NCBI GenBank assembly: GCA_018402545.1
Contig: JAGYIL010000001.1
Coordinates: forward strand, 682,001-746,000
Direction of reading: 5' to 3'
Length of the DNA stretch: 64,000 nucleotides
Source: Saccharospirillum sp.
Lineage (GTDB): Bacteria > Pseudomonadota > Gammaproteobacteria > Pseudomonadales > Natronospirillaceae
In this document: positions 1-64,000 of the stretch, piece after piece
Position numbering within the stretch: position 1 is the stretch's first letter
Layout: every line of letters begins with the position of its first letter
Notes under the pieces: model-generated
The model's input: only the letters and a program-made list of their open reading frames with translations
Databases searched by the model: none
Told to the model about the DNA's origin: nothing
Position numbers and translations under genes: made by a program

Positions 1-898
1 GGCGTTGTTTGCTCCAGCGGCCGCCAAGGGCCGGGGCCAGGGTGCTGACCTGGCTGGTGATCAGTTGCAGGCGGTTACGGTGCGCCTCGCCGCCCAGATC
101 GACCGATACCGGCTTGTTGCCATACCAACTGCCGATCACGATGCGGCTGGCATAGCCACTCAGGCCAATGGCCAGGTTCAGGGCATCGGGGTGCCCGCTG
201 ATCTCGTAGATCAAATCGGCATCGGCCAGGTCGGGTTGCTGGCTCGGGGTGGCGTCTTGCGGGCTGAATACGGCCTGCACGCCCAGGTGGCGAGCCAGGG
301 CCTGGCGGTTGGGCTGGCCTTCAATGGCTTTCAACGAGGCCAATGGGTATTGGGAAAGCACGCCCGATAACAGCAAACCCACAACGCCCTGGCCGAGCAC
401 CACGACCCGCTCGCCCAGCATCGGCTGGCCATCCTGCACCAGGTTAACGGCGGTTTCCATGTTGGGCAGAAAGACGGCGGCCTCGGCGGAAATGTCGTCC
501 GGTACGGGCATGAGCTGGTCCGGGCGGGCATTGAAATGGCTGGCGTGGGGCTGGAAGGAAAACACGGTTTTCCCCAGCCAGGCCGGGTCGACATCAGCGC
601 CGGTTTGTTGCACTTCACCGACGCAGGCGTAGCCGTATTGTACTGGATACTGGGAGTGGGAGGTGCCCTGCAGGGATTCGAGCGAGCTGTCGAGTGCCAT
701 CGAATCTGGCAGTTGCCCGCGGTAAAGCAGTAATTCAGAGCCGGGGCTGACTGCCGAGTAGAGGGCTCGCACCTGAACTTCGTCGGCCGCGGGTGGTGCC
801 AGGGGTACGTTGCGCACTTCTACCTGAAAGGGCGCGGTAAACCAGAGCTGAGAGGCTGTTATGGTCCCCTGGCGGGCGAGGCTTTCGGAATTTGTCAT
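1..898 (-). CDS. Medium-chain (BchC-like) dehydrogenase, 3' end cut by window edge
   Basis: About 299 residues are visible and the C-terminus lies beyond base 1. The N-terminal GroES-like half contains VSPGSELLLYRG (residues 50-61), typical of medium-chain dehydrogenases related to BchC and threonine dehydrogenase. A Rossmann glycine motif GQGVVG lies at 169-174. The usual catalytic and structural zinc cysteines are not evident, so it may be zinc-independent. The start ATG at 898 overlaps the stop of the upstream RibD-like gene in an ATGA junction, so the two are probably translationally coupled. Being in one operon with a RibD-like reductase and GTP cyclohydrolase II suggests oxidoreduction of a pteridine- or flavin-derived metabolite. 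That role is inferred; the substrate is unknown. Confidence 0.8.
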   Translation of the reverse strand, partial: MTNSESLARQGTITASQLWFTAPFQVEVRNVPLAPPAADEVQVRALYSAVSPGSELLLYRGQLPDSMALDSSLESLQGTSHSQYPVQYGYACVGEVQQTGADVDPAWLGKTVFSFQPHASHFNARPDQLMPVPDDISAEAAVFLPNMETAVNLVQDGQPMLGERVVVLGQGVVGLLLSGVLSQYPLASLKAIEGQPNRQALARHLGVQAVFSPQDATPSQQPDLADADLIYEISGHPDALNLAIGLSGYASRIVIGSWYGNKPVSVDLGGEAHRNRLQLITSQVSTLAPALGGRWSKQR

Positions 899-1638
899 AA
901 CTCGGGTCCGGGTTTGGCTTCATCCTGGTAGCGTAGCCGACCCCAGACAATCAGTTCGTTGCCCAATTGCCGGCTGTGCAGGGCGTCGATGTGAGGGAAG
1001 GGCATGCGGTCGGCATCGCCCAGCTGGCCCACGGCGTTGTAACCGCCCACAAACACCGGGGCGACGGTCAGTATTACGGCGTCGGCCAGGCCGGTCCGTA
1101 GGAAGGCGGTAATCACCGAGGCGCCGCCCTCAACCATTAAGCTGCGAATGCCGCGTTCGTGCAAGACGGCCATGGCTTCATGCAGGTTAACGTGCCCGTC
1201 GGCATCGCCGGGCACTACGATCAGTTCGCAGTCATCTCGATCGGCCGCCGCTTCGGGGGTGGTCAGCACCCAGCAGCCGTGCTCAGCGCTCTGGCACAGC
1301 TTGCAGGTCGGCGGCATGCGCAACTGGCTGTCGAGTACGATGGGTTGCGGGTCTTTACCGGTCCATTTGCGCACATTGAGGCGGGGGTTGTCGGCCAGCA
1401 CGGTGCCAATGCCGACCAGAATGCCATCGTGCAGGCTGCGCAGCTGGTGTGTCATCTGCATGCTGGCATCGCTGCTCAGTGCCATGGTTTCGCCGGGGGC
1501 GGTGGTGATGCTGCCATCCCAGCTCTGAGCGTAGCTGAGCGTCACGTGAGGGCGCCTGCGGCTGGCACCGGCGGGTGAATCCTGTGCGGCTTTCTGTTCA
1601 GCCAGTAGCCAGTTTTCAATGTCCTGATTCAGCGTCAT
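895..1638 (-). CDS. Stand-alone RibD C-terminal-type pyrimidine reductase
   Basis: This 247-residue protein belongs to the RibD C-terminal/dihydrofolate-reductase-like family, which uses NADPH to reduce the ribosyl chain of a riboflavin precursor. Family motifs are HVTLSYAQSWDGSI (31-44), GIGTVLADNPRLNVR (77-91) and VEGGASVI (169-176). Bifunctional RibD has about 370 residues with an N-terminal zinc deaminase; that domain is absent here. The start overlaps the ribA stop by an ATGA, and its own stop overlaps the next start the same way, so three genes form one tight operon. The missing deaminase and the dehydrogenase, glycosyltransferase and methyltransferase neighbours suggest a specialised product rather than ordinary riboflavin synthesis. 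Confidence 0.85.
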   Translation of the reverse strand: MTLNQDIENWLLAEQKAAQDSPAGASRRRPHVTLSYAQSWDGSITTAPGETMALSSDASMQMTHQLRSLHDGILVGIGTVLADNPRLNVRKWTGKDPQPIVLDSQLRMPPTCKLCQSAEHGCWVLTTPEAAADRDDCELIVVPGDADGHVNLHEAMAVLHERGIRSLMVEGGASVITAFLRTGLADAVILTVAPVFVGGYNAVGQLGDADRMPFPHIDALHSRQLGNELIVWGRLRYQDEAKPGPEL

Positions 1639-2261
1639 GAGCTCACAGATTTGATGACCGGTTTGATCGGCAGAAAATGATCCATACGCTGCGCCTTGGT
1701 GAGCAAGTACCCGGCGTTATCGGTGTTGGCCGCAACGGCCAGCGATACCCGTTCCGAAACAGTAATGCCTTCGGCTTCCAGCGCACTGATCTTGGCCGGG
1801 TTGTTGGTGATCAGCCGTACTGAATCGACCCCCAGGTCTTCCAGTATAAGCGCGGCCAGCGAATAGTCGCGTTCGTCGGCTTCGTGCCCCAGCATTAAAT
1901 TGGCGTCCACGGTGTCGTACCCCTGGTCTTGCAAATTATAGGCTCGCAACTTGTCGAGCAGCCCGATTCCGCGGCCTTCCTGACGCATGTATAACACAAC
2001 GCCGGTGCCAGCGTTCGCGACCATGGCCATGGACCGGTCGAGTTGTTCACCGCAATCGCACCGCCGGGAGCCGAGTACATCGCCGGTGAAACACTCGGAA
2101 TGCACCCGAACCAGAACCGACCCGGCGTGGGCAATGTCGCCCATGAAAAAAGCCAGGTGTTCTTTATTGTCGAGCGTATTGGTGTAGAAACACAACTGGA
2201 AATCCCCGTATTCGGTGGGGATGCGTGTGCTGGTCATTCTGGTCACTTCAGGCATGGACAT
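1635..2261 (-). CDS. ribA: GTP cyclohydrolase II
   Basis: At 208 residues it has the usual single-domain RibA length. The enzyme opens GTP to 2,5-diamino-6-ribosylamino-pyrimidinone phosphate, the first step of riboflavin and some deazapurine or pteridine routes. The zinc cysteines are C57, C68 and C70 (SECFTG...RRCDCGEQL). The substrate loop RQEGRGIG is at 93-100, and the C-terminal LITNNPAKI segment is conserved. Three in-frame ATGs (2261, 2255 and 2237) compete for the start and none has a strong Shine-Dalgarno, so the start is uncertain. It is first in the leftward operon and divergent from the glycosyltransferase gene across a 115-base gap holding both promoters. No FMN riboswitch was recognised there. 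Confidence 0.93.
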   Translation of the reverse strand: MSMPEVTRMTSTRIPTEYGDFQLCFYTNTLDNKEHLAFFMGDIAHAGSVLVRVHSECFTGDVLGSRRCDCGEQLDRSMAMVANAGTGVVLYMRQEGRGIGLLDKLRAYNLQDQGYDTVDANLMLGHEADERDYSLAALILEDLGVDSVRLITNNPAKISALEAEGITVSERVSLAVAANTDNAGYLLTKAQRMDHFLPIKPVIKSVSS

Positions 2262-2376
2262 TAGGTACTCGGAATGCTGTTATGACGGTTCACGGATGTC
2301 TGGGCGACTTGCCGTCTCATGCCCGGACGCTACTCACTAAGCTACGACCCCCTGTTGGGAACGGATCAGAACCCTG

Positions 2377-3426
2377 TTGAACATCACCACTGTGTATTTC
2401 GTTTTCCCCGGTAACCTGTCGACGCCGACGGGCGGCTATCACTACGATCGCCGGCTGATTCACGAGCTTCGACAAATGGGCCTGGGCGTTGAAACCATAG
2501 CGCTTTCAAACCAGTTTCCATTCCCGGATGAACAGGCACTGGAAGACGCACGCGAGGCGCTGGCCGCCGTGCCGGATGGCAGCGTGGTGATCATCGACGG
2601 GCTCGCCTTCGGCACGCTGGATCAACTCGCTGAAGCCGAAGCGCAGCGCCTGCACATCATCGCCCTGTGCCACCACCCGCTGGCCCTGGAATCGGGCCTC
2701 GACCCGGCTCAGCAACAGCGGTTTCACGAATCGGAGCAGCGGGCCTTGCGTGCCGCCCGCGCCGTGCTGGTTACGAGCGAGCACACCCGCCAGATTCTGA
2801 TCGATCAGTTCGCGATGCCGCCAGATAAGGTAATAGTGGCCCAGCCCGGTACCGACCCGACCCCCTTTGCCCCGTGTATTGGGTCGCCGCTGCGGTTGCT
2901 GACAGTTGCCTCTCTGACCCGGCGCAAAGCCCACGATGTACTCATCGATGCCCTGGCACCACTGGCCAACTTGCCCTGGCAGGCACGTTTTGTCGGCGGC
3001 AAGGGGTTCGACCCCGACTGGAGCGAAGCCCTGCAGCAACAGGTGAACCGACTGCAGTTGCAGGACCGTATTCAATTTGTGGGCGCGGTCGATGATCTGG
3101 AGGCCGAGTTCCAGAATGCCGACCTGTTCGTTCTGCCTTCCCGGTACGAAGGCTACGGCATGGTCTTCGCCGAAGCGCTGGCCGCAGGCTTGCCGGTGAT
3201 CGCCGCCCGGGCCGGTGCCGTACCGGATGTGGTGCCTGAATCCTCCGGCCTGCTGGTACCGCCCGACGACACCGCCGCGTTAACAGAGGCGTTGCGCAGT
3301 TTACTGACCCGGGGTGACTTGCGCCGCCAACTGCAAGCCGGCGCCCGCACCGCAGCTGCCAACCTGCCCACCTGGGCCGATACTGCCGGTCGGGTGGCGC
3401 GCCTTGCCGAAGCAATACACCAATAA
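2377..3426 (+). CDS. Glycosyltransferase family 4 protein
   Basis: This 349-residue GT-B glycosyltransferase would move a sugar from a nucleotide donor to an unknown acceptor in the cytoplasm. The N-terminal glycine loop STPTGGYHYDRRL (residues 15-27) and the C-terminal donor-site EX7E motif (within EGYGMVFAE, about 259-267) are clear. They are followed by the usual GLPVIAARAGAVPDVV segment. The only reasonable start is TTG at 2377, which keeps the conserved N-terminal strand MNITTVYFVFPG. The methyltransferase gene follows after 15 bases. Divergence from ribA/ribD-like genes suggests that a pteridine or flavin intermediate could be the acceptor; this is inference from position only. Confidence 0.85.
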   Translation: MNITTVYFVFPGNLSTPTGGYHYDRRLIHELRQMGLGVETIALSNQFPFPDEQALEDAREALAAVPDGSVVIIDGLAFGTLDQLAEAEAQRLHIIALCHHPLALESGLDPAQQQRFHESEQRALRAARAVLVTSEHTRQILIDQFAMPPDKVIVAQPGTDPTPFAPCIGSPLRLLTVASLTRRKAHDVLIDALAPLANLPWQARFVGGKGFDPDWSEALQQQVNRLQLQDRIQFVGAVDDLEAEFQNADLFVLPSRYEGYGMVFAEALAAGLPVIAARAGAVPDVVPESSGLLVPPDDTAALTEALRSLLTRGDLRRQLQAGARTAAANLPTWADTAGRVARLAEAIHQ

Positions 3427-3441
3427 GGAATCTCAGCAACG

Positions 3442-4254
3442 ATGAGTGGATTCAGTATCGACTGGCTAGATCTGCGGGAAGCCGCAGACCGGCGTGCCCG
3501 CGACAAGGCCCTGCGTGACCAGGCAATAGAGTGGCTGGAGGCAGGTGTCGCATCACATCAAAACCCGGTGGTGGTTGACCTGGGAGCAGGCACGGGGTCC
3601 ACGTTGCGAGCGCTCACTTCGCCGAATCAGCAACCACTGACCTGGCGCCTGGTTGATAACGATGCGGCCTTGCTCGATGAAGCCAAACGCAGGCATGGAG
3701 AGACTCACCGAATAGAGCCCTGCAAAGCGGACCTGGCTTTGTTGGCATCACTGCCTCTCGAAGGCGCCCGTCTTATAACAGCGTCGGCGTTGTTTGATCT
3801 GGTTTCCGAGCATTTTTTGAGCGCTCTGGCAACGGAGTTGAAGGCGCATAGCCAGCAACACCCGGTCGGCCTCTATGCCGCCCTGAACTACGATGGCACC
3901 ACGCGCTGGACACCCCCCCACCCGCTGGATGACGCCGTGCTGGCGGCTTTTAATCAGGATCAGCGCACAAACAAGGGCTTTGGCCCGGCGCTGGGGCCGG
4001 ACTCCGGTGCGGTTATGCAGCGTCTGTTCACCCAAGCCGGCTTCAGGGTGTATTCCGCCAGCAGCCCCTGGGGGCTGGACGGCGCAGATCAGGCGATGGT
4101 GACGGAGCTGATCACCGGCATTGCTGGGGCAGTTGCCAATAACCCGGACATCGAGGCCAGTGCGCTGGAAGACTGGGTTCAGTTTCGGCTATCCAATGTA
4201 AGCACTGGTACCTGTACCGTTGGGCATACTGATGTGCTGGCGTTGCCAGCTTAA
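3442..4254 (+). CDS. Class I SAM-dependent methyltransferase-like protein
   Basis: A 270-residue cytoplasmic protein. SAM-binding motif I is VVVDLGAGTGST (residues 43-54), followed by a motif II-like acidic strand WRLVDNDAALL (about 70-80). The substrate is not predictable from sequence. It starts 15 bases after the glycosyltransferase, so the two are probably co-transcribed and may decorate the same small molecule. The 3' end runs into a long palindromic intergenic repeat. Family assignment is secure; the role in a pterin- or flavin-like pathway is inferred from the divergent ribA operon. Confidence 0.8.
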   Translation: MSGFSIDWLDLREAADRRARDKALRDQAIEWLEAGVASHQNPVVVDLGAGTGSTLRALTSPNQQPLTWRLVDNDAALLDEAKRRHGETHRIEPCKADLALLASLPLEGARLITASALFDLVSEHFLSALATELKAHSQQHPVGLYAALNYDGTTRWTPPHPLDDAVLAAFNQDQRTNKGFGPALGPDSGAVMQRLFTQAGFRVYSASSPWGLDGADQAMVTELITGIAGAVANNPDIEASALEDWVQFRLSNVSTGTCTVGHTDVLALPA

Positions 4255-4287
4255 GTATTGAACCTCTGAGGTTTGCGTTAGTTCAGC

Positions 4288-4482
4288 GGCATTGGTTCGC
4301 ACCGGCTGCCCGGAATACTCCTGTGGGGTCGGCGTAGATCCATCCATGGAGCCTAGGCCGCAGGATATGAATCCCCTCCCTGGGATTCACCCTTCGGGCT
4401 CGCTGCGCTCATGCTAAAACGCTCCCGGCGTTTTAGTCCATGCTGCGGACTTCCCCACATGAGCATCCCGGGCAGCCCGTGC
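4288..4482. repeat. Interspersed palindromic intergenic element, copy 1
   Basis: This gap between convergent genes holds a hairpin-rich element. Outer arms GGCTGCCCGG (4303) and CCGGGCAGCC (4469) are complementary, as are CTGTGGGG (4321) and the CCCCACA near 4455. Bases 4321-4363 match the reverse complement of 63697-63739 with about two mismatches over 43 bases. Compared with that copy, this one has roughly 75 extra bases (about 4364-4438) with two more small inverted repeats (GAATCCC/GGGATTC and TAAAACGC/GCGTTTTA). It could be a REP/BIME-like or MITE-like family. No coding sequence was seen here. Confidence 0.8.
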
Positions 4483-4510
4483 TTGCCTGATCAATAAACC
4501 CGACTATAAG

Positions 4511-5266
4511 CTATGAAAAAGTCCCCAGGCGTCTGGCATACACATCGCCGCTGCCTTCGCGGGTTGCTTCCAGTTTGCGTGTCATCTCACCCGGGGTGAG
4601 CCAGCGCTCGGATTGCAGGCGGTGGGTTTCGCCGGGGGCCAGGTTGTATTCGTAGTTGCCCAGTGCTTCCAAACGGTCGATACAGGCCAGCGCGATGTCG
4701 ATGCTGGCCGGAATGTACTCGAACGAGAGGGCGGCCAGCGGCCGGGATAACCCCTGGAGTACCGCCAGCTCAAAGCCCTCGACATCGATTTTGCAAAACC
4801 GGGGTTCGCCGTGAAGTTCGATCAGTGCATCCAGCGTGGTGACGGGGACGGTCACTTCGCGGTCCCAGCGTACCGACTGGAAGGAAGCATCCTGTTGCAC
4901 CTGGGTCATCCATTCCCGCGACATCGTCGTGACCGTGGGTGTGCGGGTACTAATGAACAGGGTGGCTTCGCCCGGTTCGGCACCGATGGCTTCCTCGACC
5001 AGGGTAATTTTCGGGTCTTTGCCATATCGGCGGCGCAGGGTGTCCATTAACAATGGTTGTGGTTCCACGGCCACTACGGTGGCATCCAGATCACGCCAGG
5101 CCTTCAGCCGGTTGCCGACGTGGGCTCCAATTTCGAAACACACATCACCTGGGCGAATGAACTGGCCGTAACAGCGACGCATGCGCGACTGCCTTCCGGG
5201 AATTCCGTAATACATCAGCAGTGAACGCCAGAGACCAAGGCGTTCGCGCCATCCTGTGTGTGCCAT
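4511..5266 (-). CDS. FkbM family methyltransferase
   Basis: Starting at the ATG at 5266 the protein has 251 residues. That start shares one base with the stop of the upstream sulfatase gene (TGATG), which argues against longer versions reading back into it. The SAM fold is seen in DVCFEIGAHVGNRLKAW (about 41-57), a VVAVEPQPLL acidic motif, and the FkbM-type segment FCKIDVEGFELAVLQGL. Members O-methylate sugars, lipids or secondary metabolites. Coupling to an LtaS-like membrane enzyme suggests modification of a cell-envelope glycan or glycolipid. The substrate is unknown. Confidence 0.8.
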   Translation of the reverse strand: MAHTGWRERLGLWRSLLMYYGIPGRQSRMRRCYGQFIRPGDVCFEIGAHVGNRLKAWRDLDATVVAVEPQPLLMDTLRRRYGKDPKITLVEEAIGAEPGEATLFISTRTPTVTTMSREWMTQVQQDASFQSVRWDREVTVPVTTLDALIELHGEPRFCKIDVEGFELAVLQGLSRPLAALSFEYIPASIDIALACIDRLEALGNYEYNLAPGETHRLQSERWLTPGEMTRKLEATREGSGDVYARRLGTFS

Positions 5267-6876
5267 CAGTTGGGCTCCTTGTCGGGTTCGGAAAAGGCAT
5301 CGATAAAACGGTCGCGTACAAGGTCCATTCGCCAGACCGGAGCGTTGGCATCCGGCAGTAGGCCCGGCTGCCACTGCCAGTCGGCGATGGCGTCGATAAC
5401 CGCCGGGTCACTGGCAATCAGGTGCACAGGTACGTCACGGTTCTCGGCGTCGCCGGTGATCATCGGCGCAGCCTGGTGATCGCCCAGCACCAGCAGCACC
5501 AGGTCGTCGTCGCCGTATTCCTGCAGATAGGAGACCAGTGTCTCCAGCATGTATTCGATCGACTGGCGGTAATACTGACGAATGGAATTTACATCGCTCC
5601 AGACTTCTTCCGGGCTGGGCCCGGCCTGGGCCTGGTCGTTAAAGATTCGGCCGTCGCCGACCTGATCCCAGGGCACCAGCCTGGTGTTGGGTGTCCAGGG
5701 GGCGTGTGAGGAGATCAGTGCCAGTTCCGCCATGACCGGTTGCCGGTTTTGCCCGCTGCGCTCGCGCGCCTGCAGGGCCGACCAGACGTACTGGTCCGGC
5801 ATGGTTACCCAATTGAAGGGCAGCCCCTCGTAGCCGAAATTATGGGCATGGTAGATCTGGTCGTACCCGTAATAGGCACCTTCGGGCCAGGCCAGGCTGA
5901 TTGCCGGCATCGCCGCCACGGTGCGCCAGCCGGCTTGCTGAAACAGCCGGTTCAGCGTAACCCGCTCGCTGAGAATGAGGCTTTTGTAGCGGGTTTCACT
6001 GTCGATCCAGGCGCCGGAAAGCACCGACGCGTGGGCCAGCCAACTCAGTCCGCCTACGGTTGGGGCGGTTAGAAAGGCGCTGCGCATCTGCAGGCCCTCG
6101 GCATCGAGCGCGGCTTCTGCCCAGGCCAGTTTGTCGGTTATCGGGTCTTTGAATGGATCGCGCTCCAGCAGCACCCGGCCGTAAGACTCGGCGAACACAA
6201 TGTAGACATCTTTTCCTTCCAGGCGTGAAAACAACGAATCGGCGGGCAGTTCGGCGGCGGCATCATCACCGACCGTTGCTGCAAAATCCTGAATGTCCCG
6301 AAGGCTGTGAACGGTATCCCGCCCGTGGGCGACCAGTTGATCCCAGGCGAAGGAATCGGCGCGTGACCAGCCCGTGGCTTTTAATCCGCCCCAGGCCAGC
6401 AACCCCACCAGAAGTGCTACACCGGCCATGCGCGGCGCGGCTTGCAGGGTATTTTGAATGCGCCCGAGCATGACATAGGCCAGCCAGCACACCAGGGCAA
6501 CAACCAGCACCAGCCCGAGGGCAACCAGTACCGAAGCAAGGCTGCCCAGCACCCCGCTTAGCAAGCGGCTGGCATCCGCCAGCAGGTGGCTGTCGAATAC
6601 CGGGTTAAAGCGCCGCGCAAAGATTTCATGGGTGACCAGATCAGCGCCGCGCAGCAACATGCCCAGGCCCAGCATCACCGCCAGCAGACCGTGCACGCCA
6701 CGGCCGACAACGCCCGGAATCAGCAATAGAAAACCGATGACCAGAAGTTCCAGCGGGAAAAAGTAAAAGGCGGGCGGCGCAATCCAGGCCAGCCGGTTGG
6801 GCAGCGAGAGGGCGACAAAGAGCCCAACAAAGGCCGCAACAGTGATAAGGTGCCGGATGACCGGGCGATGAGGCAT
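5266..6876 (-). CDS. LtaS-like membrane sulfatase/phosphoethanolamine transferase family protein
   Basis: A 536-residue inner-membrane protein. The first 180 or so residues hold about five hydrophobic segments (for example LITVAAFVGLFVALSLP). A periplasmic alkaline-phosphatase-superfamily domain follows. Sulfatase-like landmarks are VYIVFAESYG at its beginning, a likely Thr/Ser nucleophile region in TAPTVGGLSWLAHASVLSG, and the late metal-site motif VLGDHQAAPM. Members hydrolyse or transfer phospho- or sulfo-groups on envelope glycans. The FkbM methyltransferase follows with a one-base overlap, so both may modify one surface polymer. Which residue is the nucleophile, and the substrate, cannot be settled by eye. 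Confidence 0.8.
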   Translation of the reverse strand: MPHRPVIRHLITVAAFVGLFVALSLPNRLAWIAPPAFYFFPLELLVIGFLLLIPGVVGRGVHGLLAVMLGLGMLLRGADLVTHEIFARRFNPVFDSHLLADASRLLSGVLGSLASVLVALGLVLVVALVCWLAYVMLGRIQNTLQAAPRMAGVALLVGLLAWGGLKATGWSRADSFAWDQLVAHGRDTVHSLRDIQDFAATVGDDAAAELPADSLFSRLEGKDVYIVFAESYGRVLLERDPFKDPITDKLAWAEAALDAEGLQMRSAFLTAPTVGGLSWLAHASVLSGAWIDSETRYKSLILSERVTLNRLFQQAGWRTVAAMPAISLAWPEGAYYGYDQIYHAHNFGYEGLPFNWVTMPDQYVWSALQARERSGQNRQPVMAELALISSHAPWTPNTRLVPWDQVGDGRIFNDQAQAGPSPEEVWSDVNSIRQYYRQSIEYMLETLVSYLQEYGDDDLVLLVLGDHQAAPMITGDAENRDVPVHLIASDPAVIDAIADWQWQPGLLPDANAPVWRMDLVRDRFIDAFSEPDKEPN

Positions 6877-7179
6877 GAACAGGTCTCAAATAATTAAAAG
6901 GTGGTTGAAGGGTACGCACCGATGTACCGCTCAGACTAACCCGGTGTATTTAACACCCGAAGGCGACACCGGGCTGACTGCCCGGCACAGGGGGCATCAG
7001 TGACTGTCTGTTATTGCTGTTCGGGAACGCCTCACGCTAATTAGGCTGTGAACATGGACAAAAGGACTAGAGTCCTGCTGACCGGATTTACTTGTTCACC
7101 CCTTGGCCGTAAGTTTTAGTGGCGCTGACTCACGATCACCGTGTACCCATGCTAACAACAATCTCATAAGGGGTGAATT
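6877..7179. promoter_or_regulatory. Divergent promoter region with possible AraC half-site
   Basis: This 303-base gap separates the leftward sulfatase operon from the rightward sugar ABC operon and holds no ORF. At 7053-7069 the sequence CATGGA-N7-ACTA differs by two bases from the inverted form of the E. coli AraC half-site (TATGGA-N7-GCTA). A second half-site at the expected 21-base spacing was not found. A good ribosome-binding site (AAGGGGTG) precedes the ytfQ-like start. Confidence 0.35.
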
Positions 7180-8130
7180 ATGAAACTTAGCAAGACGTTT
7201 ACATCGATGCTGCCAGCACTGGCTGCCAGCACTGCGGTTCTACTCAGCAGCCCGGCGTTTGCCGAAACCTATGGCTTCTCACAAATCGGTTCTGAAAGCG
7301 GATGGCGGACGTCAGAAACCAACTCCATTAAAGCCGAAGCCGAAGCGCGTGGTATCGATCTTAAATTCTCCGATGCCCAGCAACGCCAGGAAAACCAGAT
7401 TAAAGCGGTTCGTTCGTTCATCGCCCAGGGCGTTGATGGCATTCTGCTCGCACCGGTGGTTGAAACCGGCTGGGATCAGGTATTGCGCGAAGCTCAGCGG
7501 GCGGAAATTCCCGTGGTTCTGATCGACCGCGGTGTCGATGCAGACCCAAGCCTCTATCTGACGAAAGTCGCCTCTGACTTTACCGAAGAAGGCGCCCTTG
7601 CCGCCTCCTGGCTGGCCGCTGAAACCAATGGGGTCTGCGATATTGTTGAGCTTCAGGGTACTGTCGGATCCTCGGCTGCCATTGACCGTAAAACCGGTTT
7701 CGACTCGGTGATTTCCAACTTCCCGAATATGAACATCATTCGTTCGCAGTCGGGAGACTTCACCCGGGCGGGCGGCAAGGAAGTGATGGAAAGCTTTCTG
7801 AAAGCTGAAGGCGGTGGTGAAAACATCTGTGCGTTGTTTGCTCACAATGATGACATGGCCCTGGGTGCCATTCAGGCGATCAAGGAAGCGCAACTGCAAC
7901 CGGCTGAAGACATTCTGGTGTTATCGATCGACGCGGTTCCCGATATTTTCCGGGCGATGGCCGATGGTGAAGCCAACGCCACCATCGAACTGAACCCGCA
8001 CCTGGGTGGGCCGGCCTTTGACGCCATTGCCGCTCATGAGCGTGGTGAAGAAGTCGATAAGTGGATCAAGGCCAACGGCCCCCTGTACCTGCCCGATACA
8101 GCTGAAGCAGAGTACCAGGCACGCCAGTAA
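7180..8130 (+). CDS. ytfQ: Sugar ABC transporter periplasmic binding protein (YtfQ-like)
   Basis: A 316-residue protein with a Sec signal peptide ending in SSPAFA (cleavage after residue 28). The mature part matches E. coli YtfQ (galactofuranose binding) closely: YGFSQIGSESGWR, QENQIKAVRSF, VVELQGTVGSSAAIDRK, IRSQSGDFTR, KEVMESF and AHNDDMALGAIQAIKEA are all recognisable. It should bind a furanose or related monosaccharide for import. The ATP-binding and two permease genes follow in the same direction. An AraC orthologue downstream makes arabinose a likely ligand; that is inference. Confidence 0.92.
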   Translation: MKLSKTFTSMLPALAASTAVLLSSPAFAETYGFSQIGSESGWRTSETNSIKAEAEARGIDLKFSDAQQRQENQIKAVRSFIAQGVDGILLAPVVETGWDQVLREAQRAEIPVVLIDRGVDADPSLYLTKVASDFTEEGALAASWLAAETNGVCDIVELQGTVGSSAAIDRKTGFDSVISNFPNMNIIRSQSGDFTRAGGKEVMESFLKAEGGGENICALFAHNDDMALGAIQAIKEAQLQPAEDILVLSIDAVPDIFRAMADGEANATIELNPHLGGPAFDAIAAHERGEEVDKWIKANGPLYLPDTAEAEYQARQ

Positions 8131-8197
8131 GGCTTGTTCACTACCTGGCCCCGCCCCTTCCGGGGGTGGGGCGTTATGTTACTAGCGGAAAACTATT

Positions 8198-9703
8198 ATG
8201 ACGGACGTCAATCAACCGCCCTTGTTGTCCATCGAGCACATCAATAAACGTTTTCCCGGAGTCCGCGCCCTGAATGATGTTTCGCTAACCTTTCACTCGG
8301 GTGAGGTTCATGCGTTGCTCGGGGAAAACGGCGCCGGGAAATCTACCCTGATCAAGGTGTTGACGGGCATCTACGCTAAAGACAGCGGCGACATTACCCT
8401 GGAAGGCCGCAAGGTACACATCAAAAATTCCCAGGATGCGCAGAACAGCGGTATTCGCACCGTCTATCAGGAGATCAACCTGATACCAACCATGACGGTT
8501 GCTGAAAACCTGACCCTGCTCGACCAGCCCCGGCGTTTCGGGATGATTCGCTGGCGAAGTGCACATAGCCAGGCTCGGGAAATGCTGGCCCGAGTCGGGC
8601 TCGATATCGACCCGAACAGTTTGCTGGTGTCTCATTCCATTGCGGTACAACAAATGGTCGCCATTGCCCGCGCCCTGGGCTCAAAAGCCCGGCTTCTGAT
8701 TCTGGATGAACCGACCGCCAGTCTCGACAGCGACGAAATTGCCCGGCTGTTCGGTTTGATGCGTCAGCTTAAAGCCCAGGGCATGGCCATTATTTTTGTG
8801 ACCCACTTTCTGGATCAGGTATACGCGATTTCCGACACCATCAGCGTGCTGCGTAATGGCAGCCATGTTGGCACTTTCAAAACCCGTGCCCTGTCGCAAA
8901 CCGAGCTGGTTGGCCACATGCTGGGTAAAGATCTCGATATGCTGCAGCATGAGCAGCGTGATATCACCGAGACGGAAGAAAAGCCGGTCGTGTTGTCGCT
9001 CAGCCAGGTAGGTAAAACCGGCATGCTGAAACCGGTTGATCTGAACCTGCGGCAAGGCGAAATCGTTGGCCTGGCTGGTTTGCTGGGGTCGGGTCGAACC
9101 GAGTTGTGTGAGCTTGCTTATGGCGCGGCCCGTTCTGACCAGGGCAGCAAGACCTGGCTTGGCCAGTCGTTGCCAATCAATACACCGAAGCAGGCCATTG
9201 AACAGGGCATGGCCTATTGCCCTGAAGATCGCAAGCATCGCGGCATCATTGCCGAGCTGAGTGTGCGCGAGAATCTGATTCTTGCACTGCAGTCGAGTCG
9301 GGGGTGGTGGTCTCGCATTCCCATGGCTGAACAACAAGCTGTGGTTAGTGAATTTATCGAACGCCTGAGTATTAAAACCTCTGATATGGAAAAACCCATT
9401 GGTGAACTGAGTGGGGGCAACCAGCAGAAGGTGATTCTGGCACGCTGGCTGGTGACCAATCCGAAACTGCTGATACTGGATGAGCCGACCCGCGGTATCG
9501 ATGTGGGGGCTCACCACGACATTCTGAACATTATCCGGGAGCTGTGCGAAGAAGGCATGTCCTTGCTGGTGGCATCGTCCGAAGTTGAGGAAATTGTCGC
9601 CTTTGCGCACCGGGTGGTGGTGTTGCGGGATCGCGGGAAGGTGTCAGAAATTGTTGGTAATCAGATCAGCCAGAAATCAATTATTCAGGCGATAGCGCAA
9701 TGA
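8198..9703 (+). CDS. ytfR: Sugar ABC transporter ATP-binding protein (YtfR-like)
   Basis: A 501-residue fused double ATPase, the normal size for the RbsA/YtfR/MglA class. The first domain has Walker A GENGAGKST (about 42-50) and Walker B LLILDEPTASLD. The second has the degenerate P-loop GLLGSGRTEL, a signature LSGGNQQK and LLILDEPTRGID. It would power import of the sugar bound by the YtfQ-like protein. The gap to ytfQ is 67 bases and contains a small GC-rich inverted repeat (CCCCGCCCC...GGGGTGGGGCG) that might trim expression of distal genes relative to the binding protein. Confidence 0.95.
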   Translation: MTDVNQPPLLSIEHINKRFPGVRALNDVSLTFHSGEVHALLGENGAGKSTLIKVLTGIYAKDSGDITLEGRKVHIKNSQDAQNSGIRTVYQEINLIPTMTVAENLTLLDQPRRFGMIRWRSAHSQAREMLARVGLDIDPNSLLVSHSIAVQQMVAIARALGSKARLLILDEPTASLDSDEIARLFGLMRQLKAQGMAIIFVTHFLDQVYAISDTISVLRNGSHVGTFKTRALSQTELVGHMLGKDLDMLQHEQRDITETEEKPVVLSLSQVGKTGMLKPVDLNLRQGEIVGLAGLLGSGRTELCELAYGAARSDQGSKTWLGQSLPINTPKQAIEQGMAYCPEDRKHRGIIAELSVRENLILALQSSRGWWSRIPMAEQQAVVSEFIERLSIKTSDMEKPIGELSGGNQQKVILARWLVTNPKLLILDEPTRGIDVGAHHDILNIIRELCEEGMSLLVASSEVEEIVAFAHRVVVLRDRGKVSEIVGNQISQKSIIQAIAQ

Positions 9704-9721
9704 CTGGAATAGGTGGGTTTC

Positions 9722-10741
9722 ATGCGTCTTAAGCGTAGTATGAGGTGGGAAGCCAGAACGCTGGCTCCCATTATCTCGTTGTTTTTGTTGATTGTCGGAA
9801 CAGCCCTGGTTGTTCCCGGTTTTTTGAGACTCTCCATTGTTGATGGCCATATTTACGGCAGCCTGATCGACATTCTGCACCGTTCAACGCCGACAGCACT
9901 GATAGCGCTTGGCATGGCCGTTGTTATTGGTACCAAAGGCATCGACTTGTCGGTTGGGGCCATCATTGCCATCTGCGGTGCCGTCACGGCGGTGCTGACC
10001 GCTTCGACCGAACTGCACCCGCTGATTGTTCTGGGGTGTGCGGTGTTGGCAGGCATGGTGTGTGGGTTGTGGAACGGAACTCTGGTGGCTGTTTTTGGTA
10101 TTCAGCCGATTGTTGCCACGCTCATTCTGATGGTCGCCGGCCGGGGCATCGCCCAAATGATTACCGGTGGCCAGATCGTGACCTTCCATTCGGACTTCAT
10201 TAATGCCATAGGCAACGGGTTTTTCATGGGGCTACCGGCCCGCGTCGTGTTAGCGGCGGTGATTATTGCCATTACGGTTTTGGTATTGCGCAAAACGGCG
10301 CTGGGCATGTTCCTGGAAGCGGTGGGTGGCAATTCAGAAGCCAGCCGGCTGGTCGGTATTGATTCAAAATTGCTGATACTGATGGTCTACGTGTTTTCAG
10401 GGTTCTGTGCGGCCCTGGCCGGGGTGATTATCGCCGCTGATATTCGCGGTGCCGACGCCAATAACGCAGGGCTCTGGCTGGAGCTGGATGCCATTTTGGC
10501 GGTGGTCATCGCCGGTGCGTCACTCAGTGGCGGTCGCATCTACCTGGGGCTGACCATCGTCGGTGCGCTGATCATTCAAACGCTGACCACGGCCATTTTA
10601 ACCAGTGGTTTGCCGGCGCAATACAACCTGATCGTTAAGGCCAGTATTATCTTGCTGGTGTTGCTGTTGCAGTCGAGGGTCACGCAGAATTTCATCAAAA
10701 CGCGCGTGCAAGCCTTCAGGAGGTCATCCGATGCTCAATGA
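9722..10741 (+). CDS. ytfT: Sugar ABC transporter permease (YtfT-like)
   Basis: The protein has 339 residues from ATG 9722. A GTG at 9713 is also in frame, but AGGTGG at 9711-9716 sits at the right distance for the ATG. It has 8-10 hydrophobic segments and family motifs ALGMAVVIGTKGIDLSVGAI and the permease loop GNSEASRLVGI. It forms the inner-membrane channel, presumably as a heterodimer with the YjfF-like protein. Its last 11 bases overlap the next gene, indicating coupled translation. Confidence 0.93.
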   Translation: MRLKRSMRWEARTLAPIISLFLLIVGTALVVPGFLRLSIVDGHIYGSLIDILHRSTPTALIALGMAVVIGTKGIDLSVGAIIAICGAVTAVLTASTELHPLIVLGCAVLAGMVCGLWNGTLVAVFGIQPIVATLILMVAGRGIAQMITGGQIVTFHSDFINAIGNGFFMGLPARVVLAAVIIAITVLVLRKTALGMFLEAVGGNSEASRLVGIDSKLLILMVYVFSGFCAALAGVIIAADIRGADANNAGLWLELDAILAVVIAGASLSGGRIYLGLTIVGALIIQTLTTAILTSGLPAQYNLIVKASIILLVLLLQSRVTQNFIKTRVQAFRRSSDAQ

Positions 10742-11753
10742 ACGGTATTTGCCGGTGATCGCGACACTGGTGGTCTTTATCCTCCTGTACGGGTACGGCA
10801 TGGTCGAGTACAAAGGGTTTAGAGATACGCTGGTGTTTACCAACCTGCTGACTGACAACGCCTTTCTTATTGTAACGGCGGTTGGGATGAGTTTTGTGAT
10901 CATCTCCGGCGGGATTGATCTGTCGGTCGGGTCGATGATTGCCTTTGTGGGCGTCTTGCTCGCCTACCTGATTACCGGCCTTGGTATTCACCCGGTTTAC
11001 GCAGCCATCATCGCTCTGCTTACCGCCACCTTCTTTGGCATGATGATGGGGGTGATCATCGCCTACTTTGAAATTCAGCCATTTATTGTCACGCTGGCCG
11101 GGTTGTTTCTGTTCAGAGGTCTGGCGTACATGATTAACCTGAATTCGGTACCGATTGATCATGAGCTGCTGGTTATCCTGTCGGAAATTTATGTGCCTTT
11201 GCCTGGCCGCGGTGGGCTCACGTTCATCGCCATGGCCATGCTGGCTTTGCTGGTCATTGGTGTGGTTGTGGCCAAACGCACGCGCTTCGGGCTCAACGTC
11301 TATGCCGTGGGCGGCGATGTGCAATCGGCTGCGTTAATGGGTGTGCCGGTTAAATCGACGCTGGTTCGCATTTACGCATTAAGTGGTTTATACAGCGGCG
11401 CAGCCGGCATCACCTTTGCGATCTATACCGGCTCGGCCTATCCGCTTGCTGCGGTGGGTGTAGAGCTCGATGCCATTGCCGCAGTGGTGATTGGCGGAAC
11501 CCTGCTCACCGGCGGTGTGGGCTTTGTCTTCGGTGCGTTCCTGGGGGCGCTGATTCAGGGCATTATTCAAACGCTTATCAGCTTTGATGGCACACTGAAC
11601 AGCTGGTGGACAAAGGTGGCGATCGGCGCCTTGTTGCTGATGTTTATTCTGATGCAGAAGGCGATTGTGCATTTCACCCGGCGATACTCCGGGAAAAACC
11701 CCGCGTCTTCAGAAGAACCAGCGATGCAAAAAGTCGAATCGACCCAGGCGTAG
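10731..11753 (+). CDS. yjfF: Sugar ABC transporter permease (YjfF-like)
   Basis: A 340-residue inner-membrane permease, second half of the predicted YtfT/YjfF heterodimer. It has VGMSFVIISGGIDLSVGSM and the cytoplasmic loop GGDVQSAALMGVPV. A strong Shine-Dalgarno CAGGAGGT (10718-10725) precedes the ATG. The gene is last in the operon and is followed within 25 bases by an intrinsic terminator. No sugar-catabolic genes (for example araBAD) follow, so the imported sugar must be metabolised by enzymes encoded elsewhere. Confidence 0.93.
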   Translation: MLNERYLPVIATLVVFILLYGYGMVEYKGFRDTLVFTNLLTDNAFLIVTAVGMSFVIISGGIDLSVGSMIAFVGVLLAYLITGLGIHPVYAAIIALLTATFFGMMMGVIIAYFEIQPFIVTLAGLFLFRGLAYMINLNSVPIDHELLVILSEIYVPLPGRGGLTFIAMAMLALLVIGVVVAKRTRFGLNVYAVGGDVQSAALMGVPVKSTLVRIYALSGLYSGAAGITFAIYTGSAYPLAAVGVELDAIAAVVIGGTLLTGGVGFVFGAFLGALIQGIIQTLISFDGTLNSWWTKVAIGALLLMFILMQKAIVHFTRRYSGKNPASSEEPAMQKVESTQA

Positions 11754-11772
11754 AAAAAGAAGGTTTGAAGAA

Positions 11773-11796
11773 GAGCCACCTTACTGGTGGCTTTTT
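11773..11796. terminator. Intrinsic terminator, bidirectional
   Basis: The stem GCCACC/GGTGGC with a short TTACT loop and a following T5 run ends the ytfQRT-yjfF operon. The convergent araC gene stops inside it (stop codon at 11781-11783), so it may serve both strands. Confidence 0.8.
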
Positions 11797-12632
11797 CTGA
11801 ATTCTCGGGGGCTGAGGCCGAGGTTCTTGCGAAAGACCCGGGAGAAATACAGCGCATCCTGATAACCCAGATACTGCGCTACCTGGCTTACCGCCAGGTC
11901 GGTGGTCAGCAAGAGTTGCCGGGCCAGGCTGATGCGCTGGTCTTCGATCCACTGGCGAATCGGGATGCCCAGTTGCTTGCGGAACAGGTGGGAAAACCGG
12001 GAGCTCGACATGCAGGCGACACTCGACAGCTCGGCAATAGAAAGCTCTTTGCTCAGATTGTCGTTAATGAACTGACAGACGCGGTGAATACGATTATCCA
12101 GCGGGGCCTGCGGCCGTTGCTGGTCGAATTCCCGACACCGGATCAGAATTTGTTCCAGCAAGTTCAGCCCAAGTTCTTCCGAGAGCATGTTTCCGTTTTT
12201 CCGGCTGTTGTCGATGTCTTTGAATAACTGGCTGATCAGTTGCACTCGCTCCCGCGATTCGATAGTCATGAACCCGACATTGCGGGTTACCTGAGCCCAG
12301 TTCAGCCATTCGCTCCAGGTTGCTCTGGGGCGGAAATAGACCCAGCGGTGGTGCCAGTTGGGCGCATCGGGGTGGCGGCCGTAATCATGGCAGGCGCCGG
12401 CCGGAATCAGCATCATATCGCCGGTGTTCACCCGGGTTTCGTGTTTTGAGCCCGGAAATACCAGCCCGGAACCCGAGGTGGTGAGATTCAGGATATAGCC
12501 CTTTAATCCGGAGGGGCGTTCGATCCAGAAATCGAGTTCTCCCCCCTGGTCGATAGGGGTTATTCCTGCTACCAGGTGGGCGTTGAAGGGGTAGCCGGGC
12601 ATGAGCGGATCGAGGTTTATGGCTTCAGTCAT
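11781..12632 (-). CDS. araC: AraC-type arabinose regulator
   Basis: At 283 residues the protein aligns along its length with E. coli AraC. Shared stretches include the N-terminal DPLMPGYPFNAHLVAGITPI, LKGYILNLT, the cupin-like GDMMLIPAGACHDYGRHPDAP, WVYFRPRATWSEWLNW, and the C-terminal double helix-turn-helix (SIAELSSVACMSSSRFSHLFRKQLG and VSQVAQYLGYQDALYFSRVF). The N-terminal domain binds sugar and dimerises; the C-terminal domain binds DNA. It lies tail-to-tail with the sugar ABC operon, which it probably controls. The arm and cupin resemblance makes L-arabinose the best guess for the inducer. Confidence 0.88.
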   Translation of the reverse strand: MTEAINLDPLMPGYPFNAHLVAGITPIDQGGELDFWIERPSGLKGYILNLTTSGSGLVFPGSKHETRVNTGDMMLIPAGACHDYGRHPDAPNWHHRWVYFRPRATWSEWLNWAQVTRNVGFMTIESRERVQLISQLFKDIDNSRKNGNMLSEELGLNLLEQILIRCREFDQQRPQAPLDNRIHRVCQFINDNLSKELSIAELSSVACMSSSRFSHLFRKQLGIPIRQWIEDQRISLARQLLLTTDLAVSQVAQYLGYQDALYFSRVFRKNLGLSPREFRKSHQ

Positions 12633-12969
12633 GACGGTACTCTTATTTTTATTGTCTTTTTATAATACAAACTAGAAGGTCATGTTAGTCCGCGCTGTTC
12701 CTGTTTGCCAGCCCTTATGTCGGCCTGGCTATATTTGGGTGTCGGTTAGAATACTTCATTAATGACAAGGGGTTAGATTCTGCTTTGGTCGTGACCCGTC
12801 TGTCGTTTTTCACTGAAAGTGGCGTTTAATTGAATATAAACAGCTGGATTATCCATATTTGTATTCGTTGACCCTGTCACCTGAGAGCAGTAGCTGGGTT
12901 TCATTATTGTAAATAATATTGATTATCAATATAGTTCGCGTCCATAACTATCACGACAGGACATGCACA
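12633..12969. promoter_or_regulatory. AT-rich intergenic region with Fur-box-like palindrome (12916-12932)
   Basis: This 337-base divergent gap holds the araC promoter and that of the binding-protein gene. At 12916-12932 there is a 17-base palindrome, atattgattatcaatat, in an AT-rich setting about 40 bases before the siderophore-binding-protein start. It resembles Fur boxes built from GATAAT/ATTATC-type repeats. No ORF was recognised in the gap. Confidence 0.55.
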
Positions 12970-13941
12970 ATGGAACGAACTATAACGGCGGCGTTGAAGG
13001 TGGCTATCGGCTGCACCCTTGCACTCATGCAGGCCACGTCGGCTTTTGCCGGGACGAGAACCTTTGTTGATCACAACGGCCCGGTGCAGATACCGGAAGC
13101 GCCACAACGCATTGTGACCTTGAACGACCATGTTCTGGCCATGCCCCTTATAGAGCTGGGTGCGCCTCTGGTTGGCAGCAGTGGCCGGGTGCGTGACGAT
13201 GGCAGTATTTACCTGCGCGGCGTAAAAGACCTTCTAGGGGTGGATTTCGACAACAGCCCGATCGAGTTTGTGGGCACCTATGGCGAACTCGACATGGAAA
13301 AAATTGTCGCTTTGAATCCCGATCTGATTGTTGCCTTTGCCTACCACGATGCCGCAACTGTGGAGCAAATGCGCAAAGTCGCGCCTACGGTGGTCATTGA
13401 TACCGATCAACCCGTTCTGGATTTCATTCACGATCTTGCCGATGCGGCAGGTGTGATGGGTGAGTACAACAAGCGACTGGCGCGCTACCAGGCGCGGCTG
13501 GCCGAAGCCAAAGCAATTATCCCCAACGCCTCCGAAATTCAGGTGACGGTGTTGCAGGCCTGGGATGGCAAGTTGGCTGTCTCCGAGTCGTACGGCTCAC
13601 TTGGGCAGGTCATTCAGGACATCGGGTTCAGGCAACCGGATATCGTGCAGGGCATCGAGGGTGAGGCGGAATTCAGCGCCGAAGCACTGACTGACTTTGA
13701 TGGTGATTTTATCTTCGATACCTATCGTATCTCTGCCGGCGATGTACCGGATGATGCCCGCGAACGCATGGCTGGCGTGTTGCCGGGCTGGTGTGAGGTA
13801 TTGCACGCCTGTCGCAACAATCAGTACATCACCTTGCCTAGAACCTTCGTGTATTCATCTTCGTTTGCGTCGCTGGAATTGAATGTTCAGTTGCTAACCA
13901 CACACATCGGTGGCCGGGAATTTGTTCCCTACGAACAGTAA
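12970..13941 (+). CDS. Periplasmic Fe(III)-siderophore/cobalamin-type ABC binding protein
   Basis: The start is set at ATG 12970, which gives a clean signal peptide (MERTITAALK to ATSAFA, cleavage after residue 27) and 323 residues; an upstream in-frame ATG at 12919 lies inside the putative Fur box. The mature domain is TroA/FepB-like: PEAPQRIVTLNDHVLAMPLIELGAPLVGSSG near the N-terminus and GELDMEKIVALNPDLIVAF. It should deliver ferric siderophore to an ABC importer. No permease, ATPase or TonB receptor gene lies beside it, so it is an orphan that must use a system elsewhere. Iron control by Fur is inferred. Confidence 0.85.
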   Translation: MERTITAALKVAIGCTLALMQATSAFAGTRTFVDHNGPVQIPEAPQRIVTLNDHVLAMPLIELGAPLVGSSGRVRDDGSIYLRGVKDLLGVDFDNSPIEFVGTYGELDMEKIVALNPDLIVAFAYHDAATVEQMRKVAPTVVIDTDQPVLDFIHDLADAAGVMGEYNKRLARYQARLAEAKAIIPNASEIQVTVLQAWDGKLAVSESYGSLGQVIQDIGFRQPDIVQGIEGEAEFSAEALTDFDGDFIFDTYRISAGDVPDDARERMAGVLPGWCEVLHACRNNQYITLPRTFVYSSSFASLELNVQLLTTHIGGREFVPYEQ

Positions 13942-13958
13942 AACTTCGTTGCTCCGCG

Positions 13959-15902
13959 CTAACGAAACACGAAGCGGTGTGCGCCTTCATGCAGGCCGGT
14001 GCCTAGGGTGTTTAACTGCTCGGCTGAGGCCAGTGACTGTTCACTGGCGTTGAGTGCTTCGTCGGATGCCGCCTGAATGTGAACGAGTCGCTGGCTAATG
14101 TCTTCGGCCACAACCGACTGCTCCGCGACGGCGCTGGCGATCTGGTGATTCATATCGCGGATTACACCAACGGCCTCTCGGACCTGGTTGAACGCAGCCT
14201 GTGCTTGCGTGGCTTCCGTCTGACAAGCCTCCGATAAGGTCGCATTCTCGTTCATTTGCAACAGGGCTTCAGACGCTTTGGTCTGCAGCTGTTTAACCAG
14301 ACGATACACTTTTTCGGTGGCATCCTGAGTTCTGAGCGAGAGGCTGCGCACTTCATCGGCCACGACTGAGAACCCCCGGCCCGCTTCACCGGCCCGGGCA
14401 GATTCGATGGCGGCGTTCAATGCCAGCAAGTTCGTTTGCTGGGCAACGTCGGCGATCAGATCGATGATGGCATCAATCTGGTCGCACTCTTCCTTAACGG
14501 TTTGAATCTGGCTTCGGGCCTGGGTTACGGTTTGGGCCAGTTGGCTGCTTAATATGATGGTCTGGTCGATGCGCTGGCTGCCCAGCGTGGTTTGCTGGTC
14601 GCAGGCACCGACGGCTTCCGCCGCGCTCGTGGCGTGTGTCGCAACCTCCTGAATGGATACCGACATCTCTTGTGTGGCCGTGGCGACCTGATCGGTCTCC
14701 ATCTTTTGTTCGGTGAGCCCCTTGTGGCTGCGCTGGGCATGGTCTGCCATTGAAGCGCTGTTTTCACTCAACTGATCGATGCCACTGGAGAGCTGAGCGA
14801 CCAGCGCCCTGAGGTTGTCGGACGTTTTCTGGCTGGCGTGAAACAGCAGACCAATTTCATCGTTGCGTTGAATGTCGACACGTTTGGTTAAATTGCCTTC
14901 GCCCAGCGCTGTCATAAAGGCCATCAGTGCGCGGATGGGTCGAATGACGGAGCCAATGGTCACCACGGCGACCAGCGTTGCAACAAGTAAAATAATCAGC
15001 CCCAGAATTGATACGCCTGATAGAAAACGAGTGTCTGCGTTGGCCATGGTGTCGTTCATCTGGCGTTCCCAGGCCGACAGCATCTGTTGCAGCGCTGCAT
15101 CGTGATTCTGTGTTTCGGCTCTGACCCGTTGTTGCTGTTCGGTGGCGGCCGCGACCGATTGCAAGCTGTCGCCGAAGACGGTCAGGTCGTTATTCACCGC
15201 CTGCAAAGGGGCCAGTGCCTGACCGATGGTCATGTTGGCGTCGAGTGATTCAGCCAGAGACTGCAAAGTGCCGATACCCGACATTAAATCGGTGGTTTCC
15301 GCGCCCGTGCCCTGTGCCCCCAAAGCGCTTAGCCATTGAATGTGGTTCTGTTGTAATGCCTGATCGAGCGCGATGGCACCCAGGTATTGCTCGAACAAAG
15401 AGGTGAGTTCCGCGTCGCTGTATAGGCTGATTCGCGATGCCAGTTCATTCTGAATGGCGGCAGACAGTTGCTGCATGCTGGCCGTTGCAGTAAGGCTCGC
15501 CTGCTCAATGGTATTTAACGCAGATCGCTGTTGGCGATGGCTGTTACCAAATAACGCCAGTGAGGTCTGGTACTCGTTTAGCAGCGAAAGCAAAGGTTGT
15601 TTTTGATCGAATGTGCTGCTGTGGCTCGCCGTGGCACTGATGTCTGCGAGCAGGTCATCTGCCTGTTCCAGACGGGCATCGGCGCCGGTGGTTTCAAATT
15701 GGCGCTGTGCGATTTGTGCCTGCAACGCCTGCACGTTCATCTGGCTGACGTTTTCTTTCTGATGGAAGGTGTCGACGACCTGTCTGAACCCGTTCACCGC
15801 GAACAACGACAGCAGAACCACCAGCCCAATAACAACACCGAAGCCTGCCGTCATCTTCCATTTTAGACTCAGGTTGGTGAGCCAGGTCGTTATTGTTTGC
15901 AT
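13959..15902 (-). CDS. Methyl-accepting chemotaxis protein (likely HBM sensor domain)
   Basis: The protein has 647 residues from ATG 15902. Longer reading would run into the upstream gene. Topology is one TM helix at about 18-37, an all-helical periplasmic domain of about 250 residues, a second TM at about 291-315, a HAMP domain ([11 protein letters not shown]...), and a long cytoplasmic signalling coiled coil. The hairpin tip [24 protein letters not shown] is intact (about 486-509). The size and helical nature of the sensor suggest the helical bimodular class, which senses organic acids in pseudomonads. An orphan TctC/Bug protein gene lies 17 bases upstream, so the receptor may sense the liganded binding protein. 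That pairing is an inference. Confidence 0.9.
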
Positions 15903-15919
15903 GGTGGTACCCTTGTGCG

Positions 15920-16921
15920 CTAATAGCCGAGGTAATAGATGTTCAGATCCCGCATGACATCGAGTAGTTCCCGTTCCTGGCTGGCCAGAAATTGTTCGAA
16001 ATCCCGGCCTGTATGAAGGGTTGAAACCCAGCCGCGCGCGGTCATAGCCTGACGCCACTCACTGCTCTGGCTCAATTGCTGAAACAGCTCGATATACTGG
16101 TTGATTTGTCGGTCGGGCAGATTGGGGGGTGCAAAGAAACCGCGCCAGTTGACGAAATTGACGTCGTAGCCCTGTTCCTTGAACGTCGGTACCTGGTTGT
16201 CGGCCGGGCTGCGCTCGGGCGCGGTGATGCCGAGAATGCGAACCTGATTATCGCGTTGCCATTGAATGGCTTCGCCAAACCCGGTGACCAGGCTATCAAC
16301 CTCACCACTGAGCAGGGCAGCCATGGCATCGCCGCCACCGTCGTAAGCCTGGTAGTGCAAATACCGGGCTTTTTTACCCACCGCTTCGCGCAAAATGGAC
16401 GCGACCACAATGTTATCCAGATCTCCGCGAGCCGAGCCGCCGCCGAACTTCACATGAAAGGGGTCGGTTTTGAAAGCGGTAACCAGATCTTCGAAGCTTT
16501 GATGGTCCGAATCGTTGGCGACGACCAGGGCGCCGTAATCACCGATAAGGGACACCACCGGCGTTAAATCCTGATAGGTATGATCAAAAATATTCGAGAG
16601 GGACCGAACGATGATGGGTGTTGAATTCACCATCAGAGTGTTGGGATGCTCATTGGGACCATTGACCAGCCTCGACATCGCAATGCCACCGCTGTTGCCC
16701 GATAAATTGTTGTAACTCACCCGGCTAACAATGCCTGCTTCTTGCAGTGTCTGGCCGACCGTGCGGGCAGTAAGATCCCAGCCGCCGCCTTCGCCACCCG
16801 GTATAATGAAATGCAGATCGTCCGGTGACTCGGCATGAGCGCTCAGGCCAATGCATAGCAGCGCCAGACACGATAGCCTGGCAGCCTGATTCGACAGCAA
16901 ACGAAATAGGGTTCGACGCAT
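15920..16921 (-). CDS. Orphan TctC/Bug-family periplasmic binding protein
   Basis: A 333-residue protein with a signal peptide ending GLSAHA (cleavage after 30). The Bug-fold ligand loop is [17 protein letters not shown], and [13 protein letters not shown] corresponds to the family GAGG region. These proteins bind carboxylates and normally feed a TctA/TctB membrane pair; neither is encoded nearby. Instead the gene is followed by the chemoreceptor at 17 bases. A sensing rather than transport role is plausible. The upstream region (16922-17117) is short and shows no clear operator. Confidence 0.88.
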
Positions 16922-17117
16922 TAGGGGTTATCCCATTGTTTTTATAGTAAGGACGCGGTGTTTCCAAAAATCGCAGCCTTCAATTAAAGAAGGCTGGATT
17001 AAGAGTAGAGAGGCAGGGTTATCGGTAAAAGATTGTGCGCTTAAAGATTATTGAGTGCATTAACTGCATATTGTTCGCGGGCAGGGCTTGTTGCTGCAAA
17101 TGTTGTTAGGAATGTTG

Positions 17118-17504
17118 TTACGAACACCCCAGACTGACCGATGCAGCAATACTGCCATTGGCCGCAGCACCCCGATAAACCGTCGCCTGCCAGTTATTTT
17201 CCTCGGGCAGGTTGCGACCCCCCAGATCGGTCACCCGCAAGGTGTGACGCTGATCATCGACATGAAAGCTAATGTCGCTGGTCAGCGCCTGCAGGCTGGT
17301 TGGCATGGCCAGTGAGACGTAGATTTTCAGGTGCGTCAGCGACTGGTTGTCGAGCTCAGTCATCAGGTGGCACTTAATACGACGCAGCAGCGCTTCTTCG
17401 GCCTGTTGCTGGGGCTTGGGTTTTCCGGTTTTTCGATTTCCCAGACAGTGAACGCTGGCTGTGAGTCGGTGCAGGGTTCTGTTTGATGCGCAATGCAGTG
17501 TCAT
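17118..17504 (-). CDS. Hypothetical protein, 128 residues
   Basis: Not recognised. The ATG at 17504 is preceded by GAGGAA at a good distance, which supports translation. The first 45 residues are basic (GNRKTGKPKPQQQAEEALLRRIKCHL). The C-terminal half alternates hydrophobic and polar residues like a beta-sandwich (SLTHLKIYVSLAMPT, DISFHVDDQRHTLRV, WQATVYRGAAANGSIAASVSL). No signal peptide or TM helix is evident. It stands alone between the Bug/MCP pair and the IclR gene, in the same direction as both. Confidence 0.5.
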   Translation of the reverse strand: MTLHCASNRTLHRLTASVHCLGNRKTGKPKPQQQAEEALLRRIKCHLMTELDNQSLTHLKIYVSLAMPTSLQALTSDISFHVDDQRHTLRVTDLGGRNLPEENNWQATVYRGAAANGSIAASVSLGCS

Positions 17505-17681
17505 GGTGGTTTCCTCATTGATCGGTCGTGTCGATGAGGTGAGGATGCCAGTCGCCGGTGAAAATTCTGTGAGTACTAACCTGATGTCTACCTGTAGATC
17601 AGCTGCTACAAAAAATGGTGCGGTAATTCGAGGTGGAGAAGCATCCTGTCTGCTTACTCTACTAGGGTGCAGTCTCGGCGA

Positions 17682-18515
17682 CTAATACCCCAGCCTATGA
17701 GAAATCTCCATGGCGGTTTGGATTACCTGCTCCGCAAGGCCGGGAATGAGCTCATCTTTCATGCGGATGACAGGCCCGGCAAGTGCCACGCTGGCGACGA
17801 CCGTTCGTTCGTTGTTGTAAATGGGCGCTGCAATGGAGCGCATGCCGGTTTCACTTTCCTGATCTTCGAGTGAATAGCCTTGCAGGCGAATGGTTTCCAG
17901 TTTTGATTTCAAGGCGTTGACGTCGGTGATCGTATGAGCTGTTCGTTGTTTGATCGGTTTCTGCAGTATCAGATTTCTGTCGGATTCCGGCATAAACGCA
18001 AGCAGTACCTGGCCTTCCGCCGTGCATGCCATAGGCTTGCGCACGCCTATGTCGGATCGCATGCGAATGGCGTGACTGCTTTCCAGGTGAAAGGCGTACA
18101 AGATCTGATCTTCATCCGGAATGGCCAGAAGTATGGTTTCATTGGTCCTCGCGCGCAGCTCCATCAGCATGGGGCGGGACTCATATGAGACATTCATGCG
18201 TCGACGCACCAGGGCTCCCAGACTGAATAAGGCTAAACCCAGACGGTATTTGTCGTTCGCCGGGTTTTTTTCCAGGAAGTGGTCTTCAACCAGCGTCGTG
18301 GCAATACGGTGTGCAGTGCTTTTGGCAACGTCCAATGCCCGGGCAAGTTCAGTTATACCCAGTTCGTTGGTCTCGTTGGAAAAGGCTTTCATCATTTTCA
18401 GGGCATTGCTAACTGACGATAGCGAAGTACGGTTACCGGGCTCGGAAGACGATGATTTTTTCGGGCGAGCCGTTGCGCTTTTCACACTACTCATACTGCA
18501 GGTTCCTGATTTCAT
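17682..18515 (-). CDS. IclR family transcriptional regulator (IclR1)
   Basis: A 277-residue repressor or activator with an N-terminal winged helix-turn-helix (GITELARALDVAKSTAHRIATTL, about 53-75) and a C-terminal effector domain (GVRKPMACTAEGQVLLAF; DQESETGMRSIAAPI). It is very similar to the second IclR protein at 51070-51894, including the recognition helix (AKSTAHR versus AKSTVHR) and the stretch EKNPANDKYRLGL. Both probably read the same operator. An operator-like site lies at 18611-18640 in the gap it shares with the divergent TauE-like gene, suggesting autoregulation. IclR proteins commonly control aromatic-acid catabolism. Confidence 0.92.
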   Translation of the reverse strand: MKSGTCSMSSVKSATARPKKSSSSEPGNRTSLSSVSNALKMMKAFSNETNELGITELARALDVAKSTAHRIATTLVEDHFLEKNPANDKYRLGLALFSLGALVRRRMNVSYESRPMLMELRARTNETILLAIPDEDQILYAFHLESSHAIRMRSDIGVRKPMACTAEGQVLLAFMPESDRNLILQKPIKQRTAHTITDVNALKSKLETIRLQGYSLEDQESETGMRSIAAPIYNNERTVVASVALAGPVIRMKDELIPGLAEQVIQTAMEISHRLGY

Positions 18516-18610
18516 GCCGGCATTGTTCGACGAGTCTTACACTAATATTGAAAATCGACAAGCAAACCGGGTGGTCTGATGTGCTTGCTACTCGACTGCT
18601 ACGTTTATCA

Positions 18611-18640
18611 TTCCGTTATATGAAACGATGTTCTTTAAAG
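18611..18640. promoter_or_regulatory. IclR-type operator-like site 1
   Basis: TTCCGTTATATGAAACGATG followed by TTCT contains the core GAAAC-N3-GTTC (18622-18633) and a left outer arm TTCC-N-TTAT. The same architecture occurs at four other promoters in the window. It sits between divergent iclR1 and the tauE-like gene. Confidence 0.55.
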
Positions 18641-18762
18641 TAATAAGTCTATATCATTGCGGCAATAGAAGTCTCCGTACCCTGAGTCGGGTGTGGAGTT
18701 TACCAGGCCCGGTGCTTCCTCAGCGCGATGGCCTTTTCCCGTAGCAATGGAGGTGATCCGCA

Positions 18763-19524
18763 ATGACCTGGCTGGAATGGTGGCTGCCCGAGCAATTGAG
18801 CCTGGTGGCATCGCTTTCATTGGTGATAATCAGTTTCTTCACCTCCGCACTGACGGCGGCCGTGGGCATTGGCGGTGGTGTTATGTTGCTGGCGATTATG
18901 GCCAATCTGATGCCAGCGGCCGCAATCATACCCGTTCACGGGGTGGTTCAGTTGGGTTCAAACCTCGGCCGGTTGCTTACCCTGGCTGGGTTGACCGACT
19001 GGCGAATGGCTGGGTGGTTTTCGTTCGGCAGCGTCTTTGGCGCGCTGGCGGGTGGGCAACTGGCGGTCAGTATTCCGCCGGCTTTTTTACAGCTCGCATT
19101 AGGGTCGTTTATTTTATACAGCGCCTGGATGCCCGTTTTTCGCTTACCAGCGGGTCGAAAGTCAATGTCACTGCTGGGCGCAGGGACGGCTTTTCTGGCA
19201 ATGATTGTTGCCGGCATTGCTCCCTTTGTGTTTGTCGTGTTGAAAGACCTGTTTAGCGACCGTCGCGCGCTGATAGCGACCCAGACGGCAATGATGACCA
19301 CACAGCAGGTGCTAAAAATTGTGATCTTCGGGTCACTGGGTTTCGTGTTTTCAGACTGGTATGGCTTGCTGGTATTGATGATCGGAACCGGTTTTGCTGG
19401 AACACTGTCCGGAAAGTACCTTCTCAGTCGCTTACCAGCCGAGCGGGTCCAGCCCATTTTGAAAGCACTGCTGACGGTAATGGCCTTTCGTCTGTTATAT
19501 CTGGGCTATGGGTCACTGGGTTGA
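18763..19524 (+). CDS. TauE/SafE family anion permease
   Basis: A 253-residue membrane protein with seven to eight hydrophobic segments. The two repeated family halves are visible: FFTSALTAAVGIGGGVMLLAIM at the start and FLAMIVAGIAPFVFVVL in the middle. Members export sulfite, sulfoacetate or other small organic anions, or act as importers. It is divergent from iclR1 with an operator-like site between them, so it is probably part of the island's regulon. If an aromatic sulfonate were the substrate, sulfite export would be a natural role, but this is speculation. Confidence 0.85.
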   Translation: MTWLEWWLPEQLSLVASLSLVIISFFTSALTAAVGIGGGVMLLAIMANLMPAAAIIPVHGVVQLGSNLGRLLTLAGLTDWRMAGWFSFGSVFGALAGGQLAVSIPPAFLQLALGSFILYSAWMPVFRLPAGRKSMSLLGAGTAFLAMIVAGIAPFVFVVLKDLFSDRRALIATQTAMMTTQQVLKIVIFGSLGFVFSDWYGLLVLMIGTGFAGTLSGKYLLSRLPAERVQPILKALLTVMAFRLLYLGYGSLG

Positions 19525-19787
19525 TCTCAAGTCTCTCCCGGTGAACGAAACCTCGAATTAGAACGCGAAATCCCATTGGTGGAACGCCAAGGTCGTGAGA
19601 TGCAGCGGTAAGCCGCATTCCACAGTGTTTCCGCATAGAGGAATGGTGGTTTCGATATTTGCACTTACTCAAAGACTTCTATATAATGCCTGGCAGTTGA
19701 TGACGAAAGACCTTCAATATAAAGAAAACAAAATCAAGGCAGACGGACATCAGAAACTTGTTTTTTTTTACTATTGGAGATTGTGCT

Positions 19788-19967
19788 ATGTCAGTTAAAA
19801 CCCCGGAACAGATGTACAAAGAAGCCCAGCAATCTCTGGGTTATCACGTTGCTTCAAACCTGCTGACCATTGTGTCATTGCCGGTCACCCTGTTGACGAA
19901 AGCCTGGGTACTGGTAGCTAACCAGTTTGGCAAGTCAGCATCAGGTGCTGAAGCGAGCAAGTCGTAA
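19788..19967 (+). CDS. Small hypothetical protein, 59 residues
   Basis: The ATG at 19788 is preceded by GGAGA at seven bases. The protein begins MSVKTPEQMYKEAQQSLGYH and has one amphipathic/hydrophobic helix (ASNLLTIVSLPVTLLTKAWVLVANQF), perhaps membrane-associated. The family was not recognised. A stable hairpin follows 20 bases after the stop, and an AT-rich promoter-like stretch (TATAAT-like at 19681) precedes it, so it looks like a stand-alone gene. Confidence 0.6.
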   Translation: MSVKTPEQMYKEAQQSLGYHVASNLLTIVSLPVTLLTKAWVLVANQFGKSASGAEASKS

Positions 19968-20292
19968 GCATTATCTTGATATTGCGCCAACAATCCTGTC
20001 CATTCAGGGTTGTTGGTGTTCAACAGATAACGTCTATACGTCCAGTGTCCGACCTCCTTCCCTGAAACCTCTCGCTACCCTTACCCCTTCCCAGCATGTA
20101 AACAGCAGTTTGACAATGACCACTCACAGGGTTCTGTTCCTGACATCAATCGTTACGCATCAATGCATATAACCAGGGATTCAGTTGGTTTTGGTGTTCG
20201 GTATCCACTTATATAGGTTGGTCAGTGAGCGCAGGGCTAAGCCTTGATCGGACAGGGAAGGGAAGCTCATGTCGAGCCTCCCAACAAAGTGA
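19968..20292. terminator. Gap with hairpin at 19987-20016
   Basis: A near-perfect inverted repeat (CCAACAATCCTG / CAGGGTTGTTGG) at 19987-20016 lies just after the 59-residue gene. It lacks a long T run, so it may be a weak terminator or 3' stabiliser. The rest of this 325-base gap shows no convincing gene. Confidence 0.5.
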
Positions 20293-20991
20293 TTAGCCTG
20301 CAACGACCTGATAGGTATAAAACATACCGAAGAGAATAGATGCGAAATTGATGGCCATATGTCCACGGTTTTTAAGGTTAAAGCCGCGACTGTTCAAAAA
20401 GAGAAAGGGCGCGCTAATGAGCATTGAGAAACCCGTCATCCCGATTACGGTACCGCCACCGAAGGCCAGAATATACGTCATGGCCTGCATTAGGGTTTCG
20501 GTGGTATCCATGACCAGGATTACCATCAGTCCGCTGCCTGCAATGCCGTGTACTACGCCGATCAGGCCCGCCTTCAAGTAGGAGGGCTCCTGGTGGCTAT
20601 GAACATGAGTTTTTTGATTGGAATGGTCATGAAAGTGCAGGTGCGGTGTCTGGCTATCCTGGTGCCGGTGAACATGCGCATGCACCTTCTTAGTCCGGAA
20701 TTTAACGACGTTATAGGTACCCAGAAGAATAATCATCACCCCTACCAGGGCCTCGGAAGTCATCATGAAACCGGCCGAAAGCTCCAGCTTCAAGGCTAGC
20801 AGGACCATCCCCAGAATCAGCAGCGTTGCGGTATGACCAATGCCCCACACAGTTCCAATTCGTGCTGCCTTACTGAGCTTTTCTGTACCACTGCTAATCG
20901 TAGAGATCGCTACAACATGGTCGGGCTCAGTCGCATGCTTGAAACCGAGGGCGAGGCCAAGAAGCAAAACGGATAACCATTCAATTGTCAT
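20293..20991 (-). CDS. NicO/HoxN-UreH family nickel/cobalt permease, His-rich loop
   Basis: A 232-residue membrane protein. Helix I carries the HX4DH-type signature within KHATEPDHVVAI (about 18-29), diagnostic of Ni/Co permeases and their UreH relatives. The second helix has GIGHTATLL. A cytoplasmic loop at about 103-136 contains some ten histidines (HAHVHRH, HLHFHDH, HVHSH), suitable for binding metal. The ATG at 20991 has AGGA at eight bases. It stands alone, divergent from the cupin operon. Substrate could be nickel, cobalt or another divalent cation. With the CobW GTPase and His-rich proteins in the island it hints at a metalloenzyme needing special metal supply. Confidence 0.85.
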   Translation of the reverse strand: MTIEWLSVLLLGLALGFKHATEPDHVVAISTISSGTEKLSKAARIGTVWGIGHTATLLILGMVLLALKLELSAGFMMTSEALVGVMIILLGTYNVVKFRTKKVHAHVHRHQDSQTPHLHFHDHSNQKTHVHSHQEPSYLKAGLIGVVHGIAGSGLMVILVMDTTETLMQAMTYILAFGGGTVIGMTGFSMLISAPFLFLNSRGFNLKNRGHMAINFASILFGMFYTYQVVAG

Positions 20992-21555
20992 TGTTTTAGT
21001 CCTGCTATCGAGAAAGACAGACAGGCTGCCTTCCGTGTGGTTGAGAAAGATACGTAGACGTTGCTGCTACCGAAGGCAGAGGTAACTACTTGCAGTGACA
21101 GAACGTGGTTCGAACCTTCTATGGTGCGCATGCACAACAATGCGTATATTCGTATTGTGTTCTTTATTATGGAACAATGTTTACCATGATGGAACTAAAT
21201 TATCAGCGCTACTGAGTTCTGTCAACGCCGAAAAATGATCGTTCTGATTGCCAGCTTTCGTCCATCTCTAGCTCTATTTCCTTGTTTTTTAACGATAAAT
21301 TGCCATTTAGGCCTATCTTTGGCGAGTTGGTTTTCAGGATCGTTCAATTAGTGATCAGTAGTCTTTGCGAAAGAATGGCGTTCTTCTTATTGACGCAGAC
21401 CTTTCTAATGTGTGATATTCCTCATGGAGGTTAAATGTTCCGCATAAGAGTACAAAAACCGAAGCATAGCCTACACTCGTTACCATTAGCCGGCGCAACA
21501 CGTTCAACGCACCGTTTCATGCGTTTCCGCCGCTAGCCCATAAGAGGTTGAACCC
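20992..21555. promoter_or_regulatory. Long divergent regulatory region with IclR-type sites 2a and 2b
   Basis: This 564-base AT-rich gap separates the NicO gene from the cupin/TTT operon and has no ORF. At 21161-21195 is the extended operator-like motif (TTCTTTATTATGGAACAATG followed by TTTACCATGATGGAAC), with a core GGAAC-N3-GTTT. A second short palindrome GAACGTGGTTC lies at 21101-21111. An imperfect inverted repeat (CTGCCTTCCG / CCGAAGGCAG) sits at about 21029-21078 in the NicO leader. A B12 riboswitch was considered but not seen. Confidence 0.55.
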
Positions 21556-22671
21556 ATGTCCAAGAAAGATGCACTCGTCTCCGACGAAGTCGCCCAGAAA
21601 TTTGCCAAGGAAAAAGAGTCGCCCTATACCCGCTGGGTCGCCAGTGAAGGGTTGGACATTATTGATGGTATCTATGTTGAAGACCTGAATACCGTTGCGT
21701 TGAAGCCCTGGGACCGCCGTGGCGGCCGTGGTGTGTTCATTAATCATGATGCGTCGCGGACCACGAATGATTGCTACGTCTGTGAGATTCCGGCAGGTAA
21801 GGAACTGGCACCACAACGTCAGTTGTTTGAAGAAATGATCATGGTGCTCAGCGGCAACGGGTCAACCAGTGTCTGGAATGACGCGGGGCAGAAAGTGACG
21901 TTCGAGTGGGGCCCGGGTGCGTTGTTTGCTATCCCTCTCAATACCTGGCATCAGCACTTTAATGGCTCTGGTAGCAACGTGGCGCGCTTTGTATCGGTGA
22001 CCAACATGCCACCGATTGTGAACCTATACGAAGAAATGGACTTCATCTATAACACCGCACATGACTTCAAAACCCGGTTCTCTGGCGAAGCCGACTATTT
22101 TGCTCCGAAAGATGAAATGAATGGCTTCCGACTGGAGACCAACTTCGTTGCCGATGCGGTGAACCTGCCTCTGGTATCAGCGAAAGAGCGTGGCGCCGGT
22201 GGTGGACACATTCGTTTCAATCTCGCGAAAAGCTCCATGAATGCGCACATCTCCCAGTTCCCAGTGGGTACCTATAAAAAGGCGCACGCTCACGGACCCG
22301 GTGCCCACGTCATCATTCTGGCGGGTGAAGGCTATTCCCTGATGTGGCCGGAAGGCGAAGAGCCCAAGCGCTACGAGTGGAAGCCGGGAACACTGATCAC
22401 ACCACCGAACATGTGGTTTCACCAGCATTTCAACACCGGCACCACGCCTGCGCGCTATCTGGCCTTTAAATATGAAGGTGTTGCGTTCCGAAATGCCCAG
22501 GGCGTGCCAAAAGCCTGGATCAGCAAGCGCATTGGTGGCCACCAGATCGACTATGCCGATGAGAGCCAACTGGTACGGACCATGTTCGCCGATGCGTTGT
22601 CAGAAAAAGGTCTGACGCCGCAAATGGCTGATGCATACGAAGCAGAGAAAGACACGCTGCCACCGCTTTAA
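21556..22671 (+). CDS. Bicupin protein, function unknown
   Basis: A 371-residue cytoplasmic double cupin and first gene of the TTT1 operon, with AAGAGG upstream. The C-terminal cupin (about 225-325) retains a metal site KAHAHGPGAH and a later WFHQHFN; histidine replaces the usual glutamate. The N-terminal cupin has lost the paired histidines (APQRQLFEE) but keeps WHQHFN. Bicupins of this size include gentisate-type dioxygenases, yet the HQHFN signature is shared with four smaller cupins in the island, pointing to a separate family. It could be a dioxygenase, isomerase or ligand-binding protein. The activity is not determined by sequence reading. Confidence 0.75.
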   Translation: MSKKDALVSDEVAQKFAKEKESPYTRWVASEGLDIIDGIYVEDLNTVALKPWDRRGGRGVFINHDASRTTNDCYVCEIPAGKELAPQRQLFEEMIMVLSGNGSTSVWNDAGQKVTFEWGPGALFAIPLNTWHQHFNGSGSNVARFVSVTNMPPIVNLYEEMDFIYNTAHDFKTRFSGEADYFAPKDEMNGFRLETNFVADAVNLPLVSAKERGAGGGHIRFNLAKSSMNAHISQFPVGTYKKAHAHGPGAHVIILAGEGYSLMWPEGEEPKRYEWKPGTLITPPNMWFHQHFNTGTTPARYLAFKYEGVAFRNAQGVPKAWISKRIGGHQIDYADESQLVRTMFADALSEKGLTPQMADAYEAEKDTLPPL

Positions 22672-22801
22672 GGTCGGCAGTTTGGGATAGGTGGGGGCAA
22701 TGGTAATCACCTCATCTGCCCGCCAGTGTTATGCCTGAAAATGTTGATCAGTTCGGGCATAACATCAATGACAACAAGAAATTGGCAAGAGGGTCAAAAC
22801 G

Positions 22802-23362
22802 ATGTCTGATTCAAAATCCGATGCAGCAGAGGGCGGCCAGGTTACCTGGGAGCGCTGGACCAAAAAACGCACCTTCGTGCGAGCGCTTGAAGGAACCTAC
22901 GGCGAACTTAAAGAAGAGTTGTTTAACCAGCCCCGCATCTATCCTACCCAGGATCTCGCGTGGAAGGGTGGTCCGCAAAATTTCGGCAAGAAGGTGATTA
23001 ACCCCCAGTCGTCAAAGATTGCCCAGACCATTGAAACGCACGTCGATGCGTTCTCGCCCGGTGGTTATGGTCAAAAGCACGGTCACATGAATAGCGCTGT
23101 CTTCTTCGTACTGAAAGGCAAAGGCCACGATGTACACGATGGTCGCCGCATTGACTGGGAAGCCGGTGATGCTCTGATTGTCGAAAATGGCTGTGTACAC
23201 CAGCATTTTTCAGACGACCCCGATGATGAAACCATTTGTCTGATCATGAAAGCGAAACCCATGTTCCTGTTCATGCATCTTATTTTCCAGGAAATGGTCG
23301 AGTACCCGCCCAAGACGCCGGCCCCGGGTCAGGAAAATTATACGCCACCGGCGTCTTTGTAA
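22802..23362 (+). CDS. Single-domain cupin, ligand-substituted paralogue
   Basis: A 186-residue cupin. Motif 1 reads KHGHMNSAVFFVLKGKG and motif 2 GDALIVENGCVHQHF, so three histidines are present, but the expected motif-1 glutamate is serine. Its paralogue at 49264 has HGHVNEAAFYILDGKG with the glutamate in place. The tail ends in KTPAPGQENYTP, like the paralogue's TEPAPGAEGF. It is second in the bicupin-cupin-cupin-TctA-TctB-TctC order. The altered metal ligand suggests changed metal choice or loss of catalysis. The function of the family in TTT operons is unknown. Confidence 0.8.
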   Translation: MSDSKSDAAEGGQVTWERWTKKRTFVRALEGTYGELKEELFNQPRIYPTQDLAWKGGPQNFGKKVINPQSSKIAQTIETHVDAFSPGGYGQKHGHMNSAVFFVLKGKGHDVHDGRRIDWEAGDALIVENGCVHQHFSDDPDDETICLIMKAKPMFLFMHLIFQEMVEYPPKTPAPGQENYTPPASL

Positions 23363-23387
23363 CCGATCAGACAAAGAGGAGAATACC

Positions 23388-23975
23388 ATGAGCACCGATA
23401 TTCCATTTGTGTCAGACATTGAGCGCCAGCGCTCACGTACCGATGTAAACGCCAGTTTTTACAATGATGCCTTAAAAGCCTCCAAAGAGTTTCGCCGCGA
23501 GTACCAGGAACGCAAGAACGTGGTCAAGTGGAGCGAGATGCCGATGGAGCGTTCGGCCGATGGCCTGATCAAGCACATCATCAATGAGGGCATGAACACC
23601 AAAGAATGTGCCATTGATATCTACATGCAGTTTTTGGCCGTTAATGGAGCGACCGGTACCAGCCGTCACCTGACCGAAGAGGTGGCGTTTGTTATCGAAG
23701 GTCATGGCTACGACCTGCATTACGACGTTAAGTTTCGCTGTGAAGACGAATTCGTGTGGGAGTGGGAAACAACCCCCAAGAAATATGAATGGGGTCCGGG
23801 TGATTTTATCTATATCCCGCCTTACTGCGCGCACAAGCGATTTAACACCAGTGATCAGGAAGCGCGGGTTGTGGTGATTAACAGCCGTATGGTCAAGGCA
23901 ATAGGGTTTGACTGGTTTGATCAGCTGGAACCCGCTGAAGGGTTTGAAGACCTTTGGGTACCACCGTCTGAGTAA
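23388..23975 (+). CDS. Single-domain cupin, His-substituted paralogue
   Basis: A 195-residue cupin that begins 25 bases after its neighbour and has AGAGGAG upstream. Motif 1 is GTSRHLTEEVAFVIEGHG and motif 2 IYIPPYCAHKRFN. Compared with its paralogue at 48609 (GKHRHLAEECLYVLEGKG, IHQHFN) the first metal histidine is serine and HQHF is HKRF. Both proteins share an N-terminal domain with EMP-E/SKQGLLKH-like and MN-T segments. The pattern suggests the TTT1 pair has diverged together in metal binding. Confidence 0.8.
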   Translation: MSTDIPFVSDIERQRSRTDVNASFYNDALKASKEFRREYQERKNVVKWSEMPMERSADGLIKHIINEGMNTKECAIDIYMQFLAVNGATGTSRHLTEEVAFVIEGHGYDLHYDVKFRCEDEFVWEWETTPKKYEWGPGDFIYIPPYCAHKRFNTSDQEARVVVINSRMVKAIGFDWFDQLEPAEGFEDLWVPPSE

Positions 23976-24086
23976 GATCGGGCTAAACAGAATAACAACA
24001 ATTGATAGGCAGCCAAGCAGGTTGCCAATGTGAATCTGGCTGTACCCGGTTCCCCGGGCAGCCGGTGCCACACAGGAGTTTCCCGT

Positions 24087-25598
24087 ATGTTTGATGCAGC
24101 CCTGCAAGGGTTGATGGGTATTCTGCACTGGAAGGCGTTTGCGATGATGATGATTGGTATTGTCATCAGCAGTACGCTCGTAGCCATGCCCGGAGTTGGC
24201 AGTAAGACCGCTATCGCATTGCTGTTGCCTTTCGCCTTTGTTTTGGAAAAGTATGAAGCAATTGCTTTGATTGTCAGTGTCTGGGCCGTCAGTAATACGG
24301 CTAACTCTATTACCGCCATCCTGTTTTCAGTGCCCGGGGGCGGTGGCTCTCAGGCAACGATTATGGACGGCTATCCCATGGCCAAAAACGGTGAGGCCGC
24401 CCGTGCGCTGGGCGCCTCTTTTACCGCGTCGGCCATCGGTGGTGTTCTGGGAGCGCTGGCTCTGTTGGCGGCGATTCCTATGGTCAGACCTCTGGTGTTG
24501 CTGCTTGGTCCGCCAGAGTTCTTCATGCTGGTGATGATGGGTGTGGTGATGGTGGGTGCTTTGGCGGGTAAAACGCCACTGAAGGGCATAGCGATTGGCG
24601 TTCTGGGATTTGCCATCTCGCTGATTGGAATTCAGTCGCAGACCGGCACTCCCCGTTACACCTTCGACATCTTGTACCTGTTTGATGGTATTGGTCTGGT
24701 TCCGCTCACTATTGGCTTGTTTGCGATCCCGGAACTTATTTCACTTGCCGCTCGCGGAAAGACGATATCGAATGTTGATCTGGGAGATTTGAGCGCCGGC
24801 CGACTGCAGGGCATAAAAGACGCCTTTATAAATTGGTGGCTGGTGGTCCGTTGTAGCATGGTGGGTGTCTGGGTTGGGATCATCCCTGGTCTTGGGTCTT
24901 CGGTTGCGGACTGGTTTGCCTATGGCCATGCGCTTCAAACCTGTAAGGGTGCCAGTAAAACCTTTGGTAAAGGCGATGTACGCGGCGTGATTGCCGTGGA
25001 CGCGGCCACCAATGCCAAAGAAGGCGGTGCACTGATACCTACGCTGGCCTTTGGCATTCCCGGTAGCAGTACATTGGCCTTGATTTTTGGTGGTCTTTTA
25101 GTCGTCGGTGTGACCCCGGGCAAGGAAATTCTGACCACCCAGCTGGACGTTACCTTTTCGATCATCTGGTTGCTTATTATCTCGTCCATTCTTACGTCGG
25201 TATTGTGCCTGATGTTTACCAAGCAGTTGGCGATGGCAACTATGTTGCGTCCCACTGTACTGGTGCCGGTCGTTCTTGCGATGGCGGTACTGGGTAGCTT
25301 TGCCCATTCTAATCGACTTGAAGATGTTGCCGTCATGGCAATTTTCGGGGTCCTCGGATACTTTTTGCGTCTGGGTAACTGGCCGCGCCCTCCTTTATTG
25401 TTGGGGGTAGTTCTGGGGCCATTGGCCGAGCGGTTCATGTGGACCTCCTACCAGATCTATGGATATGGCTTTCTGATACGCCCCGGGGTACTGATCATTG
25501 CCGCTATTTTGGTGGTGTCACTGGCCTACCCCATGTGGCAAAAGCGTCAGGCTGAACGTGCCCAGAAGGCAGAAGTAGCCGCCGGGGGTGAATCATGA
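24087..25598 (+). CDS. tctA: TTT transporter large membrane subunit TctA (TTT1)
   Basis: The protein has 503 residues from ATG 24087, which has CACAGGAG upstream; the longer reading into the previous gap adds nothing conserved. It has about twelve TM helices. The two TctA repeat signatures are visible: MPGVGSKTAIALLLPF near the start and IIPGLGSSVADWFAYGHA with FGKGDVRGV and ALIPTLAFGIPGSS in the second half. It is the channel of a sodium- or proton-coupled carboxylate importer that works with TctB and the periplasmic TctC. TctB overlaps its stop by an ATGA. Confidence 0.95.
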   Translation: MFDAALQGLMGILHWKAFAMMMIGIVISSTLVAMPGVGSKTAIALLLPFAFVLEKYEAIALIVSVWAVSNTANSITAILFSVPGGGGSQATIMDGYPMAKNGEAARALGASFTASAIGGVLGALALLAAIPMVRPLVLLLGPPEFFMLVMMGVVMVGALAGKTPLKGIAIGVLGFAISLIGIQSQTGTPRYTFDILYLFDGIGLVPLTIGLFAIPELISLAARGKTISNVDLGDLSAGRLQGIKDAFINWWLVVRCSMVGVWVGIIPGLGSSVADWFAYGHALQTCKGASKTFGKGDVRGVIAVDAATNAKEGGALIPTLAFGIPGSSTLALIFGGLLVVGVTPGKEILTTQLDVTFSIIWLLIISSILTSVLCLMFTKQLAMATMLRPTVLVPVVLAMAVLGSFAHSNRLEDVAVMAIFGVLGYFLRLGNWPRPPLLLGVVLGPLAERFMWTSYQIYGYGFLIRPGVLIIAAILVVSLAYPMWQKRQAERAQKAEVAAGGES

Positions 25599-26122
25599 TT
25601 GGTTACTTCAAGCGTTCAACGATAACGGTGCTGTTGCTGGTGCTGTTTATCTACATCGTTATCGGTGGCAGCGGCATGTCTGCGCAGGCACGGTTGTTTA
25701 CGCTGGCAGTTGGCTGGATTGGAATAGTCATTGTGGGTGTTCAACTAATACGTGAGCTTATTCTTCAGCGAAACGAAAATCAGGTTATGGCATCCGGTCA
25801 GCCTCAGGCAGAGCATGAGGAGGATGGCCCTGGTGGAAACGTTGACTTCGCGGTTACCGATGAAGAAAAAACAACCTACGGTCGCAGGGCGGCCTTAGAA
25901 CAGTTCGGTTGGTTGTGGGGTATGTTTGTTTGTCTCTGGTTACTGGGGTTCTACATCACTGTCCCGGCAATGATGGGGTTGTACCTGCGTCGGCACCGTG
26001 AAAGCTGGCGACTGACAATATTAATGACCGCTGGCATTTGGCTGGCGGTTTGGGGTTTGTTTCACGAGCTGCTCTATCTGCCTTTTCCTAAGGGGTATCT
26101 GTTTGTACTCCTGGGAGGTTAG
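25595..26122 (+). CDS. tctB: TTT small membrane subunit TctB (TTT1)
   Basis: A 175-residue protein with four predicted TM helices: about 7-25, 31-50, 105-125 and 133-160. The hydrophilic middle (ENQVMASGQPQAEHEEDG...) is long for the family. TctB proteins are poorly conserved; the call rests on size, topology and the ATGA overlap with tctA. It works in the inner membrane with TctA. Confidence 0.85.
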   Translation: MIGYFKRSTITVLLLVLFIYIVIGGSGMSAQARLFTLAVGWIGIVIVGVQLIRELILQRNENQVMASGQPQAEHEEDGPGGNVDFAVTDEEKTTYGRRAALEQFGWLWGMFVCLWLLGFYITVPAMMGLYLRRHRESWRLTILMTAGIWLAVWGLFHELLYLPFPKGYLFVLLGG

Positions 26123-26179
26123 TCGCTGGCTGAGATTCCAGGGTGAAAATATCTTTTGTTTTGGATCGATATGATTTTC

Positions 26180-26198
26180 GGTTCAGACTCGGTTCAGA
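26180..26198. repeat. Short direct repeat before tctC1
   Basis: CGGTTCAGA occurs twice with a ten-base period (26180-26188 and 26190-26198) in the 238-base gap between tctB and tctC. It may be a regulator half-site or chance. The gap holds no ORF. Confidence 0.3.
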
Positions 26199-26360
26199 AC
26201 TCGAGATTATGATCTGAAAAGTATTTCTTGCAGAATGCCGGGGTCTGGCTTTGGCTGCTGCAGAAGTGGGCCGGCCCGTGTTTCGGGTTGACCTCCAATA
26301 CTGGTTGAAACCTCTGTCCCTGGAGGCCAGCCAGACAACAATAAAGTGAGGAGAAAGGCA

Positions 26361-27374
26361 ATGAACCATAACCTGATAAAAGGTGCGGTGAAAACGCTGG
26401 GCACACTGGCAATCGCATCATTGGTCGGTTTCGGCAGCCAGGCGCTGGCGGAGAGTGGCGAGGTAAGTTTCGAAGGTAAAACAGTCAACATTAGCATTCG
26501 GTCCACGCCTGGCGGTGGGTATGACACTCATGGTCGGTTAATGGCCCGACACATTGGCAAGTATTTGCCCGGCAACCCAAACGTTATTCCAGTGAACCGC
26601 CCGGGTGCGGGAGGGGTTGTGGCGGCTAACTATCTCTACAATCAGGCCGCGATTGACGGAACGGATCTGCTGATCGCTGCACGTGAGATTGCACTGGCAG
26701 AACGGCTGGGTGGTCCTGGCATTCGCTATAAAACACTTGAAATGCCAGTACTGGGCAGCCCCATCAGTGAAGCTCGTATCTTGATGACCCGTGGCGACTC
26801 GCCCATCAAAACACTTGAAGATCTGAGAAATGCCAGCGGAACGGTGTTGTTTTCAACCAGTGGTGTAGGTGCAGGGTCGACCCAAATGATTCAGGTGTTG
26901 GAGCAGGCGGGCTACCCGGCTCAGTTTATTACAGGTTACGAGGGCACCAGCGATCAGCTGCTGGCCGCACTGCGAGGCGAAGTTGAAGGCTTCAGCAGCA
27001 CGTACCCGGGGGCAAAGGATCAGGTGGCAGATGAAGGCCTGAATATCATTGCGAAAATCGGTAACCACCCGGATCTGGTCGATGTCCCGGATTTACGCAC
27101 CGTGCTGGAGGGTGATGCACGTGCGGCGGCAAATGTGCTTGCAGTGCCGTTGATTGCAGGCCGTCCGTTCTTTACCGCACCGGGAACACCGCCGGAAGTA
27201 GTAGCGGTTTTGCGCGAAGCGTTTCGACTGACAACTGAAGACCCGGATTACATCGACGAACTTTCCCGCTCAGGTGATGAAGTCGGTTTTACCGACCCGG
27301 CAGAAATTGAAGAATTGTACCGGGAAATATTCAATGCGTCCGATGCGGTATTGGAACTCTTCCAAGAGGATTAA
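26361..27374 (+). CDS. tctC: TTT periplasmic binding protein TctC (TTT1)
   Basis: A 337-residue Bug-fold protein with signal peptide to SQALA (cleavage about residue 30). The start ATG 26361 follows GAGGAGAAAG. The mature N-terminus has the ligand loop ISIRSTPGGGYDTHGRLMARH and the NRPGAGGVVAANYLYN motif. It captures a carboxylate in the periplasm for TctAB. Here tctC lies after tctAB, unlike TTT2 and TTT3, where it comes first. It has little obvious similarity to the other two TctC proteins beyond family motifs, suggesting different ligands. Confidence 0.92.
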   Translation: MNHNLIKGAVKTLGTLAIASLVGFGSQALAESGEVSFEGKTVNISIRSTPGGGYDTHGRLMARHIGKYLPGNPNVIPVNRPGAGGVVAANYLYNQAAIDGTDLLIAAREIALAERLGGPGIRYKTLEMPVLGSPISEARILMTRGDSPIKTLEDLRNASGTVLFSTSGVGAGSTQMIQVLEQAGYPAQFITGYEGTSDQLLAALRGEVEGFSSTYPGAKDQVADEGLNIIAKIGNHPDLVDVPDLRTVLEGDARAAANVLAVPLIAGRPFFTAPGTPPEVVAVLREAFRLTTEDPDYIDELSRSGDEVGFTDPAEIEELYREIFNASDAVLELFQED

Positions 27375-27493
27375 TACTGGAAATACCTAACGTGCGGGCG
27401 GCATCTGTTCGTGCCGTTCCGCCACTTCCTTCAGTCAGTAATTATCCTTTAAAGCAGTGACTGTCACTCGTCTCGTTCAGTCAGGAGAGAACC

Positions 27494-29155
27494 ATGCACG
27501 ACGAGCATTCGTATACCTCCGGCGCTCATACACACCACGCACATGATTATTCCGATGGTCACCACCACGGTCATACGCATCAGAAGGGCCCGAATCAGTG
27601 GCATGATCATGATCACGATCATCACCTGCCTGAAGAGGAGGTATCGCTGGAAGACAACCCGCTCTGGCAGAGAGATAATGTTATTCTTTGGAGTGTTGGT
27701 ATTGACATCGGCTCTGCCGGTACACAAATCCTGTTCAGCCGTGTTCAATTGCAACGACAGGCTGCTGAGTTGTCGAGCCGTTATATTGTGATTGACCGTG
27801 AAACCTATTATGCATCTCCGGTTAGTCTCACACCCTACCGCAGTGATACCCTGATAGATGACCGGGCACTGGGTGCACTCGTTGACCAGGCCTACCATGA
27901 AGCCAAGGTCAGGCCGGAAGATATCGACACCGGCGTGGTTATTTTAACCGGGGAAGCGCTGCGTCGTGAAAACGCGCCACGGATTGCCCGCATACTGTCC
28001 GAGAAGTGCGGTGACCTTGTGTGCGCAACGGCGGGTCATCATATGGAAGCCCGCCTGGCAGCCTTCGGTTCCGGTGCGGCACGTGCTTCATTTGACCGTA
28101 ATGAGCGAATATTGAACATCGATATTGGGGGCGGTACGACCAAGCTTAGCCTGATCGACAATGGGAAAATTCTGTCAACCGGCGCTGTTCATGTTGGCGG
28201 TCGACTGCTGGCTGTTTCCGATGAGGGCGTACTGGAACGCCTTGACCCGGCTGGTCGTAGCCACGCTTTGCGAGCAGGTTTCGACTGGCGGGTAGGCGAT
28301 TGGGTAACGGATGAACAACTGGATCGGGTTGCCGAATGCATGGCCGATACGCTGGTTGAAGCGTTGCTGAACAGTAACTCGGAATCTGTTGGTGATTTCT
28401 ACCTGACCGACATACTGGCATCAAACGATCTGTTGGCAGCAAACAGCGTTGTCTTTTCGGGCGGTGTTGCCGAGTTCTTTTATGGCCGAGAGCGTCGGGA
28501 CTTTGGCGACTTGGGAAGACGCCTGGGTGAGGCCTTGCGCCGCCGGGTGGACAACAAAACGCTGCCATGGCATTTGCTTGAAGACAGCCAGGGCATTCGT
28601 GCAACCGCTCTTGGTGCCTCTGAATACACCACACAATTGTCGGGTAATACCTGCTTCCTGACGGATGCTGAAAACCTTGTTCCGCGTCGTAATCTGCAGG
28701 TTATCAAGCCTGAGTTTACCTTGGATGAAGAGGTGGAGGCAGCCGGTATTGCACGCACCATTGCTAACCATCTGAACACCTATGAGGCTGAGACTCTGGG
28801 CGATGACCTGGTGCTGGCGCTAACCTGGCAAGGTCCTCCCCGGTACCAGCGACTGCTGGCCTTTGCCCGGGGTATCAGTGATGGTCTGGCCAGTCGTATC
28901 AGGCAGGGCAAGGCACTGTACCTGGTGTTGGATGATGATGTCGCCATGACATTGGGGCAAATATTGCGCAACGACCTGAATATCACCAATCCGATTCTGG
29001 TTATAGATGGTATTCGTCTGGCGGAATTTGACTATATCGATATTGGTCGGGTTCGTCAGCCATCCGCCACCTTGCCGGTAACGATCAAGTCCCTGATATT
29101 CAATGACACACTGGGCTCGGTCAAACCGGAACGCATTCATCATCGGGTGACATGA
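27494..29155 (+). CDS. eutA: EutA-like ethanolamine ammonia-lyase reactivase with His-rich N-terminus
   Basis: A 553-residue protein. The ASKHA-type ATPase core resembles E. coli EutA (467 residues): VGIDIGSAGTQILFSR, LNIDIGGGTTKLSLID, HVGGRLL, VVFSGGVAEF and C-terminal DYIDIG...LPVTIKSLIF. EutA reactivates the adenosylcobalamin enzyme EutBC by exchanging damaged cofactor. EutB, EutC and all other eut genes are absent here. The first 50 residues are an extra His-rich tail with about 16 histidines (HTHHAH, HHHGHTH, HDHDHDHH), likely metal binding. It closes the cupin/TTT1 operon. A new client protein, or a moonlighting ATPase, is likely. Confidence 0.88.
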   Translation: MHDEHSYTSGAHTHHAHDYSDGHHHGHTHQKGPNQWHDHDHDHHLPEEEVSLEDNPLWQRDNVILWSVGIDIGSAGTQILFSRVQLQRQAAELSSRYIVIDRETYYASPVSLTPYRSDTLIDDRALGALVDQAYHEAKVRPEDIDTGVVILTGEALRRENAPRIARILSEKCGDLVCATAGHHMEARLAAFGSGAARASFDRNERILNIDIGGGTTKLSLIDNGKILSTGAVHVGGRLLAVSDEGVLERLDPAGRSHALRAGFDWRVGDWVTDEQLDRVAECMADTLVEALLNSNSESVGDFYLTDILASNDLLAANSVVFSGGVAEFFYGRERRDFGDLGRRLGEALRRRVDNKTLPWHLLEDSQGIRATALGASEYTTQLSGNTCFLTDAENLVPRRNLQVIKPEFTLDEEVEAAGIARTIANHLNTYEAETLGDDLVLALTWQGPPRYQRLLAFARGISDGLASRIRQGKALYLVLDDDVAMTLGQILRNDLNITNPILVIDGIRLAEFDYIDIGRVRQPSATLPVTIKSLIFNDTLGSVKPERIHHRVT

Positions 29156-29247
29156 ATTGCATCGATCTGCTCGTTTACATCGACCAGGTCGTGACAAAAC
29201 AGTGTATTTGGTGGGTTTTCTGACTTCTAATGTGGTCGCTGATTGAT

Positions 29248-29289
29248 GCAAAGCCCCGAGGGTCCGTTATTGGATCGCCGGGGCTTTGC
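29248..29289. terminator. Terminator between convergent operons
   Basis: A perfect 11-base stem GCAAAGCCCCG / CGGGGCTTTGC with an approximately 20-base loop lies between eutA and the convergent hydrolase gene. It has no long T tract on the plus strand, but the GC-rich stem supports bidirectional termination. Confidence 0.65.
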
Positions 29290-29346
29290 TCAGGCACACC
29301 TTTTCGAGTCGGGAAAGGAGCTCATTTGCCGGTCACCCCGAGCAGG

Positions 29347-29985
29347 TCAGGCGAGCAGCGCTTTGATTTCGCTTACCGTACGCACACGCGACATTCTGGG
29401 GAAGATTCGTTGCATGAATTGATCGTGGTTGTCGGTTTCATTTGAGGTGCAGGCGTCGCTGGCAATAACCAGGTTAAAGTCCAGATCACGCGCGGCATAA
29501 GCGGTACTGGCAATCCCGACATCAGTCGAGCCACCGGCCAAAATCAGTGTATCGATACCTCGCGTCCTAAGCGCCAGTTCCAGGTAGGTTTGTAAAAACG
29601 CACTCCACCGGTATTTGGGAATCAGGTAGTCTTCCCGGTTGGGTGCCAGTTCATCAATGGTGTTAGCCTCCCAGGAGCCACCGGCAACGACGGGTTTGAG
29701 TTCCGGCGGTGCGTTCAAATCCAACCGGGACAGCCGGTTGTTGGTATCACGCAAGGTGTGGGCCGTTGTTGCATTGTCCGCTCTGTGGTTGGCCTGAGCA
29801 TAGGCCACCATCATGTTTTTCTCACGTACCGCACCGAGTAAATCGGAGGCGGCGGCTACCACGGGAATGTACCTGGGTTTTATGGTGCGGTCGGCATCTT
29901 TCACATGCCCATTGAGTAAATCAAAGAGCAGCAATGCCGTTCGGGCCGGGTTTATTGCAGGCTCTGGTTTGCGTAGAGTTGTCAT
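29347..29985 (-). CDS. Isochorismatase-family protein lacking the catalytic cysteine
   Basis: A 212-residue alpha/beta hydrolase-like protein of the isochorismatase/cysteine hydrolase fold. Aspartate D22 (LLLFDLLNGH) and lysine K124 (IPKYRWSAF) of the catalytic triad are present. The cysteine expected in the T-x-V-C-V-x-S-T-A motif is replaced: the sequence is STDVGIASTAYAA, with glycine at 157 (codon GGG). It may be catalytically inactive or use another mechanism. It is the distal gene of the leftward operon that begins with the Rieske oxygenase. Its substrate in the pathway is unknown. Confidence 0.8.
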   Translation of the reverse strand: MTTLRKPEPAINPARTALLLFDLLNGHVKDADRTIKPRYIPVVAAASDLLGAVREKNMMVAYAQANHRADNATTAHTLRDTNNRLSRLDLNAPPELKPVVAGGSWEANTIDELAPNREDYLIPKYRWSAFLQTYLELALRTRGIDTLILAGGSTDVGIASTAYAARDLDFNLVIASDACTSNETDNHDQFMQRIFPRMSRVRTVSEIKALLA

Positions 29986-29986
29986 G

Positions 29987-30847
29987 TTAATACAGCCCTC
30001 CTTTCTCAGGTGGTAATGCGGTTAAGTGCCAGCCCAGGTAGTCGGCTTCTGCCCCGTGCAACAGTTCTCTCACCATGTCTTTATCGAGTCGCTTGACGAG
30101 TTGGTCGACCTGTCCAAACAAGGGCATCGGTATATCACCGGCCTGAGCCATGTCGAGTGCCAGGTCCATGTCTTTTTCGTGCCAGGTAAAGCGGGTTGAA
30201 TCCCAGCGGCGCAGGGTGCCATTCTCGGCAGGGCATTCCAGCAAGACTTCACGCATGCGTTGCGCATTGATGCCATAGCGTTTTGCCAGCAACAACACTT
30301 CGTAGTTGGCGACGCAATGGGCCCAGTGCATCATGTTGTTGCAGGCTTTGCCAATCTGGCCAGCGCCTACCGGGCCAATGTGATGCACTGCCCGGCTGTA
30401 GCAGTCCAGAACCGGACGAACGGTCTCGATGTCGGCATCGCTGCCGCCGCAGAGGCTTGCTAGAGTGCCTTCACGCGCACCGACGCGGCCGAAACACACG
30501 GGGGCATCCACAAAGCCAAAGCCACGCTCACGACAGGTTTTCGCCAGTGCTTGCATGGTTTTCGGGCCGTTGGTGGCCGTTATGACAATGACACTGCCGG
30601 CGTCACCGTTTTCCAGAATCTCGCTCGTAACCTGCTCCGATTGCTCATCGGTAGCCACCATAACGATATGCACCTTTGCATGGGCGACGGCACTGGCCAG
30701 CGTATCGTATACATTGACGCCCAGGGCGGCTGCGGCGTTTCTGCGCTCAGGGTCAATATCAAACCCGGTGACGGTAAAACCGCCGGCGACAACGTGACCG
30801 GCTATATCGTGGCCCATATCACCCAGGCCAATTAAACTGACGTTCAT
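29987..30847 (-). CDS. 3-Hydroxyisobutyrate dehydrogenase-family NAD(P) oxidoreductase
   Basis: The 286-residue protein starts at ATG 30847, with AGGAGA upstream. The beta-hydroxyacid dehydrogenase motifs are complete: N-terminal LIGLGDMGHDIAGH (GXGXMG), the DAPVCFGRVGAREGTLASLCGG substrate region, and GPVGAGQIGKACNN with catalytic lysine K167. Such enzymes oxidise or reduce 3-hydroxyacids, including tartronate-semialdehyde-type products. Its position next to a class II aldolase operon suggests processing of a short hydroxy-oxo acid released from the substrate. Specificity cannot be read from the sequence. Confidence 0.87.
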   Translation of the reverse strand: MNVSLIGLGDMGHDIAGHVVAGGFTVTGFDIDPERRNAAAALGVNVYDTLASAVAHAKVHIVMVATDEQSEQVTSEILENGDAGSVIVITATNGPKTMQALAKTCRERGFGFVDAPVCFGRVGAREGTLASLCGGSDADIETVRPVLDCYSRAVHHIGPVGAGQIGKACNNMMHWAHCVANYEVLLLAKRYGINAQRMREVLLECPAENGTLRRWDSTRFTWHEKDMDLALDMAQAGDIPMPLFGQVDQLVKRLDKDMVRELLHGAEADYLGWHLTALPPEKGGLY

Positions 30848-30860
30848 GAGAAGTCTCCTG

Positions 30861-31367
30861 TCAGATAAGTCGTTCGAGAAGTGCACCTGCGATAACAACA
30901 AGTGCACCGGCGAGTAAGGGTAGCGGGAAAGCGACCAGTAGCCTCAGGCGCACAAATGAACCGCCGAGCAGCGGCACTTCGTAAATCACCACACGGTGCA
31001 GGGCAAAGATGGTCCAGGCGGTAATGAAGGCTACCAGCCCGGCGGTTGATGCACCGGCATTGGCGAAGGAGGCGGCCATGGAAAACACCACGACGGGTGC
31101 TGCGGGAATGAGCAAACCGGTCAGGGTGCCTACCAGAATGGCAATCCAGGGCGAGTTGTCGCTCAGATAGTTACTGATGATTTGCTCCGGGATAAGCCTG
31201 ACAATAAAAGCGGCTGCAACCATGGCGACCAGCAGCCGTGGCACCAGAATAATAAATTGTTCAAACGCCCGGGTAAGCCCGGTACGCAGTGTGCCATCAG
31301 CCCGCTGTATCGAATAGACAATCAGCACCACCGGTATGATGTAGAGCAGCAGTAAGGCAACATTCAT
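30861..31367 (-). CDS. Half-size permease-like membrane protein B
   Basis: A 168-residue protein with about five TM segments. It contains IISNYLSDNSPWIAILVGTLTGLLIPAAPVVVFSMA and FITAWTIFALHRVVIYEVPLLG. These resemble half of the DUF318/ArsP-type permease fold. The next gene upstream encodes a protein with the parallel pattern, so the two are probably halves of one heterodimeric permease. They overlap by four bases (ATGA). Function and substrate are unknown; anion or metal transport is possible. Confidence 0.65.
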   Translation of the reverse strand: MNVALLLLYIIPVVLIVYSIQRADGTLRTGLTRAFEQFIILVPRLLVAMVAAAFIVRLIPEQIISNYLSDNSPWIAILVGTLTGLLIPAAPVVVFSMAASFANAGASTAGLVAFITAWTIFALHRVVIYEVPLLGGSFVRLRLLVAFPLPLLAGALVVIAGALLERLI

Positions 31368-31996
31368 GGTCGCTCCTCCAGATGATCCAGATCATCCTCA
31401 TCCGGGGGGAGCTGACTGGCTTTGTCGGGGTCTGTCTTGAGTGTCAGCACGATGGGTATGCGTCGTGCGATGAGGCCGGCGATGATGGGCAAGGGCAGGC
31501 TCGCGAGTATGCGTACCATCGTGAACTCAGGGCCCATCAGCGGTAGATCCCACATGATGGTGCGCTGCAAGCCCAGGGTTGCCCAACTGGTGATGAAGGC
31601 AATCAAGATGCCCCGGTCGGCACCGGCTGCCGCTAGCACGGCCAGTAACGGAAAGGCCGACGAAGGCCCGCCCAGGGTTATTACGCCGGCAATGGTGGCA
31701 AAGACGAGCCCCATAAGGCCGGTGCTGCGACCGACAAACCGAGACAGCGTTTCACGCGGTAACAACACCCAGATCATCCCGGCCATGGTCAGCGCGGCCA
31801 GTATTCTGGGCATCATGCCGAGTGCACTGGCGAGGCTGTCGTAACCAGTAGAATAAAAACTATCAGGTCCCTGAAAGTAATACACAACTGCACCAGTAGC
31901 GGCGGCAATGGCTGCAAAGGCCCAAAAGCTGACACCGATGCCTTCCGCCAGCAGAGCTTTAAGCCAGCGCCGCTGCTCCTGATTCAGTTTGCGCAT
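31364..31996 (-). CDS. Half-size permease-like membrane protein A
   Basis: A 210-residue protein with about six TM segments and an acidic cytoplasmic tail (QLPPDEDDLDHLEE). The segment FITSWATLGLQRTIMWDLPLMGPEFTMVRILASLPLP aligns with FITAWTIFALHRVVIYEVPLLGGSFVRLRLLVAFPLP in the partner at 30861-31367, indicating an ancient duplication. It starts 15 bases after the His-tailed protein gene. The pair looks like a split DUF318/ArsP-type permease. The substrate is not known. Confidence 0.65.
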   Translation of the reverse strand: MRKLNQEQRRWLKALLAEGIGVSFWAFAAIAAATGAVVYYFQGPDSFYSTGYDSLASALGMMPRILAALTMAGMIWVLLPRETLSRFVGRSTGLMGLVFATIAGVITLGGPSSAFPLLAVLAAAGADRGILIAFITSWATLGLQRTIMWDLPLMGPEFTMVRILASLPLPIIAGLIARRIPIVLTLKTDPDKASQLPPDEDDLDHLEERP

Positions 31997-32011
31997 GGCC
32001 CGGTTCCCAAT

Positions 32012-32446
32012 TCAGTCGTGGTGATGCCCGTGATGGTGATGATGCCCATGGTGATGGTGGTGACCATGGTCTTCAATTTCAGTGACCATCGCCTCGGCCT
32101 GATTCATGCCTTCCAGCAAGGCCTCCATCATCGCTTTCATGGGGTTGGCATCCGCCGGTATCTGACCTGCCAGAAAACCCGCCAGTCGTGAAAAGACGAC
32201 GGCCTGGCTGAATACGCCGTCCATGCGTTCGCCGGCGGGAATGTGGACAGCATCGGTCAGGCTGCGTGTCAGGGCCGCATTGAACAGGGTATCCATATAG
32301 GCTGCCCTGGCGCGCGGATCCATAGGCTGTTGGTTGCCCTGTTTAAGACTGTGTTCTGGGGTGATGCCCAGTTGGCTGGTTGTTGCCAGCAGTCGCTCAA
32401 AGAGCTGATCGTCCAACGGATCGTCGTGTTCAAAATCACCGCACAT
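32012..32446 (-). CDS. Small protein with C-terminal polyhistidine tail
   Basis: A 144-residue protein. The body is acidic and helical with no known domain that could be recognised. The last 20 residues are almost all histidine with a few Gly/Asp (GHHHHHGHHHHHGHHHD), a natural metal-binding tail like those of nickel or zinc storage chaperones. It precedes the split permease pair by 15 bases. Together with the CobW GTPase, NicO permease and His-rich EutA it suggests metal delivery is important in the island. The repeat of CAC/CAT codons is coding, not a microsatellite. Confidence 0.75.
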   Translation of the reverse strand: MCGDFEHDDPLDDQLFERLLATTSQLGITPEHSLKQGNQQPMDPRARAAYMDTLFNAALTRSLTDAVHIPAGERMDGVFSQAVVFSRLAGFLAGQIPADANPMKAMMEALLEGMNQAEAMVTEIEDHGHHHHHGHHHHHGHHHD

Positions 32447-32485
32447 GGCAGGACTCCTGTAGTGGGATCAGTAATGCTGTGTGCA

Positions 32486-33169
32486 TCACTGAAGGTTGTA
32501 TTTGGCTTTGAAAAAGCCCCAGCATTTTTCATAGAGTGCGCGCTTTGACAAACCTTTGCGACTGCCTTCTATTTCCGCTTCAGAAAATACGTAGGCGCCG
32601 CCGAGTGGCGCACAACGGACTTGACGTTCGGCATTCATTTCAAGATAGATGGCCAGCACGGCGGCTTCCAGTAAGTCCTCAGCTACCGTCACGCAGCCGT
32701 GGGCTTTCATTAATGCGGCTTTGCCGTCACCCAGTTGTTCAACCACGGCGGAGGCCGTTTCAGTGTTGCTGATTGAACGGGGACTGTCGAAGACGGGAAC
32801 ATTCCCCGGCACGGCGCCTTGCGGGAAAACGACTTTATAGGGTTCACCGGCACTGGTTAACAGGGTTGACCATTCCGGGTGCCCGTGAACGACCGCTTTG
32901 ACATCGGGGCGCGCGCGATACACCGCCAGGTGCAGGGCCATTTCATTCGGGGGGCGCAACTGATCTTCATCCACACTGCCGTCCGCATTCACGGTGACCA
33001 GGTCGGCGGTCGTCAATGCGCAGCGAAGGGAATCGGCGCTGTTGATCAGGATGCGACCGTCATCCAGCCGGATACTGGCGTGGCCATTGAAGTCAATGAC
33101 ACCGTACCGTTCAAGCAGGTGCACGGTGGTAATCAGAGTCTGTTCGGGAGTCTGGCTGGTTGACGTCAT
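32486..33169 (-). CDS. Class II aldolase/adducin family protein
   Basis: The protein has 227 residues from ATG 33169 (GGAGGC lies upstream); a longer reading to 33274 overlaps the previous gene and is rejected. The zinc site is clear: VVHGHPEW (H95, H97) plus a later histidine in LMKAHGCV, and the catalytic acid in PPNEMALH (E76). Family members split or epimerise phosphorylated sugars or cleave hydroxy-oxo acids with metal. In this operon it may cleave a ring-opened or side-chain intermediate. The substrate is unknown. Confidence 0.88.
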   Translation of the reverse strand: MTSTSQTPEQTLITTVHLLERYGVIDFNGHASIRLDDGRILINSADSLRCALTTADLVTVNADGSVDEDQLRPPNEMALHLAVYRARPDVKAVVHGHPEWSTLLTSAGEPYKVVFPQGAVPGNVPVFDSPRSISNTETASAVVEQLGDGKAALMKAHGCVTVAEDLLEAAVLAIYLEMNAERQVRCAPLGGAYVFSEAEIEGSRKGLSKRALYEKCWGFFKAKYNLQ

Positions 33170-33189
33170 GGAAGCCTCCGTCGTTAAGT

Positions 33190-33663
33190 TCAGGCGCGCA
33201 GGGCGCGCAACGATTCGATCAGCGTATCGGTGTCGGTATCGGTGACCAGCGATACGGTGACACGTCGGGTGCAAGCAAGCACCGGGTTAATATCCGTGTC
33301 GTCAGGTTGCCCAAGTACATAACCGGACGTCATGATGCGACGCCTTGAACAGGCTTCACCTATCGTCTCAATCGCCTCAATGTCGCTGTCTGAGGTGATC
33401 AGCAACACCACGACGTCGAGTTGATCCAGGGCGTCATCGAGTACGACCTGGTGTGCATCCTGCCCGTTGTAAAGCTCAAGATGCCCAGCGGTGTAAAGGC
33501 CCATTGCTGTGTTGTTCCAGCTCAGCTGCTGCAATTCGGCAAGGGGTGTAAGAGCCTGTTTGCCCAGGGCCAATACGAGTGTCTTGCGACCTTTTGAATT
33601 GGGTTGGGCGATACGAAACCGGCTTTCCGCGGCCGAGGTTGCCCGCATGGACTGGGTTATCAT
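33190..33663 (-). CDS. Hypothetical protein, 157 residues
   Basis: Not recognised. The ATG at 33663 has GGAG at eight bases. The centre shows an alternating alpha/beta pattern (KTLVLALGKQALTPLAEL, LDVVVLLITSDSDIEAIETIGEACSRR, RVTVSLVTDTDTDTLIESL), like a Rossmann-type or nucleotide-binding small domain, but no P-loop or glycine motif is present. It sits between the Rieske oxygenase and class II aldolase genes and is presumably co-transcribed. A GC-rich hairpin lies just upstream. Confidence 0.65.
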   Translation of the reverse strand: MITQSMRATSAAESRFRIAQPNSKGRKTLVLALGKQALTPLAELQQLSWNNTAMGLYTAGHLELYNGQDAHQVVLDDALDQLDVVVLLITSDSDIEAIETIGEACSRRRIMTSGYVLGQPDDTDINPVLACTRRVTVSLVTDTDTDTLIESLRALRA

Positions 33664-33699
33664 GGTGCCATCTCCTGCATCCGATAGCGCTTGAAAACA

Positions 33700-33718
33700 G
33701 GGCCGGCCTTGCCGGCCC
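33700..33718. terminator. Intercistronic hairpin downstream of Rieske oxygenase gene
   Basis: GGGCCGGC-CTT-GCCGGCCC forms a stable stem in the 63-base gap after the Rieske gene. No T run follows on the minus strand, so it may attenuate or stabilise the oxygenase message. A related hairpin occurs at 48559-48579. Confidence 0.45.
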
Positions 33719-33726
33719 CGGTGTCC

Positions 33727-35013
33727 TCAGACCGAAGTATGGGGAACACCTCTGCGTGCCTTGAGATCCTCAGCACAAGCTGTTTCAAACGCCTGATCCC
33801 TGGGCAGTACAACCGAGACCGAGCGCACTTTATGATCTTCAGGCTGAACACCCGGAGGTTGCTGGTCTTTGTCGCGCAGGGCGATAGCCGCTTTGCGCAA
33901 CATCTGCCGTGCCATGATGATGCCGTTGTCGGTAGACACCAGGTTTTCCCGGGTGCGATCGATGATCGGTCCCATGCTTTCCTGAAGGGAGGAGTCCTGA
34001 ATGGCAATACCCTCCACACCACTGTAGGTCCGACCTTCTTTTTGGGCCTGGCGGTCTATCAGATAGTCGTTCGTCTTGTTGGCTTTAGGGATGTAGGTGC
34101 CCGGTACGTATTCGCAGTGAATGCCCTTACCGGCTTCCATCGCTTCGCGTTCTGCAGCCGACAATGCCCGGTTGGGATGGTAGTCGAAACTCCAGGCCCA
34201 GCAATTTTCGTCATCAATGGGAATCCAGAAATGGCCATGAACCGGGTGGTCACCGCGTGGGGGTACCATGGTGAAACAAGGCATGATCCAGGGCGTGATA
34301 CGCCAGTAGTACTGTTCGTTTTCGGCGTTGCGGCGTGCACCAACCCACAGGCCGGAATTATGTTTGGCGACTTCGAAGAACGGCATTTTGTCAGCGAGGT
34401 TATACTGGTTGCCCTTGGCACCCTTGAACAACGGATCGGTGTTCAGGTTGCCGCTGTGCAGGAAAGAGACATGGCTTGAATCAATGCCGCCTTCCATTGC
34501 CTGAAGCCAGTTGCTTTCCTGGAATCGTTTTGAGGTATAGGTTTGTTCGGCGGGCACGACGGCAAACTCATATTCGGGCGGTGCCGGTTGTAAGTCTTTT
34601 GGCCCCATGTAGGTCCATAAAATGTCGCCAACCTTGATCAGCGGATAGGCCTGCAGTTTGATCTTCTCACAAAAACCGCTTTCCGCCGGCTCCGAGGGTA
34701 CATCGATGCAATTGCCGTCAACGTCGTATTTCCAGCCATGATAAGGGCAACGCAAACCCCCTTCTTCGTTGCGTCCGAACCAGAGAGAGACCCCCCGGTG
34801 CGCGCAGAATTCATCCATCAAGCCATAGCGGCCATTGCTGTCACGAAACGCAATCATGCGCTCAGAGAGCAGTTTTACGCGCACTGGCGGGCAATCGTCT
34901 TCAGGCAATTCCTCAGCCAGCAGGGCGGGTAACCAGTACCGGCGGAACAGGTCGCCCATGGGCGTGCCTGGGCCGGTTTGGGTAAGCAATTCATTAACTT
35001 CTGTGCGGAGCAT
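33727..35013 (-). CDS. Rieske non-haem iron oxygenase, phthalate 4,5-dioxygenase-like
   Basis: The 428-residue protein starts at ATG 35013 with AGGAGGACA upstream. The Rieske cluster ligands are C70/H72 (CAHRG) and C89/H92 (CPYHGW). The mononuclear iron site is in MEGGIDSSHVSFLHSGN (H181, H186). Its length and N-terminal layout match class IA oxygenases such as phthalate 4,5-dioxygenase, which hydroxylate aromatic acids. Electrons would come from the Rieske ferredoxin and flavin reductase encoded divergently from the same control region. It heads a leftward operon of aldolase, dehydrogenase and hydrolase genes. Exact substrate and reaction (dioxygenation, monooxygenation or demethylation) are not fixed by sequence. 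Confidence 0.88.
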   Translation of the reverse strand: MLRTEVNELLTQTGPGTPMGDLFRRYWLPALLAEELPEDDCPPVRVKLLSERMIAFRDSNGRYGLMDEFCAHRGVSLWFGRNEEGGLRCPYHGWKYDVDGNCIDVPSEPAESGFCEKIKLQAYPLIKVGDILWTYMGPKDLQPAPPEYEFAVVPAEQTYTSKRFQESNWLQAMEGGIDSSHVSFLHSGNLNTDPLFKGAKGNQYNLADKMPFFEVAKHNSGLWVGARRNAENEQYYWRITPWIMPCFTMVPPRGDHPVHGHFWIPIDDENCWAWSFDYHPNRALSAAEREAMEAGKGIHCEYVPGTYIPKANKTNDYLIDRQAQKEGRTYSGVEGIAIQDSSLQESMGPIIDRTRENLVSTDNGIIMARQMLRKAAIALRDKDQQPPGVQPEDHKVRSVSVVLPRDQAFETACAEDLKARRGVPHTSV

Positions 35014-35110
35014 TGTTGTTGTCCTCCTGCCGCTCAGTGGTAGCCACACCTTGTAAAGTTGGGGTGGCCAATAGGCGGTGACCGGGTCTTTTGGGCTGTT
35101 TTTGTATTTG

Positions 35111-35147
35111 TCCCTTTATACGGAACGTCGTTCTTGATAAGTTTGAA
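35111..35147. promoter_or_regulatory. IclR-type operator-like site 3
   Basis: TCCCTTTATACGGAACGTCG followed by TTCTTGATAA contains a perfect palindromic core GAACGTCGTTC (35123-35133) with the left outer arm CCCTTTAT and the right ATAAG. It lies midway between the divergent Rieske oxygenase and Rieske ferredoxin genes and could control both. Confidence 0.6.
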
Positions 35148-35189
35148 TCTACATGGTAAAACTGGTTCCGTCAACTTGTGGAGGTAGTT

Positions 35190-35507
35190 ATGTCAGAAAC
35201 ATCCAATCGTGTCAGAGTGTGCAGTACTGAGGATGTGATGCCCGGAGAAGGCCACTATGTCGAGGTCGATGAGCTTGAGCTGGCCGTTTTTAACGTTGCT
35301 GACAAGTATTTTGTAACCGACAACCAGTGCACGCACGGTCCGGGTTCACTGTCGGAAGGTTTCCTCGACGGAACGGTCATCGAGTGCGACTTTCATGGCG
35401 GTGCGTTCGATGTATGCACCGGGGAGGTGGTTGCCGCCCCCTGCATGGTTCCGCTGAAAACCTATACGGTGACCCTGGAAGGCAACAACATCATGATTGA
35501 TGTGTGA
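35190..35507 (+). CDS. Rieske [2Fe-2S] ferredoxin
   Basis: The 105-residue protein starts at ATG 35190 with TGGAGG upstream. The cluster ligands are C47/H49 (CTHGPGSL) and C66/H69 (CDFHGGAFD), as in NdoA/BphF-type ferredoxins. It would carry electrons from the flavin reductase encoded just downstream to the divergent Rieske oxygenase. That arrangement gives a three-component system even though the oxygenase most resembles the two-component phthalate type, a mixture worth noting. Confidence 0.92.
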   Translation: MSETSNRVRVCSTEDVMPGEGHYVEVDELELAVFNVADKYFVTDNQCTHGPGSLSEGFLDGTVIECDFHGGAFDVCTGEVVAAPCMVPLKTYTVTLEGNNIMIDV

Positions 35508-35569
35508 GCCAGCTAATAGGCCGGCAATGTGCGATTTCCAACAATAAGAACTGAAACAGGACGCTCTCT

Positions 35570-36580
35570 ATGGCTCAAATCACGATCGACGGCAGCACAC
35601 CGGTAACCTTTCACTGTGATGAAACCGATACGATTATGCGCGCCGCGTTGCGCAGTGGCATTGGGTTTCCCTATTCCTGCAATGTGGGTGCCTGTGGCAA
35701 CTGCCGTTTTCAGCTGGTGGAAGGTGAGGTTGAGCACGTGCAGACTAGCCCCCGGGCCTGGACCGAGCGGGATGAAAAGCGACAACGTTATCTGGGGTGT
35801 CAGGCTCGTCCGAAAACCGACTGCCGGATCAAGCTTCGCACCAGTGAGCAATACGAACCCGGCACTCGCCCGGTGCCGGCGACGGCCAGGTTATTGGCCA
35901 AAACCGCGTTAACGCACGACATGACTGAGTTCGCACTTGAACTGGATACGCCGCTGTCGTTCCTGGCCGGCCAGTACGCGTTGCTCGGTACTCCGGCCAT
36001 AGACAGCCCGCGGGCTTATTCCATGTGTAACGTGTCGGGTGGTGACACGCACTGGAATTTTCAGATCAAGCGGGTACCCGGTGGTGTCATGACCGAACAG
36101 CTGTTCGACCACCTGCAACCGGGCGATACGCTGACCTTTGACGGGCCCTTTGGTACCGCCTACCTGCGCGAGGACTCCGATCGCGACATTCTTTGCCTGG
36201 CGGGCGGTTCCGGATTATCGCCCATGATCGCGATTGCCCGGGCGGCGGCGGAACATCCGCACTTAAAGCACAAACGGCTCGATTTTGTATTTGGCGGGCG
36301 TCGTCCTGAAGATATGTGTGGTGAAGACTTGCTCGGTGAGCTGCCGGCTTTTGGGGGGACTTTGCATTACCATCCGGCCATTTCAGAGGATGTTCCCGCT
36401 GAAGAATGGGCAGGGCTGCGTGGTTTTGTACACGATGTTGCACTGCAGTTATTTGGAGAAGAACTGCGCGACAAGGAAATTTACTTCGCCGGTCCGCCAT
36501 TGATGGCCCAGGCCGTGCAAAAAATGTTGTTTGACCTGAAAGTGCCATTCGACCAGGTTCACTTTGATGAATTCTACTGA
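35570..36580 (+). CDS. Oxygenase reductase with plant-type [2Fe-2S], FAD and NAD domains
   Basis: A 336-residue flavoprotein. The N-terminal plant-type ferredoxin domain has C37, C42, C45 and C77 (CNVGACGNC...GCQ). An FAD-binding domain (SPRAYSMCN) and a NAD domain (LCLAGGSGLSPM, about 207-218) follow. The order matches class IB/III reductases such as BenC. It hands electrons from NADH to the Rieske ferredoxin or directly to the oxygenase. Having both a plant-type cluster and a separate Rieske ferredoxin resembles class III (NDO-like) systems. Confidence 0.93.
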   Translation: MAQITIDGSTPVTFHCDETDTIMRAALRSGIGFPYSCNVGACGNCRFQLVEGEVEHVQTSPRAWTERDEKRQRYLGCQARPKTDCRIKLRTSEQYEPGTRPVPATARLLAKTALTHDMTEFALELDTPLSFLAGQYALLGTPAIDSPRAYSMCNVSGGDTHWNFQIKRVPGGVMTEQLFDHLQPGDTLTFDGPFGTAYLREDSDRDILCLAGGSGLSPMIAIARAAAEHPHLKHKRLDFVFGGRRPEDMCGEDLLGELPAFGGTLHYHPAISEDVPAEEWAGLRGFVHDVALQLFGEELRDKEIYFAGPPLMAQAVQKMLFDLKVPFDQVHFDEFY

Positions 36581-37202
36581 GCCCGGGAACCTCAGCGCGA
36601 AAACGACTGAGGCGGCAGGACCGGTGGTGCCGGCCACCCCCGTGACCTTGTTATCACTGGGGCTGGTCTTCCTGAAAATGGGTGCCCTGACCTTTGGCGG
36701 CATGTGGGCCGCTATCAGTCGTATTGAGGCCGATCTGGTGCACAAACGTGGCTGGATCAGTGCGGATACACAGCGTGCCATGATGATCACGGCCGCCCTG
36801 ATTCCGGCGCCCAAATTCCTCGCTTTTGGTGGTATGGTTGGCTATCGGCTACGCGGTTTTCCCGGCAGTGTTGTCTCGCTGGTGTGCCTGATGATTCCCG
36901 GGTCATTGCTGGTATTGGCCGGGGCCATGCTGCTGCGTCAGGGTGCGGAAGGGACGTTACTCGCTGCCGTGCAGCACAGCATTACGCTGGGCATCGTTGG
37001 TTTGTTGCTGGGCAATGCCGCAAATATGGCACAAAGCTCCCGGTTGAAAGGGTGGCGGTTGTTCGCCGGTATTTTCATAGCCGTCATGATCCCCCTGATG
37101 ACCCTGGTGTTTGGCGTACCGTTGCTGGTGATGGCACTTCTGGGTCTGGTGTCGGGCGCCATCGTTATTCGGCCGGAGCAGGAGTCAGACGATCATGGAT
37201 AA
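36567..37202 (+). CDS. CHR-family half transporter A (chromate-transporter-like)
   Basis: The protein has 211 residues from ATG 36567, overlapping the reductase end by 14 bases; an in-frame TTG at 36564 is less likely. It has about five to six TM segments. The CHR signature region FLKMGALTFGGMWAAI and AALIPAPKFLAFGGMVGYRLRGFPGS resembles the short-chain chromate/sulfate transporter halves. The next gene encodes the second half with an 8-base overlap. CHR proteins move oxyanions; in an aromatic operon a sulfate, sulfite or organic anion is more likely than chromate. That is inferred from context. Confidence 0.8.
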   Translation: MNSTEPGNLSAKTTEAAGPVVPATPVTLLSLGLVFLKMGALTFGGMWAAISRIEADLVHKRGWISADTQRAMMITAALIPAPKFLAFGGMVGYRLRGFPGSVVSLVCLMIPGSLLVLAGAMLLRQGAEGTLLAAVQHSITLGIVGLLLGNAANMAQSSRLKGWRLFAGIFIAVMIPLMTLVFGVPLLVMALLGLVSGAIVIRPEQESDDHG

Positions 37203-37737
37203 TGGCGTTGGCTTTTTTGGCGTGTTGGGGCTGGTCATGCTCAGCACACTTTTTTCGATTGGCGGAGGCAATGGTCAGGTCGCGATGATTCAGGGGCAGT
37301 GGGTCAGCAATGGCTTGCTCGACCCTGCTTTGTTCGCCTGGGCCTTTGCACTGGGTCATTTCACCCCGGGGCCCAAAGTCAGCTTTGTGACCGCGATCGG
37401 TTATTACATGGCCGGGATTCCCGGTGCGATAGCGGCTATGATTGGCATTGTGATCCCAACGTCTTTGGGTGCTTCACTGGCATCTCACTGGTACCAGCGT
37501 TTTCAGCGAATCATCAATCACGTCAGCATCTCGGCGTCTATGGTAATTGCCGGTATGATGTCGACGGCGGCCATTGGCCTGGCGCAACCACTCGATCCTT
37601 CCTGGATTGAACTGACCGGAATTGCGCTGGTCACCTTTCTGGTCGTATGGCGCCGGCCCGACCCAGTGCTCATTGTTCTCGGCAGTGGGGTGGTTGGGGC
37701 TGTTGTCTGGTTTGCCGGGTCAGCCCTGTCGGGCTGA
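37195..37737 (+). CDS. CHR-family half transporter B
   Basis: A 180-residue partner of the preceding gene. It begins MDNGVGFFGVLGLVMLSTLFSIGGGNGQVAMIQ and carries GHFTPGPKVSFVTAIGYYMAGIPGAI, the second-half CHR pattern. There are about five TM segments. Short CHR proteins function as heterologous pairs in opposite orientation in the membrane. Co-translation with half A is indicated by the overlap. It ends the rightward Rieske ferredoxin operon; its stop codon lies in a terminator hairpin. Confidence 0.8.
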   Translation: MDNGVGFFGVLGLVMLSTLFSIGGGNGQVAMIQGQWVSNGLLDPALFAWAFALGHFTPGPKVSFVTAIGYYMAGIPGAIAAMIGIVIPTSLGASLASHWYQRFQRIINHVSISASMVIAGMMSTAAIGLAQPLDPSWIELTGIALVTFLVVWRRPDPVLIVLGSGVVGAVVWFAGSALSG

Positions 37738-37738
37738 C
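37719..37738. terminator. Hairpin terminator between convergent operons
   Basis: GTCAGCCC-TGTC-GGGCTGAC is a perfect eight-base stem followed by CTTGTT. It contains the stop of CHR half B and precedes the stop of the convergent hydrolase gene by five bases. Confidence 0.7.
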
Positions 37739-37742
37739 CTTG

Positions 37743-38597
37743 TTACAGCGTCACGCTGTGCAGAAAGTCGATGATGCGCTGCGGCGCAGTGTGTTCGGTC
37801 TGCTCGTCGGGGGTCACATCCCAATAGTCTGCCTGTGCCGAACATTCCTCAATAAACCGCGCGGCTGAGACCGCATGGGCGTTGTCTTTACCGGGTATGA
37901 TCAAGGTTGGAATGGACAGCCGCATCAGATCTTCCGGTTCAAAGCCCGGTACACTGTCACGGTCGATCAGAGTCCGTAAGGTACTGGCGACAATCAGTTT
38001 GTAGTGTTCTGCAGTCTGCATCGCAAAGCGTTCCGCAAAATCGGCATCGTTTCTGATGACCGGCCCCCAGGGCCCCTGACGAGGGTCTTTGCCAAAGCCT
38101 TCGGTTGTTGAACGGGCGAGTTCGACAACCGCTTGTAAGCCCTCCGATTCAACAAAGGCCGTATGGATGGCAAAACGGCGGTAGGCGTTTAATCGAAACC
38201 CGGCGCCACCGACTGGCCAGTACTGCACCATGCTGAGGGTGCGCTCAGGGTATGTGGTGGCAAAGGCGGCAACCGGACAGCAGCCCATACACCCGCCGAT
38301 CAAGTGTGCCTGGTCGATGTTCAGGTGGTCGAGCAGGGCTCTGCCCTGTTCGAGGTAGTGCGACCAGGTCAGGCGCTCAACGCGTCCTCCGGACTGGCCG
38401 GTTTCGCGGCGGTCGAACAGGATGCAGGTAAAATGGGCCGGCAAATAATCGAGCAATTTAATGCGTGCATAGACACCGAGGTTTTCCCATTTGTCCATGG
38501 TGGCGTCAAACCCGCCGGGTGCGAACATCAGCAGCGGGGGGCCACTGCCCAGGGTACGGTACTCGGTACGGATGCCGTTCAGAATGGCACTTGGCAT
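37743..38597 (-). CDS. Alpha/beta hydrolase with cysteine nucleophile
   Basis: The 284-residue protein starts at ATG 38597. The fold landmarks are the oxyanion region MFAPGGFD, ILFDRRETGQSGG, and the nucleophile elbow LIGGCMGCCPVA, where the family serine is cysteine C103 (G-x-C-x-G). The acid is probably in IPGKDNAHAV and the histidine in EQTEHTAPQ. Cysteine at this position is known from dienelactone hydrolases, so hydrolysis of an enol-lactone or a strained ester is possible. It is last of the leftward adh-cobW-ligK-ligJ-panB-like operon. Confidence 0.85.
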   Translation of the reverse strand: MPSAILNGIRTEYRTLGSGPPLLMFAPGGFDATMDKWENLGVYARIKLLDYLPAHFTCILFDRRETGQSGGRVERLTWSHYLEQGRALLDHLNIDQAHLIGGCMGCCPVAAFATTYPERTLSMVQYWPVGGAGFRLNAYRRFAIHTAFVESEGLQAVVELARSTTEGFGKDPRQGPWGPVIRNDADFAERFAMQTAEHYKLIVASTLRTLIDRDSVPGFEPEDLMRLSIPTLIIPGKDNAHAVSAARFIEECSAQADYWDVTPDEQTEHTAPQRIIDFLHSVTL

Positions 38598-38608
38598 AAC
38601 CAGTCTCC

Positions 38609-39436
38609 TCAGGGTTTGGCCGGTGGTGCGCCTTTGATTTGTTTGCCCGCACAAACGTCGGCCTTGAATTCGCTGAGGGCATCAAAGGTGATTTTCGCCA
38701 CGTTGGCATAGGTGTCTATGTCGCTGTCGAGATGCTTGGCGGAATAGCCGATGGCGGCGTGCGCCATGCGGACCCGACCGTCGAGCCAGGGGCCGCCACC
38801 GAAACCGCCAATCACCGGAATCGATACCGCTTCAACGACTTTGGGGCCTACTACCGGGCCGGAGTTGGTGAAATCGAGCAGTGCTGCGCCAGCGGCTTCG
38901 AGCGCTTTCGCTTCGCCAATCAGGCGGTCCAGCATGGCCGGTGGCACCTGAGCACCGGCGGTGGCCATGGCGCTGTATTCCATACCATACTGCAGGGCTG
39001 TTTGCGGGGTAATGCCAAACTGTGCCCAGACGGGAATGCCGGCACGAACCAGCGCGGTGACGGCTTCCGGGAAGTCCGCAGCGCCATCAAGTTTGATCAG
39101 ATCAACACCGGCTTCCTTGACCATGCGAATCGCCGCACGAACGGCTGAATCAACGCCTTCCTGTAATGGGCCATAAGGAAAGTCGGCACTGACCAGTGCG
39201 CGTTGCGTGCCACGTCTGACCGCCTGAGTCACGGTAATCATTTGATCCATGGTGATCTCAAACGGATTGGGCTGACCCCAGAGGTTCATGCCGACGGTGT
39301 CACCGACCGAAATAATGTCGACGCCGACCCGGTCAACGATCTGAGCCATCTGGTAATCCCAGGTCACTACGCCGACGATTTTTTCACCACGGTCTTTTTT
39401 CTGCTGCAGCGATTGCAGCGTTACTTTGTTGCTCAT
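38609..39436 (-). CDS. PanB-like (ketopantoate hydroxymethyltransferase family) protein
   Basis: A 275-residue TIM barrel of the PEP mutase/KPHMT superfamily. It resembles PanB in VVTWDYQMAQIVDRVGVDIISVGDTVG and in the magnesium aspartate region (LVSADFPYG). Two features are unlike PanB: the IEGG loop is LDGA, and the general-base glutamate of E. coli PanB (E181) aligns with a threonine or nearby residue (LLDFTNSGP, T190). It is therefore probably not pantothenate synthesis but a related aldol or C-C lyase reaction on an oxo-acid. It lies in the operon with LigJ and LigK homologues. Confidence 0.8.
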   Translation of the reverse strand: MSNKVTLQSLQQKKDRGEKIVGVVTWDYQMAQIVDRVGVDIISVGDTVGMNLWGQPNPFEITMDQMITVTQAVRRGTQRALVSADFPYGPLQEGVDSAVRAAIRMVKEAGVDLIKLDGAADFPEAVTALVRAGIPVWAQFGITPQTALQYGMEYSAMATAGAQVPPAMLDRLIGEAKALEAAGAALLDFTNSGPVVGPKVVEAVSIPVIGGFGGGPWLDGRVRMAHAAIGYSAKHLDSDIDTYANVAKITFDALSEFKADVCAGKQIKGAPPAKP

Positions 39437-39519
39437 GTCATGTCCTGTTGTTCAGTGGCTACCTCGCCGGGCACTCTAACGGCCCGGCCTTATGGATTGA
39501 CCGGTAAATGGGTTGCAGG

Positions 39520-40542
39520 TCATAGCCCGCGTGCGGCTAGCATGCGGTCTACCCTCGGGTAGACCTTGCGCACATTGCCTTCGAAGACTTTATATCGGTC
39601 GGCGTCCGATAAGGGCAGAGAATCGATATAGCGTTTCGTATCATCAAAGTTGTGTCCGGTTTCCGGGTCGACCCCTTTCACCGCGCCAAACATTTCCGAG
39701 GCAAACAGAATGTTGTCGACATCAATCACCTCAAACAGCAAATTAATGCCTGGTTGATGATAGACGCAGGTGTCGAAATAGACATTGCGCATGATGTGTT
39801 CCGATAACGGAGGCCGGTTCAGCATGTCTGCCAAACCCCGGTAGCGTCCCCAGTGGTAGGGCACGGCGCCCCCGCCGTGTGGAATGATCAGTCGCAGCTC
39901 CGGAAAGTCTTTGAACAGGTCTCCTTCCAGAAATTGCATGAAGGCACTGGTGTCTGCATTCAAATAATGCGCGCCGGTCGTATGAAAGTTTGAGTTGCAT
40001 GACCCGGAGACATGAATCATCGCCGGCACATCCAGTTCAATCATCTTTTCATAGAATGGATACCATGCCCGGTCGGTCAGCGGCGGGCCGGACCAGTGGC
40101 CACCGGATGGATCCGGGTTCAGGTTACAGCCAACGAAGCCCAATTCCGTTACACACCTTTCCAGTTCTTCAACCGAATGACTGATCGGAACGCCAACGGA
40201 CTGCGGTAGCTGGCAAACACCGATAAAAGTTTCGGGAAACAGACCGGTAACCCGGTGTATCAGATCGTTGTTGATCCGGGTCCAGGTTTTTGAAACGGCT
40301 TCGTCACCAATGTGATGCGCCATAGCCGATGCTTTTGGAGAGAATATGGTCATGTCGGCACCGCGTTCGCGCAATGCCTTTAACTGGTTGTTTTCAATCG
40401 ACTCGCGAATCTCATCATCAGACACCGACGCCAGGCTTGGGGCGGGGCTGGACGGGTCTTTGAAATGCGTGATCTGGGCGTCGCGATAACGTTGCAACTG
40501 ACCCGGTGCGGTGGTGTAGTGACCATGGCAATCGATGATCAT
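39520..40542 (-). CDS. ligJ: 4-Oxalomesaconate hydratase-like amidohydrolase (LigJ family)
   Basis: A 340-residue amidohydrolase. The N-terminus MIIDCHGHYTTAPGQL with zinc ligands H6 and H8, the IHVSGSCNSNF strand and LIIPHGGGAVPYHWGR are typical of the LigJ/ACMSD group; length fits LigJ of Sphingobium. LigJ hydrates 4-oxalomesaconate to 4-carboxy-4-hydroxy-2-oxoadipate in the protocatechuate 4,5-cleavage and gallate pathways. The next gene upstream is the matching aldolase, which strengthens the call. A 1:1 substrate match to OMA remains an inference. Confidence 0.85.
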   Translation of the reverse strand: MIIDCHGHYTTAPGQLQRYRDAQITHFKDPSSPAPSLASVSDDEIRESIENNQLKALRERGADMTIFSPKASAMAHHIGDEAVSKTWTRINNDLIHRVTGLFPETFIGVCQLPQSVGVPISHSVEELERCVTELGFVGCNLNPDPSGGHWSGPPLTDRAWYPFYEKMIELDVPAMIHVSGSCNSNFHTTGAHYLNADTSAFMQFLEGDLFKDFPELRLIIPHGGGAVPYHWGRYRGLADMLNRPPLSEHIMRNVYFDTCVYHQPGINLLFEVIDVDNILFASEMFGAVKGVDPETGHNFDDTKRYIDSLPLSDADRYKVFEGNVRKVYPRVDRMLAARGL

Positions 40543-40597
40543 TGAGCGACTCCTGTTTCAAGTTGGCAGCCGTTGGGTACGGGCGAGTGAATTGGGG

Positions 40598-41284
40598 TTA
40601 CAGGTCATCGGCACTGTCGAGATAGACGAGTCCTTTCTCGGCCAAGCGCGGGCGCATATTGTTCATGTCCAGACCCAGCTCACCCTTTTTGTAACGGGCG
40701 CGTATGCCGGCTTCCTTCTCATCGCGTGCTTTCGAAAGCCCGAGTACCTGGTCTGCTTCTGAGCGAGCTACAATGACCACACCATCGTCATCTGCGACCA
40801 CCATGTCACCGGGGTTAACGATCTGGCCACCGCAGACCACGGGTATGTTGACGCTGCCCAGGGTTTCCTTGACGGTTCCCTGAGCTGAGACACACTTGGA
40901 CCAGACCGGGAACCCCATGGCGCGCAAGTCTGCGATATCGCGGCATCCCGCATCAAGAATCAACCCTTTAATGCCTCGCGCCTGCATCAGTGTGGCGAGA
41001 AGGTCGCCAAAATAGCCGTCTTCACAGTGCGATGTGGGTGCAACGACCATCACGTCACCCGGCTGGCATTGTTCGATGGCGACATGAATCATCCAGTTGT
41101 CACCGGGCGGTATCGAGACGGTAACCGCCGGACCGGCAATGTGGGCGCCCGGGTAGATCGGGTTCATATTCGGAGCGAGCAGCCCCTTGCGACCCTGGGC
41201 TTCATGCACCGTGGCTACGCCCAGTGTCTGGAACGCATCCGCATGCGGTGCACGGGGAATGTTTTTGATCACAACATGTCTCAT
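40598..41284 (-). CDS. ligK: 4-Carboxy-4-hydroxy-2-oxoadipate aldolase-like protein (LigK/RraA fold)
   Basis: A 228-residue protein of the LigK/HMG-aldolase/RraA fold. The active-site motif is [27 protein letters not shown] with R115 and D116; the divalent metal is bound by the Asp. LigK splits 4-carboxy-4-hydroxy-2-oxoadipate into pyruvate and oxaloacetate and also decarboxylates oxaloacetate. The C-terminal extension ([20 protein letters not shown]) is typical of LigK rather than of the shorter RraA regulators. It precedes ligJ by 55 bases in the same operon. Confidence 0.87.
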
Positions 41285-41320
41285 GGGGTGGGAACTCCTG
41301 TACCTTTGTTCGCCTTGTTA

Positions 41321-42352
41321 TTAAAGGTCGGCCCGGCATCTTTCCAATGCCGCCTGCAGCGCATCGGGATCGAGCTGCCGGCCAATCCATACGATGGTTG
41401 TCTGGCGTTTTTCATCCGTTGCCCAGGCTCGCTGGAAGTCGCCTTCCACCATCATGTGGACGCCGTGGAACACCATTTTTCTTGGTTCACCGGCAACGTA
41501 GACGATGCCTTTCACCCGCAAAATGGTTTGCCCATGCTCGGCGAGAAACTCTGTGAGCCAGGCCGACAGGCGTTCTGCATTCACCGGTGCATCCAACCTG
41601 ATGACACAGCTGGTGATACCGTTAAGGTGACTGTGGTGATTATGTGACCCGTGTTCATGGTCACAATCACTGTCATGCCGGTGGCCAGGCTGCCCGTGTG
41701 GTGGGTTTACATCAGGCGGTGTTAGTCCATCCAGCCGTGCCAGATCAAAGCGGCCCTGGTTCAGAATGGCCGCCAGGTCAATGCCGGCCCGTTCAGTGGT
41801 AAAGCACCGGGCAAAGGGATTGAGCATGGCCAGCAGCTGCAAGCGTTGCTCGAGCACCTCGGGTGACACCAGATCGGTTTTGTTGAGAATGATCTGGTCT
41901 GCAAAAGCGATTTGTTCGGCCGCTTCCGAGCCCTGCTCGAGGCTTTGCGGCAAGTGTCTGGCATCGACCAGCGTGGTAATACTGTCGAGTTGGAAATGCC
42001 GTTGAATTTTCGGGTCGACAAAAAATGTCTGGGCAACCGGCCCTGGATCTGCCAGTCCGGTGGTTTCAATGATAACGGCGTCAAAATCGATCTGGCGATC
42101 AATGAGCCGGTGCAGGGTTTCGATCAGATCTCCCCGCACGGTGCAACAGACACAGCCATTGTTCATTTCGAACAGATCTTCATCGCTCGAGATCACCAGG
42201 TCACCGTCAATACCGGCTTCACCAAACTCATTGATGATAACGGCATAACGGTGACGCACGTCTTCACTCAATATGCGGTTTAGCAATGTCGTCTTACCGG
42301 ATCCGAGGAATCCGGTAAGCAGGGTGACCGGGATGCGTTCAAGCGACGTCAT
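41321..42352 (-). CDS. CobW/ZNG1-family GTPase metallochaperone
   Basis: A 343-residue G3E GTPase: P-loop GFLGSGKT (14-21), metal motif CVCC in [11 protein letters not shown] (C66, C68, C69), [15 protein letters not shown], and a C-terminal CobW domain. A His-rich linker (about 216-241, [22 protein letters not shown]) lies between the domains. Such proteins load zinc, cobalt or nickel into target enzymes with GTP. It is co-transcribed with a zinc-type alcohol dehydrogenase, LigK and LigJ, all metalloenzymes, so one of these or a cupin could be its client. The metal is not determined. Confidence 0.92.
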
Positions 42353-42366
42353 AAGCAGCAGCTGCC

Positions 42367-43476
42367 TTACATCCAGGGCATCAACGAGACGTGAATGACG
42401 TCTTTCTCGCCTTGACCACCGACCGACTTAATGGCCCATTCCGTATCCTTCAAACCAAATCGGTGCGTCGTAATAAGATCAAGCGGGAACCGCTTGGATG
42501 CCAATTGCTGCAACGCCAATTCACAGGATTCGTAGTTGTGGCCCCGTGCCGCTTTGATGGTGATGTACTTGTTGGCGATCTTGCCCAGCGGGAAATTCGG
42601 GAAGTCGGCCATTTCACCCTGAATCAACAGCGTGCCACCTTTGCGTTTCAGCGCTTCAATACCCAGCAATACCGGGATGGTGCCAGCACCAGCGGTACAA
42701 TCGAGTGACACATCGACGCCTTCACGATTGGTAATTTCCATGATGCGTTCCAGCGGGTCTTCCTCATCCACAATAATGGTGTAGTCAGCCCCGAGCTTTT
42801 TCGCCACCTCAAGCCGCGCCCTGTCCTTTGATGTCCCGGTAATAATGATCAGCGACGCGCCGGCCTGTTTGCAGGCCACGGTTTGTGCCAGACCCTGTTG
42901 GCCGGGGCCCTGAATCAGTACCCGCGAGTTATAGCCGACCTGACAGTCAAACAGGGCCCATTGAATGCCATTGGCCATGGGGGTCACGATACCCGCCAGT
43001 TCTGCTGAGACGCCGTCTGGCACTTTGTGCAGTACGGCATTCCAGGGCAGGTACATGTATTCGGCAAATCCGCCCCAGAGGTAAGGTTCGCGTTTAAGCG
43101 GTGTATAGCCGTAGCGAATCGCATCCGGGTTTTTGCGCCAGTCCGTTCCCGCGCACAGGCGGTATTCCCCTTTATGACACCACTCGCACTTGAAGCAGGG
43201 TACGTAGTGTTCGACAAACACCATGTCACCTTCTTTGACCCCTTTGCGCGCCATGAATTGCGAGCCTGCTTTGGTGATGTAACCGATGTTTTCGTGACCC
43301 ATGATGACCGGATCATCGGAAGGCGGATTGCTGTAGAGCTTTACATCGGTGCCGCAGATTCCCGCCACTTCCACTTTCATCAAAGCACCGTCATCAGGCA
43401 CCTCGGGCATCGGGAAGGATTGGATCTCGGTGGTATTGGCTCGGGTGCGCACTGCGGCTCTGACTTGCTCGGACAT
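42367..43476 (-). CDS. Zinc-dependent alcohol dehydrogenase
   Basis: A 369-residue medium-chain dehydrogenase and first gene of its operon. The catalytic zinc ligands are C41 (GICGTD) and H61/E62 (MGHENIG). The structural zinc cysteines are in [15 protein letters not shown] (about 93-107). The NAD motif is [11 protein letters not shown]. The family is related to L-threonine and sorbitol dehydrogenases. In the pathway it might oxidise a hydroxylated or semialdehyde intermediate, but the substrate is not known. An operator-like motif (43572-43608) lies about 100 bases upstream. Confidence 0.9.
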
Positions 43477-43571
43477 AATGCCTCCGCCCGTAACATCGGG
43501 TCTTTGAAGTGGAGTGTTGGGTTATCCGCTGGGTAGCGTTTCTTGTATTACACGGAGCTTAGCAAGTATAA

Positions 43572-43608
43572 TTCCCCTGTGCAAAACAATGTTCACCATA
43601 AAGGAATA
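43572..43608. promoter_or_regulatory. IclR-type operator-like site 4
   Basis: The core AAACAATGTTC (43584-43594) is flanked by TTCCCC on the left and ACCATAAAGGAATA on the right; the right arm matches those at 21171 and 53227. It lies between the divergent alcohol dehydrogenase operon and the small Cys-rich/DHP-decarboxylase-like genes. A further pair of half-sites GTTCC/GGAAC is at 43640-43655. Confidence 0.55.
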
Positions 43609-43686
43609 TAAATCAACCCGGTTTGCCGAGGGACAGAATGTTCCATGCCGGGAACAGAGCCCTCTCATTCAAACAGGTCGAATTGC

Positions 43687-43980
43687 ATGTTGCAGCCGTT
43701 TCATCAACCCGCCAGGTCCAGTTCTGAACAGGTGGAATCATGGACGCGAGATCGTTTTGATTTGAGTAGCGATGCGCTGGTGGTGGTTGCCGATGTTCGC
43801 TGTCAGGTGCCGGGTTGCCCGCCCCGGGAAACCCTGGTCGCTTTCTGGCAACCCGGAGGTCTGCGCTACCGGTACAAGGTGTTCAAACCCGTAGCAGAGG
43901 TTGTAGAGGCAGACATACCAGTGAAGTGGCTTTTGCCATCACTGGAAGATGTTGCCGGCCTGGGATGCGAGTGCTGTTGA
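43687..43980 (+). CDS. Small Cys-containing hypothetical protein
   Basis: About 97 residues from ATG 43687 (an upstream ATG at 43645 would give 111). Neither start has a strong ribosome-binding site. The core LVVVADVRCQVPGCPPRETLVAFWQPGGLRYRYKVFKPVAEV looks like a small beta-rich domain, and the end is CECC, giving five cysteines in all. It may bind metal or an Fe-S cluster. It precedes the DHP-decarboxylase-like gene by 74 bases, in the same direction. The family was not recognised. Confidence 0.55.
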   Translation: MLQPFHQPARSSSEQVESWTRDRFDLSSDALVVVADVRCQVPGCPPRETLVAFWQPGGLRYRYKVFKPVAEVVEADIPVKWLLPSLEDVAGLGCECC

Positions 43981-44054
43981 ATAACGAGATGCCCGGCATT
44001 CCTGCATGAACCGCTCAGTTTGCAACTGACTATAAAAATTCTGGAGAAGTCACC

Positions 44055-44996
44055 ATGACGCGCACATTGAAAACACTGACACGAACCCAGGGTAATAATT
44101 ACGCCATCAAACAGGGTGACCTGCAGCCAGAGGGGTTCCGCTTTGAGTTTGAAGAGATGAATCCGTTGCCAAAAGGCTTTCGCCGGATGGTTCGAAACCT
44201 GGATTTCGATGTCAGCGAGATGGCACTGACCACCTATTTGTGTGCGCGCGAGCATGGTGTGCGCTTTACGGCTTTACCGATTTTTCTGGTCCGAGAGTTT
44301 CATCACGGCGCCATCCTCCATAATCGGCAGGCGGGTTTCAAACATCCCAAAGACCTCGAAGGCCAGAGGGTCGGGGTTAACCGGGGTTACACCGTGACTA
44401 CCGGGGTCTGGGCAAGAGCAATTCTGGAGCGGCAATACGGCGTCGATCTCAACAGTATTACCTGGGTCTTGTCGGGCGACGAGCACGTTGAGTCCTGGCG
44501 AGCGCCGGGTAACGTTGTACCACTGGCGCCTGGGCTAAACATGGAGGAAGAGCTGGCCAGTGGTAGACTGCCCGCAGCAATTGGCGTCAAGGTGGATCAC
44601 CCGGAGGTTGAAACCCTGATTCCCAACGCCTACGACGTAAGCCTGCAAGCGCTGAAGGAAACCGGCCTGTACCCAATCAATCACCTGATGGTAGTTCGAG
44701 ATGACGTGCTTGCTGAGTATCCGGAGGTGGCCAAAGCCGTGTTTGATACCTTTGTTGAGTCCAAGACCCAATACCTCCGTCAACTTAACGCTGGGATCTG
44801 GTCGCATTCGTTTTCGACCGACCAACTGCACCGGGATGTAACGCCCATTCTGGGCGACCCGTTGCCTTACGGCATTGAGCCGAACCGGCCCATGCTTGAC
44901 CTGCTGGTTTCTCAGGCACTGCGCCAGGGAATTCTCACCAGAAAGGTCAGCGTTGATGACGTGTTTGCTGCCGGTACACGACACCTGACCGGTTGA
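44055..44996 (+). CDS. 4,5-Dihydroxyphthalate decarboxylase-family / PBP-like protein (divergent paralogue)
   Basis: A 313-residue protein without signal peptide; GGAG lies upstream. It aligns with the 56291 protein and with 4,5-dihydroxyphthalate decarboxylases: FDVSEMALTTYLCARE, FTALPIFLVREFHHGAIL, HPKDLEGQRVGVNRGYTVTTGVWAR, then an ELASGRLPAAIG segment and GLYPINHLMVV. Several positions conserved in the decarboxylase are changed (for example APRAPSCF becomes GVKVDHPE). The fold is that of periplasmic binding proteins, but the lack of a signal peptide argues for a cytoplasmic enzyme. Decarboxylation of a related aromatic acid is likely but unproven. Confidence 0.75.
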   Translation: MTRTLKTLTRTQGNNYAIKQGDLQPEGFRFEFEEMNPLPKGFRRMVRNLDFDVSEMALTTYLCAREHGVRFTALPIFLVREFHHGAILHNRQAGFKHPKDLEGQRVGVNRGYTVTTGVWARAILERQYGVDLNSITWVLSGDEHVESWRAPGNVVPLAPGLNMEEELASGRLPAAIGVKVDHPEVETLIPNAYDVSLQALKETGLYPINHLMVVRDDVLAEYPEVAKAVFDTFVESKTQYLRQLNAGIWSHSFSTDQLHRDVTPILGDPLPYGIEPNRPMLDLLVSQALRQGILTRKVSVDDVFAAGTRHLTG

Positions 44997-45000
44997 TTGT

Positions 45001-45044
45001 CAGGCATAAAAAAAGCGCCGCTGACGGCGCTTTTTTTATGCCTG
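45001..45044. terminator. Strong intrinsic terminator (perfect 20-base stem)
   Basis: CAGGCATAAAAAAAGCGCCG and its exact complement flank a CTGA loop. The GC stem with A7 on one side and T7 on the other makes it a bidirectional terminator. It separates the DHP-decarboxylase-like gene from the TTT2 operon. Confidence 0.92.
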
Positions 45045-45345
45045 AAAACCGGGCGCTGGCGGGACAGCACGAGCCAAAAAACATCATGAAAGGGCGGTTC
45101 CAAAACTGGAATGTGATGATTCATGTTGACTTCGAATCACAACTTGATAAGGTTATCCATACCGCTATAGTGACTCATATTCAACATAGCGGAACAATTC
45201 GAGCTAAAACAAGGATATAGCGTCGCATCAGCGGTGTCTGGTGAGCGCTGACAAGGTGTAACTGCCGGATTGAATGAACCAGACCCTATGGTTCGCACTA
45301 CCCAAGCCCGTACAACAATAATTTTTTGGCGCAAAGGTGCATTCA

Positions 45346-46392
45346 ATGAAAAACCCACTGTTCCGAACTGCGACGGCTTTGGCCGTTATGATTCCTGCCT
45401 TGTTCATGGCAGGCCACAGCCAGGCAGAAGATCTCTCCGCTGCTGAAGCGTTCTACGATGGCAATACGATCAACTGGATCGTGCCCTATTCACCTGGCGG
45501 TGGTTACGACGAATATTCGCGGTTGATTATTCCCTACTTTGAAAAATACACCGGGGCCAGGGTTCGCTTACAGAACAATCCGGGGGCGGGTGGCATGCGC
45601 GGTGCGAACGACATTTATCGGGCACCGAAAGACGGCCTGACCGTTGGTATCGTCAATGGCAGCGCACTGGTGACGAATCAGTTGGCGGGCATTGAAGGGG
45701 CGATCTATCAGTTTGAAAACTACGGCTTTCTAGGTCGCATGGTTGCCGATCAACGTGTGCTTGCCGTTTCAACAGCAGGCGAGTTCGATACCATTGAAGA
45801 CATGCTGGAAGCCGGATCCACCTTCAAGATTGGGGCGACAGGCCTGGGTGGCAGCACCTATGTGGATGCTCTGGTCGCCGGTGAACTGTTTAATCTGGAT
45901 CAGGACATCATTCATGGCTTCGATAGCTCTTCCGTGATTCGCCAGGCCATGTTGCGTCGTGACATCGTTGGCATGTGGGGTTCTTATGGCAGCGCTATCC
46001 AGGACGTTGAAGATGGCATGCAAAAAATCGTTTTGCAGTCGGGTCAGGAGCGCACCGACGCCATTCCCGATGCACCCACTGTGCTGGAGCTTGCTGAGCG
46101 CATGCAAGTAGGGGACGAAAAAATGGCGGTACTGCGCGCCTGGCAGGGGTTGAATGATGTTGGTCGGCCGGTTGTTACTCCTCCTGGTATTCCTGCAGAC
46201 CGCCTGGCCTTCCTCCAGCGTGCTTTTGAACAGGCAATGAACGACCCCGAGATGATTGAAGAAGCTCAAAGTTCAGGTCGTGACCTGACATTCGCCAATG
46301 GTGAGCGGATGGCACAAATTGCCACCGATGCAGCCGTAATGCCCGAGTCGGCAGAAGCCTTCTTTGTCGAGGCAGTAGCAGGCGGAATCTAA
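45346..46392 (+). CDS. tctC: TTT periplasmic binding protein TctC (TTT2)
   Basis: The 348-residue protein starts at ATG 45346 (AAAGGTG is six bases upstream; an in-frame GTG at 45337 is less likely). The signal peptide ends GHSQA (about residue 27). The Bug loop is VPYSPGGGYDEYSRLI and the second motif NNPGAGGMRGANDIY. It leads the TTT2 operon (tctC-tctA-tctB-cupin-cupin-DMT). The upstream 285-base gap has a degenerate operator-like GGAACAATTCG at 45191. The ligand is unknown, presumably a di- or tricarboxylate. Confidence 0.92.
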   Translation: MKNPLFRTATALAVMIPALFMAGHSQAEDLSAAEAFYDGNTINWIVPYSPGGGYDEYSRLIIPYFEKYTGARVRLQNNPGAGGMRGANDIYRAPKDGLTVGIVNGSALVTNQLAGIEGAIYQFENYGFLGRMVADQRVLAVSTAGEFDTIEDMLEAGSTFKIGATGLGGSTYVDALVAGELFNLDQDIIHGFDSSSVIRQAMLRRDIVGMWGSYGSAIQDVEDGMQKIVLQSGQERTDAIPDAPTVLELAERMQVGDEKMAVLRAWQGLNDVGRPVVTPPGIPADRLAFLQRAFEQAMNDPEMIEEAQSSGRDLTFANGERMAQIATDAAVMPESAEAFFVEAVAGGI

Positions 46393-46475
46393 CGTCTGTT
46401 TATTGCCGTGCAGGCATCAGTGCTGGTGGTTTCTGACCAGATCGATGCCTGCGATTCACCTGTTCAGGAGTCAGT

Positions 46476-47981
46476 ATGGGCATACTTGAAGGCTTTGTAA
46501 GCGGTCTGTTTCAAGCGTTTAGTTTCGATGTTTTTCCCTATTTATTGGTTGGTTCACTCTTTGGTTTGATTGTGGGTGTGATCCCGGGACTGAGCGGTCA
46601 TTTTGCCATGGCCATGGCCATCCCCTTCCTGTACACGATGGAGCCGAACGCGGGTGTAGCCTTTATCCTTGGCGCACATGCGACGGTTGCACAGGGGGGT
46701 GGAATAACCGCCATTCTATTCAGTACGCCAGGTACCGGACAAAATGCGGCGACCATGCTTGACGGCCCACCCATGCGGCGACAAGGGCTGGGTGGTCAGG
46801 CCGTGGGGGCTGCCTTGTTGGCCTGCTTTATGGGGGCAACCTTCGGGGCAGTTGCGCTGGCAATACTGTTACCGGTTTTGCAGGAAGCGTCTCTGCTGTT
46901 TGGTCCACCGGAAATTGTGATTCTCTCCTTTCTGGCACTGACCTTCGTGGCCGTTTTGGGTAAAGAAGACATGGCAAGAAGCCTTGTTGCTGCGTTGTTA
47001 GGCCTGATGTTGGCAATGGTCGGATTGGATAATGTTACTAATCAGGCACGTTTTACCTTTGATTCGTTTGCGCTGATCGATGGCTTGCCTCTGGTACCCG
47101 TGATCCTGGGACTCTTTGCTGTATCTGAAATGTTCGATCTGTTCATTCGTGGCGGCAGCTTGTCAGACTCCAGTGACGGTAAAGCCATGAGCATGCGCGA
47201 AACCCAGCGCCAGATATTCAGCGGCATGAAAATCACTTTGCAAAAATGGTGGCTGGTCATGCGTTGCAGTTCCATCGGCACTCTAATGGGCCTGGTGCCA
47301 GGGCTTGGCAGCGCACCTGCTGCCTTTGTTGCCTATGGTCATGCAAAGCAAACGTCGAAAGACAAAGCAAGCTTTGGCAAGGGCAATATAGAGGGTGTGA
47401 TTGGGGCTGAGGCAGCAAACGATGCTGTGGAAGGCGGAGCACTGGCATCGACCATCGCTTTTGGCATTCCTGGCAGTTCGTCTATGGCCATTCTACTGGG
47501 AGGCTTGTTTATTCTGGGTATGGAGACCGGTCCGAGAATGATGACTTCCCATCTGGATATTGTCTTTGTCATGATCTTCACCATTGTCATTGGTAATTTG
47601 ATCGGCACCATTTTTGGCATGTTTCTGGTGAACCCTCTAACTCGTGCCACGTTTTTGCGGTCATCCATTCTTGTTCCTGTTCTTATCTGCATTGTCTTTA
47701 CCGGTGCCTATGTGGTTCACAACGCCTGGGTCGAAATGGTGATTGCGCTGGTATTCGGCATTCTTGGGTATGTGATGAAAGAACTCAGTTATTCACGCGC
47801 GGCCATGCTGATTGGCCTGGTGCTTGGGTATGCCATCGAGAAGAACCTGTACCTCGCTTTGCAATTGGATGGTCCGCGGTTCTACCTCGATCCAATCCCA
47901 CTGACGCTGGTTGTGATAACGGTAGTGTTCCTCGCCTGGAATATCTGGACATTCATTCGCGACCGGAAAAAGGAGGCTTGA
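46476..47981 (+). CDS. tctA: TTT large membrane subunit TctA (TTT2)
   Basis: A 501-residue integral membrane protein. TctA repeats appear as GVIPGLSGHFAMAMAIPF, GGITAILFSTPGTGQNAATMLDG, LVPGLGSAPAAFVAYGHA, FGKGNIEGV and GALASTIAFGIPGSSS. It forms the translocation pathway with TctB. The gene order and sequence differ from TTT1, which indicates an old duplication or separate origins rather than recent copying. Confidence 0.95.
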   Translation: MGILEGFVSGLFQAFSFDVFPYLLVGSLFGLIVGVIPGLSGHFAMAMAIPFLYTMEPNAGVAFILGAHATVAQGGGITAILFSTPGTGQNAATMLDGPPMRRQGLGGQAVGAALLACFMGATFGAVALAILLPVLQEASLLFGPPEIVILSFLALTFVAVLGKEDMARSLVAALLGLMLAMVGLDNVTNQARFTFDSFALIDGLPLVPVILGLFAVSEMFDLFIRGGSLSDSSDGKAMSMRETQRQIFSGMKITLQKWWLVMRCSSIGTLMGLVPGLGSAPAAFVAYGHAKQTSKDKASFGKGNIEGVIGAEAANDAVEGGALASTIAFGIPGSSSMAILLGGLFILGMETGPRMMTSHLDIVFVMIFTIVIGNLIGTIFGMFLVNPLTRATFLRSSILVPVLICIVFTGAYVVHNAWVEMVIALVFGILGYVMKELSYSRAAMLIGLVLGYAIEKNLYLALQLDGPRFYLDPIPLTLVVITVVFLAWNIWTFIRDRKKEA

Positions 47982-47984
47982 GTT

Positions 47985-48536
47985 ATGTCTGATGAAATAA
48001 AAAGCCCTGAGCACGACGGCCGGGAGGATGGCACCACAGTGACAAAGGAAGTTCGTGTCGCAGAAGTGGTGTTTATACTGTTTTTACTGGTCGTCACCAT
48101 TGCTGCGATTCTGGAGTCGCTGACTTACAGCTTGACCGCTGCCCGCACGCCTCTGGTCATTCTGACGCCTTTGCTGTTGCTGATCATGGGTATCAGCATA
48201 CGGGAAGTCAGAGCGATGAAGCGGGAGTCGGCCAGTATAACGGCGACGGTGAAGCGGGCGTTGAAAGGGCAGTATCCGACACTCAACAAGTTTTTCGTCT
48301 TCAGTCTCTGGCTGATATTTCTGATCATTATGGTGATCGTACTGGGGCAGTACGTAGCTATTGCCCTGTTTACCTGGCTGTTGATGCGTCCGGTTGGCAA
48401 AGAATCAAACTCTCTGTCGATCAAGGTGGCTCTAGGCCTTCCACTGGCGATCTATGGGCTCTTTGACCTGGTTCTCAACCTGGAGATGTTCCCGGGTATC
48501 CTGTACCAGTTGTGGGCCGGTTATGACGTATTTTAG
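47985..48536 (+). CDS. tctB: TTT small membrane subunit TctB (TTT2)
   Basis: A 183-residue protein starting three bases after tctA. It has four hydrophobic segments (about 30-50, 57-72, 102-130 and 145-175) and a charged N-terminal tail. Identification is by topology and position, as TctB sequences vary. It assists TctA in carboxylate import. Confidence 0.85.
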   Translation: MSDEIKSPEHDGREDGTTVTKEVRVAEVVFILFLLVVTIAAILESLTYSLTAARTPLVILTPLLLLIMGISIREVRAMKRESASITATVKRALKGQYPTLNKFFVFSLWLIFLIIMVIVLGQYVAIALFTWLLMRPVGKESNSLSIKVALGLPLAIYGLFDLVLNLEMFPGILYQLWAGYDVF

Positions 48537-48558
48537 ATCACAAAACGCAGTACGGAGT

Positions 48559-48579
48559 AGGGTCGGCAAGGCCAGCCCT
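48559..48579. repeat. Intercistronic hairpin related to 33700-33718
   Basis: AGGGTCGGC-AAG-GCCAGCCCT forms an imperfect stem in the 72-base gap between tctB and the cupin gene. It matches the reverse complement of the hairpin at 33698-33718 at about 17 of 21 positions, so it may be a small dispersed element or RNA processing site. Confidence 0.4.
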
Positions 48580-48608
48580 CTGAGTTGAATAACACGAGGT
48601 AGCAAACG

Positions 48609-49214
48609 ATGGCATGGACAGAATCACAGTACTGGTTGGCTGGTGATGTTACTCATGACCTGTACCAGGATTTACTCGACGATGCAGCGACAGCCCCTGA
48701 GCGGGACAAGTTACGCAAAAAAGTCGTTCGACCCGAAGAAATGCCCTGGGAAATGTCGAAGCAGGGTCTGCTTAAGCATTTGTTGCATGACAAAATGAAT
48801 ACCCGGATGGAGTCGGTCGACGCTTATATGCAGATCATTCCACCTGGCAGCCACTCTGGCAAGCACCGTCATCTCGCCGAGGAGTGTTTGTATGTGCTTG
48901 AAGGTAAGGGCTATGACCTGCATCAGGATTGTGATGTGGAAATTACTGACACTTATCACTGGAAGGCGCAAGACAGAGTGCAAAAATTTGAGTGGGAAGC
49001 CGGTGACATTATATATATTCCGCCTAACACCATTCACCAGCATTTCAATGCTGACCCAGACCGGCCTGTCCGCTTGATTTCAGCGATAAACCGGATCTAT
49101 AAGAAGTTCGGCTTAAACGATGTCGAGCAGCTCGAAAATGCCCCGGAATATGACCCGTCAGTCACCTTGAACGCCAAGGTCATACACGCTTACATCACCG
49201 GAAATTCCAAATAA
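48609..49214 (+). CDS. Single-domain cupin (TTT2), complete metal site
   Basis: A 201-residue cupin. Motif 1 GKHRHLAEECLYVLEGKG and motif 2 GDIIYIPPNTIHQHFNADP give the full His-His-Glu-His set. The N-terminal region (RPEEMPWEMSKQGLLKHLLHDKMNTRMESVDAYMQ) is shared with the paralogue at 23388, which has lost one histidine. It should be the metal-bound, possibly catalytic, version. The reaction is unknown; links to EutA-like and TTT genes recur in both operons. Confidence 0.83.
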   Translation: MAWTESQYWLAGDVTHDLYQDLLDDAATAPERDKLRKKVVRPEEMPWEMSKQGLLKHLLHDKMNTRMESVDAYMQIIPPGSHSGKHRHLAEECLYVLEGKGYDLHQDCDVEITDTYHWKAQDRVQKFEWEAGDIIYIPPNTIHQHFNADPDRPVRLISAINRIYKKFGLNDVEQLENAPEYDPSVTLNAKVIHAYITGNSK

Positions 49215-49263
49215 TAGTCGCTCCGCTCTGATAAGCGGGGTTGACACGCAGGAGTCTAATGAG

Positions 49264-49821
49264 ATGGGTACAGAATCGCACTATCATAGCAAGAAGGACC
49301 GGGTTTTTGTTCGAGCCATTGCAGGTCCCTATAACCTGAACGATGAACTGCAGCGTTTGCGCGACATGCCGCGAGTGCGTAAGGGCAAAGAGATTAAGTT
49401 TCAGGATGGCCCCCAGGCTTATAGCCGACATTATGTGGAACCCAAAGATGGCATCACACAGACTTTTCATTTGCACCTGGAAGAATATGCTCCGGGTGGC
49501 AAGTCGCAAAAGCACGGCCATGTGAACGAAGCGGCGTTTTACATACTGGATGGCAAGGGCTATGAAATTCATGATGGCATTCGTTACGACTGGCAAGCAG
49601 GTGACATCGCCATTGTGCACAACAACTGCGTGCATCAGCACTTCAACGCGGACCCTGAGCGGCCGGCACGGGCGCTGGTGATCAAGACCAAGCCGATGTA
49701 CATGTTCATGAACATGCTTTTTCAACAGCAAGTAGAGCCACGGCCTACCGAACCAGCTCCCGGTGCCGAGGGTTTTGTGGAGCGAGAAGCCGAAGATAAC
49801 TATAACCACGGTGACTATTAA
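49264..49821 (+). CDS. Single-domain cupin (TTT2), complete metal site
   Basis: A 185-residue cupin whose ATG is preceded by AGGAG at 12 bases. Motif 1 KHGHVNEAAFYILDGKG and motif 2 GDIAIVHNNCVHQHFNADPERP retain HxH, Glu and His. It is the counterpart of the 22802 cupin, in which the Glu is Ser. The adjacent cupin pair is kept in both TTT operons, although in opposite gene order relative to each other, which suggests the two cupins work together, perhaps as a heteromer. Confidence 0.83.
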   Translation: MGTESHYHSKKDRVFVRAIAGPYNLNDELQRLRDMPRVRKGKEIKFQDGPQAYSRHYVEPKDGITQTFHLHLEEYAPGGKSQKHGHVNEAAFYILDGKGYEIHDGIRYDWQAGDIAIVHNNCVHQHFNADPERPARALVIKTKPMYMFMNMLFQQQVEPRPTEPAPGAEGFVEREAEDNYNHGDY

Positions 49822-49943
49822 CCACTGAATTCAAGAAACTGACCGTATCAGTTTTGCCGGAGTATTTATGCTCCGGATCATTTTCGCCGTTGTGTTCAAC
49901 AAGGTGGCGGTTTCTATTGTCTCCATAAACCGGAGTGAGCTCT

Positions 49944-50939
49944 ATGTTAGGTGGTTTTCTCGCGCTGCTGTCAGCGATAACCTTTGGGTTCAATAATGCC
50001 AGTGTTCGACGTGGTGTGCTGAGCGGGTCCGTTCTGCAGGCACTGGCCATTACGGTTCCCGTCGGTGTGCCTTTCTTCCTGGTAATGATACTGGTAACCG
50101 GGAATATCGGTGCGGTCACCGGTTTGACCACAGAAGCCTTTCTCTGGCTGGCGGCAGCCGGGGTATTGCACTTCGTGATCGGTCGTTATTGCAATTACCG
50201 CTCGACCAAAGCGATCGGAGGCAATCTGTCAGGCCCCTGGAAGCAATCGAATCTGATATTGGCGCTCGTTCTGGCCATCGTGTTTTTGGGCGAGGTGCTA
50301 ACACCACTCAAAGTTGCAGGCATCGTTCTTATTCTAATGGGCGCTTATTTCACGTCAAAAGCCACCTTCAAAAAGCCGAAACCGGCTAAGGAAGGGGAGC
50401 CAACAGCGGAACATACGGCGTTTGAACCCAGTTACCGTGAAGGCTATAGCTTTGCCCTGTTGTCAGCAGTGGCATACGGTTCCAGCCCGATACTGGTGCG
50501 AATGGGGCTGGAGTCACAAGGCCCCGGTTCCAGCTTCTGGGGCGGTCTTATTTCGTACTCGTCAGCAGCGCTGGTGATTGGCCTGATTCTATTGCTTCCC
50601 GGCCGCTGGAAGCATGTTCGTGAGGTGGGGCAGTCGTCTGTTCGCTGGTTTTCACTGGCGGCCATCCTGGTCGGTTTCTCGCAAATGTTCAGGTACATGG
50701 CGCTGGCTATTGCACCGGTGTCGGTGGTCACGCCGATCCAGTCCACCTCCGTGGTATTCCGGGTAATATTCGGTTGGTTGATCAACCGTAATACGGAAGT
50801 TTTTGGGGCCTGGGTGATTCTGGGTGTTCTGGTGACCATGCTCGGTGTGTTGGGCTTGTCGGTATCGACAGAGATAGTAACCGCTAACTTTCAGCTTCCG
50901 GGCGGTGTCATGCGGCTGATTGAGTTTAGCTGGCCTTGA
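49944..50939 (+). CDS. DMT superfamily (EamA) transporter
   Basis: The 331-residue protein starts at ATG 49944 (CCGGAG upstream; an in-frame GTG at 49935 is possible). Ten TM helices occur in two EamA repeats: GGFLALLSAITFGFNNASVRRG and GYSFALLSAVAYGSSPILVRMG. It has a charged cytoplasmic linker of about 35 residues between the halves. It probably exports or imports a small metabolite of the pathway. It is last of the TTT2 operon; iclR2 follows after 130 bases. Confidence 0.88.
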   Translation: MLGGFLALLSAITFGFNNASVRRGVLSGSVLQALAITVPVGVPFFLVMILVTGNIGAVTGLTTEAFLWLAAAGVLHFVIGRYCNYRSTKAIGGNLSGPWKQSNLILALVLAIVFLGEVLTPLKVAGIVLILMGAYFTSKATFKKPKPAKEGEPTAEHTAFEPSYREGYSFALLSAVAYGSSPILVRMGLESQGPGSSFWGGLISYSSAALVIGLILLLPGRWKHVREVGQSSVRWFSLAAILVGFSQMFRYMALAIAPVSVVTPIQSTSVVFRVIFGWLINRNTEVFGAWVILGVLVTMLGVLGLSVSTEIVTANFQLPGGVMRLIEFSWP

Positions 50940-51069
50940 GTAGACAGTCGCCTGGTTCGGGCGCTGTCTGGTTATTATTCGCTCATATCGGTATAGTTCT
51001 GGTTTAAATGAGTTTACAGGCCCGGCCAGGGCTCTGGCGGGCCTGACTGATGAAGAATACAAGGACAGC

Positions 51070-51894
51070 ATGAGCGAATTACGACGCATCAATCAAGCGA
51101 CTGAAAAAGCGGAAAGCAAGGTCGATGACAAAAAGAGCCGTGGGTTGTCCTCACTGGCCAATGCCATTGCGCTGCTGAAAACCTTCAGTGAAAAAGACGT
51201 TGAGCTGGGGATAAGCGAACTGTCCAAGCGGTTGGGGCTTGCCAAGAGCACGGTGCACCGAATGGCGACCACACTGGTGATTGGCGGCCTGCTGGAAAAG
51301 AACCCTGCCAATGACAAGTATCGCCTGGGGCTGACCCTGTTCAGTCTGGGCGGTCTCGTGCGCCGGCGTCTGGATGTGCCCAGTGTTGCCAGACCAATCC
51401 TGCAGGAACTGAAGAGCGAATTGAATGAAACCGTTTTGCTCGGCGTTCTGGATGGTCCGGAAGTGGTGTATCTGTTCCACTTTGAGAGCACCCATGCCAT
51501 TCGCATGCAGTCGGATATTGGTGTTCGAAAGGGTTCGCTCTGCACCGGTGAAGGCCAGGTGATGCTGGCTTTCAAGAGCGATGTCGAGATCGATAAGGCG
51601 CTGTCGGGTCCAATCGAACGGAGAACGAATTTCACCATCACCGACCCTGAGCAGCTGCGCAAGAAATTGCTCAGGATCCGCGCTCAGGGATATTGTGTTG
51701 AAGATCAGGAAAGCGAAGTTGGTATGAGGTGTATAGCGGCCCCCATTTTCAATATGAACGGTGAGGTAGTCGCTGGCATGGGGCTGGCGGGCCCGATTCA
51801 CCGGATGGACGACGATACCATCATGCGCTACGTGCCCCATGTCCAGGATACCGCCCGTGCAGTCTCTCAGAGACTGGGCTATCGTCCCTTCTGA
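51070..51894 (+). CDS. IclR family transcriptional regulator (IclR2)
   Basis: A 274-residue IclR protein, close paralogue of IclR1 at 17682-18515. The HTH is GISELSKRLGLAKSTVHRMATTL (about 48-70); the effector domain includes GVRKGSLCTGEGQVMLAFK and DQESEVGMRCIAAPI. Recognition helices differ from IclR1 only by Val/Ala at the visible core, so the two likely share operators of GGAAC-N3-GTTC type. No clear operator precedes its own start. Paired paralogues at each side of the island may respond to different inducers. Confidence 0.92.
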   Translation: MSELRRINQATEKAESKVDDKKSRGLSSLANAIALLKTFSEKDVELGISELSKRLGLAKSTVHRMATTLVIGGLLEKNPANDKYRLGLTLFSLGGLVRRRLDVPSVARPILQELKSELNETVLLGVLDGPEVVYLFHFESTHAIRMQSDIGVRKGSLCTGEGQVMLAFKSDVEIDKALSGPIERRTNFTITDPEQLRKKLLRIRAQGYCVEDQESEVGMRCIAAPIFNMNGEVVAGMGLAGPIHRMDDDTIMRYVPHVQDTARAVSQRLGYRPF

Positions 51895-51981
51895 TCGTGC
51901 CCCGGGCGGTTCTGTAATTGCGGGCTTACCCGGGCCCGTATCTGCTATGCTTGCCGCTGCAAAGGTGAGTAACTACACACT

Positions 51982-52935
51982 ATGTCTACCTTACACACAC
52001 CCAAAAGCCCGATCATCGACAACCGGATCAAATTCCGGCATTTGCAATGCTTCATTGAGGTGGTTCGACAGGGTGGGGTGGTGCGGGCTGCCGACTATCT
52101 GTCGCTTACTCAGCCTGCCGTTTCAAAGAAATTGCGCGAGCTTGAGGAGATGCTTGGCGTTGAGCTGCTAAATCGCCAGCGCAAGGGTGTCGAACTGACC
52201 CGGTTCGGTGAGGTGTTTTTACGTTATGCCCTGAACAGTACCGATGCCTTGCGTGAGGGTATTGACCGGGTCAGTGCTTCCAGCAGAGCAGAGCATTCGC
52301 CGGTTGTTATTGGCGTATTGCCAACAGTCGCCACCACCGTCATGCCCAAAGCGTTGCGTGCCTTTAAAGCCATGATGCCTTACGCCGATATCACCTTGCT
52401 AAATAGTAGCAACAAAATGTTGCTCGATGCATTGCGCATGTCGGAGCTGGATCTGGTGGTAGGGCGGTTATCTACACCTGCGCAGATGCAGGGTCTGGTG
52501 TTCGAGCAACTGTATCAGGAACGCGTCGCTATCGTAGTGCGGCCGGGGCATCCGGTACTCAAAGAGTCACTGGTATCGCTGGAAGTGCTTTCCGATTACC
52601 CAATACTGATGCCACCTCCGGACTCCGTGATTCGCAGCCTCGTTGATCAGTTCATGATACTGAACGGTATTCGACCCAACGCGAATCGCATCGAAACCAT
52701 CTCTCATGCATTTGGCCGTTCTTATGTGCGTGATACTGATACTGTCTGGCTCATCTCGCATGGGGCTGTTGATGCTGATATAAACGAAGGGCGACTCGCC
52801 GAGCTACCCTATGACTTCTCATCCACACTGGGACCTGTAGGCATCGCAACCCGTGTTGACAGCCATCCAAGCGAGGCTCAACGACTCCTGATGGACCAGG
52901 TACGTCTGGTTATACAGAGCATGCACACACCCTGA
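51982..52935 (+). CDS. pcaQ: LysR-type regulator, PcaQ-like
   Basis: A 317-residue LysR protein. The helix-turn-helix segment FRHLQCFIEVVRQGGVVRAADYLSLTQPAVSKKLRELE (about 18-55) and the effector domain (VVIGVLPTVATTVMPKALRAF; LDLVVGRLS; YPILMPPPDSVIRSLVDQFM; ISHAFGRSYVRDTDTVWLIS) closely follow Agrobacterium PcaQ, the activator of protocatechuate genes. It stands directly before the TTT3 operon and the 4,5-dihydroxyphthalate decarboxylase, so it may activate them when a protocatechuate-like compound is present. No clear ATAACC-type PcaQ box was found. Confidence 0.85.
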   Translation: MSTLHTPKSPIIDNRIKFRHLQCFIEVVRQGGVVRAADYLSLTQPAVSKKLRELEEMLGVELLNRQRKGVELTRFGEVFLRYALNSTDALREGIDRVSASSRAEHSPVVIGVLPTVATTVMPKALRAFKAMMPYADITLLNSSNKMLLDALRMSELDLVVGRLSTPAQMQGLVFEQLYQERVAIVVRPGHPVLKESLVSLEVLSDYPILMPPPDSVIRSLVDQFMILNGIRPNANRIETISHAFGRSYVRDTDTVWLISHGAVDADINEGRLAELPYDFSSTLGPVGIATRVDSHPSEAQRLLMDQVRLVIQSMHTP

Positions 52936-53325
52936 TATATCGAAAACGTTTCGTTCTGAGTCATTTTTCCTACCAGCGTTTTGTGCCGCCTTGCTATGGT
53001 CAGGTCAGAGAACGTGCGTTCCTTGATGCATGTCAATATTTGCAGGGGAGAACAGAGCGTTCCATCAGCGCAGTCGCTCGAAAAATAGTTCTTCCTGCGA
53101 GCTTGGTCCTATATACGGTATTGTTGTAAGCAGGTAGGTAAATCTAATATATCGATTTAGATATATAAAAACGTCTAAATTTCATTTTCCAAGCGACAAT
53201 TAGGAGCGTAGCTTTTGCTCATGGTCGAACGACGTTCCTCATAAAGGACCGGCTGGCCAGGCGGATCTCGCTTTGGTCCGGTAATTGACGCAAAACCTGA
53301 CAACAACAAATAAAGGTAGTGGTCT
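52936..53325. promoter_or_regulatory. TTT3 promoter region with IclR-type site 5
   Basis: This 390-base AT-rich gap has no gene. At 53227-53248 is GAACGACGTTCCTCATAAAG, a perfect GAAC-N3-GTTC core with the right arm CATAAAGGA found at two other promoters. Variants occur at 53010 (GAACGTGCGTTC) and 53050 (GAAC-N5-GTTC). An inverted ATCTAA/TTAGAT lies at 53142-53162 and could bind the PcaQ-like LysR regulator. Confidence 0.55.
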
Positions 53326-54285
53326 ATGAAAATTAAAACAGCCTTGCTGTCGGCAGTTGCCGGCATTGCACTCATGTCGGGTGCCCAGGCCGATGTTGAT
53401 CCGTCTGACACCGTATCAATTGTTGTACCTTATGGCCCTGGTGGTGGTTTCGATCGTGCAGTCAGGGGCTTTGCTCCTTACTTCAGTGAAGCCCTGGGAG
53501 GTGCCAACGTTATTACTGAGAATATTCCGGGTGCGGGTGGTCAGCGTGGCTCTACTGAGGTGAGTCGCTCTGAACCGGATGGCCTGACACTGGGTATTTT
53601 CAACCTGCCCGGTTTTGCGTTGCCGGCCATTCTCGGTGAGGAAGTCGGCTACGATTTGCGGGAACTTAGCTGGATTGGCCGTCTGGAGTCGGATGACTAT
53701 GTACTGATTGTTGCTGCTGACTCGGACATTCAAACGCTTGATGATCTGATTGCGGTGGATGACCTGATCATCACCTCGACCGGTTACGGCTCTACCGTGC
53801 TGGCAGCGTTGCAGATTACGGCCAGTGAACTGGGCCTGGCACAGAAAGACCCCATCTATCTGTCCGGTTATGGTGGTACGACCGATGCAATCGTGGGGTT
53901 GATCCGGGGTGATGGCCAGGTCAGTATGGCGCCGGTTTCTTCCGTAACTCCTTACATCGAATCCGGTGACGTTCGCGGACTGGCCATGTCGGGTAGCCAG
54001 AGCCTGTTTGAAGATGTTCCGACCTTTGCCGAAGCCGGGTACCCGGGTTTAACTCCGCTGAACTTGCAGCGTTCCATCGCAGGTCCTCCGGGAATCGATG
54101 ACGCAACCCTCACGCAGTTGCGCTCTGCGTTCATGGACGTGGTGCAGAATGAAGAGTATCTGGAATACGCCAAGAGCATTGGCATGAACATGTCTCCGAT
54201 GAACGGTGCTGATACCGCGGCCGACATTTCCAGCAGCTTTGAATTCTACGAGCGTTTCAGCACCAGCCTGCAAAACCCCAACTGA
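53326..54285 (+). CDS. tctC: TTT periplasmic binding protein TctC (TTT3)
   Basis: A 319-residue Bug-fold protein with a short signal peptide (MKIKTALLSAVAGI to SGAQA, cleavage about 22). Ligand loop VPYGPGGGFDRAVRG and NIPGAGGQRGSTEV match the family. It leads TTT3 (tctC-tctA-tctB-decarboxylase), which is next to the PcaQ-like regulator. Its link with a 4,5-dihydroxyphthalate decarboxylase suggests binding of a phthalate-type dicarboxylate; this is inference. Confidence 0.92.
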   Translation: MKIKTALLSAVAGIALMSGAQADVDPSDTVSIVVPYGPGGGFDRAVRGFAPYFSEALGGANVITENIPGAGGQRGSTEVSRSEPDGLTLGIFNLPGFALPAILGEEVGYDLRELSWIGRLESDDYVLIVAADSDIQTLDDLIAVDDLIITSTGYGSTVLAALQITASELGLAQKDPIYLSGYGGTTDAIVGLIRGDGQVSMAPVSSVTPYIESGDVRGLAMSGSQSLFEDVPTFAEAGYPGLTPLNLQRSIAGPPGIDDATLTQLRSAFMDVVQNEEYLEYAKSIGMNMSPMNGADTAADISSSFEFYERFSTSLQNPN

Positions 54286-54303
54286 TCAGCGGAACCAATA
54301 GCC

Positions 54304-55803
54304 ATGCTCGACTCTTTTGTGACGGCGACGCTGTATCTCGCCGACGGTGTCACCCTTATGTATCTGATGCTGGGGGTCCTGGTAGGCCTCCTGTTCGGCA
54401 TTATCCCCGGTTTGGGAGGCGCGACGGCCATTGCGCTTTTGCTTCCCCTGACCTTTGGCATGGAGCCTGAACAAGCCATCACACTGATGGGTGGTATTAT
54501 GGGGTCGAGCGCCATTGGTGGTTCTGTTACCGCCATTCTGTTAAATGCCCCTGGCACCGCACCCAATGCCGCGACCTGTTTTGACGGCTACCCTCTGACC
54601 CGGCAGGGAAAGGCTGGACTGGCCATCGGGGCAGCTGCAACCGCATCTTCTCTGGGGGGTATTGTCGGTGTGGTTGTCTTGGTTGCGGTGCTGCCCATGG
54701 CCAAATCGCTGGTGTTGTTATTCGGCCCGCCGGCGTTTTTCATGCTGGCGGTTCTGGGTCTGGTTTCACTGACCATTTCCAATAACAATATGTTGCGCGG
54801 CCTGATCGCAGCCGCCTTGGGGCTGTTTATCGGCTTCGTTGGTTACGACGACATGGGCGGTACTTTACGGTTTACCGCAGGCATCGATTACCTGTGGGAT
54901 GGCATTAAACTGGTCCCCGCTCTTATCGGACTCTTTGCGATTGCCGAGATGATCCGGTTAATGGTGGAGGGTGGGGCCATCTCCAAAGTTGATCGCAATG
55001 AGTTGGGCGAGGTGAAGGGTGTAGGGGCGGGATTCAAAGCGGTTTTCAAGCATCCCAGAACTGTTCTCAGCGGTTCGTTTATCGGTACTCTGGTAGGTAT
55101 CGTTCCGGGTGTTGGTGGAACAGTCGCCTCATTTCTGTCTTATTCATTTACGGTGCAATCGAGCCGTGACAGCTCGCAGTTTGGCAAGGGTGATATCCGC
55201 GGCGTTATAGCCCCGGAAGCCGCAAACAATGCCAAAGACGGGGGCTCCCTGATTCCTACTCTGGCCTTTGGCATACCCGGTAGCGCTGAAATGGCGTTGT
55301 TTCTGGGTGTGCTGGTTTTGCACGGCATGCAGCCTGGCCCATTGCTTCTGATTGAGCGTGAGTGGAGCTTACTGGTATTGATCATTGCCTTGTTGCTGGC
55401 AACGATAGCCTCGGCCTGTGTGATTGCAGTGGCGACCAAATACCTGATCAAAATTACCTTTATTGACTCGTCCATATTGATCCCGACCGTGTTGAGTGTT
55501 GCTCTGGTAGGGGCTTATGCCCTGGAGGGTTCCATGGGCGATGTGATTATGGCTGCTGTGTTTGGTGTCATTGGTTATGTCATGATCCGGCTTGATTTCC
55601 CGAGGATTACGCTGGTTATTGCCATCGTGCTGGGCGGGATGATGGAGCGTAATTTCATCCAGTCGATGCTGATGTTCCGCAGCGATTGGACCGGATTCTT
55701 CCGCGACACCACAAGCCTGGTGATCTTTTTGATCATTGTCGTGGCACTTGCATTGCCTGTTATTGGTCGGATTCGCAGGAGGGTACGCAATGCCAATGCT
55801 TAA
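54304..55803 (+). CDS. tctA: TTT large membrane subunit TctA (TTT3)
   Basis: A 499-residue polytopic protein beginning 18 bases after tctC. Signatures: FGIIPGLGGATAIALLLPLTFGMEP, AILLNAPGTAPNAATCFDGYP, GIVPGVGGTVASFLSYSF, FGKGDIRGVIAPEAANNAKDGGSLIPTLAFGIPGS. It has about twelve TM helices. Overlap with tctB is 14 bases. Confidence 0.95.
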   Translation: MLDSFVTATLYLADGVTLMYLMLGVLVGLLFGIIPGLGGATAIALLLPLTFGMEPEQAITLMGGIMGSSAIGGSVTAILLNAPGTAPNAATCFDGYPLTRQGKAGLAIGAAATASSLGGIVGVVVLVAVLPMAKSLVLLFGPPAFFMLAVLGLVSLTISNNNMLRGLIAAALGLFIGFVGYDDMGGTLRFTAGIDYLWDGIKLVPALIGLFAIAEMIRLMVEGGAISKVDRNELGEVKGVGAGFKAVFKHPRTVLSGSFIGTLVGIVPGVGGTVASFLSYSFTVQSSRDSSQFGKGDIRGVIAPEAANNAKDGGSLIPTLAFGIPGSAEMALFLGVLVLHGMQPGPLLLIEREWSLLVLIIALLLATIASACVIAVATKYLIKITFIDSSILIPTVLSVALVGAYALEGSMGDVIMAAVFGVIGYVMIRLDFPRITLVIAIVLGGMMERNFIQSMLMFRSDWTGFFRDTTSLVIFLIIVVALALPVIGRIRRRVRNANA

Positions 55804-56254
55804 TTCACTGGCCCGTCCGACGGTATTGATTTCTTGTTTCATGCTGATGTTGGCCATCACCCTACTTTACCTGTCACAGGGGTTTGGCCGATCCAGTGGC
55901 ATGTTTCCTCGATTTATCGGCTGGGTCTTTGTTGTTTTGACGGCGGCCGACGTCGTCGTTCAGTTGGTTGCCTGGTACCAGCGTAAGTTGCCCGAACCCA
56001 CCGAAACAGCGATTACCATCAAGCAATTGAAGTCGATGGGTTGGTTGCTGGGGCTGGTCGTTGCGCTGTCTATTTTTGGTTTCCTGATCACCATTCCCGC
56101 CTATATTTTTACGTTTCTGACCTGGCGTGCCGGACAAGAGAAACGGCGATCTGCCATGATCGCAATCGGCGCTTTGGTCTTTGTGTGGGTCATTTTTGTC
56201 TGGTTACTGGACTATGAACTGTATGCGGGTCTGTTACTGAACAACCTTAGCTGA
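55790..56254 (+). CDS. tctB: TTT small membrane subunit TctB (TTT3)
   Basis: The 154-residue protein starts at ATG 55790 after GCAGGAGGG; longer versions would read further into tctA. It has four TM helices (about 10-28, 38-58, 80-105 and 115-140). Size, topology and operon place support TctB. It overlaps the tctA end, so translation is coupled. Confidence 0.87.
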   Translation: MPMLNSLARPTVLISCFMLMLAITLLYLSQGFGRSSGMFPRFIGWVFVVLTAADVVVQLVAWYQRKLPEPTETAITIKQLKSMGWLLGLVVALSIFGFLITIPAYIFTFLTWRAGQEKRRSAMIAIGALVFVWVIFVWLLDYELYAGLLLNNLS

Positions 56255-56290
56255 GCGTTTGGCAGGTGGGATAACTGAGGAATCGGATCT

Positions 56291-57283
56291 ATGAGCAAAC
56301 TGTCACTATCAATCGCCATCGGTAATTACGACCGGATGAGACCTCTGGTTGATGGCAACGTTCAGATAGACGGTGTGGACCCTGTGTTTATGCTGCATGA
56401 TCCGGAAGAAATCTTTTTCCGTGCGTTTCGCCATGCAGACTTTGACATTACTGAATTGTCGATGAGCAGTTACACGGTGAAAACGTCGAACAATGATTGC
56501 CCTTATATAGCGGTGCCTGTGTTTCCTTCCCGTGCGTTCCGCCATACGTCGATCTACGTGCGCACTGACCGGGGTATTGAGACCCCGGCCGACCTGAAAG
56601 GAAAGCGAGTTGGGGTGCCTGAATATCAACTCACCGCTAACGTCTGGGTTCGAATGATTCTGGAAGAGGACTATGGTGTTAAACCCAACGACATTACCTG
56701 GGTTCGGGGCGGCTATGAAGAGCCCGGCCGGGTAGAGAAAATAAATCTCAAGCTGACAGGGGGCACTCAGGTCGTCAATGTGCCTGACGGTGAAACCATT
56801 AGTCACATGCTGGCGACGGGTGAGCTCGATGCGGTTATCGGACCCCGTGCACCGTCTTGTTTCACTGAGGGTAACCCAAGCGTTGGTTATTTGTTTGCCG
56901 ACCCGATGGCCGAAGCGAAAGCATGGTATCAGCGTACCGGGCTGTTTCCGATCATGCACACCCTGGGCATTCGAAAAACGCTGGTGGCACAGCACCCCTG
57001 GCTGCCTTTCTCTGTATTCAAGGCGTTTGAGAAATCGAAACAGGTGGCCTTGCAGCATCTGACCGACACCTCGGCGACGAAAGTGACACTGCCTTTCGTG
57101 GAAGATCAGTTGCGATCAGCCAGGCTATTGATGGGTCAGGACTTCTGGACTTACGGCTTCGAGCAAAACCGCGAAACGCTGGCCCGCTTTCTGGCACAGC
57201 ATCACAAAGAAGGTTTGTCGAGTCGTCTGGTGTCACCTGAAGAACTGTTTCATCCAGCCAGCATGGAAAGCTTCAAAATATAG
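56291..57283 (+). CDS. 4,5-Dihydroxyphthalate decarboxylase-like protein
   Basis: A 330-residue protein, the family's normal length. It follows the Pht5-type decarboxylase closely in memory-based comparison: NYDRMRPLVDG, DPEEIFFRAFRHADFDITELSMSSY, IAVPVFPSRAFRHTSIYV, TPADLKGKRVGVPEYQLTANVWVR, GGYEEPGRVEK and PRAPSCF. The enzyme removes one carboxyl from 4,5-dihydroxyphthalate to give protocatechuate. There is no signal peptide, which favours the enzyme over a periplasmic binding protein of the same fold. It ends the TTT3 operon, 36 bases after tctB. The PcaQ-like regulator nearby fits a protocatechuate product. Confidence 0.85.
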   Translation: MSKLSLSIAIGNYDRMRPLVDGNVQIDGVDPVFMLHDPEEIFFRAFRHADFDITELSMSSYTVKTSNNDCPYIAVPVFPSRAFRHTSIYVRTDRGIETPADLKGKRVGVPEYQLTANVWVRMILEEDYGVKPNDITWVRGGYEEPGRVEKINLKLTGGTQVVNVPDGETISHMLATGELDAVIGPRAPSCFTEGNPSVGYLFADPMAEAKAWYQRTGLFPIMHTLGIRKTLVAQHPWLPFSVFKAFEKSKQVALQHLTDTSATKVTLPFVEDQLRSARLLMGQDFWTYGFEQNRETLARFLAQHHKEGLSSRLVSPEELFHPASMESFKI

Positions 57284-57397
57284 CCAGGTTAGTCATACTC
57301 TGATCTGGATGAGTCTTGCAGAGGTTCAGTCTGGTGACTGGACCTCAATGGTTCCCTGTGCAACCATTCTGGTAGGCTCTACCCGGAAAGACACCCC

Positions 57398-57877
57398 ATG
57401 ACACGTTATGCCAGCGACGCCCAGTTCGATCTGGACCAATTCCTGCCGTACCGCCTCAACCGCCTGGCGGATCAGATCAGCGAGCAACTGGCGCATCTGT
57501 ATGAGTCTTCGTACTCGCTGACCATCGCCCAGTGGCGGGTACTGGCCTGGCTGAACCAGTGTGGGGTGCTCACCGCCAAGCAGATTCGGGACGCCACGCG
57601 GATGGATAAAGCCAGGGTGTCGCGCGCGGTTCAGGCACTGGCCGACCGGGAACTGATCAGTCGCAGCCCTGATCAGCAAGATCAGCGCGCTCACCACCTG
57701 CGGTTAACGGCAGCAGGAAGCACCTTGCTAAGGCAGCTGCTGCCCGAGGCTCAGGCCTGGGAAGCATCGCTGCTGGCAACCCTGACGGGCGCCGAACGGC
57801 AGGCGTTGCTGCAGGCGATGGCCAAACTGGAAAAGGCGCTCGGCAACCCGGGTGCCACTAGCTCAGCGAGACAATAA
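57398..57877 (+). CDS. MarR family transcriptional regulator
   Basis: A 159-residue winged-helix regulator. The DNA-binding part is LTIAQWRVLAWLNQCGVLTAKQIRDATRMDKARVSRAVQALADRELISRSPDQQDQRAHHLRLT (about 44-107). The higher GC and clear change in style mark the end of the catabolic island. Its last 20 bases overlap the convergent GH13 gene. The target and ligand are unknown. Confidence 0.9.
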   Translation: MTRYASDAQFDLDQFLPYRLNRLADQISEQLAHLYESSYSLTIAQWRVLAWLNQCGVLTAKQIRDATRMDKARVSRAVQALADRELISRSPDQQDQRAHHLRLTAAGSTLLRQLLPEAQAWEASLLATLTGAERQALLQAMAKLEKALGNPGATSSARQ

Positions 57878-59495
57878 CGGCATCGTAAGCGGCCAGTTCC
57901 AGTTGTTGGCTGACCCCGGTGACGGGTGTGCCACTGCAAATAAGAACCCGGGCCGTTTCGGTCCGCAGCTTGTCTGGAAGTTGCAGCGTCAGCCGCTCGG
58001 TTGACAGGTTAGCCGCCACCAGTAATGTTTCAGCATCGGTTTTGCGCAGGTAGGCGAATACCTGTGGGCGATCCGGAAACAGCAGTTCGAACTGGCCATC
58101 GACGAGCGTTGTGTTGGTTTTACGCAACTGGATCAGCCGCTGGTAGTGATGGAAGATGGAGTTCTGGTCTGCCAGGCTCTGCTCAACGTTGATGGTGGTG
58201 TAATTCGGGTTCACTTTCAGCCAGGGCTTGGCGGTGGTGAAGCCGGCATTGTCGCTGCCATTCCAGTGCATCGGCGTACGTGCATTGTCACGGCTGTTTT
58301 TGTGAATGGCGGCCATCAGCGCTTCGGGTGAGTCGCCCTGTTCCAGTCGTTCTGAATAGAGGTTGCGGGTTTCGATGTCCTGATAGTCGTCAATCGACTC
58401 GAACGCCACGTTGGTCATGCCGATTTCTTCACCCTGGTAGACATAGGGCGTGCCTTGCATACCATGCAGTGCGGTGGCCAGCGCTTTGGCCGAGGCCTCA
58501 CGGTAAGTGCCGTCGTCGCCGTATTTCGACACGGCTCTGGGCAAGTCGTGATTGTTCCAGAACAGTGAATTCCAGGCATTTCCGGCCAGTTCCGTCTGCC
58601 ATTTGGCGAACACCTGTTTTAACGCGACCAGGTCGAATTCGCGCGGCTTCCATTTGCCGTGTACCGGGTCGAACGTCAGTGTGATGTGTTCGAACTGAAA
58701 TACCATCGACAATTCTTCGCGTTCGGGCGCTGAGTACAGCCGGGCGGTTTCGGGGGTGACACTCCAGGTTTCGCCCACGGTGAGCGCATCCCGACCTTTC
58801 AGTGTGGCCTGGTGCATGGCCTGCAGGTGGCTGTGCAGGGTGGGGCCGTTGGCGAGCACTTTGTTGTCGACGTCTTTGCCGATCAGGTCGATAACATCCA
58901 TGCGAAAGCCGGCGATGCCCCGGTCGAGCCAGCGGTTCATCATGGCATACACGGCGTCGGGAACGGCTGGATTGTCCCAGTTCAGGTCCGGTTGTTTGGT
59001 CGAGAACTGGTGGAAATAATAGTCGTTGGTGGCCGGGTTGAAGGTCCAGGCCGGGCCACCGAAGTAGCTGCGAATGTCGTTCGGCAGCGAGCCGTCCGGC
59101 TGTGCCTCGCGCCAGATATAGTAGTCGCGGTAGGGGCTGTCTTTGGACTGACGGGCCGATTCGAACCAGGGGTGCTCGTCCGAGCTGTGGTTGACCACCA
59201 GATCCATAATGATCTTGATATCCCGTACCCGGGCCTCGGCTATCAGCCGGTCCATATCGGCCAGGGTGCCGAATTCGGGTGCAATGTCGTCGTAGTCGGA
59301 AATGTCGTAGCCGTTGTCGTCCATCGGTGATTTGAACACCGGCGACAGCCAGATCACATCAATGCCGAGCAGGGCCAGGTAATCCAGTTTGCTGATGATG
59401 CCGTTCAGATCGCCCATGCCATCGGCGTTACTGTCCATAAAGCTGCGTGGGTATATCTGATAGACCACTGACGTTTTCCACCAGGGGTGTGTCAT
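57858..59495 (-). CDS. GH13 oligo-1,6-glucosidase/alpha-glucosidase
   Basis: The protein has 545 residues from ATG 59495 (AGGAG upstream; an ATG six codons earlier is less well placed). GH13 regions are complete: YQIYPRSFMDSNADGMGDLNGI, DLVVNHSSDEHPWF, GFRMDVIDLI (catalytic Asp), VGETW (acid Glu) and NNHDLPRA. No signal peptide, so it hydrolyses alpha-glucosides in the cytoplasm. No sugar transporter accompanies it. It converges on and overlaps marR by 20 bases. Confidence 0.93.
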   Translation of the reverse strand: MTHPWWKTSVVYQIYPRSFMDSNADGMGDLNGIISKLDYLALLGIDVIWLSPVFKSPMDDNGYDISDYDDIAPEFGTLADMDRLIAEARVRDIKIIMDLVVNHSSDEHPWFESARQSKDSPYRDYYIWREAQPDGSLPNDIRSYFGGPAWTFNPATNDYYFHQFSTKQPDLNWDNPAVPDAVYAMMNRWLDRGIAGFRMDVIDLIGKDVDNKVLANGPTLHSHLQAMHQATLKGRDALTVGETWSVTPETARLYSAPEREELSMVFQFEHITLTFDPVHGKWKPREFDLVALKQVFAKWQTELAGNAWNSLFWNNHDLPRAVSKYGDDGTYREASAKALATALHGMQGTPYVYQGEEIGMTNVAFESIDDYQDIETRNLYSERLEQGDSPEALMAAIHKNSRDNARTPMHWNGSDNAGFTTAKPWLKVNPNYTTINVEQSLADQNSIFHHYQRLIQLRKTNTTLVDGQFELLFPDRPQVFAYLRKTDAETLLVAANLSTERLTLQLPDKLRTETARVLICSGTPVTGVSQQLELAAYDAVIVSLS

Positions 59496-59658
59496 TGCCA
59501 GGCTCCTGTTCACTGTATTTGAAATGTGAACCCAGCCTAGCCGTTTAACCGCCGCAGGTGTAATGGTATTGCGTTCGTCAGGGTTGATTTACGAGTAGTT
59601 TGAATGGGGGTCGGGCAGGCCACGCAAGGCAGGCGTGACCTGTCAGTTGAGGGGGGTA

Positions 59659-59790
59659 TCAGTGATCGTGTTTGTGATGGTCCTGCTCGATGGCACTGCC
59701 AACGGTGTTGGGCTTGTTGATCACCTTGTTGTCTTTGTTCATTTTGGGTTTCTTCTTTTCCTTGTGACCTTTGTTCTTTTCTTTACTCAT
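59659..59790 (-). CDS. Small Lys-rich protein, 43 residues
   Basis: An ORF of 43 codons plus stop, starting at ATG 59790 with GGAG nine bases upstream. The sequence begins MSKEKNKGHKEKKKPKMNKD, so the N-terminal half is mostly lysine, and it ends in the His-rich EQDHHKHDH. Similar tiny basic proteins starting MSK-KGNKE-KKPK are common in pseudomonads and relatives, with unknown function. It might bind nucleic acid or metal. The short length leaves some doubt that it is translated. Confidence 0.65.
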   Translation of the reverse strand: MSKEKNKGHKEKKKPKMNKDNKVINKPNTVGSAIEQDHHKHDH

Positions 59791-59964
59791 GATGGTGGCT
59801 CCGTGGATTTTTAGCTGGAGAGCCTAGCGGGAGCGTTCTCCTGACACAGTTATAGTCGATGGGCGGGCGCTGTCAATTCAACCTTTAGTTTTTAGGTCTT
59901 TTAAAGCACGATTTACAATTCATGTTATAATGGGCGGCTTAAAGAGCCTGATAAGAGACCTGTC

Positions 59965-60402
59965 ATGCACATCACCCGTTATTCCGATTATGCCCTGCGC
60001 GTGTTGATCTACCTCTCTTCCGACCCGGAGCGCCTGACGACGATTCAGGCCATTGCCGACAGCTACGGCATTTCCAAGAGCCACCTGATGAAGGTGGTGA
60101 ACCAGTTGAATCAGTTGGGGTATGTGAGTGCAGTGCGGGGCAAAAACGGGGGGCTGCGTCTGGGGCAGGACCCGGCGAACATCAACATTGGGGTGGTGTT
60201 CCGCGAGACGGAATCCGACATGAACCTGGTCGAGTGTTTTTCTGCGGCCAACGAATGCTCCATAGCGCCGGTCTGTAATTTGAAAAACATACTGAACGAG
60301 GCACGCACGGCGTTTCTGGCGACGCTTGATCAATACACCCTGGCCGACCTGATCCAACCCAGAAACCAGGTCGACCTGACCCGGATACTTCGCATTGTCT
60401 AG
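59965..60402 (+). CDS. nsrR: NsrR nitric-oxide-sensing Rrf2 repressor
   Basis: The 145-residue Rrf2-family protein has the winged helix (TIQAIADSYGISKSHLMKVVNQL) and the [Fe-S]-ligand cysteines C91, C98 and C104 (ECFSAANECSIAPVC), the NsrR pattern. It represses NO-defence genes until NO damages the cluster. A TATAAT -10 lies at 59926-59931. The likely targets, a small membrane protein and nnrS, are adjacent and carry NsrR-type boxes. Confidence 0.92.
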   Translation: MHITRYSDYALRVLIYLSSDPERLTTIQAIADSYGISKSHLMKVVNQLNQLGYVSAVRGKNGGLRLGQDPANINIGVVFRETESDMNLVECFSAANECSIAPVCNLKNILNEARTAFLATLDQYTLADLIQPRNQVDLTRILRIV

Positions 60403-60409
60403 CCGGACG

Positions 60410-60631
60410 TCAGTGCGCTTCCAGCCCCATGCTTTTTAGCGAGTGCAGGCGCAGTACATAAGAAAGCTTGAATACCGCAGGAAAGACCAGCATCAGCACG
60501 TGCGACAATATTTGCACCCCGAGGCTCTGGTTAAAATCCCAGACGTAGGCATTCAGGGTGGCAACCAGGAACCCCAGAAAAGCCAGCAACATAAGGGTGT
60601 GGGCCAGTTCCAGTCTTTGATGAGCGTCCAT
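60410..60631 (-). CDS. Small two-TM membrane protein near nnrS
   Basis: A 73-residue protein with two or three hydrophobic helices: TLMLLAFLGFLVATLNAYVW and LSHVLMLVFPAVFKLSYVLRL. There is no recognised domain. It lies between convergent nsrR and the same-strand nnrS, and an NsrR-like box (60709-60728) is about 80 bases upstream of its start. This suggests expression under nitrosative stress. Function unknown. Confidence 0.75.
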   Translation of the reverse strand: MDAHQRLELAHTLMLLAFLGFLVATLNAYVWDFNQSLGVQILSHVLMLVFPAVFKLSYVLRLHSLKSMGLEAH

Positions 60632-60708
60632 AATTGTCTCCTGTAGAGTGGCAGAGTCCAGCGCGAAACGGCTCTTAAAAAGAACTATTAAAAATGAATC
60701 TTTATAAG

Positions 60709-60728
60709 AAGCATTATGTATGTATCTT
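60709..60728. promoter_or_regulatory. NsrR-like box
   Basis: AAGCATTATGTATGTATCTT is an imperfect palindrome with the AAG...CTT ends of NsrR sites (AAGATG...CATCTT type). It precedes the small membrane protein gene. Confidence 0.5.
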
Positions 60729-60776
60729 TAAGAATGTCAAGACGAGTTTTAGTTGGCGGGCCGCCAGCCCGGCCTG

Positions 60777-61958
60777 TTATGGCCGGGGCGCGTCGGGGCG
60801 GGGCGTGATCAGCATCGTCGTGTAGCAGGCGAGAAAGACACCAAAGGCAAGTATCCAGGCCAGGGCAGAAAAGTTAACGGCCCAGCGGTAGTCGAGCCAA
60901 TCTGCCGACGCCGACAGGCGCAACACAGTCGCCAGGGTAATCAGCCAGTAGCTCCAGATGGCATGCCGTGGCAGTTTCAGCGGCCGGCCGGTGTGGCCCA
61001 GGGCTACCCGGGTCATCACGCCGAGAATCAGCGTAGCCATGGCGCCCAGCCCCAGGCTGTGTTGCCAGAAGTGAGTGGTACTCAGCAGCGACAGATCACT
61101 CAAGCCACGGAATACGAGCGATAGGGCCAGCCAGGCGTAAGCCAGATGCAGCACCCAGAGCAGGGGTTCGCGCCAGGTGCGCACGCCTTGCCAGAGCGCC
61201 AGGCGCAGCCCGTTGGTTAACCCGGCAAACACGGCCAGTGGCCCGGTGACACTGCTGCTGACGGGCAGCAGATCCAGCGGAATTAACAGCGCGATGCTCA
61301 GCAGCGCTGCCCGGTCGAGCCATACCGGGCGACGAACCAGGCTGTTACTGCCGTTCAGGCGCAGCCAGTTCCCGGTAAAAGCCGGTACGATGCGCCCGGC
61401 AATGATGGCCATTAACAGGGTGACCAGGCTGAGGCCCAGTTGCTCACCGCTGTTTAGCCAATGGCTTGAGCCTGTGATAAAGCCCAGGTGCATCAGGCCG
61501 TTGCCCGCCAGTAACACGGTCAGCACGCCAACCAGCATCAGGTTTCGGTGGTTCTTGTGGTTAACCAGTACCACCGCCACATAGGCTGCCAGTGTTGCCA
61601 GAAACGAGAGGTCCACCAGGGCGACCAGCCAGGCCGGCCAAATGCTGGCGGTCAGAAACATCAGTCGGCCAGCCACCCACAACAACAGCAAGGCCAGCAA
61701 CTTTCCACCCGCCAGCGGCCTTGCGCCGGTCCAGTTGGTCATGGCGGTCAGCAGAAAACCGGCTATGGCGGCCGGTACCCAGCCGTAAAGCATTTCATGG
61801 CTGTGCCAGTGCAGCGGTGACCAGCCCAGGGGTATCGACCAGCCGCCAAACAGGTAGGCAACCCAGGCCAGTATGGCGACGATGGCGTACAGGGCGCTGG
61901 CCAGAAAAAAGGGCCGGAAAGCGTAGCTGAGCCAGGCGGCAGGTAATGGGCTGGGCAT
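60777..61958 (-). CDS. nnrS: NnrS haem-copper membrane protein
   Basis: The 393-residue protein starts at ATG 61958 with AAGGAA at about six bases; the in-frame TTG at 61973 lies within the NsrR box. It has about twelve TM helices. Typical NnrS features are AFRPFFLASALYAI at the N-terminus, LGWSPLHWHSHEMLYGWVPAAIAGFLLTA and GRIVPAFTGNWL; conserved histidines bind haem and copper. NnrS relieves nitrosative stress. An NsrR-type box directly precedes it. Confidence 0.92.
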   Translation of the reverse strand: MPSPLPAAWLSYAFRPFFLASALYAIVAILAWVAYLFGGWSIPLGWSPLHWHSHEMLYGWVPAAIAGFLLTAMTNWTGARPLAGGKLLALLLLWVAGRLMFLTASIWPAWLVALVDLSFLATLAAYVAVVLVNHKNHRNLMLVGVLTVLLAGNGLMHLGFITGSSHWLNSGEQLGLSLVTLLMAIIAGRIVPAFTGNWLRLNGSNSLVRRPVWLDRAALLSIALLIPLDLLPVSSSVTGPLAVFAGLTNGLRLALWQGVRTWREPLLWVLHLAYAWLALSLVFRGLSDLSLLSTTHFWQHSLGLGAMATLILGVMTRVALGHTGRPLKLPRHAIWSYWLITLATVLRLSASADWLDYRWAVNFSALAWILAFGVFLACYTTMLITPRPDAPRP

Positions 61959-61972
61959 AATGATTTCCTTCA

Positions 61973-61995
61973 AAGAGGTATATAGAATACATCTT
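61973..61995. promoter_or_regulatory. NsrR-like box before nnrS
   Basis: AAGAGGTATA-TAGA-ATACATCTT forms an imperfect 23-base palindrome; the right half ATACATCTT is an exact NsrR half-site. It lies 15 bases upstream of the nnrS ATG, a repressing position. Confidence 0.65.
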
Positions 61996-62046
61996 ATTGT
62001 GACTGAGGTACACTGTCATTAGAGCAACCGATCAACAGAGGGCAGC

Positions 62047-62427
62047 ATGGCCTACGGATTCATTCGCGACCTTCACGTCACCTTTGTAGTGATCAGCGGT
62101 CTCTTCTTTGTTGTAAGGGCCGTCGCTTCGGTACTGGGTGCTGCCTGGTTGCAGCAACGCTGGGCGCGAACCCTGCCGCACCTTATTGACACCCTGTTAC
62201 TGACACTGGGCATCTGGATGCTGGTCCGGCTTGGCCTCTGGCCAACGGAACTGCCGTGGTTAACGGTGAAGCTGATCGCCCTGGTTTTGTACATCCTGCT
62301 GGGCGCCTGGGCGATAAAGCGCGCCAGAACGCCGTGGGGCAGGGCATTATTCGCGGTGCTGGCGCTGCTGGTGTTTGGCTACATGGTGTTGGTCGCACTC
62401 ACCAAGTCGGTTGTACCCTGGGCCTGA
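62047..62427 (+). CDS. SirB2 family membrane protein
   Basis: A 126-residue protein with four TM segments: HVTFVVISGLFFVVRAVASVL, LIDTLLLTLGIWMLVRLGLWP, VKLIALVLYILLGAWAIKR and LFAVLALLVFGYMVLVAL. N-terminal histidine H10 and the layout match SirB2/YccF-like proteins, whose function is uncertain. GAGGG precedes the ATG. It is divergent from nnrS across an 88-base region that contains the NsrR box. Confidence 0.85.
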   Translation: MAYGFIRDLHVTFVVISGLFFVVRAVASVLGAAWLQQRWARTLPHLIDTLLLTLGIWMLVRLGLWPTELPWLTVKLIALVLYILLGAWAIKRARTPWGRALFAVLALLVFGYMVLVALTKSVVPWA

Positions 62428-62494
62428 TGTGCCGGCCGGGGCCGAATCGGGTAAACTTCAGGCATTCATTGTTGCTGTAGATTGTTGAAACCTC

Positions 62495-63583
62495 ATGGAT
62501 GTCATTGTTATCGGTGCCGGTGTTGTTGGCCTGGCCATAGCCCGCCGCTTTGCGATTGCCGGCCAGTCGGTCATGGTGCTGGAGCAACACCCCACGCCAG
62601 GCCAGGAAACCAGTTCGCGAAACTCCGAAGTGTTGCACGCGGGTATTTACTATCGCCCGGGGTCGCTTAAGGCCCGGCTATGTGTGCAGGGGCGTGAGCA
62701 ACTGGTCGCCTATTGCCAGCAACGCCAGGTCCCGCATCGTCTGCTGGGCAAGCTGATTCTGGCGACTGACGAACCGGGTGAAGCAACGCTTGCCAAACTG
62801 CAGACGACAGCGGCGGCCAACGGCGTGTCGCTGGAAGACCTGTCGCAGCCGCAGGTGGCGAAATTGGAACCTGAGGTTGCCTGTCGTCGGGGGCTCTGGT
62901 CGCCGAACACCGGCATTATCGATTCCCACGCACTGATGCTGGCGTTTCAGGCTGATATTGAAGCTCATGGGGGCGATGTGGTTTGCCATCACCGGGTTGA
63001 GCGAGTGATGAAGCAGGGCGATCACTGGCACGTAGCGGTGGTCGACAGCGACGGTGAGCGTTCGCAAATAGAGGCAACCAGGGTCATCAATGCGGCGGGC
63101 CTGGGGGCTCTGGCTGTCGCGCGCTCGGTGGCGCCGGCGCTGCCGGACCTGCCAACCGCCGCCTACGCCAAAGGCTGTTACTTCGGCTACAGCGGACAAT
63201 TGCCCGTGTCGCACTTGCTGTACCCCACGCCTGAGCCAGGCGGGCTGGGCATTCATTTGACGCTCGACCTGAACGGCCAGCCCCGCTTCGGGCCCGACGT
63301 CACCTTTCTCGACAGCGACGAGCCGGACTATGAAGTCGACCCGGCCCGCGCGGCTGACTTTGCCCGCGCCGTTCAAACCTATTTGCCGGGTATTGATCCG
63401 GGCAAGCTGGTGCCGTCTTATGCGGGTGTGCGTCCCAAAGTTCGAATAGCTGGAACCCTGGCGGATGACTTTGTGCTGAGCACTTCGCCCGCACACCCGG
63501 GCCTGATGAACCTGTTCGGTATCGAATCACCCGGCCTGACGGCATCGATGGCACTGGCCGATGATGTTTTTGAAGGCATGTAA
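62495..63583 (+). CDS. FAD-dependent oxidoreductase, L-2-hydroxyglutarate dehydrogenase-like
   Basis: A 362-residue DAO-family flavoenzyme. The ADP-binding motif is VIVIGAGVVGLAIARRFA (3-20), followed by ETSSRNSEVLHAGIYYRPGSLKARLCVQG, a strong LhgO-family signature, and the C-terminal PSYAGVRPKV. LhgO oxidises L-2-hydroxyglutarate to 2-oxoglutarate and passes electrons to quinone. The ATG has no strong Shine-Dalgarno. It stands 67 bases from sirB2 and is followed by a palindromic repeat. Confidence 0.88.
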   Translation: MDVIVIGAGVVGLAIARRFAIAGQSVMVLEQHPTPGQETSSRNSEVLHAGIYYRPGSLKARLCVQGREQLVAYCQQRQVPHRLLGKLILATDEPGEATLAKLQTTAAANGVSLEDLSQPQVAKLEPEVACRRGLWSPNTGIIDSHALMLAFQADIEAHGGDVVCHHRVERVMKQGDHWHVAVVDSDGERSQIEATRVINAAGLGALAVARSVAPALPDLPTAAYAKGCYFGYSGQLPVSHLLYPTPEPGGLGIHLTLDLNGQPRFGPDVTFLDSDEPDYEVDPARAADFARAVQTYLPGIDPGKLVPSYAGVRPKVRIAGTLADDFVLSTSPAHPGLMNLFGIESPGLTASMALADDVFEGM

Positions 63584-63619
63584 TAAAGAAAGCTTTCCGT
63601 TAGAGAGCCTCCCTTGATA

Positions 63620-63805
63620 ACTCAAGTTTTGGAGTTCGCTGGGAGATAGCGGCGGCTGCCGGGGATGCCCCTGTGGGGTAGTCCGCAGCAGGGATGCTGC
63701 GGCCTAGGCTCCATGGATGGATTCACGCCGACCCCACAGGGTCATCCCCGGTGGCCGATGCGGACCAATGCCACCCAGGCCATCCCCGAACTCCAAAACT
63801 TGAGT
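63620..63805. repeat. Large palindromic intergenic element, copy 2
   Basis: A 186-base element with perfect 19-base terminal inverted repeats: ACTCAAGTTTTGGAGTTCG at 63620-63638 and its exact complement at 63787-63805. Inner arms CCGGGGATGCCCCTGTGGGG and CCCCACAGGGTCATCCCCGG are also complementary with one mismatch. Its centre, 63697-63739, matches the first copy at 4321-4363 in inverted orientation. Neither a transposase nor a clear target duplication was seen. It may be a MITE or REP-like family and could act as terminator after the FAD enzyme gene. Confidence 0.82.
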
Positions 63806-63917
63806 GGGTAGGGTAGTACTGAGCGCGTGCAACGCTCTGTATCGCTGGCGTTGCTGGCAATCTATCGTTCAGCCGTTAGTCTAGGAAACTGCTGTCCCTT
63901 ATTCGAGTATCGACTGA

Positions 63918-64000
63918 ATGACCTTTGAAACCCTGTTGTCGCTGTTGCCCTGGCTGGCGCTGATTTTTATGGCATCCGGCATGGTGAAGGGGATTTCAGG
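63918..64000 (+). CDS. TauE/SafE-like permease, start only (cut by window edge)
   Basis: Twenty-seven codons are visible from ATG 63918. The start encodes MTFETLLSLLPWLALIFMAS and continues GMVKGISG, the first TM helix and opening G-rich loop of TauE/SafE-type permeases. The rest lies beyond the window. The identity is likely but rests on few residues. Confidence 0.5.
   Translation, partial: MTFETLLSLLPWLALIFMASGMVKGIS

Follow-up and report, generated by a model that had tools for sequence, protein, structure and literature searches.

A conserved gene supercluster in Saccharospirillum sp. that is probably involved in import and breakdown of an aromatic acid with several acid groups

The 64,000-nucleotide stretch of Saccharospirillum sp. 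DNA that was analyzed (the window) carries a gene island at positions 17682..57283, which raises the question of what compound these genes act on and by what route. The island probably encodes the import and breakdown of an aromatic acid with several acid groups. A preliminary description, made from the letters alone, had read it as a rearranged phthalate/protocatechuate pathway, and profile and structure-sequence comparisons find the families it named at their places (Table 1). All five cupins, the class II aldolase and the zinc dehydrogenase display family matches. The Rieske oxygenase is accompanied by a ferredoxin and a reductase, and the Cys-nucleophile hydrolase, the PanB-like enzyme, the PcaQ-like regulator and the two IclR regulators are likewise present, as are the LigJ and LigK homologues. 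LigJ gives 538 bits to the 4-oxalomesaconate hydratase 6DXQ but 217 to LigY, and its assignment as a LigW- or LigY-type enzyme was rejected. Two claims stood in part. Three complete TctABC sets had been proposed; TctA and TctC are above cut-off all three times, but TctB2 falls slightly short of it and TctB3 (55736) matches no NCBIfam model below 0.05. Of the two proposed 4,5-dihydroxyphthalate-decarboxylase-family proteins, Pht5a is placed by a solved structure and Pht5b only through homology to Pht5a regions. Two small conserved proteins (33190..33663, 157 aa, and 43645..43980, 111 aa) show no convincing family.

Table 1. Features of the island (positions in the window)
Feature	Position	Strand	Remark
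IclR regulator 1	17682..18515	-	PcaR/PcaU/PobR-like, below cut-off
Nickel/cobalt-transporter-like membrane protein (weak), His-rich loop	20293..20991	-	NCBIfam 5e-4, 19.3 bits vs 195
cup1, fused bicupin, distantly gentisate-dioxygenase-like	21556..22671	+	72-73% in five same-order relatives
cup2, cupin adjoining cup3	22802..23362	+	75-84% in five relatives
cup3, cupin adjoining cup2	23388..23975	+	71-86% in five relatives
TctA1	24030..25598	+	
TctB1	25595..26122	+	
TctC1	26346..27374	+	
EutA-family protein, His/Asp-rich N-terminus	27494..29155	+	absent from preliminary description
Isochorismatase-family hydrolase	29347..29985	-	
3-hydroxyisobutyrate-dehydrogenase-family oxidoreductase	29987..30907	-	below equivalog cut-offs
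ArsP-like permease half a	30861..31367	-	below cut-off
ArsP-like permease half b	31364..31996	-	below cut-off
Small protein, His-rich C-terminus	32012..32446	-	from sequence
Class II aldolase family	32486..33274	-	start probably near 33168
Conserved Rieske-associated protein	33190..33663	-	without Pfam family
Rieske oxygenase, isophthalate-dioxygenase type, Arg265 signature	33727..35049	-	
Rieske ferredoxin-like protein	35178..35507	+	read from its own sequence
BenC-like ferredoxin reductase	35570..36580	+	167.3 bits vs cut-off 430 (below)
Two chromate-transporter-family half proteins	36564-37202, 37195-37737	+	
Alpha/beta hydrolase, Cys at nucleophile place	37743..38654	-	GGCMGC at nucleophile elbow
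PanB-like enzyme, PanB catalytic Glu replaced by Thr	38609..39436	-	
LigJ (4-oxalomesaconate hydratase), module-specific clade	39520..40542	-	
LigK (CHA aldolase/oxaloacetate decarboxylase)	40598..41284	-	TIGR02798 332.5 bits vs cut-off 304.5
CobW/G3E GTPase (metallochaperone family)	41321..42352	-	
Zn-dependent alcohol dehydrogenase family, candidate cis-diol dehydrogenase	42367..43476	-	
Small conserved protein ending in CC, without family	43645..43980	+	
Pht5a, 4,5-dihydroxyphthalate-decarboxylase family	44055..44996	+	structure 9JP7 at 7e-29
TctC2	45337..46392	+	
TctA2	46476..47981	+	
TctB2	47985..48536	+	25.1 bits vs cut-off 29.1
cup4, related to cup3	48609..49214	+	
cup5, related to cup2	49264..49821	+	
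EamA-family transporter	49935..50939	+	
IclR regulator 2	51070..51894	+	
PcaQ, LysR regulator	51982..52935	+	TIGR02424 374.8 bits vs cut-off 303.8
TctC3	53326..54285	+	
TctA3	54304..55803	+	
TctB3	55736..56254	+	position and hydrophobicity
Pht5b, Pht5-like protein	56291..57283	+	51-52% in four relatives

The island is a conserved catabolic supercluster that is also found in distantly related bacteria. Comparison of neighborhoods across genomes, which the preliminary description had proposed, shows that 34 of the 42 genes of the island, vs none of 18 flanking genes, have a counterpart in one or more of 16 related loci sets, at a threshold of at least 40% identity and at least 60% coverage where only single HSPs spanning at least 60% of the query were kept. 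These sets come from the same order, Actinomycetota, rhizobial plasmids and Caballeronia plasmids. The loci were fetched by means of Pht5a, the PanB-like enzyme and the Rieske oxygenase, thus the recurrence of these three is not independent; some of the tblastn comparisons kept one HSP per query and subject, and second copies are hidden there. At E ≤ 1e-60, the PanB-like gene is present in 7 of 389 further genomes sampled from the order and in none of 397 further ones sampled from the phylum. A megablast of window positions 1-17000 gave no match to near-identical plasmid DNA for the flank. If the proposed function is correct, the island would make the bacterial use of polyacidic aromatic acids accessible to genetics, in carriers that range from 2-Mb relatives of the host to rhizobia and actinobacteria. 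Benzene polycarboxylates are widespread in nature.

Some of these loci would fit a set of neighboring but independent operons, one for a Rieske/Pht5 route, one for a LigJK route and one for a bicupin/EutA/metal system unrelated to both. The PanB/LigJK block of G117 lies ~54 kb away from the Rieske gene, each Caballeronia plasmid carries Rieske, dehydrogenase and Pht5b genes but no LigJK in the 41 kb read, and the region read in Rhizobium WYJ-E13 contains Rieske and LigJ but neither bicupin nor EutA. However, all four plasmid records with cup1 homologues also carry EutA, an Arg-type Rieske and the Zn-dehydrogenase, and most island genes recur jointly. An assembly of independent operons is decidedly unlikely. 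The joint recurrence in distant lineages together with a LigJ clade apart from the canonical one (see below) supports a distinct, dedicated catabolic route for a relative of the phthalates; the preliminary description had suggested a distinct route for a related dicarboxylate.

The Rieske oxygenase provides an indication of substrate. Its best solved relative, at 502 bits, is 9INA/9IOY, which is isophthalate dioxygenase (IPDO) according to the accessible text of PMC12445078. The same text describes IPDO R234 and H257 as binding the isophthalate carboxylates, and a V178A/F249H double change as opening the site to phthalate (PMC12445078). In the alignment, Arg250 and His273 of the island protein are the equivalents of R234 and H257, thus both carboxylate-binding residues are kept. 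The position of IPDO Phe249 is Arg265 in the window, and Arg is found in all 16 orthologues examined, window included (the 15 others, G374 among them, have 67-84% identity; the partial row L054 falls short of the position). Homologues at 50-58% identity have Phe here (6 of 6), and Gly, Thr or Asn occurs in those at 30-42%. The V178 position is Val in all orthologues examined, whereas the change that admits phthalate included V178A. The Arg replacement, together with the kept carboxylate ligands, suggests a third anionic or acidic group on the substrate, and the term dicarboxylate used in the preliminary description may therefore be too narrow. Arg265 could instead be a structural contact. Taken as a whole, the evidence makes it somewhat probable that the island is a dedicated, widespread supercluster for an aromatic acid that has the isophthalate geometry and one or more additional acidic groups. 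The foremost, though tentative, candidate is trimellitate (1,2,4-benzenetricarboxylate). If so, Arg at IPDO position 249 would be a predicted substrate-pocket signature.

The isophthalate pathway of Comamonas testosteroni (iphA2CBA1) shares with the island the homologous Rieske oxygenase with its two carboxylate-binding residues, a reductase and transporter proteins. Unlike it, the island has an extra Rieske ferredoxin, Arg for F249, Pht5-family proteins and LigJK, and its Zn-dehydrogenase stands in place of the known IphB, which we take to be of another family. A zinc-binding or alcohol dehydrogenase is also located within 4 kb of five of the six Phe-type Rieske genes. With the phthalate 4,5-dioxygenase (Pht) pathway the island has in common relatives of the Pht5-family decarboxylase and a LigXa_C-type Rieske; however, of the PDB entries, the phthalate enzymes are more distant from its oxygenase than isophthalate dioxygenase is, and the island has three putative hydroxyaromatic decarboxylases. 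Among named proteins, the class II aldolase is best matched by PhtC, a 3,4-dihydroxyphthalate decarboxylase (77.7 bits against a cut-off of 200), and by Mlr6791, which has a solved structure.

Isophthalate-like recognition is also compatible with an N-heteroaromatic dicarboxylate, e.g. pyridine-2,4-dicarboxylate. By our own atom mapping, its ring once opened and deaminated would correspond to the LigJ substrate, and an amide would be the substrate of the isochorismatase-family hydrolase. However, the isochorismatase gene is present in only 2 of the 16 loci sets, there is no molybdenum hydroxylase among the annotated island genes, and the decarboxylases and diol dehydrogenase would be superfluous, making such a substrate very improbable.

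The preliminary description stated that LigAB, LigC and LigI are absent and proposed a search of the genome for them. Their absence is correct for the island. In the rest of the host genome, LigA and LigB are present together with a second, canonical LigJ at about C1:270974-273572, ~430 kb from the island, but LigC and LigI are not found at 1e-20 and 1e-30, respectively. The LigC and LigI queries were taken from G117, where their naming relies on gene position and sequence features; they match Gfo/Idh/MocA oxidoreductases and amidohydrolases of plasmids. Nor are LigC and LigI found, at the same thresholds, in two other genomes with the module, G268 and G341; LigB was not found in G268, and the single LigB-family gene of G341 is unmatched by the host PCA-type LigB at 1e-10. 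LigC and LigI homologues are present in five of eight same-order module genomes, thus the module is not simply a replacement of the Lig route.

In the tree, the module LigJ sequences form a clade of 15 (window included) with 100/100 support, apart from three canonical LigJ that include the host's own. In a LigK tree (12 rows), module and canonical sequences do not form separate groups, which does not favor the explanation preferred here. Nor do the five rhizobial loci, where the PanB-like gene is missing and the place of LigK is taken by an RraA-family protein of only 32-33% identity. The protocatechuate 4,5-cleavage (Lig) pathway and the island thus share LigJ and LigK homologues, but the island is without LigAB, LigC, LigU and LigI, and its dehydrogenase and hydrolase are of different types.

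The presence of LigA and LigB beside a LigJ paralogue, of two intradiol-dioxygenase-family genes elsewhere in the host genome (also a point against the preferred explanation), and of the island LigK as the sole host copy at 1e-40 are consistent with an ordinary isophthalate/phthalate island. Here protocatechuate would be cut by an intradiol enzyme or the host LigAB, with the Lig route completed by LigJ and LigK of the island, and the cupins would be peripheral; IPDO as the closest solved structure fits as well. However, the lack of LigC and LigI matches in the host, the module in G268 and G341 without detectable PCA-type LigB, the Arg in every orthologue and the separate LigJ clade argue against it, and it is considered unlikely. 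Most likely the island encodes a new form of the isophthalate/protocatechuate-4,5 route in which some steps are carried out by non-orthologous enzymes, and a polyacidic aromatic route that ends in LigJ and LigK is likely.

Two enzymes may supply such steps. The hydrolase has Cys at the nucleophile place in all 11 orthologues examined. In the PanB-like enzyme, alignment with 1M3U places Thr at the position of the catalytic Glu (E181 in E. coli), and all nine orthologues examined also have Thr here. A pantothenate function is disfavored as the catalytic Glu is absent.

The following order of steps may be proposed. After uptake by the TTT importers, the three-component Rieske system would form a cis-diol at a carboxyl-bearing ring carbon, and oxidation of this diol by the Zn-dehydrogenase would release CO2; with trimellitate as the substrate, the product would be 4,5-dihydroxyphthalate. 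The Pht5-family and/or class II aldolase-family enzymes would then remove further CO2 to give a protocatechuate- or gallate-level intermediate. Ring opening would fall to a gentisate-dioxygenase-like bicupin, whose maturation would depend on the EutA-family ATPase and Ni/Co proteins, or, in genomes that have it, to LigAB acting in trans. LigI- and LigU-type steps would be taken over by the Cys-hydrolase and the PanB-like enzyme, and LigJ and LigK would yield pyruvate and oxaloacetate. In the literature on EutA with cupins and on trimellitate, hemimellitate or benzene-polycarboxylate clusters, no listed title or abstract opening describes the island; most subscription papers are outside this coverage.

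Ring cleavage by the bicupin is conceivable, although not quite probable. Gentisate 1,2-dioxygenase and related bicupins share the HxH...HxH bicupin motif, with 3BU7 as the best solved match (7.6e-7). The island bicupin differs in being distant and coupled to a EutA-family protein. With the gentisate 1,2-dioxygenase profile TIGR02272, cup2 gives 23.5 bits vs a cut-off of 442.1 and cup1 is absent among the matches listed. No homologues of the five cupins are found in 21 kb of an Acidimicrobiaceae MAG or in 25 kb of Rhizobium WYJ-E13, and this also counts against the preferred explanation. It is possible that cup2 and cup3 are a split bicupin pair. The cupin types differ among the other loci.

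The EutA/bicupin/nickel theme is absent from the preliminary description. The EutA-family protein displays a full-length PF06277 match (1.7e-111), as expected of EutA, the reactivase of ethanolamine ammonia-lyase. Unlike the ethanolamine EutA, it occurs without detectable EutB in all five genomes searched, host included (the E. coli control was positive), it has the His/Asp-rich N-terminus, and its neighbor is a bicupin in most relatives read. An action on ethanolamine ammonia-lyase was rejected on the absence of detectable EutB. The His/Asp-rich start is missing in two of seven aligned EutA-like proteins. Bicupins are coupled to EutA-family proteins without EutB and, if the association is functional, it would tie the family to something other than ethanolamine ammonia-lyase. 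In the three listed papers that name both EutA and a cupin, the EutA is a hydroxyectoine-use protein unrelated to this family.

A speculative and rather unlikely model is that an EutA-family ATPase, moved from B12 enzymes, loads or reactivates Ni (or Co) in the ring-cleaving bicupin. A LigAB-independent route would thus open a hydroxylated benzene-polycarboxylate, with the LigC/LigI/LigU-type steps performed by the Zn-dehydrogenase, Cys-hydrolase and PanB-like enzyme before LigJ and LigK. The membrane protein at 20293..20991 has no Pfam match. In the Phyllobacterium locus NikR and HoxN are over cut-off and adjoin EutA-bicupin; their homologues are not found in the other loci examined. In G341, CbiM and CbiQ are over cut-off and are located between the reductase and bicupin genes, and one further EutA-like gene was recognized by eye in the list of open reading frames.

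The gene cluster at positions 17682–57283 of the window, referred to as the island, is a real, conserved catabolic supercluster. Its gene list in the preliminary description is borne out by Pfam, NCBIfam and PDB sequence comparisons. Four identifications are the firmest: LigJ, which scores 538 bits to 6DXQ in the PDB comparison; LigK and PcaQ, each above its curated NCBIfam cut-off; and the Rieske oxygenase, whose top solved relative is the isophthalate dioxygenase (IPDO) of Comamonas testosteroni KF1. Pfam and NCBIfam add an EutA-family gene that was missing from the list.

Location of features in the window, the host genome and relatives
Feature	Location	Remarks
Chemotaxis receptor gene	window 13959–16058	flanks island
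EutA-family gene	window 27494–29155	
ArsP-like permease and adjoining His-tailed protein	window 30861–32446	permease split into two small halves; the neighbor's His tail is long; permease pair found again beside cup2/cup3 (island cupins) in relatives
Conserved protein	window 33190–33663	adjoins Rieske gene; no Pfam family by alignment-based search
Chromate-transporter-family half proteins (two)	window 36564–37737	overlapping; pair also adjoins cluster in relative G341 and Phyllobacterium
Small conserved protein	window 43645–43980	last two residues Cys; no Pfam family; gene divergent from Zn-dehydrogenase gene
Alpha-amylase	window 57858–59513	flanks island
LigA, LigB and canonical LigJ paralogue	host C1:270.97–273.57 kb (L007:12969–15573)	together, without LigC, LigI, LigK
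LigB-family gene	host C1:272279–273067	single in host
Intradiol-dioxygenase-family gene	host C1:315572–316078	
Intradiol-dioxygenase-family gene	host C6:307082–307603	
DUF4198, CbiM, CbiQ, CbiO-like ATPase genes	relative G341, L060:13604–17182	cobalt/nickel ECF transporter; between reductase and bicupin genes
FAD monooxygenase and another ORF	relative G117, L055:6674–9428	adjoin Rieske ferredoxin; neither seen in window island

With thresholds of ≥40% for identity and ≥60% for coverage, at least one of 16 sets of loci from other genomes holds a match to 34 of the 42 island proteins, versus 0 of 18 flanking proteins; the sets were picked through island genes, and the fair contrast is between the remaining island genes and the flanks. 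Counted at any identity, the Zn-dehydrogenase and Pht5-type (4,5-dihydroxyphthalate-decarboxylase-family) proteins occur in all 16 sets, and the Rieske oxygenase, Cys-hydrolase, LigJ and LigK-like proteins in 14 each, the LigK-like protein of five rhizobial sets at 32–33% identity only. The reductase is found in 13 sets, EutA and cup1-type bicupins in 10 each and the PanB-like protein in nine; absences are weak where sets are short stretches. With the PanB-like protein as bait (1e-60), 7 of 389 other genomes match in an order-level sample and 0 of 397 in a phylum-level sample. The Pht5a bait gave two named genomes, an Acidimicrobiaceae MAG and Amycolatopsis sp. GM8, and the Rieske bait seven plasmid records at 60–80% identity, from Sinorhizobium (three), Caballeronia (two), Phyllobacterium and Rhizobium.

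In midpoint-rooted trees, 15 LigJ sequences from such modules split from three canonical ones at 100/100 (18 rows; the canonical rows include a second LigJ of the host, and the tree holds no experimentally studied LigJ), and 15 island-type oxygenases form one clade at 100/99 (21 rows). Module and canonical LigK are not separated in a tree of 12 rows. No description of a cluster of this type was found in the literature searched. The earlier proposal of a distinct route is partly supported. The supercluster resembles the isophthalate and protocatechuate-4,5 routes in its working but, taken whole, belongs to neither. Its substrate, ring-cleaving enzyme and metal are candidate assignments.

With respect to substrate, IPDO is reported to hold the isophthalate carboxylates by R234 and H257; the V178A/F249H double change opens the site to phthalate and terephthalate, and V178A by itself does not admit phthalate (PMC12445078). 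By alignment, R234 and H257 correspond to Arg250 and His273 of the window protein, V178 remains Val and F249 is replaced by Arg265. This Arg is present in the window protein and in all 15 other orthologues (67–84% identity). Phe occupies the position in all six homologues examined at 50–58% identity (out of 46 plasmid records below 60%), and Gly, Thr or Asn in eight rows at 30–42%. We infer from the alignment that the substrate may carry a third anionic group on its ortho face. Trimellitate would fit as a candidate, and its decarboxylating dihydroxylation would yield 4,5-dihydroxyphthalate, the Pht5 substrate. The unchanged Val weakens the case for a third anion and for trimellitate.

LigAB, LigC and LigI had been described as not present. 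A search of the host genome (95% complete; 11 contigs totalling 4.25 Mb) locates LigA and LigB elsewhere, and gives no match to LigC at 1e-20 or to LigI at 1e-30. The LigB-family gene is above the cut-offs for class III extradiol dioxygenase subfamilies. The adjoining LigA scores 148.9 against the TIGR02792 cut-off of 108.6, and beside them is the second LigJ, with 62% identity to the island LigJ. This locus ends about 426 kb ahead of the island and perhaps represents a gallate route. The island LigK is the only one in the host at 1e-40. The LigC and LigI queries came from a complete-looking cluster of the relative G117 (L061; ORF order A and B, followed by C, U, I, K and J), where A, B, K and J match host proteins, and C, U and I were named by sequence features and position. 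The C protein matches Gfo/Idh/MocA oxidoreductases of plasmids, mostly sphingomonad, at 60–70%, and the I protein plasmid-borne amidohydrolases.

The cupin cup1 is a fused bicupin, whose C-terminal domain carries two HxH motifs common to nine aligned members; the top solved match of its profile is gentisate dioxygenase 3BU7 (7.6e-7). The pairs cup2/cup3 and cup5/cup4 are each adjacent and mutually related. An EutA-family gene adjoins a bicupin in the module loci of five of six relatives with 2-Mb genomes (L021, L022, L024, L025, L026); the locus of the remaining one, L023, is a short contig end. The same arrangement occurs in G341 (L083), in a second G117 pair (L056), and at two places in each of Phyllobacterium and S. 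terangae. In the window the two genes share a strand, with cup2, cup3 and TctABC importer genes between them. Among 72,556 plasmid records, four carry a cup1 homologue at 1e-30, in two places each; these are the top four of 24 EutA records, with EutA likewise at two places in each. EutB was not detected in any of five genomes, with a positive E. coli control.

A His/Asp-rich N-terminus marks the EutA-like protein of the window and the aligned module copies of the 2-Mb relatives, and is weak in G341; alignment shows no such N-terminus in L027 or L056. NikR and HoxN, both above cut-offs, adjoin EutA-bicupin in Phyllobacterium, and CbiM and CbiQ of G341 are likewise above cut-offs. A nickel/cobalt-transporter-like protein of the window is weak only (19.3 bits, cut-off 195). 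NikR and HoxN homologues were not found in the other loci examined, thus the link to metal consists of two lineages together with CobW and His-rich proteins.

Of the six Rieske loci with Phe at the F249 position, four carry a dehydrogenase annotated as zinc-binding no more than 4 kb away and one an alcohol dehydrogenase about 2 kb off; the Comamonas locus has an SDR in their place. These neighbors favor cis-diol oxidation over a LigC role for the island Zn-dehydrogenase. The hydrolase has Cys at the nucleophile position in all 11 orthologues examined, and its similarity to meta-cleavage hydrolases is weak. The PanB-like protein, for which a LigU-like isomerase role is a guess, aligns with five solved PanB proteins. 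It has Thr in place of the catalytic Glu of the E. coli PanB VLEC motif, and this Thr is kept in nine of nine orthologues.
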